From Allacma fusca (Eukaryota; Arthropoda; Collembola; Symphypleona; Sminthuridae), in the NCBI GenBank assembly GCA_947179485.1, contig OX359245.1:37559067-37623066 (forward strand): 64,000 nucleotides of DNA, written 5' to 3'. Of the stretch, positions 1 to 64,000 are shown in pieces. Numbering within the stretch: position 1 is the stretch's first letter; each line of letters opens with the position of its first letter. The notes below the pieces were generated by a model. The model ran no database searches. It saw nothing but the letters and a program-made list of their open reading frames with translations, and was not told the origin of the DNA. A program made the translations under genes and the position numbers.

Positions 1-838
1 CTCAACCGTTGAGTACGTTGCACTACAATTATAAATTGCAACCAAATGATATTATTTACGTTTCTTTATTTGCCTCTATGCCTGGAGGGAGGAGGATCGC
101 TGCCACTACAAAGTGTATAAATAATAATGTAAATCATTGAGTTTCCGGAAACATGACGGAGTTTTAAATAAATTCATCTCCAAGAAATATTTTATTCCTT
201 GATCTCATTTGGAGGTTCGTATCGACTTCCACTTAAACCATAAACTTTGCTACACTAGCGTTCTGCATCATGAAGGGGAAAACTCAAATAGAGACAAGGA
301 AGAAAGCTTCGAAGTCTTGATATAGCTCGGGATTTTATTTATTTTCATAAATTCCGATTCATGACAAGTCCCTATTCAGAATAGGTAAAGGTATACACAA
401 TATAGCCATTGCATATTTGCATATATGTAGATATTGTATGCATGGTGTGGTTTGGGAGAATCTTCATTTAATAAATAAACATTGAACTGAAGAATTTTTG
501 AAAATTAAGAGAATTTCTTTCAAGTCAACCATTTACCATAACCCTTTAATATTTTAGCGCTAATTTCAAATAAATTCCATACTTCAAACATATTTGCATT
601 CCCTTATAACCGTTACAAATACAGCCAGATGTTGCTACGTAAGTATATTGGTAAACAATAAAATAGACAATTTACATGATCTGAACTAATATCCGAGCAA
701 TCGTTTGTATTTTATAAAGCTCAGTTTAACCAGCACTGGTTGACCTGATTCTGTTAGGGACAAACGATGTAAAGGTTCTGGAGTAAGAATGTGCTGGAAA
801 TTGGATTCCGCAATTGAATTTACGTTTCAGGATTGCAC
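1..838. other. Intergenic spacer of the gene array, left-truncated
   Basis: No coding exon is visible. The stretch matches the spacers that precede other loci of the array, for example 18541-18960 and 24600-25370. Shared blocks include the opening at 1-60, the block around 150-250, and the TATA-like block at 390-410. It is therefore the upstream spacer of a family locus whose continuation was separated by the transposon at 841-5415; the same spacer resumes at 5418. Confidence 0.6.
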
Positions 839-1280
839 TACCCAGTAAACCAAGACTGCTGGCGTTGTTTAGGGTTAAAGTTGGCTTTGCTGGGGAGACT
901 ATCCGCAGAAAAGTCATTGGCAAGCCAGCAACAAAAAGCAATCATTAAGACGGGAATAAGTTGGATTACTGTTGGCTATTGTGGCAGAAGAAACAAAGTT
1001 TATTAGATGGCTTGCCGATGACGGGCCGTTTTCGTAATAATGAAGGGAATTGAGGCAACAAATTATATGGAAACATGTTGGCATGCCTAAATAGACCCAT
1101 CGAAGGCTTTCAGGGCAAATAGAATGCATCGGAGGATTTTCGCCGGTAGCTATCACTAGCCATGCGTTACTTATTGAATCATATAAACTGCATGTAGTTT
1201 AAAGAAACGGCCACAATCGCCATTTCATTGATTCTCCTGCTCTTGAAGATTTTCCTTACGAGTCCCAAACTTTTTACAGC

Positions 1281-2973
1281 ATGAAGCCAATTTATTACGT
1301 TGTGTATTTTCCGGAAGATAATAGTGTCGAAGTGGTTCCGTCCAACTGGTTGTTTAATGATAATACCAAGTCACACTGGCCAATAAATGTTGAAGATTTA
1401 AAAATCGTAACACTAGTGCAGAAGGCAGTAGATCCAATAGAGTGCCCAAAAATAAATTGGAAAATATATGACTGTGAAGTTCGTTATGGAGCAGGTAAGT
1501 AACAAAAATAGACAATATACTTACAACTAAATATTTAAACCTAAATCTAATTTGTACAAAAAATTATTTCACAATTCAATCACAATACAACAAACGGGAA
1601 AATAAAATGACAAGTGCAGCGATTAAACAATTTTGTCTTAAAAAATATATTTAATATTTTGAAATTTTTTTGGTTTTTAGATTGTTATGATAGAGCTACA
1701 TCAGGAGTAGAAAAAGCGTTGGACAACACCGAGTTTGAACTAACAGACACGGATTGTGAGGAAAAAACTCCAGGACGAAAACTTCGAAAAAGAGCAACCC
1801 GCAGCAAGCATCCACCGACAGTCAGCAAAGGCGATTTTCATTTCGTCACCGTTAATTCGCCCCCGTCAGTCACGGCAAACCCACCTGAAGCTGCTTGCAT
1901 TGGAAACCAGGATATAGTAACTGTGGCGGAGTTCGGCAATATTTTTGATAATGATACAGGAGGTTGGGATTTGTTTCGAAGGATATAATGCAAAAAGTCA
2001 TTTAATTTGTTTCATATGCAATGCTTTTTTTGTTTAGGTCAAATTGAGGTTGTGATTCAAGACTCAGCTTTTGATTCCGTTGGCGAGAACCAACCATTTA
2101 CTGATACCGGTACAAACGGCTGTCCAGTTAATTTAGTTTCGGAAACGCCGATATTTACGGATATTTCTTCAAAACTAGATTTGCTGACTCAGGAATTTAG
2201 AGGTAATTATATCAATAATTCATAGGTCAAAAACATGTGTAGTAATTATTACACTTGCTAATCTTTGAATGCTTTTGGTAATTCAATATTTTTGCAGACT
2301 TTCAGAAAATTACGCTTCGTCAACTGGTTAACATCGCATCGGATGTGTCACAAATTATTCGCGTAGTTTCTCAAAATTCGGATGTTTCCGTTGGCGACTC
2401 TTTTGTAATTCCTGGTGTTACAATTCCAGTAAATGAAAGCAGGGAATTCTACGTCCTTAATGACTGGCTTGTGAACCGAGAGAATAAGTCCCAGTTTGTA
2501 AGCCTCACATTACTAAATTATTATGTATGTAAGTGTAGTTATAACTTGTTTAATTCAGTTCTTACGTAACGCTTTCACGTGTACAGGTACGGTACTTGAA
2601 GGGAATTGGCGGAGTTGACACTGCAAATTTTGTCAAGCGCATTCTGAATCGAATTATTGGTGCCGATTTGGCAAATGCTGCGAACTTTTCTGGAACTAGG
2701 CAAAAAGTAAAATTTCAGGGACATGAAATTGTTCACTGTATAATAGGTAATTATTGCAGGATCAAAAACAGATTTGTAATAATTATGTAAAATATAAGTA
2801 TTATTAGCTTGCTGAACCTGTTCAAATGAATTCCAGCTGCAGTACGAAAGCGTTGCGAGGATACGTCGCCTACTGAGAGTGATATCGAGGATTATATCAA
2901 AACTTGGCTCAGAGGTTCGGGAGATCGGCATGGAGGCCGCGCAGCAAGACAGAAGATAAAGCAGCAAGAATAA
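1281..2973 (+). CDS. DUF4806-domain protein carried by the transposon (six exons)
   Basis: The exons are 1281-1494, 1681-1962, 2038-2202, 2298-2497, 2587-2746 and 2837-2973. All junctions keep one frame; the donor at 1963 (GTTGGG) is the weakest. The N-terminal exon carries a motif common in arthropod DUF4806 proteins (YFPEDNSVEVVPSNWL, then a W-P pair). A charged, low-complexity linker with an RKLRKR basic cluster follows. The last three exons give the DUF4806 fold signature: LRQLVNIASDVSQIIRVV, then LKGIGG, FVKRILNRI, LA..ANFSGTR.K..F and a final helix. The protein is thought to bind nucleic acid or partner proteins; its biochemical role is not established. It lies upstream of, and is mobilised with, the transposase. 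Other copies in insects are usually annotated only as uncharacterised. Confidence 0.75.
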
Positions 2974-3023
2974 AGCAACTTTACTTCATTCCGCGTAAAA
3001 CCTGGTTTAAAGTTTAGTCAATA

Positions 3024-5010
3024 ATGAGTCTAACAATTAGTGATCGTTCAAAACGTCGCAAGACAGCTGAATTAGTGGTTCAATTATTAGGAAGTATTAG
3101 AGAACACGGGCTTGAAAATATAAGTGCTGCGGTAACTCCAGATACAGAGCAAGTAATAAATTTAGATAACCTCAACGTCAACTACCATGTAAATAAAATA
3201 TCAGATAGTGACCATGTTTCTGAAGAAATTAGTTCTTCGGATTCAGATACCCAGGATTTAGAGGTCGAAGAAGATTTACCATTGAATGTGAAACTTGCTC
3301 AATGGTGTACAAACTTTCAAGTATCTCATATTGCTGTCGATTCGTTGTTGAAAATTATAACTAAGCATGTAAATGATCCGCTTCCTCTTTGTACGAGAAC
3401 ACTTCTTTCAACGCCAAGAGTCATATGTATAAACAAATTAGGAGATGGCGATTTTTACTATTTTGGCATTGAGCCCAGCTTAAGATCCAAAATTAATGCA
3501 GGAATTGTACCCAATCATTTACCAATTTACTCCTCAGAATGTGAATCAAACTTAATAACAATGACGGTTAGTTGCGACGGGCTACCAATTGCAAAAAGCA
3601 GTAAAGATCAACTTTTGCCATTGATGGGTGTAGTGAATCAGTCTGTGTGTCGGAAACCATTTGTAATTGCATTGTACAGTGGCAAATCAAAGCCCAAAGA
3701 TTTGAATGCTTACTTAGAAAAATTTATTATTGAAACTAATATTCTGACAACATCAGGAATAGAAGTAAATGGAACCGTGTATACATTTAAAATCAGTCTC
3801 ATTACAGCGGATGCTCCGGCGAGAAGTTTTTTGAAATGTGTAAAACCTCACAATGCCTACTTTTCTTGTGACAAGTGTGAGCAAGAGGGTACCTGGTTTG
3901 AGCGACGCGTTGTATTTCCAGAATTTAATTCTCCACTAAGATCAGATAGTAGTTTTAGATTACAGAGTCAGGAAGAGCATCATGTTGGCATATCTCCATT
4001 GATAAATATTTCACTTGGAATGGTCAGTCAATTTGTATTGGATTATATGCATTTAGTATGTTTAGGCGTCATGAGAAAAATGTTAAATTGCTGGATAAAG
4101 GGTTCTCTAAAAGTTAGGTTGCGGGCTAGAGACGTCGAAATTATTTCTGCGAGATTAAAATTACTACAAGCGCTGGTTCCGAATGAATTTGCAAGGAAGC
4201 CTCGTGCTCTAAGTGAAGTTGATAGATTTAAGGCTACGGAATTCAGATCATTCTTACTTTTTTACGGCATTGTTGTTCTTAAAGACGTTCTACCAGCTAA
4301 CCTGTACAAACATTACCTGTTATTTCAAGCTGCGATTTTCATGCTTGTTAGCTCTCGTGCTCATGATCCTCCCGTGAATACTACTGCTAAAAATTTACTT
4401 GTAGAGTTTGTTAAGCAAGCTGCACCTCTATACGGCACAGAGGTTTTGGTGTACAATGTACACTGTTTGTTGCATCTTGCAGATGATGCTCTTAAATTCT
4501 CAAGCCTAGATAATTTTAGTTGTTTTAGTTTTGAAAATCACATGCAAAGTTTTAAAAAAATGATCAAATCTAAACGAAATTATTTGCAGCAAGTTGTGAA
4601 TAGAATTTCTGAGCAAAATTTATATGAGGAGACACATCTGATGAAAAAGCAAGGGTTTGTTAACTATTCTAATAAAAAAAAAGTTTTTTTACAATGGTAC
4701 TCTTATATCTACAAATGACTCAGATTCGTGTTTTCTAACGAGGTCTCTGCAAGTTGTTAGAGTAATATCTTTAGACAATATAAGTGAAGGAACATTAGTA
4801 TGTAAGCACTTTAGCTGTTTATCGTTAGTACCAGATTATCCTATTAATAGTAAATTGTTATGTATTTACCTATGTTCTGGTTTGTCTGAAGTTAGTAGTA
4901 TTTCTGTGAAAGATTTGAAGGAAAAATGTGTTTTATTTCCTAGCTTTAGTAATACTGGTAAATTTATAAGTGTACCTCTGAATCAGAGCATTATTCATAG
5001 TAATTTGTAA
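3024..5010 (+). pseudogene. Transposase of the DUF4806-associated DNA transposon, frameshifted near its C-terminus
   Basis: A 564-codon open frame (3024-4718) encodes the main body. It shows CDGLPI (about residue 184), ADAPAR (262), a C..C pair after HNAYF (282-285), QFVLDYMHLVCLGVMRKML, a YNVHCLLHLADD block and FENHMQ. These belong to an arthropod and cnidarian transposase family that co-occurs with DUF4806 genes. The two Asp and one Glu are plausible catalytic residues (inference). The frame ends just after an A9/T7 homopolymer (4674-4690). The family's usual C-terminal part continues in another frame to 5010 (from YNGTLI to a PLNQSI end). The break is therefore a one-base indel in the A run, either a real inactivating mutation or a sequencing error. 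The start at 3024 is the first ATG and no intron is needed. Confidence 0.7.
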
Positions 5011-5665
5011 AATGAACATTTTTTTAACATTGTCCCTATCACATAGTGTAATAATGTTGTAAATTTATAACAGCGTAATAAAATTGTTTCCTTTAATAAT
5101 TGCTGGAGTATCAATAATTTTCTTTTTTAATGCAAGCATCAATATACCAAATACAATTAGGTTTGATCCGGGCAGCCATAATGCAAGAGGAAGTTTTAAT
5201 AACGGCGGATTGCAGTTCATCCCCATGGTACCAACAATGGCCCATCATTGAACCACGTATAAACGAATGGCGGGGTTTTGAAGGTAACATGATGGCTCCG
5301 GCTTGGCATAAACTTTGTCTGGCCAGCAAAGGCCCTGCGGCCAAGACGTACATTCAGCCAGCATTGGCTATTTACGTTGGCCCAGCATGGATCCTTAAAG
5401 TCGTGGTTTACTGGGTAATGCCTCTCTGTAGTGATCGTCACATCATGGATTATTATTACAGCTAATATGTGTTTTTTAAAGAACATTTTTTCAATTGACA
5501 ATAGAGCATCACCCCGTGGGATATTTTAGGCCCGTGCCCGCCCGTGGCTTGTAACGCTTTACCCCTTACCCGCCCGGCCCGAAATTAATGTCTATCGAAA
5601 AAGCCCGGCCCGGCCCGCAAAATTAAAAAAAGCCCGTAGCCCGCCCGGAAATACCATACATCTTA

Positions 5666-6083
5666 GGGAGCGTTCACAAATTACGTCATCAAATTAGTGG
5701 GTGGGTGCTAACGGGAGATGATGATGTTGATGACGCAGTGGTAGAGTGGATTTGACCAAATGATGATGTCATCAACCGACGAATGTTACCAACGATTTTT
5801 TTGCTTAACCGTTAACAGTTTTGGTCGTTTGATTCAACCTGCTTCGACTTGCTTACTTGCCGAAAATGCCCAAAATTCCAGGCATTTTCAAATTAAAACA
5901 TTTTCAGGGCATTTTCAGGGCATTTTCAGGGCATTTTTAGTTAGGCAATCATAAAACCCAGGGCATTTTCAATTGTGCAACCCTGGTGATGATGACATCA
6001 TCACATGATGATGTCTGATGACAAGTGTGTGACTGGGTGCCTAAAAACCAGTATTTTGGATGACGTCATTTGTGAACGCTCCC
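5666..6083. mobile_element. PIF/Harbinger-like MITE, copy 1
   Basis: The inverted repeats begin GGGAGCGTTCACAAAT and are flanked by TTA on both sides (5663-5665 and 6084-6086), the 3-bp TWA duplication typical of PIF/Harbinger elements. The 418-bp interior has GATGATGATG-type runs and a repeated GGCATTTTCAG motif. It is the reverse complement of the copy at 9175-9597 over most of its length and has no transposase. Confidence 0.75.
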
Positions 6084-6341
6084 TTAAATACTGAAAAACT
6101 GTATTTTAAAATATTGGTGTTCTTGACGGTTACATACAGTCGTTAAACTATCTTGTTTATTAAGAAGGCAATACAAAAGCTTATGCTGCTATTTCGGCTT
6201 TGGTAAGCACTTCTGGTGTCGTTCTTGAATTTATTACAATGTTCACTTCTGGATTCTTATTACAAATACTTGAACTACTAGCATGATTCAATCATCTTAT
6301 AGACTAAATGGAATTTTCCACAGTAATGAAGAGAAACTTAC

Positions 6342-6400
6342 TAAATAACAAATGCAGGTATGCAAGAAAACTTTTCTTGCATACCTGCCTTTGTTATTTA
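6342..6400. repeat. Near-perfect 59-bp palindrome
   Basis: Two 29-base arms (6342-6370 and 6372-6400) are complementary except for one mismatch, separated by a single base. As RNA this would form a long hairpin with almost no loop; as DNA it could extrude a cruciform. It lies inside the hAT-like element, between its nested MITE and the inverted copy of its left end. Confidence 0.8.
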
Positions 6401-6730
6401 TTAACAGTCGTACAGACGGGCACGGGCCTAAAATATCCCACGGGGTGATGCTCTATCGTACACCAAGCGTTCGTTTGTTTGAAAGCTAAAATTGCAAACG
6501 TCTGAAATTCGTTGTATGTACATTCACAACCGCTGCTCCTGCATTCACAACTAATGGAATTTCTCACGGGCTTTTACGGGCTTTCACGGTCTTTTTTAAC
6601 CGCGATGAAAAGACCGTACCCGCCCGTAACCCGTCAAACGTAATAATTTTTACCCGTACCCGCTCGAAGCCCGTGCGGGCCGGGTTTTTTGCGGGCTTAC
6701 CCGTAAATTTTAACCGCCCGAGATGCTCTA

Positions 6731-7114
6731 ATTGACATGTATCTAAAGGTTGTAAGGGCTTACGCCAAAATATCGACCTGAATAAAGATTATATATATAT
6801 ATTATATTGTATATATTATCCTGAAGCTCAGAGAAAGTATTCCTTTTCAAAATGAATACAAGCACTGGAGCAATAACTGAGGGAAATTCCAAAGCAGATG
6901 TTTCATATTAACTTTTACTTTCCTTGCAGCTTTCAATTGCACTTCACTGACCTGTTCCCGTCCTCTATCCCAAACGTGGAACAAACCCGGACCTACGTTG
7001 TATACGACCAAACTCATCATAAATGGTTCAGGTAAAGCCATATCCAGTTAATTTGGTTGTCAATAGCTCCGAGATTCAATATTCCCAAACTAAAGCCGGT
7101 TAATCTTCCTCGTG
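6731..7114. other. Spacer and 5' flank of relic locus a
   Basis: This is non-coding spacer that matches the 5' flanks of other loci, for example the block around 6940-7010 with TTCCCGTCCTCTATC and the block at 7040-7100. A short AT microsatellite lies at 6790-6820. The usual 5' part of the leader exon is missing: the flank jumps directly from the upstream block into the middle of E1. Confidence 0.55.
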
Positions 7115-9730
7115 TGCTTAATTGTGCACGGAACATCTGGAGAACTGATTCCGGGAAGTGGGAAGGATCCAGGCGCGTCGTATCAAACGAGAGAACTTTC
7201 GTTGAAATCCCTCTGCCTTGAACCACGACAGGTCAAGAATCCAATTTCAGCCAGGTATTCTGGCTGGTCTGATAAATTAAAGAGCATCCTACATGATCTT
7301 TAATTTGGAATATTTTGTTGTGTTCGTGCAAGTTTTTAATTTTGAAGGTTGGAAGTTTATAAACAGCATAGAGTCTGGCTATAAAGCTGGCTTCCTTTGC
7401 TTAGGAATTGATATACATGCGTAATGTATTCCTTTAACTTTAATGCCACCTACTTTGTTTTTGCAGATATTGCGGAAACATACCGAATGTCGTTCAGTAA
7501 GTAATAGAAGATGATTTTGGAGATACATAGATACAAGCAGTAATGAAACAGCAATATCCAACGGCTTATTTTCATTCTGTTGTCATTTTTACTTAGAATT
7601 TTATATTGCTGAATTTGCTTCAATAACCTCTATTTCAAAATATGAAGAGGTGCGTGTAACCACTCGTAATCATTTAGTGCGCAAATATTCCACCCCTTTT
7701 GATAGTAATTCTCTCTTGACGTCAGCACTAAAGTAAAACAAAAATCCGTAAAGCTTTTTTCCACACCTTCCATAATATTTTTTTCCTGCTTATTGTTGGA
7801 TTCAAATTTTCAGGAATGGCCCTTTATTGTAAGTTATTTAGTCACTAGTAATTACGTTTCGAGTAGCGTCATAAATTGTCCGTTCATTTAACTTTTCGTA
7901 CGTCTGTGCTGTGAACGCTTTGCAGCCGATTGTGATTTCAATATAAGAAAATGTTATTGACCCCACGAAATCCCTGGATTTTAAGTTAATTATTATTATA
8001 CAACTACCAAATTATGTAGTATTACGCCATGTGTTCCCACGTGATAGTAACTGTACAAATTAAAGCCAATTATACTTCCAACAGATGTAATTATGAATAA
8101 CTATAATTGTATAGTTTAACTGCCACTTGATTTGCTTTTGTAAGTGATTCGATATTCAAGTCTGCCTCTGTTAACCAGTATACTATTTGAATTATGACAT
8201 TGAACCCTGTAGGACTCACTTAACCTGTTATTCTGTTGTTTCAACATTTTAAGTGTTTTTCATGTTTTGAGTTTTACATATAAAACACCCGAAAGAATCT
8301 GATATCGTAGGACATGTAACCAATCCCATTATTCATTACTAAATTAGTTGATTTTAAATTAATCTTCCTCCGACTTTATCACCCAGTTAAGTTCCGCGTG
8401 CGGAACATTGTCTTTCCTCTTCATTCAAAATATTTTATGTTTTTGTTATTTAAAAATTCTTAAGGGTCTGTCACATACTATCAATTACATCTCCGTTAAG
8501 ACGCTCGTGACAGGTTCTGTCTCGCCAAATGAGTCTAATCCCAAACAATGGACACTCAAATCCAATTCTAGAAACGTGCAATATTTTATTATTTAAAGTA
8601 AAAAATTGCATAATTAACATTCCCAATCGATTATTTCCTGTATTTACCAATTTATTATAACTAATTTCTACGGGTACAGAGATTTATTTTGGAAATTATG
8701 GAACTTCCATAAATTCTATTTTTGAAAATTGACTTGAACATAATGAAAGTATGTTCATATTGAGCAGTTCGTTTTTTAAGCCTCTTTCACTTACGAAAGG
8801 AAAAATAGTTATCCCAAATATTTTATTTTTACAACAGATCTAAGCGGAGGCTCAGACATCACAGCATCCAATCTTCCGGGTTTGACATTCTACAATTCAA
8901 CGGTTTTTATAGAATTATACTATTTTATTCACATCTCAGATACTGAAAGATTCAGAAAGTAAGTACAGCATTTCAAAATAAATGAAATTTTTAACCCCTA
9001 TTTTTTATAAAATGCTTTATTCTATGCAGCATTAAATTTATTATTATTACATTCTTCTGTAAGGAGTGCTGATGTTTTCAAATCAATTCTTTAACAATTA
9101 AGTTTCCTACTTGAAATCAATCAAAGCATTTCAAATCTTTTACAAATGTTACTAAAATTACTTAGGGAGCGTTCACAAATGACGTCATCCAAAATACTGG
9201 TTTTTAGGCACCCAGTCACCCACTTGTCATCAGACATCATCATGTGATGAAACGACGCACCCACCCCATGGAATGACGTCATCATCACCAGGGTTGCACA
9301 ATTGAAAATGCCCTGGGTTTTATGCCTGCCTACCTAAAAATTCCCTAAAAATGCCCTGAAAATGTCTTAATTTGAAAATGCCTGGCATTTTGGGCATTTT
9401 CGGCAAGTAAGCAAGCCGAAGCAGGTTGATTCAAACTACCAAAACTGTTAACGGTTAAGGAACAAAATCGTTGGTAACATTCGTCGGTTGATGACATCAT
9501 CATTTTGTCAAATCCACCCTACCACTGCGTCATCAACATCATCATCTCCCGCTAGCACCCACCCACTAATTTGATGACGTCATTTGTGAACGCTCCCTTA
9601 TACAGTAGAACAGAGACGTCGACGAGCTGAATCTGTACCGGGAAGACGACAGGCTTCCCGAGCGTCCTCTGGCACTGTCCGTCAGCCAATCAGAAGATTA
9701 GCAGTTCCTCGGAATCGCCCAGGCCCATAG
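7115..9730 (+). pseudogene. Locus a: relic of the micro-exon secreted-protein family
   Basis: Only pieces remain. A fragment of leader exon E1 (7115-7254) lacks the start codon and most of the signal peptide, and carries a 4-base insertion near 7150. A clean 30-nt micro-exon (P4 position, 7467-7496, peptide IAETYRMSF) has good splice sites. The P5 position near 8140 has lost its acceptor (AAG instead of CAG). A 54-nt-type exon (P7, from 8838; SGGSDITASNLPGL) has lost its donor. The terminal exon (9609-9730) is fully open: an Arg-rich tail of 39 residues and TAG. A MITE (9175-9597) lies directly before the terminal acceptor. P2, P3 and P6 are absent. With no start codon the locus cannot make a secreted protein alone, though its 3' exons could still be spliced from an upstream transcript. 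Confidence 0.7.
9175..9597. mobile_element. PIF/Harbinger-like MITE, copy 2
   Basis: It has the same inverted repeats as the copy at 5666-6083 (GGGAGCGTTCACAAAT), flanked by TTA at 9172-9174 and 9598-9600, in the opposite orientation. It sits in the last intron of locus a and ends only 11 bases before the terminal-exon acceptor, so the MITE end now supplies the upstream part of the 3' splice region. Confidence 0.8.
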
Positions 9731-10834
9731 GGCAGGTACTGTATTTCAACCAAAACAGAGAATTTCAATTCCTCGCCTTGTTCTGCAGTTCCTCAAATTT
9801 CATTACAAATTATTATATTTAATTATGTGTATGTGTAATTATACACAGGAATGAATTCAAATCCCAGTCCCAATGCTCTAATATAATTAGTCCTGCGCAT
9901 TATTCCTTACATTACAAAATTAAGCTCTGTATTTCCTGGAGTACTTTATAACACTTTAATTTGTACGGCCATTTATCAATCCTGGTGAAAACTGATTCGT
10001 TGAATACACTGCACTGAGATTGTAAATTCCAACGAAATTAAATTTGTTACGTTTCCTTATTTGTCCCGATACTTCGGCGTCACTGCCACACTATACGGTG
10101 TATAAACATAATTAGGATCATCAAGGTTCCAGAAACATGAGACGAAAATTTTTAAATAAATGCATCTCTAAGAAATATTTCTAACCTTCATTACGTTTAG
10201 GGAGGTTCATATCAGTTTCCACTTTAAGCATAATCTTTGCCGCACTATCGTTCTGAAGCGTCAGGGGGAAAGTAAAACTGAGACAATGAAGAAAGCTTCC
10301 AGGGTTTGATATGGCTCGGGTTTTATTTTTGTTTCTAAATTCCAATATAATTTCCAATCAAAATAGGTAAAGGTACATTATATAAATTGCTTACTTTGAG
10401 AACATACTAAGAGACACGTACCAATCAAACTGTATGCCAACAGAAAATGTCTTAACTTAATTTTACAGCAATTTATTTAAGATTGAGAATTTCGAAAATT
10501 TTGTTACTCCAAGGTTTTTCTGTGTAGCATTTCCATATTTTCAGTTGGTTTAAATTCAGGGTCTATCAAGTCAATTTGGTTATCAATAGGTGCGAGATAC
10601 GATTCTCCCAAGCTAAAGCCCGTGCATCTTCCTCAAAGCAATGCTAAAAAGTTCTGCTTTATTTGTAAGATTTGTGGTTTCAGGAATTCAGCTCCAGTTA
10701 GGAATTATAATTCGACTGGAGTAGTTCAATTGTAGCTTCAGTTACGCTTAATTTTGAATTAGTGGTATAGAATAGGAAATGTATCTTTGCAGCTTTTATT
10801 TTCAAAATTAAATTTTTAGTAGTAACCAGTTAGA
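9731..10834. other. Intergenic spacer between loci a and b
   Basis: It holds the conserved 3' flank of locus a (9731-9960), the block starting near 9990 that all spacers share, the TATA-like block at 10377-10388, and the 5' flank of locus b from 10590. A presumed 3' splice site (TTTTTAG, about 10815-10821) precedes the leader ATG, so a 5'-UTR intron is likely. No coding exon is seen. Confidence 0.55.
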
Positions 10835-12044
10835 ATGAAACTCAGTAGCTTTGTTTTGGCCTGCTTGGCTGTAATTGTATACTAAACATCTGGAGAACTG
10901 ATTCCAGGAAGGATCCAGGAGCCTCGTGTCAAACGAGAAAACGTCCTCAATGTTGGAAGTTCCACTGCCTTGGACCACGCCGGATCAGGAATCCAAATGG
11001 ACAGACTTCAGCCTGGTAGTTATTTTCCAGTTGACTCATAATTTAAAGGACATTCCAAACGATCATTAATTTTGAAGGATTTTTTTGCGCTGGTAGAATA
11101 TTTGAGTCCAGGCTGTCGGTTTATAAATGGTTTGGTTTAGTATACACTTTAGGAGAGTAAATGAGTACACAGTAGAATCTCCTTGAAGGTTTACAAGAAA
11201 GTAGTTTTCCTTATAAATGAATTTTATGGATCTTAAACCTCCATTCATGTATTAATTAATACAAACAGCTTATGACGAATAGTTTAAAAAATACAAAAAT
11301 ATGTTGTCCCTTTTGAATCCCCTGTAACAGGGTTTTACTCTGCATAGTGCATAGGTATATACCTATACTACATATTATTTCTGTGCATGTAACACAGTGC
11401 CCCATTTCAGAAACAATATTTGGCTAGTGTTCCCAACTTTTCCAATTTTCAAGTCTCAATTTATACACAAAGTTAAAATACTCTAAAATGTTTTAGCTAC
11501 TTCAATGATAAGTAATGAATGACTGCATTTATCTTTATATTATGACAGGTAACTATAAATTAGGTTGGGAACGGGGATGGATTTAAGAATAATGTGCACA
11601 TGTCTCAATGTGCCACAAATACACGTGTCTTTCTGTTCTGTGACTTAAATTGTCAGGTTTCAAATTAATTTTGTCGTTTTGTGTCTAGGTCGATATGTTC
11701 GTCAGGCCGGATCCCGCAGTAAGTTTGGTTCTTTGACCACCAATTGCTAGTATTTTTATTTTTAAAATGACGAGATAAGTACGCGTTAATTCAGTATATA
11801 GTAAGATAGGTACTTTATATTAGTATTACTCCATTCGGAACTGTAACAATAACTTGTTGCAATTTAGTCAAGTGTTGACTCAGTCATATGTAACTATAGG
11901 TGCAACGTTTTATGCAATTCGTAGTCATTTTGAATTTAACCGCATTTCCTTTTTCACTTTGGAATTACAACAACGTTTTTGTAATCAAGGGTATTCGGAT
12001 GTAGACTTTGTGCTGGAGGAAATTACTCGACTATCGCGTACAAA

Positions 12045-12231
12045 TCCAGGTACGGGTTCAAGTACTTTTGAATTTATATCCCGAACTCGTACTTTGATTT
12101 AAGTACTTGAACGTACTCCTACTCGCTCTGATACTCGTTAAAAATACATATACTGAAGTTCGAGTACGGGAACGGATGCTGGACCGACGAGTACGAGTAC
12201 CAACTCCAGTATCTACTCGAACTCATGAGGA
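12045..12231. repeat. Degenerate GTAC/GAGTAC-rich fragment, probably a hAT end
   Basis: Self-similar runs of ACGGGTTC, GTACTTGA and CGAGTACGAGTACC are followed by AACTCATGAGGAGCT. That end resembles the ends of the hAT-like elements at 55934 and 57075. It lies in an intron of locus b. No clear target duplication is visible. Confidence 0.35.
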
Positions 12232-13014
12232 GCTACCAACTTCTCAATGGCCCATTTTTTTAAATTTTTATTTTTAATTAAAATTTGTACTCACTGAATT
12301 CCCCTCAACGGTCTCTACTTCCAATTACGAAGGCGTGCGTGTAATCACCTGTAATAATTTAGTTATCAAATATTCCACCCCTTTTGATAGTAATTACTTG
12401 GACCGAATCAAAAGCACGGGAAAGTTTTTTTCTGCACCTTCAATAATACGTTTCCCTGTGTAGATTCAAAATTTCAGCAAGGCCATAGAATTTAATCCCC
12501 TTTGTTTCCGCGGACGTCATTTTTTATTTTCCCTAACAGGGAAGACGTTAACAATTCCCAACAAAAATCCCTGTAAAAATAAAAATCAACAATTTAAAAA
12601 GCCCGGGTTATCAAGCAAGGTCTGTAAATTTGAAAATCTCTGCAGACAAAAAAGACTTCCCATTGAAAATTTCCCTGCTGAAAGATTGTTGATAACAGTA
12701 AGAGGAGAATTTTAGTGATTTTATTCCACTGTTGCGTTGATTTGGTTGGGATTCAAAATCAGTCCAACATGGGATACATAATTGCAACAAGTAAGTTATT
12801 AAAGCGCAATACAAAATTTCCAAACAGGGATATCCCGGATTGACGCTGAGATTGTAGGAATTGTTTAGAAACTTTATTGAAACCAATTAAGATTTGAAAT
12901 TCTCATTTTCAAAAATCCCATATTTTGATAGCAATATATAGATTTGTTTAACTTTAATGCTGTTTACTTTTATTTTTCAGGTAGTCTTCCTTCACATTCT
13001 CCAGGGATTGGTAA

Positions 13015-14648
13015 GGGAGCGGACACAAATGATGTCATGCAAAATATATGCTTTTTATGACTCACTGACTAAGCAATCATTCACCGTCATATCCAGTAAT
13101 GACTGACTGTATATGACATCATTTCTATGTACTTACGTAATGGTAGGTAAGACGAAGTTGGGGTTCTACGGGGACGGGAGCCAATATTCAAAAAATTTAA
13201 TCGTTTGCAAATGTATGCGCCATCGTTGGCCGAGACTGTTTTTTTAAAACGGTCATCCGTGAAAGTAACCATTTTATGAAACACGTTAATAGGACCCATC
13301 AGATGTAAAATTGGATGAAAAAAATCATCGCTACGCGATAGTTTGAGGCCTCACGTAGGATGGCGTCAGCCACCGTAGTCAAAGTAGGATAAATTTTAGG
13401 TTTTTTCCAAATTTCAAAATGTTTGTCAAAAAAACTATTGGGCCGATTTCATCCACATAGACAGTAACCATTACTTTTTACATATATAAGCAATATTCAC
13501 AAAACGATTCATTCAAATTGATTCAGTAGTTTTAGATATAATTAAGTCATTTGACATAAAGTCCAAAATTTCAAGAATTTTTTTTCTAAAAGACTATCCG
13601 ACCGATTTCAACCAAATACGAAGTCAGCCTTACTTTTGATACAAGTAATGTCCATAAAAAATTCATTGAAATCGGTTCAGTAGTTTTTGCGTAATCAAAA
13701 GAATGACTCACGGTTGCTACTTGATGACAATCAAGTTGCGGACAAGGCTATTTTACTAGGGGCCTGACACCACCCTAAAAAACCGAAAAAACTCGAAAAC
13801 AACAATAATTTATTATAGCTATACCAATTCGAATATGAAAAGATGGGCTATCTCAATTATATTGTCTAATAAATTAGATACTACATTCTTGATTTTTTTT
13901 CGCCTTGTAGAATCAAAATTTCGGATTTTATTGAAAAATCACATGCACATATTTGAAACTATGGAATTATTTTTTACTGTCGGCAGATGCAAATATGCAC
14001 TTTTAAAAATATTTAAACTCAAGTTTCCAAAAAGTGCATATTTGCGTCTGCCGGCAGTCAAATCGGGGAAAATCCGAAACGGGTAATTTATATACATATC
14101 TATGTCAGGCGTTAGCCAGCATGCAAGCATTGCTTGCTCGTCGCTGTAGTAGACGAGGAGAGGTTTCTGCGAACGTAAATACACGGGCAACGCTTTCGAT
14201 GAACACTGAAAGCCCTATCACGCTCCATTCGTTGGGACCGTGCCGCAGCTCAACTAGCCCCTAATTTTTTTTTGAATAATTTAGGATCTTGGTTGATTGT
14301 AGCTCAATAATATTTGGCCTCAATATTAGGGAGGCTATTTAAAATTTATGTACATTACATGTGAATAGCTGAAACAAATACTTCACTATGGAAATGACAG
14401 TTTAAAAAACAGATTCAACTAGTATTTAAATTATATGGTTGTATTAAGTATTAAAGCAGTAACTATTTTTTAAAATGAACCTACACATGTGTGTTTGAGA
14501 GTAAGAATAATGTGAGGACGTCAAAGATGCCCTAAAATGAATGACGTCAGTTTGCCGTAAGAAGACTGACTCAGTCTGTCATTCTGCGTCATGCAATCGA
14601 GTGACTGACGGACTGTCTTAACAGATGACATCATTTGTGTCCGCTCCC
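13015..14648. mobile_element. Harbinger-like non-autonomous element with nested insertion
   Basis: The inverted repeats GGGAGCGGACACAAATGATGTCAT (13015) and their complement (to 14648) are related to, but distinct from, the MITEs at 5666 and 9175. The flanks are TAA and TGA, compatible with a mutated TWA duplication. A further element with ends TAGGGGC/GCCCCTA may be nested at about 13757-14263. An internal inverted pair surrounds GCAAATATGCACTTTT near 13985-14050. The insertion begins 4 bases into the donor of the 12981-13010 micro-exon and leaves GTAAGG. The reading frames inside look non-coding. Confidence 0.65.
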
Positions 14649-14980
14649 TGAGTATAGTAGAGAGAGGTTGAAGTGCTTCAAGAAGTAACGCTAAGCTTAA
14701 GTCCCCGACGACTCATTTTTATTGCGTTGTTATTTTGAATTGTACATTTTTATTCACTTAATTTTACTCAAAAATCTCTACTTGTCATTACGAAGAGGTG
14801 CGTGTTACCACTGGTAATAATTTAATTTTTAAACATTCCGCCTGTTTTGATAGTAATTTTCATTCGACGTCATCCCTCCAGTAAATCAGAAGTACGGAAA
14901 GTTTTCTTTCGGTACCTTCCATAATATTTGTTTTCCTGCTTACAATCATATTTTCAGCCAGTTCCTAGGCTGCAATATCT

Positions 14981-15962
14981 TAAGGTTCTCAACGGATCGG
15001 ATATATCCGAACGGATACGGATCGGATACGGATACGGATAGGATAAAACTGAGGATTATCCGATCCGATATTTATCCGAACGGATCGGCTATGCCATTCC
15101 CATCCGAAAAAAATCACGGATAGGATCGGATACTACTACATAAACTAGCCGAACGGATCGGATGGCGACTTTTTGTTTTACGGATAATCCGACGGATATC
15201 CGAGGATATCCGCGGATAAACGAATTTTTGAAAGCACGACGACCAATCAAACAAATGCTATCTGCTGCAATCACCGACAGGACATTAGTTTGGCGATTTG
15301 GCAAAATCTTTTATGCTTTTTTCTGTTCATGCAGCTTTTGTACCAAAGCTAGAACCGAACCTCACGAATATAAACATGTCTTCAAGTATTTATGTTTTGA
15401 GCCGAAATTCAGACACATTTAGAAATTCAGCTGCTTATTCTAGTTACCTGTTCTTATGGGCTTTAAATTGCTAATACTTTCGAGTAAGTTAATTTTTGAG
15501 GATATCTGATATGCGAAAAAAAGAACTATTAATTCTTAAATTGTTTATATTAAATGTTTTGCCAAAAAAACATTCTTGTCGTTTCTTCTGTCCTTACAAT
15601 TCGTTATAAGCTAACAGTAATTATATTATATATAAAAACTAAAATAACTCTAAACTAAAATAAAAATAAAAAATAACTAAAACCCAAACTCTAGGAGTAA
15701 TTTCAGTTTCTACAATTGATTCGGATATCCGCAGAGAAGACCGGATATCCGCGGATAGGATCGGATAGCTCCTTTTTGTATCCGACGGCTTCGGATAGGA
15801 TAAACATCTCATCCGAAAAATTACGGATAAGCTTCGGATAAGATTATTTTTAATCCGATGGAACCGGATAGGATCGGATATGCTTCAGTTTTATCGGTCA
15901 AAATTCGGATCGGATAGGATACGGATAGGATGAGGGAATTATCCTATCCGTTGAGAACCTTA
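14981..15962. mobile_element. hAT-like non-autonomous element built of CGGATA repeats
   Basis: The inverted repeats TAAGGTTCTCAACGGAT are flanked by an exact 8-bp duplication, CAATATCT (14973-14980 and 15963-15970), diagnostic of hAT-type transposition. Both ends contain dense degenerate repeats of CGGATA/TATCCG; the centre is AT-rich with no transposase. It lies in the P4-P5 intron of locus b. Confidence 0.85.
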
Positions 15963-18092
15963 CAATATCTGTTGTGACCTGTTTAGGTCGTAGTTTTTTT
16001 GGTTTTATTATAAGCCTTTTAATTACTAGTTATTACTTTTCAAGTAGCGTCATAGATTGGCCGTTGCTGCAACTTTTCGTACGAATGTCATCTGAATCTC
16101 ACATAATTATTGTCTCAAAGTAACCAAATTGTGGCGTATTACATTTTTCCCACGGGGTAGTAATTGGCTAGTCTGACGTCAATTATATTGCCTGCAGATT
16201 TAATTATGAATCACTTCAATTGTGTAAATTAAATGTTAAAGGCAACTTACTTTATTTTTACAGGTATTGGTAGCGTGTTTGGGACACTTGGTAAGTAATA
16301 CGTTGAATTATTAAACTGAATCATGCAGTTTTCGCTATCTTGCTTCTTTGTTGTTTCGTGTGTTAAAGTAATAAGGGTAGTTAAAATGTTAGGAGTAAGC
16401 CATGCTCTGAATTTTACTCAAAACACCTTAAATCATCTGAGGTCGATGGGAATGTGACCATTCACAGTCATTACGAAACTTGTTGCTTTTAAATTAATTT
16501 TCCTCCGAATTTATCCCTCATTTAAGCTCCGCATGAGGAAAATTCTCTTTCCTCGTCTTTCTTAGTATTTTATGTTATTGTTAATTTGAGTTTCTTAGAG
16601 GTGTCACATACTTTAAATTTCATCTCTGTTAGAAATCTCAAAAATAGTTTGGTCTCGTCAAATGAGTCTAATCCCAAAATATAGAACATTCAAGTGAATT
16701 TTAGAAATATGCAATATTTTATTTTTTGGAATCAAAAAATTGTATGATTAACATTTCCCATAGATGATTTCGTTTATTTACTAATTAGCATTAATTTCTA
16801 CATGCACTGAGATGTATTTTGGAAATTCGGGAATTTTCATAAATTCTAAAAAAAAGCAATAAATTCTTATAATTGTAAGTTGACTTAGTGTTAATTAACA
16901 TTATTTATTAATGAGTCTTTATCCACACAAATGTAAACTGATGATTTTGCTCATCTGTCACTTAACATAGGAAAAGATGAAAACATGTTCCAGATTTTGT
17001 CGATTGACATTTTCCCCCGCCGTCGTGTCTCAAAGGTAATTGTAAGTCTAGGAAAAACCGAGATGTAAATACTTTAATAGCGCCATTTGTTTCCGACCTG
17101 CAGAATTGTCACCTCAAAAACATTTCCTTAGCAGTAACATATTTTAAGAGGTGGAAAGAATTGGATGAAAAACGTTCAAATGATTTATGTATTATTATTG
17201 TGTTGCAGTTGTCGCAATTGCCCGGCAACGTATCCCGGGTAAGTTTTTATAAATAAATGTAATGAGTGTCTTTTTGCCAATGAATTCTTTTTACAAATTA
17301 TTTGGTACTTTCGAGATTCCCTGAAAATCCCATATTATTCATGGTTCCTAGAATGTTTTGTATCTAGAAAAGTTTTCAATGATTCCTGATGAATTTGTAC
17401 CTACAGAAATTTAGATTCTATTTAGCTGTAAATTGTTTTTTGGAATTTCGCCGATGGTCTTAATAAAGAGTTATTATAAAAATTATATTCAGTTCATATT
17501 ATGATTAACTAATTAAAATTTAAGTGCCATTTATTTTATTTTTGCAACAGATTTATCCCAGCTTCCGGATATGTCAGCACGTAAGCAATTCCACGGCTTT
17601 TATAGTACTTGTTTCTTTTGGTTAGATTATTACCTACAATTTTCACCTTCTTAGATTTTGAAAGTTCAAAATTTTTAATGCAATTTAAATGATTTGTCGT
17701 CCTATGCTTGTTAATTTATTTGTATTCCTTACAGCTTTTATTAATTATATGTGTCAATTAAGAAAACGAGATTTTGAGGTCAAAACATTTAAGTTTCCTA
17801 CTTGAAAAGGATTTCACACTGATTTTAAATTGATTGCATCACTTGAAACGTTTGTAATTTAAATCAGCCAAAGCATTTAATTTTATTCTGGTTGAAGAAT
17901 GAAGTTAAATAGTAAACTGAAATCCAGAACTTGTCCGTCTTGTTGCTTTCAAATGTTTTACAAATGTAATTTAAATCACTTATAGAACAGAGACGTCGAC
18001 GAGCTGAATATTTCCCAGGGCGACGACAGACTTCGCGAGCGCCCTCTAGCACTGTACGTCAGCCAATCAAAAGATCTCTCTGGCCCATATAG

Positions 18093-19098
18093 GACTGATG
18101 TATCAACCAAAATAGAGAACTTTAATTCCTGGCCTTGTTCTGCAGATCCTCAAAATTCTTTACAAATTATTGTTTCTTAATTTTATCTGTAATAATTATA
18201 CAGAGGAGTTAATTCAAATCCTACTCTCAGTGCTCTACTATAAGCATTGCCCATAAATATTTCATTTAACAGAAATTTCGCAAATATCGCTCGTATCTTA
18301 AGATTGGTTTTTGAGTTTAGATTTAGATAAATGGTTGTATGTATTTTGAAGTGAAACAATTATATTTGTCCAAATTTTATATGAAAAAGGAATTCATGTT
18401 ATTGTTTCCAAGTTGTTCTAATTATTTCAAATACATATCATTGTTTCAAGCATTGTTCGTTATATTGCAAAATTAATATTTGTGTTTGCTCAGCAATTTG
18501 AAGCATTTTAACTTGTAGAAGCAGACAATCCTGGTAAACACTGAATCATTGAGTACATTCCACTACAATTATAAATTGCAACCAAATGATATTATTTACG
18601 TTTCCTTATTTGTCTCTATACCTGGAGGGAGGAGGATATCGATGCCACTACAAGATGTATAAATAATAATGTGAATCATTGAGCTTCCGGAAACATGAGG
18701 CGAAAATTTTTAAATAAATTCATCTACAAGAAATATTTTATTCCTTGATCTCGTTAGGAGGTTCATATCAGCTTCCACTTAAAGCATAAGCTTTGCTGCA
18801 CTAGCGTTCTGAATTGTGAAGGGGAAAGTCAAATTGAGACAACGAAGAAAGCTTCGAAGTTTTGTTGTCTCTGTAGCTCGCGATTTTATTTATTTTCATA
18901 AATTCCAATTCATGACAAGTCCCTATTCAAAATAGGTGAAGGTACACAATATAGCCATGTCATACTAACATAAGAGTATTGTATGCAATCGATGTTCCTA
19001 ATAAGGATTTATTATAAAAATTATAACAATAACTATGTATATGATGAATGAAAATGTTAATTACAATTTGATTTAAATTTATTTTATTTTTACAACAG
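18093..19098. other. Spacer between loci b and c
   Basis: The conserved 3' flank of locus b is followed by the standard spacer from 18530, including a TATA-like block at 18947-18954. At about 18970 the spacer joins directly to intron sequence normally found upstream of a P7 exon. A deletion has therefore removed the leader and exons P2 to P6 of the next locus. No coding sequence is seen. Confidence 0.55.
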
Positions 19099-19550
19099 AT
19101 CTAAGCGGAGGTTCGGACATCATAGCATCCAATCTTCCGGGTTTGACATCACGTAAGCAACTCAACGGCTTTCATAGAACTAGATTATTCACATCTAAGA
19201 TATTCAAAGATTCAAAGAGTAAGTAGATACAGCATTTCAAAATAAATCCAGTGAATTTTTCAATAGTTTTTTTTATAAAATGCTTTATTCTATACATCAT
19301 CTATTAATTAAATTCTTCAGTAAGGAGTGCTGATATTTTCAAATCAATTCTTCAACAATTAAGTTTCCTACTTGAAATCAAGCCAAGCATTTCAAATCTT
19401 TTACAAATGTTTTTAAAATTAGTTCTAGAACAGAGACGTCGACGAGATGAATCTGTACTAGGGAGACGACAGGCTTCCCGAGGGCCCTCTGGCACTGTGC
19501 GTCAGCCAATCAGACGATTACCAGTTCCTCGGAGTCGCCCTGGCCCATAG
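19099..19550 (+). pseudogene. Locus c: orphan P7 and terminal exons of the family
   Basis: A 54-nt P7-type exon (19099-19152; LSGGSDIIASNLPGLTS, donor GTAAGC) is followed by an intact terminal exon (19429-19550) with 39 codons of Arg-rich tail (QRRRRDESVLGRRQASRG start) and TAG. Both splice sites are good and the phase is 1, as elsewhere. There is no leader, so the unit cannot start translation by itself. Because the phase matches, an upstream transcript from locus b could in principle splice into it. Confidence 0.65.
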
Positions 19551-19894
19551 GGCAGATATTTCAATCAAAATAGCTAACTTGAATTTCTCGCCTTGTTCTG
19601 CAGTTCCTAAAAATTCATTACAAATTATTATATTTAATTATATGTGTAATTATACACAGGAATTAATTCAAATCCCAATCCCAATGCTCTGCTATAATTT
19701 ATTATTATTCCTGCGCATTATTCCTTAGAGTACAAAATGAAGATCTATATTTCGTGGAGTACTTTGTAACATTTTAATTTGTATGGCCATTTATCAATCC
19801 TGGTGAAAACTGATTCGTTGAATACACTGCACTGCGATAGTAATCTTTGCAGCTAATATTTTCAAAATTAAATTTTCAGGAGCAATCAGTTGAA
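19551..19894. other. Shortened spacer before locus d
   Basis: The 3' flank of locus c joins, near 19835, straight to the last 60 bases before a leader exon. Most of the usual 1.5-2.5 kb spacer, including the TATA-like block, is deleted. A 3' splice site (TTTTCAG, 19873-19879) remains upstream of the ATG. Confidence 0.5.
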
Positions 19895-20179
19895 ATGAAA
19901 CTCAGTAGTTTTGTTTTGTCCTGTTTGGCTGTAATTGTGAACGAAACATCTGGAGAACTGATTCCTGGAAGGATCCAGGCTCCTCGTGTCAAACGTGAGA
20001 GCGTCCTCAATGTTGGAAGTCCCACTACCTTGGACCATGCCGGATCAGGAATCCAAGTGGACAGACTTCAGCCAGATAGTTATTTTCCAATTGACTCATA
20101 ATTTAAAAGAAATTCCAAATGATCATTAATTTTAAAGGATTTTTTTGCGTTGGTAGAATATTTGAGTCCAGGCTGTATG

Positions 20180-20570
20180 CAGGGGTCGGAGTTTTGTAGG
20201 AAGACGGGAAGATTCTTCCCAACAAAAAAATATTTTTTGCAGGGAAAATCTCAAAGGGAAGGGATTTATTTTTACGAACAGGGATTTTTAAAATCGTTTA
20301 CCTTTTTTTTGGCAGAGATTTTCAAGTTTGTTGACGTGTTTCAGCTAAATTTGTTAAGCAAACAGGGATTTTTGACTTGATTGGCCTAATTTGGCAGGGA
20401 TTTCACGTCTTATAAGGGATTTTGTTTGCCAACAGGGATTTTGAAAATCATTGACCTTTATTTCAGCAGGGAGTTTTGAAATCGTTGAGGACCTACCAGC
20501 AGGGAAATAATAGTCAGCAGGGAAATTCAGAAGTGATCTTCCAGGGAGATTTACAAAAATCCGACCCCTA
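20180..20570. mobile_element. hAT-like MITE with internal CAGGGATTTT repeats
   Basis: The ends CAGGGGTCGGA and TCCGACCCCTA are flanked by an exact 8-bp duplication, GCTGTATG (20172-20179 and 20571-20578). The 391-bp interior is made of degenerate copies of a unit like CAGGGATTTTGAAATCGTTGA. It is non-coding. Confidence 0.85.
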
Positions 20571-21289
20571 GCTGTATGTTTATAAATGGTTTGATTCAGT
20601 ATAGAAGAGTAAATGAGTACACAGTAGAATCTCCTTGAAGGTTTACAAGAAAGTAAGATTTTGTTATAAATGAATTTTATGGATCCCAACCTTCATTCAT
20701 GTATTATTTAATACAAACAGCTTATGACGAATAGTTTTAAAAAACACTAAAATATGTCGTCCCTTTCGATTCCCCTGATACAGGTTTTTACTCTGCATAC
20801 TAATACATATTATTTCTGTGCATGTATCACAATGTCCCATCTCAGAAACAATATTTGGTTAGTGTTCCCAACTTTTTCAATTTCCAAGACTCAAAGTATA
20901 AACAGAAGTTAAAAGTATCTACTCTAAAATGTTTTAGCTACTTGAATGATAAGTATTGACTGCTCTCATGTATTTGTCTTGGAGAAACACCTTCTTTTCC
21001 CAATAACAAAGAGATGTTTGTAACCACTCGGAATAATTTAGTTTTCAAATATACCATTTCCTTTTAATAGTAATTCACTTTTGGGATCATCCCTCCAGTA
21101 AGTCACAAGTACGGAAAGTTGTCTTTCATACTTTCTACTTCATACGTATGTACATTCTAGAATGATTTTTTCCTACTTAGATTCAAATGTTTAGCTATCA
21201 TAGACTTGAATCTCTTGTGTATCCGGTAAATGAGGACATGACCTCTTTAAGTTGTAGAGACTCAACAATAGTGCAACGCATAGGTTTAT

Positions 21290-21453
21290 ACAGTCGAACC
21301 TGTACCTGAACCTTTACACAATTTCTCGGGTATAAAATATTGTACCCAGAAAGAGCCCAAAATTATTGGGTTCAAAATATATGCATCCATACTGACCCTG
21401 AATCTGGACCTGAACCCAAATACCCGGGTGCGACGTGAACCCATGCGATGCAC
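21290..21453. repeat. hAT-end fragment rich in GAACCTG/ACCCGGGT
   Basis: Self-similar ACCTGAACC and GGGT/ACCC motifs end in GAACCCATGCGATGCACTA, close to the right end of the hAT element at 57075 (CATGCGGGGCACTA). The left boundary and target duplication are not clear. It is non-coding and lies in an intron of locus d. Confidence 0.4.
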
Positions 21454-23569
21454 TAATCAACAATTTAAAAAATCTCAAGTTGATCAAGATCAAGCAAGTT
21501 GAATAAACTTGAAAACCCCCGCTGACAAAAATGGTTGTCACATCCCATTCTAAAATACCCTCTGAAATGTTTCCCCATGGAAAGAATATTCCTTCGTGAA
21601 ATCCGAGAATCCTGGAAGCCTTTACATGTATTTTATCCAGTCCTGCTTGAAAATTTTGAGAACAGTAGAAGTGAGAGAGTCATTATATTCTATTGTTGTG
21701 TTTTTATCGTTGGGATTGAGACCGTGACCCACTGCGGAAAAATAATTTCAACAGACAAGTTATCAATGCGCAACACGAGATTTCCAAGCGCGGATTTCCT
21801 GGATTGACGCTTAGGTTGTAGAAATTGTTTATTGACATTATTAACGCTAATTGAAATTGAAAATGCTATTTTGAACTTCATGCTTGGCTGCAGTTGCATT
21901 TAATTTTCAACCAATTTGTGTAGTATTGTGATTTTTTTTAACGTACTAGTTTCTGGACAGACTAAACCCAACTTTACTTCCAACACACGTATATGTAATT
22001 TTGAATCACTTTAATTGTATAACTTCAATACCACTTACTTTTTTGCTTTTACAGATTTGCGGTTTCGGAACAGAACATTGGGTAAGCACCATAATAATTT
22101 TATTGGACTGAACCATGTAGCGCTTGTACAACTTTAAACGATACTCTGAATTTTACTCGAAACACCTGAAATAATCTGGGACCGATGGGCACCTCAACAT
22201 CCTTTTCCTTAAGAAACTTATTTCCTTTTAAGTTAATTATCCTCTGGGTTTATCACAATACTAATTGTAAGTTCCGCATGCGGGAGGTTGTCTTTCATCT
22301 TTTTTTATAATATTTTATGTCCTTGTTAATTAGAAATTCTTACATGTGTCACAAACTTTAAACCCCATCTCTTTTAAGAGACTCGCGAATAGTTTGGTCT
22401 CGCTAAATGAGTCTAACCCCAAACAATGAAAACTCATATCCAAGTTTAGAAATGTGCAATATGTTTTTATTTAAAGCAAAATATTGTAGTATTATCTATA
22501 TCTATGTACTGAGATGTATTTTGGAAACTCAGGAAATTTTTTAAATTCCTACATTTGAAAATCTACTAATTGCTAGTTAAAATTCTCTAAAACCTTATCA
22601 TTAAGAACATAGTTATGAACCCATGTTTTTACTCCTCTTTCACTTAACATGGGAAAAATAATGATTTCAGTTTTTGTCTATTTTACCCCGTCATCGTGTA
22701 TCGTGTCCTCGAGATAAATGTTGGTCTAAGCAAAACCAAGATGTAAATACTTTACCAGTGCCGACACAACAGTCAATTCAAAAATATTTCCTTAACAGTG
22801 ACATAATTAAAGGGTGGAAAGGGCGTAAAAAAACATTCAAATAATTTATTCGTTATTTCTGTGTTGCAGGTATCACAGGTCTGTATGTTACTATTAGTAA
22901 GTTTATATAAATTATGTGTAAAGAGTACTGTTTTGCTTGAAAACTTGTTTGAAGATATTATCTGGTACTTTTGATATTCTCTGAAAATCCCATTGTTCAT
23001 GGTTCCTTGAATTTCTTGTATCTGGAAACGTTTTCAAACTCCAGATGGATTTGTACTAACTTCCATTGAAAATTGAGCCTATCTTTAGCTTGATCGTTTC
23101 TTCCTTGGAATTTAGCTGATGGTCCTTATAATGATTTATTATAAAAATTAAAATAATAACACCGCATACTATGGATGAAAATGTCAATAATTAAAATTTG
23201 AGCGCCATTTATTTTATTTTGTCCAAGCAACATATCCAACCCGTTGTTTGGATTTTTTATCGGATAATAGCAATCGGACGGATTTTATAAAACTTGACTA
23301 TTTAATTCAGATTACTACTAGCTGAATTTTTTACCTTCTCAGTTATAAAAAAATGATTCAAGAAGCAAAAGTGTAATAATTTTATTTATTTTTGACAGCT
23401 TTTTTTCGTTGATTTGAATTGTTTTACAAATGCAATTAAAATTATAGACCGAAGACGTCGTCGAACGGAATCAATCCCTGGGAGACGACAGACTTCCCGA
23501 ACGCCCTCTGGCACTGTACGACAGAAAATCAAAACATCGGCAGCTCCTCGGAATCTCCCTGGCCAATAG

Positions 23570-26101
23570 GACGGGATCCAACCAAAATATTCGAGCTTCA
23601 ATTCCTGGCCTTGCTCTACAGTTCCTCAAAATTCTTTACAAATTATTCCCTCTTAATTATGCGTGTTGTTATACAGAGGAGTTAATTCAAATTCTAGTCG
23701 AATATTTTACTAAAAGCATGAACATAAAAATTAGATTTAGCAGTAATGTCGCATGTATCAACTGTATCCTAAAATTGATTTGTGAGAGTAGATTTAGAAA
23801 AATGGTTGCTTGTATTTTGAAGTAAAATAATTGTATTAAATTCTGTTAAAATTCCATTTGAAAAAGTAATCCTTGTTAATGTTTATAAATTGTTCTCAAT
23901 ATTTGAAAGGCATTATTCGTTATTACAAAATTAAAATCTTTGTCCAGTAATTTGAAGCGTTTTAAACATTGTAGAAGCATTAGTCAATCCTGGTAACACC
24001 TGAACCGTTGAATATCTGTACTACAGTTGTAAATTGCATCCGAATTATATTATTTCCGTTTCCATATTTTCCTCGATACCTCGAGGGGGGGGGGGGTAGC
24101 TGCCATTAGAAGATATGTAAACAAAAATACGGATCATTGAGCCTCCAGAAACATGAGGTGGAGATTTTTAACTAAATGCGTCTCAAAAATGCATCCTACT
24201 GTTCCTCAAAATTCTTTACAAATTCTTGACTTTTAATTATCTTTGTAGTTATACAGAGCAGTTAATTCAAATCCTAGTGTCAATATTCTACTATAAGTAT
24301 TGCACATAAAAATTCAATTTACCAGAAATTGTGATTATATCACTTGTATCTTAAAATAGCTTTTTGTAATTAGATTTAGATAAATGGTTTTGTATTTTGA
24401 AGTCAAATAGTTATATTCGTCCAAACTGCATGTGAAAAATGAATTCATGTTATTGTTCATAATTTATTCTAATTATTTGAAATAAAAATCACTGCTTCAT
24501 GCATTATTCGTTATATTACAAAATTAATATTCGTGTTTGTTCAGTAATTTGAAGTACTTTAAATTGTAGAAGCATTAGTCAATCCTGGTAACAACTGATC
24601 CGTTGAATGCCAGTTCGACTACAGTTGATAATTTCTATCGAATTATGTATATTATTTACGTTTCCTTATTTACCTAGATACCTGGGGAAAGTCACTGACA
24701 CTAAAATATATGTAAACTATAATATGAGTCATTGAGCTCCTGGAAATATGAGACGGATATTTTAAATAATTGCATCTCCGAGAAACAATTTATTCCTAGA
24801 GCTCTTGTGGAGGTTCAAAGCAGCTTCCACTTAAAGTTTAAATTTTGCTGCACTATAGCGTTCTGAAGCATGAGGGGGAATGTAAACCAACGAGACAACG
24901 AAGAAAACTTTCAATCTTTGACATAGCTCTTGTTTTTATTTTGTTTTAATAAAAAGTTCGTGACAAGTCCCTATTCAAAACTGGTAAAGGTGCACTATAT
25001 AGCCATAGCATACTTACATACGTGCAGTGTATGCATGCTGTGGTTTGGGAGAATCTTTATTTTATAATTAATTACTGAACTGAGGAATATTTATAAATTA
25101 AAGCACTTCTGTCAGGTCAACCAATCACCATATTTTCATTCCCTTAGAACCGTTATAAATACAGCCAGATCTTGCTAAGCAGGTATTGGTAAACAATGAT
25201 ATATACATTTGACATGAGTTGAACCAATATCCGAACAATCATTTGCATTCTGTTTTGTCAACCCGAACACAATCATATGATTCTGCTCGGGACAAACGAT
25301 GTAAATGTTCTGGAGTAAGACTGTGCTGGAAATTGGCTTCCGCATTTGATTTTAGGATTGTAGTAAAACCTCTCTGTAGTGATTGTCATGTCATGGATTA
25401 TTATTACAGCTTTTATGTGAATCTGTTTTAAAGAGACGACTCACCATTCAAACTATACGTAAACTTATTAAAACTGCTATTGTATTAAGGTTGACATTTA
25501 GAAAATGTTGTGACTCCAAAGTTTCCCTGCGTAATAACATTTTTTCAGTTGGTTTAAATTCAGGTTTTATCAAGTATGTCAAATTGGTTCAAATAGAGCA
25601 TGCAGTACCTTGCAGCTGAGAGAACGTATTCCTTTTCAAAATGAATACAAACAAAAAAGCAATAAGTCAAGAAAATTCCGAAAAAAAATGCAGAGGTTTC
25701 ATATTAACTTTGACTTTCCTTGTAGCTTTGAATAGCACTTCACTGACCTATTTCCGTCCTCTATCTCCCACCTTCAGCAAACCCTGACCTATGCTGTATG
25801 TGTGTATACTTATTGCAAAAGTGAGGCCTTATCAAGTTAATTTGGTTGTCAGTAGGTTCGAGATTCAATACTCTCTAGCTAAAGCCCCTGAGTCTTTCTC
25901 CCTGATATGCCGAAGAGTTCCAAGTTTTATTTCTAAGGCTTTTGAATCCAGTAATTCAGCTCCAGTTAGGATTTAGAATTAGACTAGAGTAGTTCAATTG
26001 TAGCTTCAGTTAGATTTAATTTTGAATCAAGGGTATAGTGGAATAGGGTATCTTTGCTGCTCTAATTTTCAAAATTAAATTTTCAGTAACAATCAGTTGA
26101 A
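23570..26101. other. Long spacer upstream of locus e
   Basis: It contains the locus d 3' flank, then at about 24190 a second copy of a 3' flank without its terminal exon, so one unit has been deleted between the two. The standard upstream blocks follow: spacer from 24590, the TATA-like block near 25000, the block around 25280 and the 5' flank to 26080. A 12-base G run is at 24085-24096. The 3' splice site TTTTCAG (26080-26086) lies 15 bases before the ATG, so the leader is probably preceded by a 5'-UTR intron. No other exon is visible. Confidence 0.55.
24995..25002 (+). promoter_or_regulatory. Candidate TATA box of locus e
   Basis: CTATATAG lies within a block conserved across spacers (AAAGGTGCACTATATAGCCAT), about 1.1 kb upstream of the leader ATG. 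Related copies are at 397-406, 10377-10388, 18947-18954, 59370-59380 and 59723-59730. The distance fits a promoter followed by a non-coding first exon and an intron ending at 26086. The first exon and its donor are not identified. Confidence 0.3.
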
Positions 26102-29100
26102 ATGAAACTCAGTTCCTTACTTTTGGCCTGCTTGGCGGTAATTGTGCACGGAACATCTGGAGAACTGATTCCTGGAAGAATACAGACTCCTCGTATCAAA
26201 CGAGAGAGCGTCTACAATGTTCGAAGCCCCAATCCTTTGGACCACGACAGGTCAGGAATCCAACGTCTGCCAGGTATTTTGAATTGATAAATTAAAGTGC
26301 ATCCCACCTGATATTTAATTTAGAAGTGTATTTTTTGTGTTAGTACAAGCTTTGTAGTTTTGTAGGTCGCAAGTTTATAAACTGGGTTGATTTTAGTATG
26401 CACTTTAAAAGAGTAAATGAGTATAAGCATCAGAACCTCCTTGGAGGAATAAAAGGTTTTTGTTATAAAGGAATTTAATACGTTTCATATCGTTTTTACT
26501 CTGCGTACGTTATTTTTGTACGTGTATCACAGTACCTGAATTGTGAAACAAGATTTGATTAGTGTCCGTAACTTTAGTTTTTCAGACTCAATTTGTAAAC
26601 AAAACTTAAAAGTATACTCTGAAATTTTTATCCATCTAAAGATAATGTCTCACATGTCTCACTGTACCCCAAAACAATTAGCTAGTGATAACGCATGCGA
26701 ATTTAGTCTGGTGATCTTCTGTTGTGTGGCGTAAATTTTCAGGCTTCAATTTAATTGTGTCCTTTGTTTTGTATTTAGCTCGATATGTTCGTCAGGCCAG
26801 GCCCAGCAGTAAGTTTGCTTTTTTGTCATTTGCATTTTAAAAGGAGTTTTCCCTACCGAAATGACTTTGCCATCTGACATTATTTTCCAGTTTCAAGAAC
26901 ATTTCATTCAAAATAAATCAGATAATTCTAGCAGGGCTTAGTATCCTCTTATTATCTACGGTTGACCTTGAAAAAGTTAGTCAAATCCATCAGGATTAAT
27001 TTTCACATTTTGAAATGCATTTCTAAAATTCTGGAACATTGAAAAATCCTCAATTACTGGATTCGTTGTAGTTAAAATTCCTAACAAATTATTGAATTAT
27101 TTTTGGCAATTTATTTTAAATATTTTGAAAAAATGATTTATCTTTTTAATTCCCAAACAAGATTTTAGAATCCATATTCACCACATAATACTTTCACCTT
27201 CCTTTCAATCAACAAGCCTATCAATTACTAAGAAACTTTCAGAAGTTTCTCATTAACTGTGTCTCGAGATACGTGTAATTGGACACAACAAGGATTCACA
27301 TTACCAAAGCGTGTTTCAATATCGGACATTTTCTCCAGCAATAGATTATTTACACAAAATCTATTTATTCCCATTAAGATGAAAGTGTTTTTAGAAGAGG
27401 ACAAAATCAATCGCTCTATTGGGATTTTTCGTTGTCTATGTTGTAGCATCCGTTGAACAGATTGAAGGGGAAAGTTGAATTACTTATTTCACATATTTAC
27501 CTTGCAAGATTATCAAACAGGGATATTCCCAATTGAGCTAAGATTGATGGAATTATTGAGCATTGCATTCACAAAAAGTGTACAACACATGGTGTAGGAT
27601 TCTTAACATTATCTGAGCTCCACTAAAATACTTGAGCATGAGCAGAAGCAGTTCGATAATCGCTCCAAGAAGTTTTTCCACCACCCCAGCTTTAGCATTG
27701 CAAAGCAAAGATAAATAAGTTTAAAATTGTTTAATACATTTTTCCTACGTGACAAACTTCGGACAGACTGAATTCAATCGCACATTTAACAGAAATTACT
27801 CAATTGTATTAATTAATTTTAATGTCATTTAATTTATTTTTTTTGTTGCAGATGCACCCCTTTACGAACTTACCGGTGAGTTTAAGGACTAGAACGGCAT
27901 AGACTTTAAAGCTGTAACGCTTCCTTTCCATAACTGATCTTGATCCTGTTCTGTCAATAATTGAAGTACAAACTTCCAAGAATTACATTTAATTCAAAGC
28001 TTCCGAAATAGTTTAATGTCGATGGAATGCTACCATTCCCAGTGGTTTTTTGATTGATGTTTACATTAGGTTAATTATTTCTTTTAAAGGTGGAAGGGAT
28101 TGGGGAAAAAACATTCAAGTGGTTTATTTGTTATTTCTGTGTAGCTGATGCGTTGCCAGGAGCAGTCCCAGCCCAAAATAAGTTTGTATTAATTATGTAT
28201 AGTGTATACCTTCTTGCTTAGAAATTCTGTTCTACAAATTATCTGGTGTTTTTGATATCATCTGAAAATCCTTTTGTTCATGGTTCCCCGATATTTAAAT
28301 TTTACATAAAGTTTTTAAAAGTTTTCAAATTTCTTATGCATTTTTACTATCTCCCTTTGAAAATTTAGCCTCTCTTTAGCTGCAACATTTTTTCTTCGGA
28401 ATTGAGTCAATGGTCCTAACAATGATTTATTATAAAAATTATAAAAATAAAGATGCATATCATATATGAAAATGTTAATTAAAATTTGAATACCATTTAT
28501 TTTATTTTTACAACAGCTCCAAGCGGAGGTTCGGATATCACAGCACCAAATGTTCCGGGTTTGACATCACGTAAGTAATTCAACGGTTTTTATAGAACTT
28601 GTCTATTTTATTTCCACCTTTATATAAACCTTCTAGATTTTAAAAGATTTTGTATTAATTAGTTGATTGTAGTATTGTGACTTGAGATTTTTTGATTGTA
28701 CGTGGAAAAATTTTCAAATCCTTGATGCATTTGTGCTAACTCCCATTGAAAATGTAACCCCTGTTTGTTTAGTTTTATCGTTTTTCCTTCGGAATTGAGC
28801 CGATGATTATAATAATGATTTAATTTCAAAACTATAATAGTAACAATGCATATTATAAATTAAAATTTTAATTAAAATTCTATTGCAATCTATTTTATTT
28901 TTGCAATAGCTATAAGCGGTGGTTCGGAAATCACAGCACCTAATCTTCCGGGTTTGACATCACGTAAGCAATTCAACGGTTTTTATAGATTTTGGCTATT
29001 TTATTTCCACCTTTAGATAAAATTTTCACCATCTTACATTTTGAAAGATTAAAGCAAGTGGAATTTTCTAATATGATTGGAATGATTAATGTTATTAGTG

Positions 29101-29870
29101 CTATGTCTTTTGTTAATTTGAAAATCTTAAGGGTGTGTCATTTACTATCAATTCCTTCTAAGGGTTGAAAGAATTGGAGGAAAAATATTCAAATAATTTA
29201 TTTGCTATTTTTGTGTATAGCTGATGCATTGACAGGAGGAGCCCCAGCCCAAAGTAAGTTTTGTATTAATTATGGTTATTGTGACTTGAGATTTTTTGAT
29301 TGTACGTGGACAAGTTTTCAAATTCCTGAGGCATTTGTGCAAACTCCCTTTGAAAATGTAACATCTGTTTAGTTTTATCACTTTTCCCTTGGAATTGAGA
29401 AGATGATCCTAATAAGGATTTATTATAAAAATTACAATAATAATAATGCGTAGATACTATGAATGAAAATGTTAATCCACATTTGATTACCATTTATTTT
29501 ATTTTTACAACAGTTCCAAGCGGTGGTTCAAATATCTTAGCACCTAATGTTCCGGGTTTGACATCACGTAAGTATTTTTTCCTCCAGCAATTAAAAAGAA
29601 TGTTTCATTCCATTCCTTTTTTTATTAATTACATTCTTCAGTAAGGAATGCCGATATTTTCAAATCCATTTTTAAACCATTAAGTTTGCTACTTGAAATC
29701 AAGCTAAGCATTTCAAATGTTTAACAAAGTAATTAAAATTACTTATAGAACGGAGTCGTCGACGAGCTGAATCTCTCTCAGGGATACGACCGACTTCCCA
29801 AACGCCCTCTGGTCCTGCACGTCAGCCAATCAGAAGATCAGCAGCTCCTCGGAATCTCGCTGGCCCATAG
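26102..29870 (+). CDS. Locus e: intact secreted micro-exon family protein (180 aa)
   Basis: The exons are 26102-26273 (leader), 26779-26808, 27852-27875, 28517-28570, 28910-28963, 29221-29253, 29514-29567 and 29749-29870. All introns are GT-AG and phase 1; the 543 nt form one frame. The leader has a signal peptide of about 20 residues, then GELIPGRIQTPRIKRESV with a Lys-Arg processing site. Next come ARYVRQARPS, APLYELT, two 18-residue modules (PSGGSDITAPNVPGLTS and a variant), DALTGGAPAQ, a third 18-residue module, and an Arg-rich tail (QRSRRRAESLSGIRPTSQ start). An extra 33-nt exon at 28145-28177 has an AT donor and is probably skipped. P4 and P5 are missing compared with locus g. There are no Cys residues and no known domain. 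The function is unknown; secretion and proteolytic processing are inferred. Confidence 0.75.
28145..28177 (+). pseudogene. Dead 33-nt micro-exon in locus e
   Basis: It would encode DALPGAVPAQ in the family phase, with an acceptor TGTGTAG, but its donor reads ATAAGT instead of GTAAGT. A live duplicate is at 29221-29253. The same lesion is found in locus h (53585-53617), where the acceptor is also lost, so it predates the e/h duplication. Confidence 0.6.
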
Positions 29871-31074
29871 AACAGATATTTCAACGAAAATATAGAACTT
29901 TAATTCCTCGCCTTGTTCCGCTGTTTCTCAAAATTCTTTACAAATGATTGCCTCTTAATTGTGTGTGTAATTATACAACAGATTTAATTCAAATGCTAGT
30001 CTCAATGATCTTCTGTAATCATTGCACATAAAATTGGATTTAACAGAAATTTTCCATGTATCGATTACTGTAGATTGTTATTGGAAGTGATTTTTGAGGT
30101 TTGGTTCAGATAAATTCGGGTACGTATTTTGAAGGCAAAAAATTATATTTGGTCACATTTCATTTGGAAAAAGAATTGATATAATTGTCTATAAGTTGTT
30201 GTAGTTAATTATTTGAAATAAAAATCCAAATTATTCCTTATAATACAAAATTAATATCTGTGTTTTCTCCAATCATGTGAAAGAACTTAATTTACATTAC
30301 CATAACTCAATCCAAGTTAAAACTGAACCGTTGAATGCATTACATATCAACAATTACAACCAAATTACATTAGTTACGTTTCCGTATTGGTCCCTACACG
30401 TGGGGTTGCCGACACTGAAAGGTGTGCAAATAATAATATACGTAAATGGGCTTCTGGAAACTTGAGACGGAGATGTTTAATTAAATGCATCTCCAAGAAA
30501 TATTTTTTCCCTGAACTCATTTGGAGATTCATATCAACATCCCCTTAATGCATAAACTTCGAAAATACCCAGGTAGGTTCAGGTACTTTTAAAATATATA
30601 CCCGGGTACAGGTACGTTTTTGGGTACTTTTTCGGTACAGGTATTTTTCAGGTGCAGGTACTCCTGATTAAGTTTAAGTGCAGTTACAGGTTTAGGAAAA
30701 TTGAGCCCAGGTATCCAGGTACAGGTACGGGTACAGGTTCAAATAATTCATGTACCCGTGATTCAGGTACAGGTTCAGGTCCAGGTTCAACATTTTCGTA
30801 CCCATGCGGGGCACTTTTCTCAATAGGTCCGAGATTCAATTCGCCAAAGCTAAAGCCAGTAAATCTTACTCACAGCAATGTCGATAAGTTCTGTTTTATT
30901 TCTAAGGCTTGTGAATCCAGTAATAATTTAGCTCCAGTGAGGATTTAGAATTTGATTGGAATAGTTCAATTGTAGCTTCAATTAGGTTTAGTTTTGAATC
31001 AAGGTTATAGAATATTGAAGGAATCTTTGCTACTCTTATTTTCAAAATTAAATTTTCTGCAGCAATCAGTTGCA
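29871..31074. other. Spacer between loci e and f
   Basis: The locus e 3' flank and spacer to 30555 are nearly identical to 55180-55870 downstream of locus h. From about 30557 to 30815 a truncated hAT-like fragment of GGTACAGGT-type repeats replaces the usual spacer; it ends CATGCGGGGCACT, as at 57074. The 5' flank of locus f follows, with its 3' splice site near 31062. No exon is seen. Confidence 0.55.
30557..30815. mobile_element. Truncated hAT-like element end, GGTACAGGT repeats
   Basis: This is the right-hand portion only of the element found complete at 55934-57075; the junction corresponds to about position 56850 there. Self-similar runs of CAGGTACAGGTTCAGG make up most of it. It is non-coding. 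Confidence 0.6.
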
Positions 31075-31805
31075 ATGAAACTCAGTATAGCTTGGTTTTG
31101 ACCTGCTTGGCTGTAATTGTGCACGGAACATCTGTAGAATTGATTCCGGCAATGATCCAGGCTCCTCGTGTCAAACGAGAGGGCGTCCACAATGTTCGAA
31201 GTCCTAATTCATTGGACCACGCCGGTCCACAAATCCAAACAGGCAGACTTCAGGCGGGTAGTTATTGGTTAATTGCCTCATAATTTAAAGAACACTCCGA
31301 ATCATCATTAATTTTGAAGGATTCTTTTGCGTTAGTAGAATATTTGATTCCATGCTGTAAGTTTATAAATGGTTTGGTTTAGCATGTACTTTAGGAGAGT
31401 AAATGAGTAAGTAGATACATAGTTGAATATCCTTGAAGGTTAACAAGAAAGTTGAATTTCAAATTGATGTTGTCCTTTGTTTTGTATCTAGGTCGATATG
31501 TTCGTCATGCCACGCCACCCGGTAAGTTTGCTTCTTTGACCACCCAGTGATAGCGCATTTATTTTTGAAATCACGAGATAAGTCCATGTTAATTCAGTGT
31601 TCATCCGCAACCTTATTCAGTGTGCCTATCATACAAATGTCATCGTTATAGAAGTTCTAAATAAAGTTTGAATTGTTAATCCCTGTGTTTTCGAACACTT
31701 CAACGCTAGCTAACTATCCTTTATTTCCGACAGGCAGAATTATTGGACTCCAGTAGTTACTGCTCATATAGACACACTCTAACTACAAGGTTACAGTCCA
31801 ACTGT

Positions 31806-32176
31806 AACGGAACCGATCCGGAAAATAAAATCGGTTCCCGGACCGGTTCCGGTTCCTTCCCGAACAGGCAGAAAATGCATAGGATTCATTTTCATGGAAG
31901 TCAAAATTGTGTCGCGTTTTCAAATTATAGTTGACAAATGCTTGGCAAATGCATGTTTTGCGTTTTCATCCAAAAAGGCAGCTTTAACAAACGCTTCCCG
32001 AAAACTTTCGGTTTTGATTTTTGTACCCGAAACCGGACCGAAAGTAACGGTTCTTTAAACCGTTGACCCGAAACCGGACCGAAATTTAACGGTTCTTTAA
32101 ATCGTTGACCCGAAACCGTACCGGAACCGAAACCGAACCGGAACCTCGGGAATTCCCGATACCGAACAGAAACACT
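31806..32176. mobile_element. hAT-like fragment of CCGGAACC repeats
   Basis: It is inserted in intron sequence: paralogues at 45955-45985 and 61430-61470 read straight through this point. It is made of self-similar CCGGAACCG/CGGTTC units and has GGGAATTCCCGATACCG near its right end, finishing CAGAAACACTAG. The left end lacks the matching repeat, so it is truncated or rearranged. It is non-coding. Confidence 0.5.
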
Positions 32177-32705
32177 AGAAGCAACTGCATCATTGAGTTC
32201 CCAGTTTTCTTCCTTCTCGCATTTGCATAATTATACGAACCGTGAAAAACTATTTCTCTAAAGCGTGGTGATTTTGAGATGTCTTTCGAGCTACTATTTG
32301 CATTTCAAAAGATATTTTGTCTTCAAGAAATAATTAACTATAGCATTAAAAATTATTTTTCAGTATCAAGTACTTTCTAATGGACATAGTGCCTGGATGA
32401 AAGTGAATTTCAAAGAAATTATTTATTCGAAGATCAATTAGGTATACTTCACTGGGGGAATGGTGTGCGTAAGCTTAAATACAGCATATATACACACACA
32501 GTATTCTGTTATGATCTCTATTATTCTCTATGACATAACATGTGGGATATGCTGACAATGAGCTCATTGTCAGATTTGTTACTTTTAAATTTTCCAACAT
32601 TTACTAATCAAACTTGAGAAAATGCAAATCTGCGTGAGAAATGGGTTCATAGACGTCATCCAAATCTGTATCAATTAATTATATGGCACATTTACAAGTA
32701 CTAAA

Positions 32706-33916
32706 TGTGAGGGTGCATAAGTTTAATTCAAAGGGTTATTAAAAATGGATACGTTTAATTTAATTTGATTGATCAAAATAAACTTGAATTTAATTAATTT
32801 AATTAATTGGAGTGGTAGAGCAAAATGAAAATGAACTTTGGATTTAATTATTTAATTTATTGGAGTGGTAGAGCAAGGGTTGTTGTAATTTAAATTTCAC
32901 AAAAGGGGTTCTCAAAATTATCGGGAGTAGGTAGAGCAAAATTCAAACTGGCATAGTAACAGGTTGGGGACTTAGGAAATAATCCAGCGCTCCGCGCGGA
33001 AATATGTGCATTGCCCGGAAATACTTAATTTTTATTTATAATAATTTAGCCTGAGCTATTGCTCGGAAAACTACTCTTTTATAAAAATTTCCCAGGGCAA
33101 ATGCACATCTAATATTTTTAGGGAAGAGGGTAGGCAAAAATAATTAGGGTAGGGTAGATGCCCACGCCTGCCAGACCCGGCTTTTTACTAAATAAAAAAT
33201 AAAAATCCCAAAATATTTCAAAAAACTTACTTAAAGGTCCCAAAAAATCACCTTATGTAGCACGGGAAGGTCCTAATAAAAATTATCCCAAAACCAAAAA
33301 CAATTTCAAAAAAAAACTTTCAAAATTTTAAATTTTAATTTTAAGACAAAAAAAAATCACAACTGCAATAAATAATGCCAAAGAAACCAAGCTGCCAAGT
33401 TTTTAAACTTGGCGCTGGATGGTCTGGGTAGGCAGGGATTGGTGGTTAGGTTTGGGTTAAGGTCTGGTGGTTTAGGAAGCGGGAAGAGGTATAAATTACC
33501 TAAGAAAAACCGTCCTTTCGGTCGGAAATCCAGGAGAGTTCTCCGGAAGCAAGACCCAGAGGTGAAGACCTCGGAACCAACCGCTAAGGCAGTGGATTAC
33601 TGAATGTCCTTTCTGTGGAAATCCCTTCCCCTTTTATACTTTTTAAGGGTCCAGGATTTCCACAGGAGGAACATAAGGTGAGTATTTTACATTTATTTTA
33701 TTTTTAGCTTCTAAGTAGGTTAGGATTAGGTTAAGGTAAGAACTGAGAAAATGTAAACAATGAGTTTACATTTTCTCCCTAATCCTTTTATTTTAATTTT
33801 TTATTTCAGGACTGGGGGAAAGTTGCAGGAGTCCTCAATATCATCAGGGGAAAGTGTGTTTGTGTGAAAGTGACAGTGAAAGTGACGGTTTTTTTTTGTC
33901 AGTTTCCACACTGACA
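32706..33916 (-). repeat. 3' LTR of the Gypsy-type element
   Basis: The LTR is 1,211 bp and matches the right LTR except for one extra T in a poly-T run near the end. Three copies of GGAGTGGTAGAGCAA-like motifs lie at 32809-32823, 32862-32876 and 32923-32939. A perfect GC palindrome TCCGCGCGGA lies near 32990. The 64-codon plus-strand frame within it is antisense to the element and probably not a gene. Confidence 0.95.
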
Positions 33917-33919
33917 ATA

Positions 33920-33930
33920 TTTCCCTCCCC
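33920..33930 (-). promoter_or_regulatory. Polypurine tract for plus-strand priming
   Basis: On the element's coding strand the sequence just before the 3' LTR reads GGGGAGGGAAA followed by TAT, the expected place and composition for a polypurine tract. Confidence 0.75.
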
Positions 33931-34254
33931 AAAATAATTGTTTGAAGACGGGATCCCAGAATTTCTTAGAGACGAGAATCATTTCCTTTTTATTTTATTT
34001 CATAATATCCAGACTCTACGGTCGGAAAACGATTATTTTGAAACTTCAGTCTTTAATATATTGTACTTTCTGGTAAAAGTATTTCAGTATTTTTAGTGAA
34101 TATGTGTAGCAGATGGAACATAAATAAATATACTTTATATATTGACAAGAATATATATCAGTCTTTAAGTTATAGGAACATTTAGTAATGTCATTTGAGC
34201 ATTTTTATATAGAGAGATCTATATATTTAAAAATTCGACGAGAAGACGCGAAAA

Positions 34255-35493
34255 TTATTGGCCGGCTGGTCGGCTCCACTTCAAAGGGCACTGCTCCGTT
34301 TTGTGTCCAACCTTCTTGCAGTAAAAGCATATAGGACGTCCTTGTGGATCGGTATAGATGTGGGCCTTGGTCATCTGCAGCTTGTTTGCGCATTCCTTGA
34401 TGGGATGTCTTTGATGGCAATAGATGCACTTGGCATCTCTTCTCTTGATCTTCTTTCCCCGTCTATTGTCGGGACCATCTTTGCGGAAACCAGACCCGTC
34501 ACCTCGAGGAAAAAACGGCAAAGTGGGATTCCGAAGAAACTTGTCCGGAGCGAATCGTTTCATTCCTGGTGTCACGTCAGGAGGAATCAAGTTGACCTGG
34601 GCTTCTTCGGCGGAAAATTCTGCTCTTGGACGCTTGGCTCTAGGAATAGGGTGAATATGTTTTGCTGAAGTCGGAGTGTATGTGGAAGTAGGTTTTACAG
34701 GAGGATGAGATACGGTAGGAGGGTTTAAATGAGGATTGGTTGTAATTGTAGCTGAGGGAATAGGTGGAGGTTTTACAGGGAGAGGTTTCTTAAAACCCGG
34801 GGTAAGAATGCTATAGGATGAAGGAGGAGGAACTTTATGAGTATCGTATTGGGGAATAATAGGAACAGTAGATATTTTCAAAGGAGGAGGTTTGGGAGTA
34901 TTGAAGCCTGTAGGAATTTGATCAGGAAGTCGGAGATGGACAGTTCCAGAAGACGTTGGGATGGACATCGTTGCCGGAGGAATTTTCGTCGGTGTGGCCA
35001 CACGAAATGGTCTAGTAGCCTTGCGCACGAAACCGAAGCCTTCTGGAATCCTTGGTGGTGGCGATGGAGACCGGATGCGAAGATTCTGCATTTGAATCGC
35101 TGGATTCAAACTTGGATCTTTATAAAAATCCTTTGAGGCAGCCAATTCCTCCAGAGTCCGAATATTCGGAGCATATGGTTCGCCAGTCTTCTCACGCACC
35201 AAGGGAACAATGTCCGTGATAGAATGGAAGCCGTGGGAGTCTCCGGGGCATGAGATCTCCATTGTTGTAGTTAACGACGGAATCTCTTCGGCTCCTCGAG
35301 GTTCGTCATCTTGGGAAGGTGGGAAGACTAATTTAGGACTAGGAATAGTGGATAGAAGTTTAGGAGGGGGTCTAGCAGGAGATCGGAGCAATAACTCTTC
35401 GACGTCATCTGGAATCGGGAAGCTGATGGGAGAACCGATGTCCAGGAGCTCTTCAATCTCTTCAATCAGTATGTTGTTATTGACGTCAGCCAT
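34255..35493 (-). CDS. Third ORF of the Gypsy-type element: Pro-rich protein with two zinc knuckles
   Basis: The 412 codons start at ATG 35493, 18 bases after the pol stop. The N-terminal part is acidic, the centre very rich in Pro, Thr and Ser, and the C-terminal part basic (RRGKKIKRR). It ends with two zinc-knuckle-like motifs: CIYCHQRHPIKEC (about 356-368; C-X2-C-X3-H-X4-C) and CFYCKKVGHKTEQC (389-402; C-X2-C-X4-H-X4-C). No signal peptide or membrane segment is seen, so it is not an envelope protein despite its position after pol. A nucleic-acid-binding role, perhaps supplementing the single knuckle of gag, is an inference. It is presumably made from a spliced or subgenomic RNA or by reinitiation. 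Confidence 0.8.
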   Translation of the reverse strand: MADVNNNILIEEIEELLDIGSPISFPIPDDVEELLLRSPARPPPKLLSTIPSPKLVFPPSQDDEPRGAEEIPSLTTTMEISCPGDSHGFHSITDIVPLVREKTGEPYAPNIRTLEELAASKDFYKDPSLNPAIQMQNLRIRSPSPPPRIPEGFGFVRKATRPFRVATPTKIPPATMSIPTSSGTVHLRLPDQIPTGFNTPKPPPLKISTVPIIPQYDTHKVPPPSSYSILTPGFKKPLPVKPPPIPSATITTNPHLNPPTVSHPPVKPTSTYTPTSAKHIHPIPRAKRPRAEFSAEEAQVNLIPPDVTPGMKRFAPDKFLRNPTLPFFPRGDGSGFRKDGPDNRRGKKIKRRDAKCIYCHQRHPIKECANKLQMTKAHIYTDPQGRPICFYCKKVGHKTEQCPLKWSRPAGQ

Positions 35494-35511
35494 ATCTGAG
35501 AAGTAGTATAA

Positions 35512-38500
35512 TTATTGTAGTATCATAGTGAATAAATTAGATAGACTCTCAACTGTATCAAGTTTCTTCATGGTATGAGTCTCGGGATTACTAGGATCAT
35601 ATCTTACAGGTTTTCTAGTAACCCGAGACGAAGAACGGGAAACAGTTGATAACTTTGAAGAAGTGCTATCTGCACTTGAATCATGAGACGTAGTTTGTAC
35701 AGGAATTGTAACAAGAGGGACACTTTGAGGTTGCGGGATTCTACTAGTGCCAGTAATAGGAGGAGAATTATTAGTTATTGTAATATTACTATTTTCAGGA
35801 ATAGTATCAGGAGTTATATTGCATGGAGAAATTTGTATTGGAGGAGTATTATTACTAGGCGTCTCTGTATTTACTTCGACTACTGTATCATCAGAGGAGG
35901 ACTGTGAAGAATCGGATATGAATTCTTGATAGTCCCTTGTGTACTTAACTGTATTAAACCAGTCTTTATTTAAGTGAGTGTCTGCATCAAACTTAGGAGA
36001 AGTGTAATTAGGATCTTTCTCAACAGGAGTTTGAGAAATGGGAGGTGTACTTTCATAAACGTTAGGGGAAGGATTCTCAACAGGATTAATAGGCGGGATA
36101 TCAGGATTAAGTCCTTCAATCTCTGGGGATAACTCAAATTCTGGATCTCTATATACCTCATTGACTAAGTCTACGTGTTGACCAATAATTTCGGGATGGT
36201 ACTTAGACAAATGATGAACATGAAAAACTCTGCCTATGTTATTGGCAAGGCTGTTTTCCAAGTCAATGAGATAAGTTAGAGGTCCCAGTTTATCCATAAT
36301 TCTGTAAGGGCCATCCCACTTGAGTTTGAAACGAGCTTTTGCTCCAACTAGTCGTTCTCGGCTTTTTACAAGGACTAGTTCGCCTATATTAAACTCTAAG
36401 TGTGGATGGCTCTTGTCGTACTCTAACTTATTGCTAAGTTGGTAACGACAAGTGTTCTCATTAGCTTGTACCCTGTCCTTAAGTAATTGGAACCGTCTAT
36501 CCATTGCGGAAAGATGTTCATTATTGACTGGGTACTTGGATGTAGTAGCTAATGAGGGATCCATACCATACAAAAGACGGAAAGGGGAGAATCCTGTTGT
36601 GGAGTGTTGGGAAATATTGTAGCTTTTGGCTACAATAGGAACTTGTATGTCCCAATCCATACCAGACTTCTGTGTTGACTTGGACAACATGTTCTTAAAA
36701 ACATCATTAGGACGTTCGGCATAAGTATTTGATGCGGGGTGATAGGGAGCTACATGCTTGAGAGTTATTCCTTTATCTGAACAGAAATTCAGGAAATCTG
36801 TTGAGGTAAATGAACCAGCATTGTCACATATAATCTTCTTACAGTGATCGTATCGGGTGAAATACTTGCCTAAGTTAATAATGACTGTATCTGAAGTCAT
36901 ATCCGAAGTAGGGATAGCTTCAATCCATCTGGTAGCGAGATCAACAATAGTTAATAAATATCTATTGTGTCTTCGTGTAATGGGGAGTTCTACAATAAAG
37001 TCAATAGCTATGGTATGGAATGGTTCGAGTGGAGTTAAATTCGTCTGTAACGGCCCTGCCTTCGCGACATGTGGTACGTTCTGGAATTGACATGTCTGGC
37101 AGGCCTGACAGAAACGACGAACATCCTTATACATTCCATACCAATAGAATCGAGAGCGTATAGCAAAGTATGTCTTATGAAATGACAAATGAGATAAATC
37201 ATTTTCATGAACATCCGTGAAAATCTTATGCCTAAGACACTCAGGAATTACGAGTAACCAAAGAGGACCAGTTTCATTATAATTAGCATAATAGAGAATA
37301 TTGTTAATAATGGCGTAATCCTTTGAAAACTTATGAGGAACATCAGGACTTTCAGTTTCATTATATTTAATGGAATCAATAATTGATTTTAACTTATCAT
37401 CCTGTCTCTGGATTTGTTCAAAGGTTTGCTTCTTAGCATTAACCACATATGAAAATAAAGGTTCATGGGACTCTATTTCTTTGGTATCTTGTAGTTCAGG
37501 GTCTGACGTAGGATTAACATTGACGGCTCGTATATGCTCTTGATGCTCAGCTTGTTCTAGTATGGGACGGGAGAGGGCATCAGCGAGTAAATTCTTATGT
37601 CCCGGAATATGGGCAATCGTAAAATTGTAAGGGTACAGGCTAGTAGCCCATCTAGCCAATTTTCCCTTAGGATCGCGTACTTTGAGCAACCATTGAAGGG
37701 AAGCGTGGTCAGTTAGGACGCGAAATTGCTTTCCATGCAGGTAATGATGGAAGTGTTCAATACTTTTGACAATCGACCATGCCTCCTTGTGAGTGATCGA
37801 CCACCTACTTTGTGTTTTATCAAAAGATTTAGAGTAATAAGCTATGATTCCTACTTCATTGTTTATAGTTTGAAGTAATGCGGAACCTATAGCTTCTTGA
37901 CTACTATCCACATATAAATCTAACTGACCATCGGGATGTGGGAACATAAGAATAGGAGCTGACGTGATAGCTAATTTTAAGTTCTCAAAGGATTCCTGTT
38001 CGACATGAGTCCAAACAAATTTAATTCCATTTTCGGTTAGGCGAAATAAAGGTTTTGCTAAAAATGACATATCTTTAATATGTCGACGGAAGAATCCAAT
38101 GATACCCAAAATACGGCGAATCTGTTTAACATTCTTAGGTGGTTTTAAATCCAAGATAGCCTGAATACGGTCTTGTTTAATACGTATGCCATCTTTGGAA
38201 ATAACATGACCTAAGAAGTCTAGCTCCTCAAAACCAAATGAACATTTCCTTGGTTGCAGTTTGTAGTTTCTCTGGGCGCACCTAGCTAGGAAATTATCAA
38301 GTCTATCTAGCATCTCTTCAAATGTGCGACCAAAGAATCCTGCATCATCAACGTAACTAGCTAACCAAGGATAATGGACCTTTGGAAAGATCTGCCTAAA
38401 TGCGTGCTGAAAGCAAGGACCTGAGTTTTTCCAGCCAAATGGAGCTCTCGTAGGCCTTAACAATTCGTCGTTAGTGACGATAGCCAATACATCGCGAGAG

Positions 38501-40119
38501 TCTTCCTCGATCTCAACTTGACGGAAAGCGTCCCTACCATCAGCAGTGCAGAAAAAGGCAGCGCCAGCAAAAGAATCTAGTTGTTCTTGTAAATTGTCAG
38601 CAGGGAATGGAAAGAATTGACATTTTAAATTGACCTTTCGTAGGTCATATACAACTCTAGGGGGTCCATTCTTACGGGGAACAACTAATACGGGGGAACT
38701 ATATGGTCCAGTGCAAGGTTCTAACCAGCCTAACTTTTTCTCTCGCTCAACATGGTCTCGAATAACTTGTTTGTTGAGTGGAGAATTTCGGTAAGGGGTA
38801 GACTGTACTGGACTATCATCGATTAATTCGACTTTACAAGAAATATTACGACCATTGTCATCTGTAATTATACCTATGTCCTCATCCTTCCAAGAAAAAG
38901 CAGTGGGATGTTTTCTTATTATGTGTATAATACTATCCCTCTGTTGCTGGGTTAGAGAAGGACCTAGATTAAATTGTGCAATTTGATCGTCTGTTAAATG
39001 GGGTACATGTACTCTACTAATGTTACGAAGGTTCACATTGTTTTGCTCGAGGGGTTCACAATTAGCTATGTGACTGCAAGGTTTCAGTGTTATAGGCTCA
39101 TTACTAAGATTTGAAACATAAATAAATCCTTGACCATGAATAGCATTAACAATACTAGAAGTCTGAATTAACCCATCTGTATAGAATAAGTATTTATTAG
39201 CCCATACCACTGTGTCTCCAGTATACTGTGTATTAAAGAAAATCTTTATACGTCGAGCCCCTTGTGGTGGAATCTGGTAGGGTCGATTGGTTCTACAACG
39301 TGTAGGGAAACGAGGAAGAGGGGCTGAACCAGGTTTTTGGGCCTTCAAGGTTTTAAAGACATGCATTGTGTCTGTACTCATAGATTGTGAGGAAACATGC
39401 GATTTAATAGTGCAAGAGGATTTTGTACTAGATGGAGCTTTAACAAAGAATTTAGACTGTGATTTACAAGTAGGGGTAGTAACATGGGAAATAGATTTTA
39501 AACATTGAAAAATATTCTTAGGTAAATACACAGTACCCTTATAGCAATCAATGTGAGCCTTAATACTTCGTAAAATATCTAGACCGATGACCATTTCAGA
39601 AGAAAGATTATCAAGGATATAGAATATCCATTCATAATGTCCGGCGCTCCGCGCGGAAACCCGTATTTTGATATAATGGTAAATAACTATACTTGAATGA
39701 GGTTTATCTACGGAGAGGGTAACATAGATAGGTTTAGAACAATCATGTAGAGTATAAGAGGAAGGAATCTTCTCTAATAAGGAGGGGTGAATACAGGAAA
39801 TGGATGCGCCTGTATCAACAAGCGCAGTGAGTTTGTAGGGGTTCTTCCCTAAAATAGAAATATCCCATAATAAATCTGTTTTATTGTTTAGTGCTCTAAG
39901 GGGACCAATACAATAATTAGGTAATAACTCTGATTTTAGAGTTGACAGGAGTTGAGTCTTAATACTAGAAGGATTATGTGAAACTGAAGAAGGGTTATTT
40001 ATTGACAATATAGAAAATCTATTAGAAGTAGAAATATCTGAGATTATAGATTGATTATCTATAGCAATAGTAGGTTTAGAAAACTTAGTAGATTTCTGTT
40101 TAGGTGTCACCTCCCGCAA
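35512..40119 (-). CDS. pol: Pol polyprotein of the Gypsy-type element
   Basis: The 1,535-codon frame contains an aspartic protease (LVDTGAS, about residue 100), reverse transcriptase (about 460-645, active site YVDD at 589-592, upstream Asp in TADGRDAF) and RNase H (YVDSS, HKEAW, LTDHAS, LADALSR, 736-850). The integrase has a zinc-binding H-H-C-C module (971-1010) and a catalytic triad D1040, D1099, E1135 with D,D-35-E spacing, followed by a GPY/F-type module (KLKWDGPY). A Ser/Thr/Pro-rich tail of about 250 residues ends it; no chromodomain is recognised. The order PR-RT-RH-IN is that of Gypsy (Metaviridae). The frame is shifted by -1 relative to gag and is open upstream across the gag stop; the first in-frame codon quoted here is not an ATG, so a gag-pol fusion by -1 frameshifting is likely. 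Confidence 0.93.
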   Translation of the reverse strand: MREVTPKQKSTKFSKPTIAIDNQSIISDISTSNRFSILSINNPSSVSHNPSSIKTQLLSTLKSELLPNYCIGPLRALNNKTDLLWDISILGKNPYKLTALVDTGASISCIHPSLLEKIPSSYTLHDCSKPIYVTLSVDKPHSSIVIYHYIKIRVSARSAGHYEWIFYILDNLSSEMVIGLDILRSIKAHIDCYKGTVYLPKNIFQCLKSISHVTTPTCKSQSKFFVKAPSSTKSSCTIKSHVSSQSMSTDTMHVFKTLKAQKPGSAPLPRFPTRCRTNRPYQIPPQGARRIKIFFNTQYTGDTVVWANKYLFYTDGLIQTSSIVNAIHGQGFIYVSNLSNEPITLKPCSHIANCEPLEQNNVNLRNISRVHVPHLTDDQIAQFNLGPSLTQQQRDSIIHIIRKHPTAFSWKDEDIGIITDDNGRNISCKVELIDDSPVQSTPYRNSPLNKQVIRDHVEREKKLGWLEPCTGPYSSPVLVVPRKNGPPRVVYDLRKVNLKCQFFPFPADNLQEQLDSFAGAAFFCTADGRDAFRQVEIEEDSRDVLAIVTNDELLRPTRAPFGWKNSGPCFQHAFRQIFPKVHYPWLASYVDDAGFFGRTFEEMLDRLDNFLARCAQRNYKLQPRKCSFGFEELDFLGHVISKDGIRIKQDRIQAILDLKPPKNVKQIRRILGIIGFFRRHIKDMSFLAKPLFRLTENGIKFVWTHVEQESFENLKLAITSAPILMFPHPDGQLDLYVDSSQEAIGSALLQTINNEVGIIAYYSKSFDKTQSRWSITHKEAWSIVKSIEHFHHYLHGKQFRVLTDHASLQWLLKVRDPKGKLARWATSLYPYNFTIAHIPGHKNLLADALSRPILEQAEHQEHIRAVNVNPTSDPELQDTKEIESHEPLFSYVVNAKKQTFEQIQRQDDKLKSIIDSIKYNETESPDVPHKFSKDYAIINNILYYANYNETGPLWLLVIPECLRHKIFTDVHENDLSHLSFHKTYFAIRSRFYWYGMYKDVRRFCQACQTCQFQNVPHVAKAGPLQTNLTPLEPFHTIAIDFIVELPITRRHNRYLLTIVDLATRWIEAIPTSDMTSDTVIINLGKYFTRYDHCKKIICDNAGSFTSTDFLNFCSDKGITLKHVAPYHPASNTYAERPNDVFKNMLSKSTQKSGMDWDIQVPIVAKSYNISQHSTTGFSPFRLLYGMDPSLATTSKYPVNNEHLSAMDRRFQLLKDRVQANENTCRYQLSNKLEYDKSHPHLEFNIGELVLVKSRERLVGAKARFKLKWDGPYRIMDKLGPLTYLIDLENSLANNIGRVFHVHHLSKYHPEIIGQHVDLVNEVYRDPEFELSPEIEGLNPDIPPINPVENPSPNVYESTPPISQTPVEKDPNYTSPKFDADTHLNKDWFNTVKYTRDYQEFISDSSQSSSDDTVVEVNTETPSNNTPPIQISPCNITPDTIPENSNITITNNSPPITGTSRIPQPQSVPLVTIPVQTTSHDSSADSTSSKLSTVSRSSSRVTRKPVRYDPSNPETHTMKKLDTVESLSNLFTMILQ

Positions 40120-40127
40120 GGGACACC

Positions 40128-41039
40128 TTAACAGTTTTCCGGAGGGGTAATAGAGATCTTAGGGGCAGGTCTTTCAGGTAAAGGGATCCCCTGAGCCTTC
40201 ATTAGTTTCCAGCATCTGTGGACTCTATGATTTTCCCGCTTGCATTCATAGCATAGGGGTTTACCGTTCGAGGATACACACGCAGCCTTATGTTCAGCGG
40301 AGTAATTGGGGATAACTAATTTCTTAGTTGATCCCATAGCTCGAACCGAAGACTGAGTGTGGTTGTTCATGGAAGATGACATAGAGGGGGTTTGTCGCGC
40401 TAAATGGGGATTAACGTGCACATGACGAGTAAGGTTAGAAAAGAAACTGTCTATAGTTGTGCACCCTGATGTTACGTGTGCTCGTAGATTTTCAGGGAGC
40501 CCACGTAACAAATTCGTGACCTTATCGTACTCCGTCATGTGCGCGTTAATTCGAGACATGCAATCGACTACGTTAGCTACGTATGCCATTGGATCATCAC
40601 CGAAGTTGTACTTTAAACTTTTGAGTTCTGCGGCTGCTCGCTCTTTAATATTGTCAGCAGAGAAAAAATTAGAAATGGCGGTGATGAGCAATTGCCATGC
40701 GTAGTTCCCGTAATTAGGGATGTCTTGAGTTGGGGCCCGTGCGGCAAGATTGATATACTGGGTTTTGTGGGATTTCCACCAAACTGCGGGAGTACCGGAT
40801 AAAAAACGGTCTAAATTGTTGACCTTCCATTGGTCATCGAGGCCGTAATTTGTGCATTCAGCATTGAATTGCACAAGCCAATCCCTGACATTACTACTAC
40901 CATCATACTTCCGAAATGTTTGAAGCATGTGATACATGCGAGAGGGATCATTAACGGGGGCAGCGTTATTGGGAATGGGATTTGCCGTAAAATACTGCGC
41001 AATCGCAGCGGCGATCTGATTGATCTGATCCTGATCCAT
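40128..41039 (-). CDS. gag: Gag protein of the Gypsy-type element
   Basis: The 303 codons start at ATG 41039 (MDQDQINQIAAAIAQYF); the frame is open 15 codons further upstream, but this ATG is better placed. A capsid-like helical region includes FRKYDGSSNVRDWLVQFN and a WW pair, typical of retrotransposon gag. Near the C-terminus one zinc knuckle, CYECKRENHRVHRC (about 263-276), has C-X2-C-X4-H-X4-C spacing. The stop at 40128-40130 is preceded by GGAAAAC and followed by a stem GGTGTC/GACACC, a possible -1 frameshift signal into pol. Confidence 0.9.
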   Translation of the reverse strand: MDQDQINQIAAAIAQYFTANPIPNNAAPVNDPSRMYHMLQTFRKYDGSSNVRDWLVQFNAECTNYGLDDQWKVNNLDRFLSGTPAVWWKSHKTQYINLAARAPTQDIPNYGNYAWQLLITAISNFFSADNIKERAAAELKSLKYNFGDDPMAYVANVVDCMSRINAHMTEYDKVTNLLRGLPENLRAHVTSGCTTIDSFFSNLTRHVHVNPHLARQTPSMSSSMNNHTQSSVRAMGSTKKLVIPNYSAEHKAACVSSNGKPLCYECKRENHRVHRCWKLMKAQGIPLPERPAPKISITPPENC

Positions 41040-41448
41040 CTCGAAGGACCAAAAACAATTTAATTCGTTAAGTGTTATATACAAGGGAAATGATGCTCTA
41101 AACCATTACGGGTAACGTAGGTAGTGAATATGGGGCGAGTCTGGTACAGAAAATAAGTATGGAAAATTACGGTATCAATTGATGACTCGTAATGAAAAAT
41201 GTAAGTTGAATGATTATTTAATCGACCTGAGATTATTGATCGGGAAGTGGGGCGGAAATTACAACAGTGGGGGTATTTTCGGATAACGGTATCAAAATCA
41301 AGAAACATGAGGTGCTTGTTGTGAGAGGGTTTGGAATTGTTTGGCGACTGACACACTCTTAAATAAATTTGAAAAGATATTAATAATTAATTCAAATACG
41401 AGATAACCCTAATGAAATTAAATTGCCGGAAAAGATCGGCGCCTTATA

Positions 41449-42658
41449 TGTGAGGGTGCATAAGTTTAATTCAAAGGGTTATTAAAAATGGATACGTTTA
41501 ATTTAATTTGATTGATCAAAATAAACTTGAATTTAATTAATTTAATTAATTGGAGTGGTAGAGCAAAATGAAAATGAACTTTGGATTTAATTATTTAATT
41601 TATTGGAGTGGTAGAGCAAGGGTTGTTGTAATTTAAATTTCACAAAAGGGGTTCTCAAAATTATCGGGAGTAGGTAGAGCAAAATTCAAACTGGCATAGT
41701 AACAGGTTGGGGACTTAGGAAATAATCCAGCGCTCCGCGCGGAAATATGTGCATTGCCCGGAAATACTTAATTTTTATTTATAATAATTTAGCCTGAGCT
41801 ATTGCTCGGAAAACTACTCTTTTATAAAAATTTCCCAGGGCAAATGCACATCTAATATTTTTAGGGAAGAGGGTAGGCAAAAATAATTAGGGTAGGGTAG
41901 ATGCCCACGCCTGCCAGACCCGGCTTTTTACTAAATAAAAAATAAAAATCCCAAAATATTTCAAAAAACTTACTTAAAGGTCCCAAAAAATCACCTTATG
42001 TAGCACGGGAAGGTCCTAATAAAAATTATCCCAAAACCAAAAACAATTTCAAAAAAAAACTTTCAAAATTTTAAATTTTAATTTTAAGACAAAAAAAAAT
42101 CACAACTGCAATAAATAATGCCAAAGAAACCAAGCTGCCAAGTTTTTAAACTTGGCGCTGGATGGTCTGGGTAGGCAGGGATTGGTGGTTAGGTTTGGGT
42201 TAAGGTCTGGTGGTTTAGGAAGCGGGAAGAGGTATAAATTACCTAAGAAAAACCGTCCTTTCGGTCGGAAATCCAGGAGAGTTCTCCGGAAGCAAGACCC
42301 AGAGGTGAAGACCTCGGAACCAACCGCTAAGGCAGTGGATTACTGAATGTCCTTTCTGTGGAAATCCCTTCCCCTTTTATACTTTTTAAGGGTCCAGGAT
42401 TTCCACAGGAGGAACATAAGGTGAGTATTTTACATTTATTTTATTTTTAGCTTCTAAGTAGGTTAGGATTAGGTTAAGGTAAGAACTGAGAAAATGTAAA
42501 CAATGAGTTTACATTTTCTCCCTAATCCTTTTATTTTAATTTTTTATTTCAGGACTGGGGGAAAGTTGCAGGAGTCCTCAATATCATCAGGGGAAAGTGT
42601 GTTTGTGTGAAAGTGACAGTGAAAGTGACGGTTTTTTTTGTCAGTTTCCACACTGACA
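41449..42658 (-). repeat. 5' LTR of the Gypsy-type element
   Basis: The LTR is 1,210 bp and is the promoter LTR, given the minus-strand genes. It shows the same three GGAGTGGTAGAGCAA-like motifs (41552-41566, 41605-41619, 41666-41682) and GC palindrome as the other LTR. The untranslated leader (41040-41448) separates it from gag. Confidence 0.95.
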
Positions 42659-43589
42659 CTAAAGAATCCCTTGAAGTAATTCTACGTGCTGTTGTATGAT
42701 ACATAAAGTTTTTTCATTGCACTATAAGGACACCATTCTTGTAATTCCATTAGAAATAATCGCATTTTGAAATGCAGTCCTAAAACACTGGAACTTTGAA
42801 CAAATCCTCAATTAATGAATTCGTGGTAGTTAAAATGTCTAACAAATTGTTACAATTATTTTTGGCAATAATTGCTTACTTTACATTATTTGGAATATTT
42901 TGAAAGTGATTTCTTCTTGAGATTCCCAAACTTCGAACGAATTCTTGAGATGTTTAATATCCATATTCAATACGTAAACCTTTCACTTGCCTTTCACTCA
43001 ACATGATAATTTTTACCACATAATTCCTCAACAGCTCCAGTCATTCCTTCGGATGTTTTAGCAGGTAATAGCAATTTGAATGCTTTTATAGAACGTTTTT
43101 ATTCAGACTATTAACTGAAATTTTTTCCGTCTCAGATATTGAACGATTCAAAAAACAAGTGTGATTTGAATGATTTTTGACCCCTATTTTTAAAAAATGT
43201 TTTATTCCATACACAATATAGTTTTTATTAATTAGATGCTTAATTGAGGAACGACGACATTTTAAAATAATTTTTTAAATATTTAAGTTTTCTACATGAA
43301 AAGGATTTCCAACTGACTAATTGTTGTAATTTAAATAAGGTTTTAATAGACACTCAATTCTTTTGTGATTAAAGGATGAAGTTAAACAGTAACATTTATT
43401 TCAGAATTTATTCAGCTGGTTAATTTGAAATGTTTTACAAATGTAATTAAAATTGTAGGCCGGAGACGTCGACGAAACGGAGTAACTATCATTAAGACGA
43501 CAGGCTTCCCGAGCGCCCTCTGGCACTGTACATCAGCCAATCAGAAGATCAGCAGCTTCGCGGAATTTTACTGGCCCAATTGGCATTAA

Positions 43590-44721
43590 GCACTTCAGCA
43601 AAAATAGAAGAACTGCAATTCCTCGCCTTGTTGCCTCAAAATTCTTCTTTACAAATTATTCTCTCTTACAATTATTGATGTGTGTAATTGCTCAGAAGAG
43701 TTAATTGAAATCCTAGTCTCCATGCTCTGCTATAAGCATTGCGCATAAAAATTGATTCAACAGTAATTTTTCATGTATCACTTGTATCTTAAAATTATTT
43801 TATGAGGGTATGTTTATATAATTTGTTTTCATGTACATATGTTGAAATCCAAGAATTAATTCAAATAGGAATTGATTCTGCACCGGTTGATCTGATTCTG
43901 CTCGGGAAACAAACGATGTAAATGCTCTGGAGTAAGAACGTGCTGGAAATGGACTTCCGTATTTGAATTTACGTTTCAGGCTTCCAGTAAAACCTCTCTG
44001 TAGTGATCGTCACAACATGGATTATTATTACTGCTTTAATATGTATGTATATGCTTTAAAGAGACTGCTTACCATTCAAACTATACGCTAAAATAATATG
44101 CCCATTTAATAGCATCGCTATTGCATTACATTTCACATTTAGAAAATTTTGTCACCCCTAGGTTTTCCTGTGTAATTTTTCCATATTCTCAAATGGTCTA
44201 AATTCAGATGTTATCAAGTAGGTTCATTGGGTACAAACCGTCTATGCATTGTAATGAAACTCGTAGAACGTATTCCTTTTCAAAGCGAATGCAATCACAG
44301 GAGTTATAACTGAGGAAAATTCTAATGCACTTTAACATTCCTTGATGTTCTGTATAGCATTCACTGACCTGTTCCCGTCCTCTATCCCATACGTGCAGGA
44401 AACCCTGACCTGTTGTAAATGTGTATACTTATTATAAATACTTCAGGTCAGGCTTTATCAAGTCAATTTGGTTGTCAATAGTTCCGAGAGTCAATTATCC
44501 CAAGCTAAAGTCTGTGTATCTTCCTCTCAGCAATACCGAAGATTTCTTAGCTTTTTTTCTAAAGATCCAGTAATTCAGCTCCAGTTAGGATTTAGAATTC
44601 GACTGGAATAGTTCAATTGTAGCTTCAGTTAGGTTTATTTTTGAACCAAGGGTACACAATAGGAACAGTATCTTTGCTGCTTTTATTTTCAAAGTTAAAT
44701 TTTCAGTAGCAATCAGCCGAA
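43590..44721. other. Spacer between loci f and g
   Basis: The conserved 3' flank of locus f jumps near 43860 to the late part of the standard spacer, so the TATA-like block is deleted here. The block 43865-44300 is almost identical to 59870-60280 upstream of locus j. The 5' flank and a 3' splice site (TTTTCAG, 44700-44706) precede the locus g ATG. No exon is seen. Confidence 0.55.
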
Positions 44722-47700
44722 ATGCAACTCAGTAGCTTTGTTGTGGGCTGCTTCGCTGTAATTGTGCATGCTACATCTGGAGAACTGACTCCGGGAAGGA
44801 TCCAGGCCCCACATGTCAAACGAGAAAGTGTCAGCTATGTTCGAAGTCCTACTGCCTTGGACCAAGACAGATCAGGAATCCAGATGGACAAACTTCAGCC
44901 AGGTATACCTATAGTTATTAAATTATTGTTAATTTGGAAATACTCTTTTTGTTTTTGTACAAGTTTTGTTGTCTAGGTTGTAGATTTATAAACTGGTTTC
45001 GTATAGTATTTAATTTAGGAGAGTAAATGAGTAAGGAGTAGAATATCCTTAAAGATTCACTTCGAAAGAAGTTTTTGTTATAAAGGAGTTTAATCTCTCT
45101 CACCCTCCACTCATGTATTACGTAAAAACCGATTATGACGGGTAGTTTTTTTTAAATACCAAAATACGCTGTCCCATTGGAATCCCTTGTAACAAGGTTG
45201 TACTTTACATACCTAGGTGTGTACATTATTTGAATAGTTACTTGTACCTCAGTGCCCCATCTCCAGAAACAAGATTTGGTTAGTGTTCCTAGCTTTAGTT
45301 TTCGAAACTCAACTTATAAACAGAAGTTAAAGGTACTCCAAAATTTTTGAGCTACGTCAATGTTAATAATGACTACGCTTATACATACATATGTAATTAC
45401 ATATACATAATTAGATCTTACAGAAACATGTGTTTTTCCCAGTTGCGGATTATCATGTCACGGGGAGCAATAAGTATGGTTATGAATGTGAATGAATGAG
45501 TTAAGGATAATCTCGCTCATGTCTCAAAGTGCCCTAAATGCACTATAGCTATGTATAATACTACGTACCTATGCAAGTTTAGTCTGGTGCTCTTCTGCTG
45601 TGTGTCTTAAATTGGCAGATTTAAAATTAATTTTGTCCTTTGTTTTCTATCCAGGTCGATATGTTCGCCAGATGACATTCGAGAGTAAGTTTGCTTTTTT
45701 GACCACTAGTTGTAATTCATTTCTTTTGTATTATCGCAAGCTGATTTCGTGTTAGTCCAATGTGCATCCCCAACCTACTTCAGTGTGCTTTTCATACAAA
45801 TGTCGTCCCTTGAAAAACATGTTTCATTTACTGATTGTTAATCCCTGTATCTTCGAACACTTCAATGCTCTTGTTATCCTTAAATTCAGGTGGAATTACA
45901 CTGCCATTTTGTGAGAGCTCCTATGGATACACTGTAACTGCAAGGTTATAGTCTGCCCGGGGCAGTCCAACTGTATGTAAAGCAACTGCATCATTGAGTT
46001 CTTTATTTTGTTCATTCTCGCATTTGCATACACGAACAGTAAAAGCTATTTTTCTAAAGCGTGGTGATTTTGAGATGTCTTTCGAGCTCCAATTTGCATT
46101 TCAAAAGGAAGGTTGCCTTCAAGAAATAACAATAGCATTTAAAATTATTTTTCAGTACCAAGTAATTTCAATATGCACATAGTGACTGGATGAATGTAAA
46201 TTTCAATGAAATTATTTATTCAAAGATCAATTAGGTGTTTTACTGGGACTATGGTGTGCATATCCTTAAATACAATATATACAACACAGTATATAATTAC
46301 TGTTATGATGTCTGTGCATATTTTCCTTGCATTTTAATGGCACAATTTCCTTGCTAGCCTGGATTCACGATTTTAAATCAGAGAACGTTAGCAATCTGTA
46401 TTGGTTCACTTGTAATCCACAGTTGAATTTGAAATAATTGGTCAAATCCATTAGAAATAATTTTCACTTTTTGAAATCCATTTCTAACACCGGAACATTG
46501 AAAAAATCCTCAATTAAAGTATTCGTTGCAATCAAAATGCCTAGAAAGTTATTTCAATTATTTTTTTGCAATTTGTTGTGAATATTTTGAAAACGATTTT
46601 TTCTTGAAATTCCCAAATAAGACTTTAATATCCGTAATCACTACGTCTAACTTTCACTTGCCTTTCACTCAGCACTCCAGCCAATTGTTAAGAAACTTTC
46701 ATAAGTTTTTCATGAATTGTCTCTCGAGCTTTATACGTATAATTGGGCAAAAGAAGGATTCACAATAGCAAAGCATGTTTCAATACTAGATATTTTCTCG
46801 GGCAATAGAGTTGTGTATACAAAATCTGTATGTAATGAACGACACGTAGTTTGGAATCCTAATTATAATCTGACAATGAGCAGGATTAAAATACTGGTGA
46901 GCATGAACAGAATCAGTTTGATAATCCCTCCATGAAGATTTCCCAACGCCCCAGCTCTTGCATTACGAGGCGAACCCCAATGAGCTTAAAATTGTAAAAT
47001 TAAAATTTTCTTATACATGATAAACATTGGATTGACTCAAGTCATTCATGCGTCGTACAGAAATTTCTCAATGTATTCATTTAACTTTAATGCCACTCTT
47101 TTTTTTTGCAGTGACTGGGTTTGCCATAATGGACTTAAGTAAGAAATAAAACGGCATAGAAATTAGCGTCGTAACCCTGCCTTCCTTTCTTAACCTAATC
47201 TTGATCCTTTTGTGTCATTATTCCGTCTGAGTATAATCTTCCATTAATTGAATTCAATTCAAAACTTGCGAAACAATTTAATATCGACTCCCAATAATTT
47301 CTTCAAGCATATTAAAGTTTGAAAATGTTTTTTAAATTCCACTTATCGTTTTATTAACCTCAAGGTTCCAACCAGACCAATAATTTTATATTAGTACGTA
47401 GCAGTGACTTGAAGGACTCAAGTGAATCATATTTCCACAAAATTTGCTTAACAATCAATACATGCATTTATTGCATTTTCACGCCACTTATTTTGTTTTT
47501 GCAGTTGCGCAGCTTAAAGCGAATGGACTATATGGTAAGCAGTGAAGAGAGATTTTGGAGCTGAAAATGTAAGTAACGCTACACTCAAGCTCCCAAAGGC
47601 TCGGTTTTGTTTAATTTTTCATTAAGCATTTTTATTCATTGAATTTACCCAATCTCTTTTGATAGTAATTCTCTATTGACGTCATTCCTCTAGTAAATCA

Positions 47701-50601
47701 AAGTTTTCTTGTACCAAATTCTAGAATAATTTTTGTCTGCTTAGATTCAAATTTCCAGCAATGTCACGGATTTGAATCTCTGGTGTTTCCGGTAAATGAG
47801 GACATGACGTCTTTAAGCTGTAGTTTTTTTTGTTTTAGTGTAGGCCTTTTAGTCACTAGTTACGTCGATTGGCCGTTGCTTTCCAACAGTCCGAGCTGTA
47901 AAAGTCGTGCTCCTGATTGTCGTGTCAGTCTCAGAATATTATTGTTCACACGTTCCATATTTAATATATAATTATATCTATTTAATTAGATGCACATAAA
48001 TAGTTATGCATTCATTTCGGAAAGCCAATCCTGAACTGTCTGCACCCAAGAGGGTTCTGATTTTCGTAAATATCCTTGTGACGTCATTTTTGCTTTTTCT
48101 TACCAGGGAAGACGCTGATTATTCCCAATGGGAATCCCGGCTGAAATAAAAATCCAAGTTGATCAAGAAAGGGAATAAATTTGAAAACCCCTGCTAACAA
48201 AATGACTGTCCCTTTCAATTCTAAAATTTCGCTCTAAACGTTTCCCCATGCGAAGAATCTTCCTTCGTGAAATCCGAATCCCGGATACCCCGAAATTTTA
48301 TGTAGCCCTACTTGAAGGATTTCACGAAAAGTAAGAGGAGAATTTCAGTCATTTTATTCCACTGTTGCTTTGATATAGCTGGGATTTATACCGTGACCCA
48401 CAAGGGATGCATAATTGCAACAGACAAGTCATTAATATTCAGCACGAGATTTTTGAACGCGTATTTCCCGGATTCCCGCTGAAATAGTAGGAATTGTTAA
48501 TCGACTTCTGATAAAGCCAATTATTGAAATTGAAAATGCTATTTCTAATTTTCATTCTTGGTTGAAGTTGCATTTCGCTTGCAGCCAAGTTGTATGGTAT
48601 TGTGAAATTTGTAAACGTGACAGTTTCTGGACATACTAAAATCAACTTAACTTTCAAAACATGCAATAATGAATCACTTTAATTATGTAACTTCAAGGTC
48701 ACTTACTTTGTTTTTCCAGATCATGCTGCCGCTCTAAGTCATCTGGGTAAGCAATATAACTAAACTTTGGCAATGAACCATGTAGGGTTGCATAACTTCC
48801 TATTCTGTTGTATCAATATTTGAAGTGTAATCCATGCTCTGAATTTTACTTAAAAAACCTCAAATAATCCGAGGTTGATGGGCAAATGGCCATCGTATTG
48901 GTTATGAAACTATGTATTTCCGTTCAAATTAATCTTCCTCCGAACATATTACTCAGTTAAGTTCCGCATGCAGGAGGTTGTCCTTCATCTTCTTTCGTAA
49001 TATTTTATGTCCTAGTTAATTACAAATTCTTACATGTGTCACATACTTTAAATCCCATCTCCGTTAAGTGGCTGGAGAAAAGTTTCAGTGGTCTAATCCC
49101 AAAAAATAACACTCAAATCCAATTTTAGAAATGTGCAATATTTTATTATTTAAAGCAACAAGTTTGTTATTATCTACTTGCACTAATTGTAAGATGTATT
49201 TCGGAAATTCTGGAACTTTTATAAATTCTTGAATTTGAATATTGACTTATTGCTAGTTGAAATTCTCTATCAATATATCTTTACGAACAGTTATAAACTC
49301 ATGTTTTCACTCCTTCTTTAACGTAACATGGAAAAAAAACTATTTCAGATTTTGTCTATTAACATTTTCCCATGCCATCGTGTCCCAGTCTGAAATGTAA
49401 GGCTAGAAAAATCGAGATTTAATTACTTTATGGGCCCCCATTAGTTTCCAACAGACACAATTGTCAACTCAAAAACATTTACACAAATGTAACATAATTA
49501 AAGGGTGTAAGAAATCTGATGAAAAGTGTTCAACAAATTTATGTGCTGTTTTTGTGTTGCAGATGACCCAATAGACCTGCGTAAGTCTTTTTAAATTACT
49601 CGTTCTGAGAATGTTTTTGCTCATGATTTTTTTCTAGTTGATACTTTCGATATTCTCTAAAAATCCCATTGTTCTTAGCTCCTATAAATTTTTGTACCTG
49701 GAAAAGTTTTCAAATCCCTGATACATTTGTACTAACTCCCTTTAGAAATTAGCTGTAAAATTTAAAAATTGAACCGACGGTCCTAATACTAATATATTAT
49801 AAAAATTAAATACAATGCATATTATGAATGAAAATGTCAATAATTAAAATCTGAATGCCATTTATTGTACACATTTCCTCAACAGGTCCACTCAATCCTT
49901 CGGAGGATTTAACAGGTAAAATCAATTTGACTGCTTTTATAGCACTTGACTATTTTATTCAGAATACTAGCTATGATTTTTACCCTCTCAGATGTTGAAT
50001 GATTCAAAAAACAAGTGTAATTTTATTTATTAGTTAAAGACGCGAAGTGAATTCGCAGCAACGTTGCGAGCTGTGACTCTTCGTCAGGCAAATGATATAA
50101 GTACTAGTATTAACATTCAATGCATTGCATATTACAATCAATAAAAATAAAAAATTTAAATTAATGATTTATCAATTTAAAAAAATATGACAATTCTTAA
50201 GCTTTAGCCATTTAACAAATATTTTTGCCTAATATAACCACGGGATTGCCACACCTGTCAAAATTATCGCCTGAGGCTTCCATATTTCTTCAATATGCAA
50301 ATTTGATGTTTAGTCCAAGCAATGCAATAGATTTGAAGCAATGAATCATTCGGTTTGAAATCTTACTTAATCGTCTCTTGATGCGTGATCCATTAGGATT
50401 AAGTTAAATAGCAATACAAATCCAGAATTCATCCATTTTGTTATCTTGAAAAACTTAAAAAATTTAATTAAACTTGCAGGTCGGAGACGTCGACGAACGA
50501 AATCAATCCCAGGGAGACGACAGGCTTCCCGAACTCCCTCTGGCACTGTACGTCAGCCAATCAGAAGATCAGCAACTCCTCGGAATCTCCTTGGCATATA
50601 G
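44722..50601 (+). CDS. Locus g: intact eight-exon secreted micro-exon family protein (154 aa)
   Basis: The exons are 44722-44902 (leader), 45655-45684, 47112-47138, 47505-47534, 48720-48746, 49563-49580, 49886-49915 and 50480-50601. Every intron is GT-AG and phase 1; the 465 nt make one frame. This is the most complete gene and defines the family plan. The leader gives a signal peptide (MQLSSFVVGCFAVIVHATSG), then GELTPGRIQAPHVKRESV with a Lys-Arg site. The middle is GRYVRQMTFE, TGFAIMDL, AQLKANGLY, HAAALSHL, DPIDL (an 18-nt exon) and PLNPSEDLT. The tail starts GRRRRRTKSIPGRRQ and has further RR and PR pairs. The protein is small, soluble and cationic at its C-terminus, and has no known domain. 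I infer a secreted, possibly processed effector-type or peptide-precursor protein; the actual role is unknown. Confidence 0.82.
50034..50395. mobile_element. Insertion in the last intron of locus g, possibly a Penelope-like remnant
   Basis: The intron matches loci f and i on either side, but this piece is extra. On the minus strand it contains CTGACGAAGAGTCACAGC followed by CGCAACGTT, reminiscent of the hammerhead-like motif in Penelope-like element ends. No coding frame remains and the boundaries are approximate. Confidence 0.3.
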
Positions 50602-52007
50602 GACGAGCATTTCAGCCAAAACAGAGAACTTTAATTCCTGGCCTTGGTCTACAGTTCCTCAAAATTCTTCAAAAATTTATTGCCTGTTAATTATATGTGT
50701 AGTTATAACTCGAAGTTAATTCGAATCCTAGTCTCAATATTCTATACTATAAGTATTGCACATAAAAATTTGATTTACCAGAAACTTTGTATCATTACAT
50801 CACTTGTATCGTAAAATTGCTTTTTGAGATTAGATTTAGATAGAGGGTTGTATGTAATTATTCGCAAGTAAAATAATTATATTTGGCTAAATTTTATTTA
50901 AAAAAGAAATTCATGCTATTGCTCAAAATTTGTTCTAATTATTTGAAATAAAAACCATTGCTTCAGGCATTATTCGTTAATTACAAAATTCATATTCTTG
51001 TTTGTTTAGTAATTTGAATAGGTATTTCAAATTGTAGAAGCATTAGTCAATCCTGGTAGTAACTGCGAGCCACTGTGTGTAAACTATAATATGAATCATT
51101 GAGCTCCTGGAAACACGAGACGGAGATTTTAATTAAATGAATCTCGTTTGAAGATTCATATTAGCTTCCACTTAAAGCATAAACTTTGTTGCACTAGCGC
51201 TCGAAAGCCGGAGGGGGATAGTAAAACTGAGACAACGAAGAAAGCTTCCAAGGTTTGATATAGCTCGGGTTTTATTTAATTTTTGTTTATAAAAAGTAAT
51301 GTGTATCTGCTTTAAAGGTACGGCTCACTATTCAAACTGTATGCTAAGAGAGAATGCGTACGTACTATTACTGATATTGCATTAAGGTTGACATTTAGAA
51401 AATTTTGTCACTCCAAAAGCTTCCCTGCGTAATGTTATCATTTTCCAGTTGGTTTAAATTCAGGTCATTTCAAGTAGGTCAATGGGTTCAAATATCGTAT
51501 GCCTTATCCTGAAGATCCGGGAACGTATTACTTTTCAAACCAAATACAAGCACAGGAGCAATAACTGAGGACAATTCCGGAAAAATGAAGAGGTTTCATA
51601 TTAACTTTTACTTTCCTTGCAGCTTTCAACTGCATTTCAATAATGACCTGTTCCCGTCCTCTATCTCCCACCTGAAGCAAACCCTGACCGATTTTGTATA
51701 TGAGTACCTACACTTATTATAATTGTTTCAAGTAAGGCCTTATCAAGTTAATTTGGTTGTCAATAGGTACGAGATTCAATACTCCCAAGGTAAACCCTGA
51801 GGGTCTTCCTCTCAGCAAAGAGTTGTCAGATTTTTTTCTAAAACTTGTGGATCCAGTAATTCAACTCCAGTTAGGATTTAGAATTCGACTGAAGTAGATC
51901 AATTGTAGCGTCAGTTAGGTTTCATTTTGAATCAAGGGTAATGAATAGCAAAGGAATCGTTGCAGCTCTTATTTTTAAAATTAAATTTTCAGTATCAATC
52001 ATTTAGA
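50602..52007. other. Spacer between loci g and h
   Basis: It holds the conserved 3' flank of locus g, a partly deleted standard spacer (joined near 51065 and 51285), and the 5' flank of locus h with TTCCCGTCCTCTATC near 51650 and a 3' splice site (TTTTCAG, 51986-51992). The TATA-like block is missing. No coding exon is seen. Confidence 0.5.
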
Positions 52008-55000
52008 ATGAAACTCAATAGTTTTATTTTGTCCTGCTTGGCTGTAATTGTGCACGGAACATCTGGAGAATTGATTCCGGGAAGGATCCTGGCTCCTCGT
52101 GTCAAACGTGAGAGCGTCCAAAATGTTCAAAGTTCCGCTTCCTTGGACCACGACAGGCCAGGAATCCAACTTCTGCCAGGTATTTTGAATAGCTGATAAA
52201 TGAAAGCGAATCCCACATGATCTTTAATTCAGAATTTTTTGAGTTGGTACAAGTTTTGTAGGTTGCAAGTTTATAAACTGGATTGATTTAGTATGAACTT
52301 TAAAAGAGTAAAAAGAGAGGTTCTACTGCTTACACTCAACCTCCTTAGAGGTTTATAAGAAGGTTTTTGCTATAAAGGAATATAGCACGTTTTATATCTG
52401 TTTTACTCTGCGTACGTCATTTCTGGACGTGTATCACGGTGCCCCATCTGTGAAACAAGATTTGGTTGGTGTCCCTAACTTTAGTTTTTCAGACTCACAA
52501 TCAATTTATAAACAAAACTTAAAAGTATACTCTGAAATTTGTATCTATTTAAGGATAATTTCGCACATGTCTCAATGTGCCCCAAAACAATTAGCTAGTG
52601 ACAACGCATGCGAATTTAGTCTGGTGCTGTTCTGTTGTGTAACTTAAATTGTCGGGTTTCAAATTAATTGTGTCCTTTGTTTTGTATCCAGCTCGATATG
52701 TTCGTCAGGCCGGGTCCGGCAGTAAGTTTGCTTTTTTGTCATCTGCATTTTAAAAGGAGTTCTCCCTGACGAAATGACTATACCATCTGACATTATTTTC
52801 CAGTTTCAAGAACATTTCATTCTACATGAATCAGATAATTATAGCGGTGCTTAGTATCCTCCTTAGGATTCCTAGTTATCTATGTTGTAGCGTTCATTGA
52901 ACAGATTCAAGGGGAAAGTTGACTTACTTATTTCACATATTTACTTTACAAGATTACTAAACATGGATATTCCTAATTGAGCAAAGACTGATGCAATTAT
53001 TAATCATTGCATTCACAAAAAGTGTACAACACATGGTGTAGGATTCTTAATATTATCTAAGCTCCACTAAAATATTTGAGCATGAGTAGAAGCAGTTCGA
53101 TAATCCCTTCAAGAAGGGTTTCAAGCCCCCGGCGTTAGCATTGCAAAGCAAAGGTAAATGAGTATAATATTGTTTAATTACTTTTTTCCTACGTGACAGA
53201 CTTCGGACAGACTGAATTCAATCGTGCATTTAACGGAAATTACTCAATTGTATTCATTAATATTTATGTAATTTACTTTGTTTTTTGCAGATGCACCCCT
53301 TTACGAACTTACTGGTGAGTTTAAGGACCAGAACGGCATAGACTTGAAAGCTGTAACGCTGGCTTCCTTTCCATACCTGATCTTGATCCTGTTCTGTCAA
53401 TAATTGAAGTATAAACTTCCAAGAATTACATTTAATTCAAAGCTTCCGAAATAGTTTAATGTCGATGGAATGTTACCATTCCCAGTGGTTTTTTAATTGA
53501 TATTTGCAATAGGTTGTTTCTTTTAAAGGTGGAAAGGATTGGAGGAAAAACATTCAAATGGTTTATTTGTTGTTTCTGCGTGGATGATGTGTTGCCAGAA
53601 CCAGTCCCAGCCCAAAATAAGTTTGTAGTAATTATGTGTAGCTTATACCTTTTTGCTTAGAAATTCTATTCTACAAATCATCTGGTGTTTTTGATATCAT
53701 CTGAAAATCCTTTTGTTCATGGTTCCCCGATATTTAAATTTTACATAAAGTTTTTAAAAGTTTTCAAATTTCTTATGCATTTTTACTATCTCCCTTTGAA
53801 AATTTAGCCTCTCTTTAGCTGCAACATTTTTTCTTCGGAATTGAGTCAATGGTCCTAACAATGATTTATTATAGAAATTATAAAAATAAAGATGCATATC
53901 GTATATGAAAATGTTAATTAAAATTTGATTGCCATTTATTTTATTTTTACAGCAGTTCCAAGCGGTGGTTCGGATATCACAGTACCCAATGTTCCCGGGT
54001 TGACATCACGTAAGCAATTCAACGGTTTTTGTAGAACTTGAGTATTTTATTTCCACCTTTAGACAAAATTTTCCCCATCTTAGATTTTGAAAGATTCAAA
54101 AAGCAAGTGAAATTTTCTAATTTACCCAGGAACTGAGATTTACAGTAGTATGGAAATTCCGGAACTTTCATAAATTCTTGTATTTGAAAATTGACTTATT
54201 ACTAAATAAAATTCTTTATCATTAAATCCATCAGAATATAATGAAAGTATGTTCATGTGAAACAATTGTGTTTTTACTCCTCTTTCACTTAACATGGGAA
54301 AAGTAACTCTTCCTGATATTGTCTACTAACATTTCTCCTGCAATCGTGTCCTAGAGGTAAATGTAAATCCATGAGAAAACACCATTTAAATGCATTACCA
54401 ACACTGCTTGTTTCTAATCCAGACAGCAGTTGCAGTTGGCTCAAAATCGTTTTCATAATAGTAGCACAATTAAAGGGTTGGAGGAATTGGAGGAAAATAT
54501 TCAAATGATTTATTTACTATTTCTGTGCATAGCTGAAGCATTGACAGGAGCAGCCCCAGCCCAAAGTAAGTTTTGTATTAATTATGTGTATTGTGACTTG
54601 AGATTTTTTGATTGTACGTGGACAAGTTTTCAAATTCCGGCAAGATTTGTGCAAACTGCCATTGAAAATGTAACATCTGTTTAGTTTTATCATTTTCCCC
54701 TCGGAATTGAGAAGATAATCCTAATAAGGATTTATTATAAAAATTACAATTTATAATAATGCATACTATGAATGAAAATGTTAATCCACATTTGATTACC
54801 ATTTATTTTATTTTTACAGCAGTTCCAAGCGGTGGTTCAAATATCTTAGCACCTAATGTTCCGGGTTTGACATCACGTAAGTATTTTTTTCTCCAGCAAT
54901 TAAAAAGAATGTTTCATTCCATTCCTTTTTTTATTAATTACATTCTTCAGTAAGGAATGCCGATATTTTCAAATCCATTTTTAAACCATTAAGTTTGCTA

Positions 55001-55179
55001 CTTGAAATCAAGCTAAGCATTTCAAATGTTTAACAAAGTAATTAAAATTACTTATAGAACGGAGTCGTCGACGAGCTGAATCTCTCTCAGGGATACGACC
55101 GACTTCCCAAACGCCCTCTGGTCCTGCACGTCAGCCAATCAGAAGATCAGCAGCTCCTCGGAATCTCGCTGGCCCATAG
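52008..55179 (+). CDS. Locus h: intact secreted micro-exon family protein (162 aa)
   Basis: The exons are 52008-52179 (leader), 52692-52721, 53291-53314, 53956-54009, 54533-54565, 54823-54876 and 55058-55179. All introns are phase 1; the 489 nt form one frame. The leader carries a signal peptide and VKRESVQNV. Then come ARYVRQAGSG, APLYELT, an 18-residue PSGGSDITVPNVPGLTS module, EALTGAAPAQ, a second 18-residue module and the Arg-rich tail. It is the duplicate of locus e, with one fewer 54-nt exon. The 33-nt exon at 53585-53617 is dead (acceptor and donor lost). Both 54-nt exons have tandem CAGCAG acceptors, so optional one-codon variation is possible. The function is unknown, as for the family. 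Confidence 0.75.
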
Positions 55180-55933
55180 AACAGATATTTCAACGAAAAT
55201 ATAGAACTTTAATTCCTCGCCTTGTTCCGCAGTTTCGCAAAATTCTTTACAAATGATTGCCTCTTAATTGTGTGTGTAATTATACAACAGATTTAATTCA
55301 AACGCTAGCCTCAATAATCTTCTGTAATCATTGCACATAAAATTGGATTTAACAGACATTGTCCATGTATCGATTATTGTAGATTGTTATTGGAATTGAT
55401 TTTTGAGATTTGGTTCAGATAAATTCGTGTACGTATTTTGAAGTCAAAAAGTTATATTTGGTCACATTTCATTTGGAAAAAGAATTGATATAATTGTATA
55501 AAAGTTGTTGTAGTTAATTATTTGAAATAAAAATCCAGGCTAAAGCATTATTCGTTTTATTGCAAAATTAATATCTGTGTTTTCTTCAATCATGTGAGAG
55601 AATTTAATTTACATTACCATAACTCAATCCAAGTTTAAACTGAACCGTTGAATTCATTACATTGAAACAATTACCACCAAATTGCATTAGTTACGTTTCC
55701 TTATTTGTCCCAATACGTGAGGTTGCTGGCACTGAAAGGTGTGTAAACAATAATATACATAACTGGGCTTCTGGAAACTGGAGACGGAGATGTTTAATTA
55801 AATGCAACTCCAAGAAATATTTTTTCCTTGATCTCATTTGGAGATTCATATCAGCATCCCCTTAATGCATAAACTTTTGCTGCACTATAGCGTTCTGAAG
55901 CGTGACAGGGATAGTCAAACTGAGACAACGAAG

Positions 55934-57075
55934 CAGTGCTCCTCATGGGTACAGGTTTTACCCGGGTGTTTGGATACAGGTTCAGGTACAGGTGCGTATC
56001 GGGTACATCCCTTTTGTACCCATCAAATTTGGGTACAGGTTCAGGTTCAGTCTTCGGATACCTGCAAATTCAGGTTCAGGTATTGGTACAGGTACGAAAA
56101 CCAGTCTTTTGGGTATAAATCCATCAGGTACGGGTACGCACTGAGTAAATATCTAAACCTGAATGTAAAATACCTGAATTTTCAGGTACTTCTCAGTCAG
56201 TAATTATTTCCAAGTATTGCATGTAAAGGTGTTGTTGTGCTTTAAACTCATCCTAATTTTTGCCCTTCAAATATGTTACATTCAAATTTATATGTATAAA
56301 CTCAATCATGAAAATTAATTCCACCAAATAGGAACACGAGGATAATTACCCAGCATTAGCTCGAGTGGCCAGAGATGTTTTAGCAGTTTCGGGAACTGGA
56401 GTACCGATAGAGCAAACTTTCTCCTAAAGACGGGGCCAGATCTTCTGACACATAAACGCTTATCAATGAGTGGATATTTTTGTCTCAGAGCTTACAGTAT
56501 ATTTAGGGAGTTTAAAAAAAAATTTCCATTGCAAACGCAATGTCAGGTTGCAAAACATATTTTTAATCGTTTAATTTCGCTTCATCATTAAACGCTTATT
56601 GTTAGAGTAAATTATACTGTATTTGCGTTATTGCATTGGACTTACTAGTCATTTATATCGTAGATTTCGATATATGTTGCTTTTTCAACCCTTATGTAAT
56701 CACTAATAACTGTTGATAATTCCGGTACTTCGTCGTACTTTCGAAGGATAATAATAAAAATAACTAAATTTGTTAAGTCAAAATGTCTTGTTCGCTATTT
56801 TAATTTCTCATTTCGTGTTTTGTTTCTGGCAATCATTTAAATTATTGCAATAGGAAATACCCGGGTACATGTTCGTTTTTGGGCACTTTTTGGGTACAGG
56901 TATTTTTCAGGTACATGTACTCCTGATTTACTTTGAGTACAGGTACAGGTTCAGGAAAATTGAACCCAGGTATTCAGTTACAGGTACGGGTACAGGTTCA
57001 AAAAATTCATGTGCCCGTGATTCAGGTACAGGTTAAGGTCTAGGTTCAACATTTTTGTACCCATGCGGGGCACTA
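55934..57075 (+). mobile_element. hAT element with GGTACAGGT repeats and transposase relic
   Basis: The ends CAGTGCTCCTCATGGGTAC and GTACCCATGCGGGGCACTA form imperfect inverted repeats with hAT-like termini. Both subterminal regions are dense in CAGGTACAGGTTCAGG-type repeats. The centre keeps a decayed hAT transposase C-terminus (56338-56484). The flanks do not show an 8-bp duplication, consistent with a deletion next to the element. Confidence 0.7.
56338..56484 (+). pseudogene. Relic of a hAT transposase dimerisation domain
   Basis: One frame reads YPALARVARDVLAVSGTGVP, then IEQTFS, before a stop. This matches the C-terminal hATC signature (YP.LA..ARD.LA...T.V..E..FS). The continuation has three in-frame stops. 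It is clearly non-functional but confirms that the surrounding element is hAT. Confidence 0.8.
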
Positions 57076-57330
57076 TTCTCAATAGGTCCGAGATTCAATT
57101 CGCCCAAGCTAAAGCCAGTAAATCTTACTTACAGCAATGCCGAAAAGTTCTGTTTCATTTCTAAGGCTTGTGAATCCTGTAATTCAGCTCCAGTGAGGAT
57201 TTAGAATTCGACTGGAATAGTTCAATTGTAGCTTCAATTAGGTTTAGTTTTGAATCAAGGTCATAGAATATTGAAGGAATCTTTGCTGCTCTTATTTTCA
57301 AAATTACATTTTCTGCAGCAGTCAGTTGAA

Positions 57331-58638
57331 ATGAAACTCAGTAGCTTGGTTTTGACCTGCTTGACTGTAATTGTGAACGGAACATCTGGAAAATTGATTC
57401 CGGCAATGATCTAGGCTCCTCATGTCAAACGAGAGGACGTCCACAATGTTCGAAGTCATAAGCCATTGGACCACGCCGGTCCACAAATCCAAACAGGCAG
57501 ACTTCAGCCGGGTAATTATTGGCCAATCAGTGCTCGGCACGGGTGCGGGTAATACTCGGGTAAACGGGTGCGGGTACGGGTATGGGTACTACCCGGGTAC
57601 CGATTTTATGTACCCGAAAAATTCCGGGTACTACCCGGGTGCACTTTGGTCGGCTCAAAATTTTGGGTACGGATACGGGTATGGGTTTGGGTACAAAGAT
57701 TTCAAAATGGGAATATACCCACCGGGTTCGAGTTCGAGCCGAAAAGTGGAATTTACACCGGGTTTTTGTTTTGATTCGAGTCGAGCCCAACTATTTGTTA
57801 CCGATAGAAACACTATTCCCAAACAAGATGTTCAATATCCATATTCAATATTTAATCCTTTCACTTGCCTTTCACTCAACATGCCAATATTTACCACATA
57901 TTTCCATAACAGTTCCAGTCAATCCTTCGGATATTTTAGCACGTAAAAGCAATTTGAATGATTTTATAGAACGTTTTTATTCAGATTATTAACTGAAATT
58001 TTTTCCGTCTCAGATATTGAACGATACAAAAAACAAGTGTGATTTTAATGATTTTTGACTACTGTTTTAAAAAAATGCTTTATTCCTTACACAATACAGT
58101 ATTATTAATTAGATGCTTAACTTGAGGAACGACAACATTTTTTAAATCATTTTTTAAATATTTAAGTTTTATGAATTGTATGAAAAGAATTTACAACTGA
58201 CTAATTGTTGTAATTTAAATAAGGTTTTAATAGACACTCAATTTATTTGTGATTAAAGGATAAAGTTTAACAGTAACATTTATTTCAGAATTTATTCAGC
58301 TGGTTAATTTGAAATGTTTTACAAATCTAATTAAAATTTTAGGCCGGAGACGTCGACGAACGGAGTCACTATCATTGAGACGACAGGCTTCCCGAGCGCC
58401 CTCTGGCACTGTGCATCAGCCAATTGAAAGATCAGCAGCTCCTCGAAATTTTACTGGACCATTGGGCATTAAGCCCCTCAGCAAAAATAGAAGGACTGCA
58501 ATTCCTCGCCTTGTTCTACAGTGCCTCAAAATTCTTCTTTACAAATTATTCTCTCTTACAATTATTGATGTGTGTAATTGCTCAGAAGAGTTAATTGAAA
58601 TCCTAGTCTCCATGCTCTACTATAAGCATTGCGCATAA
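57331..58638 (+). pseudogene. Locus i: family pseudogene with premature stop and lost terminal stop
   Basis: The leader (57331-57511) has an in-frame TAG at codon 28 (57412-57414) where paralogues have CAG. P2 to P6 are deleted. A hAT-like fragment (57535-57800) is followed directly by intron sequence upstream of P7 57913-57942 (PVNPSDILA, good splice sites). The terminal exon from 58343 is open (RRRRRTESLSLRRQASRA) but the usual TAG has become TTG, so the frame runs on to TAA at 58636-58638, about 97 codons. It is the partner of broken locus f in the duplicated block. Confidence 0.7.
57535..57800. mobile_element. hAT-like fragment of GGGTACGGGT repeats
   Basis: It begins CAGTGCTCGGCACGGG, a hAT-type end, and contains dense GGGTACCCGGGT-type repeats. 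It ends near GATAGAAACACTATTCCC without a clear matching end. The overlapping open frames arise from the repeat and are not genes. Confidence 0.5.
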
Positions 58639-59040
58639 AAATTGATTCAACAGTAATTCTATATGTATCACTTGTATCTTAAAATTAATTTTTGAGAATA
58701 GTTTAGATAATTTGTAACATGTACGTTGAAGTTCAAAATCAATTCAAATAGGAATTGATGTTATTGGCTATAAATTGTTGTAATTAATTATTTGAAATAA
58801 AAATCATGGCTCTAGGCATTATTCGAACTATTACAAAATTAATCTCTGTGTTTTCTCAAATAATTTGAAACATTTTAATCTGTAGCAGGATTAGTTAATC
58901 CTGGTGACAACTGAACTGTGGGATTCATTGCACTGCAATTGTAAATTGCAACTAAATTATATTAGCTACGTTTCCTTATTTGTCCCGATACCTTGGGGTC
59001 GCCGCCACTAAAAGATGTGTAAACAATAACATGCGTCATT

Positions 59041-59100
59041 TGGGTTGTCACGGCTGTGGCCTAAGTATCGTCCAATAAAACCATTATTATTATTATTAAT
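59041..59100 (+). mobile_element. 60-bp LINE 3'-end insertion with target duplication
   Basis: The piece ends AATAAAACC(ATT)n and is flanked by an exact 10-bp duplication, ATGCGTCATT (59031-59040 and 59101-59110). It interrupts the conserved spacer block. This is the hallmark of a strongly 5'-truncated non-LTR retrotransposon copy or a SINE. Confidence 0.75.
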
Positions 59101-59722
59101 ATGCGTCATTGAGCTTCCGGAAACATGAGACGGAGATTTTTAATTACCTAAATTCATCTCCAAGAAATATTTTCCTTCCATTTGCTTGAAAGTTCATATC
59201 AGCTTCCACCTAAGGAATAAACTTTGTTGCACTACCATTCTGAAGCGCGAGGGGATAATAAAACTGAGACAACGAAAAGGTTTCCAAGGTTTGCTATAGC
59301 TCGGTTTTTATTTTTGTTTATAAATTCCAATTTGTGATGAGTCCCTTTTCAAAACATGCAAAGGTACATTATATCCATTGCACAATTACTTCATAATCTT
59401 CATTTAATAAATAAATGATGAACGGAGAAATTTTTGTAATTAAAAGCACCTTTTTCAAGCAAACCAATTGCCATAATCCTTTATTATTTTAACACTACTT
59501 TCAAATAAATTCCATATTTCAAACATATTTGCAATTCCTGTTCGAAGGTTTATACTAGCTTTCACTTAAAGCATAAACTTTGTTGCACTATCGTTCTAAA
59601 ACCAGAGGGTGATAGTAAAACTGAGACAACGAAGATCCAGGGTTTGATATATATAGCTCGGGGTTTTTTTCAATTCACAAATTCAAGTGACAAAGTCGAT
59701 ATTCAAAATAGGTAAAGGTGCA

Positions 59723-59730
59723 CTATATAG
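59723..59730 (+). promoter_or_regulatory. Candidate TATA box of locus j
   Basis: CTATATAG lies in the conserved block AAAGGTGCACTATATAGCCAT, about 1.0 kb before the leader ATG, matching the position seen upstream of locus e. Confidence 0.3.
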
Positions 59731-60721
59731 CCATGGTGTACTTATTTACGTGCATATGTGTGGTGTATGTGTGGTGAACAATAAAATCTACAGATACAAT
59801 TTACATGAGCTGAACCAGTATCCGAACAATCATTTACATTCTGTAAAGCTTCTGAGTTCAACCTGCACCGGTTGATCTGATTCTGCTCGGGAAACAAACG
59901 ATGTAAATGCTCTGGAGTAAGAACGTGCTGGAAATGGACTTCCGTATTTGAATTTACGTTTCAGGCTTCCAGTAAAACCTCTCTGTAGTGATCGTCACAA
60001 CATGGATTATTATTACTGCTTTAATATGTATGTATATGCTTTAAAGAGACTGCTTACCATTCAAACTATACGCTAAAATAATATGACCATTTAATAGCAT
60101 CGCTATTGCATTACATTTCACATTTAGAAATTTTTGTCACCCCTAGGTTTTCCTGTGTAATTTTTCCATATTCTCAAATGGTCTAAATTCAGATGCTATC
60201 AAGTAGGTTCATTGGGTACAAACCGTCTATATGCATCGTACTGAAACTCGTAGAACGTATTCCTTTTAAAAACGAATATGTACAAGCACAGGAGTTATAA
60301 CTGAGGAAAATTCGAATGCACTTTGACATTCCTTGATGTTTTGTATAGTACTTCACAGACCTGTTCCCGTCCTCTATCACATTACGTGCAGGAAACCCTG
60401 ACCTATGTTGTAAATGTGTGTACTTATTATAAATGCTTCAGGTCAGGCTTTATCAAGTCAATTTGGTTCTCAATAGGTCCGAGATAATATTCTCCTAAGC
60501 TAAAGCCTGTAGATCTTACTCACAGAAGTGCCAAAAAGATCTGTTTTATTTCCAAGGCTTGTGGATCTAGTAATTCAGCTCCAGTTAGGATTTAGAATTC
60601 GATTGGAGTAGTTCAATTGTAGCTTCAGTTACATTTATTTTCGAATCAAGGGTATAGAATAACAGTAGTATCTTTGCAGCTCTTATTTTCAAAATTGAAT
60701 TTTCAGTATCAATAAATTGGA

Positions 60722-62565
60722 ATGAATCTCAGTAGCTTTGTCTTGGCCTCCTTGACTGTAATTGTGCACGGAACATCAGGAGAATTGATTCCGGGAAGGA
60801 TCAAGGCTTCTCGTGTCAAACGTGAGAGCGTCCAAAATGTTCGAAGTCCCAATCCCTTGGAACACGCCGGGCCAGAAATGCAAATGATCAGGCATCAACC
60901 AGGTAGTTATTTGCCAAGGGCCTCATAATTCAAAGGACATTCCAAATTACCATTAATTCTGAAGGATTATTTTGAGTTAGTAGAATATTTGAGTCCAGGC
61001 TGTTAGTTTATAACTGCTTTGGTTTAAATGGCACTTCAGGAGAGTACATGAGTAAGGAGTAGAATCTCCTGGAAGGTTTATAAGAAAATTGGATTTCAAA
61101 ATTAATTTTGTCCTTTGTTTTGTATCTAGTTCGATATGTTCGTGACGTCACACTACCCAGTAAGTTTTATTCTTTTACCACTCATTGATGGTTTTTTTAT
61201 TTTTAAAACCACGAGATAAGTCCTGGTTAATTCGGTGTGTATCTGCAACCTACTTCAGTGCGCCTTTCATACAAATGTCATCCTTATAGAAATCCGTGTA
61301 AAACACGGTAAGAATTGTTCATACCTGTGTTTTCGAACACTTTAATATTATCCTTATAGACAACCAGAATTACTAGGGCCAGTTAGTTATTGCTCTTATA
61401 GAGATAATTACTGTAACTGCAAGGTTACAGTCTGCGTTTGGCAGTACACCTGTAATTAAGGCAACTGAATAATTGAGTTTCCTATTTTGCTCATTCTTGC
61501 ATTTGCATACACGAGCCGTGAAAAACTATTTTTCTAAATCTTGGTGATTCTGAGATGTCTTTCGAGCTGCAACTTGCATTTCAAAAGGAATTTTTTCTTC
61601 AAGAAATGACTATAGCATTCAAAATTATTTTTCAGTTTCAAGTAATTTCTTTCTGCATGTACATTGTGCCTGGATGAAAGTAAATTTGATTGAAATTATT
61701 TATTCAAAAATCAATTAGGTATTTCAGTTGGGCAATTGGTTTAAATATGCATAAGTACAACATATACAAATACAGTACGCTTTTATGATCTGTGTGCCAT
61801 TACATGTGGGATATAAAGACTCATTGTCAGATTTGTTACTTGTTCATTTTCCAATAACTATGCTATTGAAACTTCAGAAAATGCAAATCTGTGTCTGAAA
61901 TTTACGCATACACGAAGGTTCATCCAAATCTGCATGATTAAAAAACTGGCACATCTACAAATAGCAAAGAATCCCTTGAAGTAAATCTTTGTGCTTTGAG
62001 TTCAGTTTGGTTTACAAGTTTTTTCCCTGCATTTTAATGACACGATTTACTTCCCAGGCCTGAACTCACGATATTAAATCAGAGAACGTTAGCAGTCTGT
62101 AATGTGCACTTGTAATCCACAGCTGACTCAAGCCTACTAAGAAACTTTAAGAAGTTGACCAAAAATTGTATTTCGAGCTTTATAAGCATAATTAGGGAAA
62201 AGAAGGATTCACAATAGCAAAGCATAACGGAAATTTCTCCGACATTAAAATTGTGTATACAAAATTTGTTTGTAGTGTACAACACGTGGTTTATAGTAAT
62301 TATTATAATCTGAGCAGGATTAAAATACTATTTAGTATGAGTCGAACAGTTCGATAATCATTCCAAGAAGATTTCCTAACGCCCAGCATTTGCATTACGA
62401 GGAGAAGCCAAATGAGTTTAAAATTGTTCAATTAAAATTTTCCTACGTGACAAATACTGGTCTAAATAAAGTTAATCATGCGTCTAACATAAATTACTCA
62501 ATATATTTACTTAACTTTAATACCACTCTTTTTGTTTGCAGTTACGGATCTAGGTTCAGACAAAG
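60722..62565 (+). CDS. Locus j: 5' part of a secreted micro-exon family gene
   Basis: Three exons are intact: leader 60722-60902, P2 61130-61159 and P3 62542-62565, all with phase-1 introns. The leader gives a signal peptide starting MNLSSFVLASLTVIVHGTSG, then GELIPGRIKASRVKRESV and a variable end. P2 reads VRYVRDVTLP and P3 reads TDLGSDK, unrelated to the locus g peptide at the same position (TGFAIMDL) although the flanking introns align well. The next intron is interrupted at 62866 by a BEL/Pao element that runs off the window, so exons P4 to T, if present, lie outside. Confidence 0.7.
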
Positions 62566-62865
62566 GTAAGCAATAAAACGGCACAGAACGTAACGTTGTG
62601 ACCCTGACTTTCTTTCCTTACCTCATCTTGTTCCTCGTAATTATTCCGTCTGAGTCATGTCTGAGTATAATCTTCCATTAATTGAATTTAATTCGAAACT
62701 TGCTAAACTATTTAATATTGACGGGATATGTTCACTCCCAATCATTTCTTTAAAATATTAATGTTGGAAAATGTCCTTTTTAAATGTCACTTATTGTTTT
62801 ACTATTCACCTCAAGTTTTAGAAACCAGAGTAATAATAATATATGAAGGACACTTGTGAACCATA

Positions 62866-64000
62866 TGTCGTCGACAGACTCGAGGACAACAACACTCGAC
62901 CTGCAATAACTAGCGTAGAGTGACAAAGAACAAAATTGTAGAACTGTAGGAAAAGTTACTTTAATTTTTTCCTACTCTGTATGGATAATGAATGGGTGTG
63001 TAGAATCCACTAGGTGTTTTGAGAAAATTAGTGTTTAATTTAAGTATTTAACTTCATTTAAGATTTCACAAATTAATTATAAGTTTATACTTCAAACCAT
63101 TTAAGACAAATATTTCAACTAACAGGGAAAAATAATATATATATTTAAGTCAGCAAAATAAATACTTTGACAAAATTCTAAGTAAAAATGTACTTTCAAA
63201 ATTATACAAATAATATAAAATAAATAACTTCCAGGAAAAATAATTAGGAAAGTGTGGAGAGATTTAAGAGTCCACCTCGACTCTCCGGCTTTAGGACGAT
63301 GATTGATTCTATTTTATCAAGTTAATTTCAAAGTGGACCCCAGTAAGTGTCCAAGTCGCATTACAAACGTTCAGCCCTTAACAATAATTATCATTGTCAT
63401 TACAATATTCACACTTATTATTAGAACTGCATTCCTAGGTAAGCCTTATACCCCAAGGGCTTGAACACCTGGCCCTCAACGAAGTAGCATTGTATTCTCA
63501 GAACGTTCCTTCTCTCCAACTCCTCCAGCGTTCCTGGTAATTCCATTGCCGGAGGCTTTGCACAGTGTATTTATAGTTGCACCTTCGCCTTTGCCCGTTG
63601 GTGATGCCTTCTCATTGGCTCCTATTACTAACTCTGACATTTTCTCTGTATCTGAGACGGGAATGTCAGCCATGTTTTCATAATTATTACTAGCATTATT
63701 TCTGATGGTTTTATTTGCGATCTGTAATGACATGTTCCCCCCCGATGAGGTCACCTCATCCTCACGTGGTTGGAGATCCAGAACGCAAATCTTGGCAATC
63801 GGCCTCTTGTAAATTCCCGAAGATGTTTTCAGAGTTACGACCCTTACCACTTCGTCACTTCCAGGATGCACCTCCGTAATGATTCCCTTTGGCCAGCTAT
63901 TCCTCGGGAGGTTGTAGTCCGCCAGGATGGCCATGTCCCCAACAGCTACCGGTTTGGTCACTTTAAACCATTTACTCTGTCGGTTGAGTACTGGTAAGTA
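62866..64000 (-). mobile_element. BEL/Pao LTR retrotransposon, 3' end only
   Basis: Intron sequence of locus j, aligned with 47340-47440 of locus g, breaks off at TGTCGTCGAC (62866), a plausible LTR start. The minus-strand reading frame at 63476-64000 is the C-terminus of a BEL/Pao polyprotein, so the stretch from 62866 to about 63450 should be its 3' LTR and untranslated region. The inner LTR boundary and the target duplication cannot be fixed because the other end lies outside the window. Confidence 0.7.
63476..64000 (-). CDS. BEL/Pao polyprotein C-terminus (DUF5641 region), partial
   Basis: The frame enters from the right edge of the window and ends at 63476. It shows the DUF5641 signature that follows the integrase in BEL/Pao polyproteins: LNRQSKWFKVTKPVAVGD, ADYNLPRNSWPKGIITEV, HPGSDEVVRVVTLKTSSG and YKRPIAKICVLDL. 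An extension of about 100 mostly polar residues follows, with KASPTGKGEG and GVGEKERSE. No break is visible, so the copy may be fairly young. Confidence 0.88.
   Translation of the reverse strand, partial: YLPVLNRQSKWFKVTKPVAVGDMAILADYNLPRNSWPKGIITEVHPGSDEVVRVVTLKTSSGIYKRPIAKICVLDLQPREDEVTSSGGNMSLQIANKTIRNNASNNYENMADIPVSDTEKMSELVIGANEKASPTGKGEGATINTLCKASGNGITRNAGGVGEKERSENTMLLR

What the first reader, a model, noticed from the sequence alone, without database searches (positions are those of the whole stretch)
7115..62565. Tandem array of an unrecognised secreted micro-exon gene family
Ten head-to-tail plus-strand loci share one plan: signal-peptide leader exon with a Lys-Arg site, a constant 30-nt RYVRQ exon, several 18-54 nt exons and a constant Arg-rich terminal exon. 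Loci e, g and h are complete single frames when spliced (180, 154 and 162 residues), and j is intact as far as visible. I recognise no domain. Micro-exon secreted families are known from schistosomes (MEGs) and aphids (bicycle genes), but the sequences here do not resemble those from what I can recall.
Basis: partly seen in the sequence, partly recalled or inferred. Interest (0 to 1): 0.93.

Follow-up and report, generated by a model that had tools for sequence, protein, structure and literature searches.

The report
Springtail micro-exon secreted peptide gene cluster
A springtail chromosome carries a long tandem cluster of genes for small, apparently secreted proteins, each pieced together from tiny exons that have changed almost beyond recognition while the introns around them stayed alike, which suggests a fast-diversifying peptide system of unknown purpose in a free-living animal.

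Summary
The window lies on an 81.9 Mb contig of a 392.7 Mb assembly that fits the springtail Allacma fusca. Nine leader copies lie head to tail. Three loci splice with GT-AG sites into 180, 154 and 162 residues, as stated. The family is larger: 48 leader matches in the genome, 42 in a 640 kb cluster, 39 of those on the plus strand. A splice-site model trained in the window finds 60 micro-exon candidates on the plus strand of 200 kb outside it and none on the minus; 51 have 3n length, 50 of them open. New here: variable micro-exons are less alike than both flanking introns in 58 of 59 pairs, RYVR exons in 0 of 9; synonymous sites look as scrambled as nonsynonymous ones. Constraint is strongest in a 16-residue motif after the signal peptide. 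Protein searches matched only Allacma. It works like schistosome MEGs, aphid bicycle genes and conotoxins; no sequence relation to a known family was found. Expression and function are untested.

The parts
7119..7250 (+). Locus A leader remnant, 5' truncated (no ATG)
7467..7496 (+). Locus A micro-exon (30 nt, phase 1)
9609..9730 (+). Remnant terminal exon before locus B
10835..18092 (+). Locus B: leader with in-frame TAA, RYVR exon 11689-11718, micro-exons 16264-16290, 17209-17238, 17551-17580, terminal exon from 17986
19099..19550 (+). Remnant 54-nt exon (19099-19152) and terminal exon before locus C
19895..23569 (+). Locus C: leader open but its GT donor is lost; micro-exons 22055-22081, 22870-22896; terminal exon 23448-23569; no RYVR exon found
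26102..29870 (+).
31075..43581 (+). Locus E, broken: 2-base insertion in leader, RYVR exon 31492-31521, LTR element inside, micro-exon 43035-43064, terminal exon out of register
44722..50601 (+).
52008..55179 (+).
57331..58464 (+). Locus H, broken: TAG in leader, no RYVR exon found, micro-exon 57913-57942, terminal exon without the usual stop
60722..62565 (+). Locus J, first three exons 60722-60902, 61130-61159, 62542-62565; further exons not seen in the window

Best explanation
A real, so far Allacma-only family of secreted, probably disordered preproproteins. Shown from sequence: a leader exon (signal-peptide-like stretch plus a strongly conserved ELIPGRIQAPRVKRES-type motif), a near-constant RYVR micro-exon, several symmetric phase-1 micro-exons (18-54 nt in D, F and G) whose sequence is close to random between most paralogues, and a recurring terminal exon giving an arginine run and a cationic tail. 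Because the internal exons are 3n and in one phase, exons can be lost, doubled or swapped without breaking the frame. Inferred: the protein is secreted and cut by proprotein-convertase-like proteases at the arginine run (and at KR or RR where present), and the variable cassettes are the parts that meet a changing partner. Tandem duplication and decay multiply the genes, and the cassettes are rewritten in place by positive selection, most likely together with local replacement or hypermutation. My best guess at the role is an extracellular defence or microbe-interaction peptide repertoire (gut, cuticle or haemolymph). I put the family and its architecture at about 0.95 and the defence role alone at about 0.35; the figure below is for the whole short of the exact role.
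For: Three complete GT-AG models. Splice-site test outside the window: 51 of 60 candidates 3n, 50 of 51 open, 0 on the minus strand. 48 leader matches in the genome at E<=1e-3, 44 without stop; 42 at C1:37.118-37.761 Mb, 39 of them on the plus strand. Pooled pN/pS 0.26 in the motif after the signal peptide against 0.81 in the signal peptide and 0.84 in the rest of the leader (15 of 24 leaders used). Variable exons less alike than both flanking introns in 58 of 59 pairs with mean flank identity 62-85%; RYVR exons 0 of 9. pN 0.56 and pS 0.50 in 12 chosen cassette pairs. Public Allacma proteins join the same exon types: P0124 has RYVR and the terminal exon, P0122 a 54-nt-type exon next to the terminal exon. 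Model of P0124: mean pLDDT 53.5, pTM 0.19. In D, F and G the middle has net charge -1 to -5 and the tail +4 to +8.
Against: No RNA evidence: expression and splicing are unproven. P0122 also joins pieces of two neighbouring loci, so the public gene models may be faulty; the place of P0124 in the genome was not found (its search did not complete). KR is not conserved outside the window. In the window-only comparison the last variable slot did not diverge faster than its flanks (exon below both flanks in 1 of 6 pairs), and with flanks above 85% identical only 3 of 6 variable pairs do. pN/pS of about 1.1 with raised pS does not by itself prove positive selection. No runs of 12 nt or more shared between cassettes apart from recent duplicates and alternative acceptors, which speaks against swapping within the stretch read. 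The terminal exon is only weakly constrained (pooled pN/pS 0.75; single window pairs 0.44-1.74). The low pLDDT comes from a 4-row alignment. P0124 has two cysteines in its middle, so lack of cysteine is not a family rule. The defence role is a guess.
Confidence: 0.6

Rival explanations
1. Secreted in the mouthparts: peptides that act on food organisms (plants, algae, fungi), a functional parallel to aphid bicycle genes.
For: Same exon phase as the bicycle description and locus F passes the published structure classifier (p 0.87, cutoff 0.72); signal-peptide-like leaders; tandem, fast-diverging family.
Against: Loci D (p 0.39) and G (p 0.41) fail the classifier, which was trained on an aphid. 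No cysteine-tyrosine-cysteine motif in D, F and G. Springtails do not inject into plants as aphids do (general knowledge). No expression data.
Confidence: 0.2
2. Reproductive proteins (spermatophore, egg coat or female tract), diversifying by sexual or parental-genome conflict.
For: Rapidly evolving tandem secreted families are common among reproductive proteins (general knowledge); the species has paternal genome elimination (PMC9630974, title and start of abstract).
Against: Nothing in the sequence points to reproduction.
Confidence: 0.2
3. Proline/arginine-rich antimicrobial peptides in the narrow sense: the recurring cationic tail is the active peptide and the variable middle an anionic spacer. 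(This overlaps with the defence guess above.)
For: Tail net charge +4 to +8 and 12-18% proline, preceded by an arginine run; middle negatively charged.
Against: The part that diversifies is the middle, not the tail. A survey of Collembola AMP genes lists five other families (PMC10051947, abstract).
Confidence: 0.2
4. A decaying or silent array whose exons are no longer used.
For: Five of nine window loci look broken.
Against: 44 of 48 leader matches have no stop; 50 of 51 3n micro-exon candidates outside the window are open; constraint on the leader motif.
Confidence: 0.05

Closest known systems
Schistosome micro-exon genes (MEGs)
   Same: Signal peptide, many very small symmetric exons, secreted products, mature part faster evolving than the signal peptide (PMC4350168 and PMC10526429, passages).
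   Different: No sequence relation seen, though no MEG was compared directly; free-living hexapod; recurring cationic terminal exon. MEGs are said to appear restricted to platyhelminths (PMC4350168).
Aphid, phylloxera and scale-insect bicycle genes
   Same: Internal micro-exons that start at codon position 2; signal sequence; large divergent family; locus F passes the published classifier.
   Different: No CYC motif and no cysteine outside the signal peptide in D, F and G; D and G fail the classifier. No bicycle protein was compared directly.
Conotoxins and viperid three-finger toxins (ASSET)
   Same: Constant leader, conserved introns, exon segments that differ strongly; in conotoxins both Dn and Ds rise in the variable exon (PMC3862624 and PMC2474615, passages).
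   Different: Here several separate micro-exon cassettes vary; no shared cysteine frame in D, F and G; no toxin was compared directly and nothing here indicates toxicity.

Membership tests
Bicycle genes | Internal micro-exons starting at codon position 2 (exon phase 2) | tested here: met
   All internal exons of D, F and G have one codon base already used at their start; definition from PMC9168663
Bicycle genes | Structure-only classifier above 0.72 | tested here: inconclusive
   F 0.87, D 0.39, G 0.41 (coefficients and cutoff)
Bicycle genes | CYC motifs | tested here: not met
   No cysteine outside the signal peptide in D, F and G; the paper also names members with degenerate or no clear CYC motif
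Bicycle genes | Salivary gland expression | not testable with these tools
   No RNA data
Schistosome MEGs | Signal peptide plus small symmetric exons | tested here: met
   signal peptide judged by hydropathy only
Schistosome MEGs | Sequence relation to a MEG | tested here: inconclusive
   Only Allacma proteins matched in the large database, but whether it holds MEGs was not checked and none was compared directly
Schistosome MEGs | Alternative splicing of micro-exons | not testable with these tools
   No RNA data; exons are symmetric, so skipping would keep the frame
Known Collembola AMP families (diapausin, Alo, diptericin, defensin, cecropin) | Sequence relation | tested here: inconclusive
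   No credible Pfam family for D, F or G; family list from PMC10051947 abstract; those AMPs were not compared directly
Proline/arginine-rich antimicrobial peptides | Antimicrobial activity of the cationic tail | not testable with these tools
   Charge and proline content only

The most novel reading that the evidence does not exclude
A germline cassette-diversifying system: each locus is a constant frame (leader motif, RYVR exon, cationic tail) into which several micro-exons of 6-18 codons are rewritten in place, with introns as conserved borders, by focused replacement or hypermutation plus selection, giving a free-living arthropod a heritable repertoire of variable secreted peptides.
Probability: 0.25. 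Interest if true: 0.92.

Novelty: new variant of a known kind. Interest (0 to 1): 0.74.

Why it matters
Micro-exon secreted families are best known from parasites and plant-feeding insects. One with 48 leader matches in the genome of a free-living springtail suggests that the architecture arises repeatedly where secreted peptides must diversify. The contrast between scrambled exons and alignable introns, with synonymous sites scrambled too, makes the mechanism directly testable: selection on point changes alone should leave synonymous sites near the intron rate. Standard gene prediction may miss such genes: the four public Allacma proteins found all lack the leader.

Tried and rejected
Considered and dropped: that the window came from an aphid or other hemipteran (the transposase pointed to Allacma, and the assembly figures fit it). 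That P0121-P0124 show conservation between species: dropped once the window fitted Allacma too. That cassettes are shuffled among loci: no shared runs of 12 nt or more in 1,225 pairs of 50 exons apart from duplicates and alternative acceptors, though 8-9-nt runs are somewhat more frequent than in shuffles, those same pairs included. First flank comparisons were mixed or weak in method: one search aligned distant loci poorly, ignored gaps, one search placed far flank ends badly and in it slots V, P and R showed no deficit; searches replaced them. In one search the terminal-exon frame of locus B was off, so its values there are void. Rfam and bacterial-code tRNA scans empty. Pfam scan of three transposon-region frames empty; two other frames were dropped after failed requests and never scanned. 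Searches of the held papers: Collembola with microexon (0 papers); at least 4 of Collembola, springtail, micro-exon, hypervariable, positive selection, secreted peptides (0 papers); Allacma fusca with gene family (5 papers, listing only); springtail secreted antimicrobial terms (listings); none of the listings names this family, and only that library was searched.
Full report
Where it is. The genome search places the window at C1:37559067-37623066 of an assembly of 392,743,791 bases in 91 contigs; C1 is 81,893,619 bases. The published Allacma fusca assembly has 392,786,974 bases in 95 scaffolds, the longest 81,897,997 bases, and 36.0% GC on chromosome 1 (PMC10427803, passages). The figures are very close but not identical. 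The best database hit of the window's transposase is an Allacma protein (52% identity), and stretches of the public Allacma protein P0122, among them 12 of 12 residues at 37683901, occur in this cluster.

The observation. Nine leader copies lie head to tail on the plus strand. The 30-nt RYVR exon is found in six of nine loci. Loci D, F and G have GT and AG at every junction, all internal exons multiples of three, all starting at codon position 2, and give 180, 154 and 162 residues. Locus J is intact for three exons. The other five look broken in different ways.

Chance. A splice-site model was trained on 19 exons of D, F, G and J and applied without regard to length. In the window 7 of 7 candidates not used in training have 3n length and are open in phase 1 at the middle threshold, against one on the minus strand; at looser thresholds 10 of 13 and 17 of 28 are 3n. 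In 200 kb outside the window there are 60 plus-strand candidates against 0 on the minus strand; 51 of 60 are 3n and 50 of those open; at the strictest threshold 24 of 28 are 3n. Some candidates are alternative acceptors of one exon and paralogues are not independent, but the strand and length bias is far beyond chance.

Family size. The leader of locus C finds 54 matches in its genome, 48 with E<=1e-3, of which 44 have no stop; 42 lie at C1:37.118-37.761 Mb, 39 of them on the plus strand; three are on the small contig C46 and single ones at C1:33.6 Mb, C1:41.8 Mb and C8 (the tool calls its counts lower bounds). In the 264 kb read here 24 leader hits were examined, of which 17 have ATG and a phase-1 donor; one of the 17 has a shifted frame.

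Relatives. A three-member profile found three proteins in a database of about 5.8 billion, all Allacma fusca; a five-member profile found a fourth, also Allacma; in each search only the roughly 7,990 candidates sharing most words were scored. P0124 carries RYVR and the terminal exon in one annotated protein, with a middle unlike any window locus and with two cysteines; P0122 carries a 54-nt-type exon next to the terminal exon but also runs into the RYVR exon of the next locus. Pfam, NCBIfam and PDB gave nothing credible. How the public models were made is unknown; the held text of the 2022 Allacma paper has no hit for annotation, RNA-seq, BRAKER, gene models or transcript.

Selection. Among 15 of 24 leaders (broken, shifted, donor-less and duplicate copies dropped) pooled pN/pS is 0.81 in the signal peptide, 0.26 in the 16-residue motif that follows it and 0.84 after that; in the 10 core leaders the motif is 0.17. 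The terminal exon (12 of 26 copies) has 0.75; single pairs in the window range from 0.44 to 1.74, locus B left out. So the leader motif is under the clearest constraint; the terminal exon is recognisable across the cluster but weakly constrained.

The striking part. I compared 73 internal exons and kept 109 pairs whose 100-nt flanks, anchored at the exon borders and without the splice signals, are each at least 62% identical. In variable-variable pairs with mean flank identity of 62-85% the exon is less alike than both flanks in 58 of 59; above 85%, in 3 of 6. RYVR pairs under the same filter: 0 of 9, and 1 of 3 above 85%. The repeated 54-nt exons: 1 of 7; the 33-nt exons 0 of 1; a 54-nt exon against a variable one 24 of 24. 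In the earlier window-only test, slots Q and W gave exon identities of 0.37-0.53 between unrelated loci against 0.43 (sd 0.06) for shuffled exons, with flanks 0.50-0.78; slot P did not show the effect (1 of 6), nor did the leader (1 of 15), RYVR (1 of 15) or terminal exon (0 of 6). Pairs share exons and are not independent, and flanks were selected for likeness, but the RYVR control went through the same filter.

Mechanism. In 12 same-length cassette pairs that I chose (mean flank identity about 0.75 or more, copies of recent duplicates left out), pN is 0.56 and pS 0.50, with differences at 61, 58 and 47 of 101 first, second and third codon positions. If only amino-acid selection on point changes were at work, synonymous sites should stay near the intron level. 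The excess suggests codon insertions and deletions, replacement or local hypermutation as well; ungapped alignment inflates pS, so this is a lead, not proof. Exchange between cassettes is not seen. In locus D exon-plus-intron units were duplicated inside the gene. Similar patterns are described for conotoxins (PMC3862624, passages) and viperid three-finger toxins (ASSET; PMC2474615, passages).

What the protein looks like. In D, F and G: a hydrophobic leader of about 20 residues, the conserved motif, a middle of 81-107 residues with net charge -1 to -5, an arginine run and a tail of 34 residues with net charge +4 to +8; no cysteine in pro-region, middle or tail. AlphaFold of the public protein P0124 with a four-row alignment has mean pLDDT 53.5, which fits disorder but is weak evidence. 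An initiator-like TCAGTTA lies 96-97 bases before ATG in five of eight leaders, and an AATAAA in like surroundings 331-346 bases after the end of the terminal exon in four of nine copies; these may be ordinary promoter and polyadenylation parts.

Known systems. The exon phase is that of bicycle genes, and the published classifier gives F 0.87, D 0.39 and G 0.41 with a cutoff of 0.72, but the CYC motif is absent. It meets the structural description of schistosome MEGs, without any sequence relation seen; no MEG, bicycle protein or toxin was compared directly. I file it in none of these families: it works like them.

Verdict. A real micro-exon family, not reported in the searches named, with unusually clear cassette diversification; the function is open.

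Noticed in passing
32702-42661: LTR element inside locus E: the two 1.2 kb direct repeats are 99.75% identical, so the insertion looks young; its longest open frames lie on the minus strand.
   Followed up: partly
1300-5010: Transposon-like stretch with a 566-codon frame whose best database hit is an Allacma fusca protein (52% identity); no Pfam family matched.
   Followed up: partly
63476-64000: Minus-strand open frame that reads, from recall only, like the end of a BEL/Pao polyprotein; not tested.
   Followed up: no
5665-6084 and 9164-9598: A pair of inverted copies of about 430 bases, 88% identical, either side of most of locus A; may be a small transposon.
   Followed up: no
28077-29745: Exon-plus-intron units duplicated inside locus D, giving three copies of the 54-nt exon; its terminal exon and surroundings are 98-100% identical to locus G, suggesting gene conversion or recent duplication.
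   Followed up: partly
53953-53956 and 54820-54823: Tandem acceptors three bases apart before two 54-nt exons of locus G, which could add or drop one residue.
   Followed up: no
G000:C1:37673378 and 37683217; 37616397 and 37633480: Leader matches identical as listed, about 10 and 17 kb apart: probably recent duplications within the cluster.
   Followed up: no
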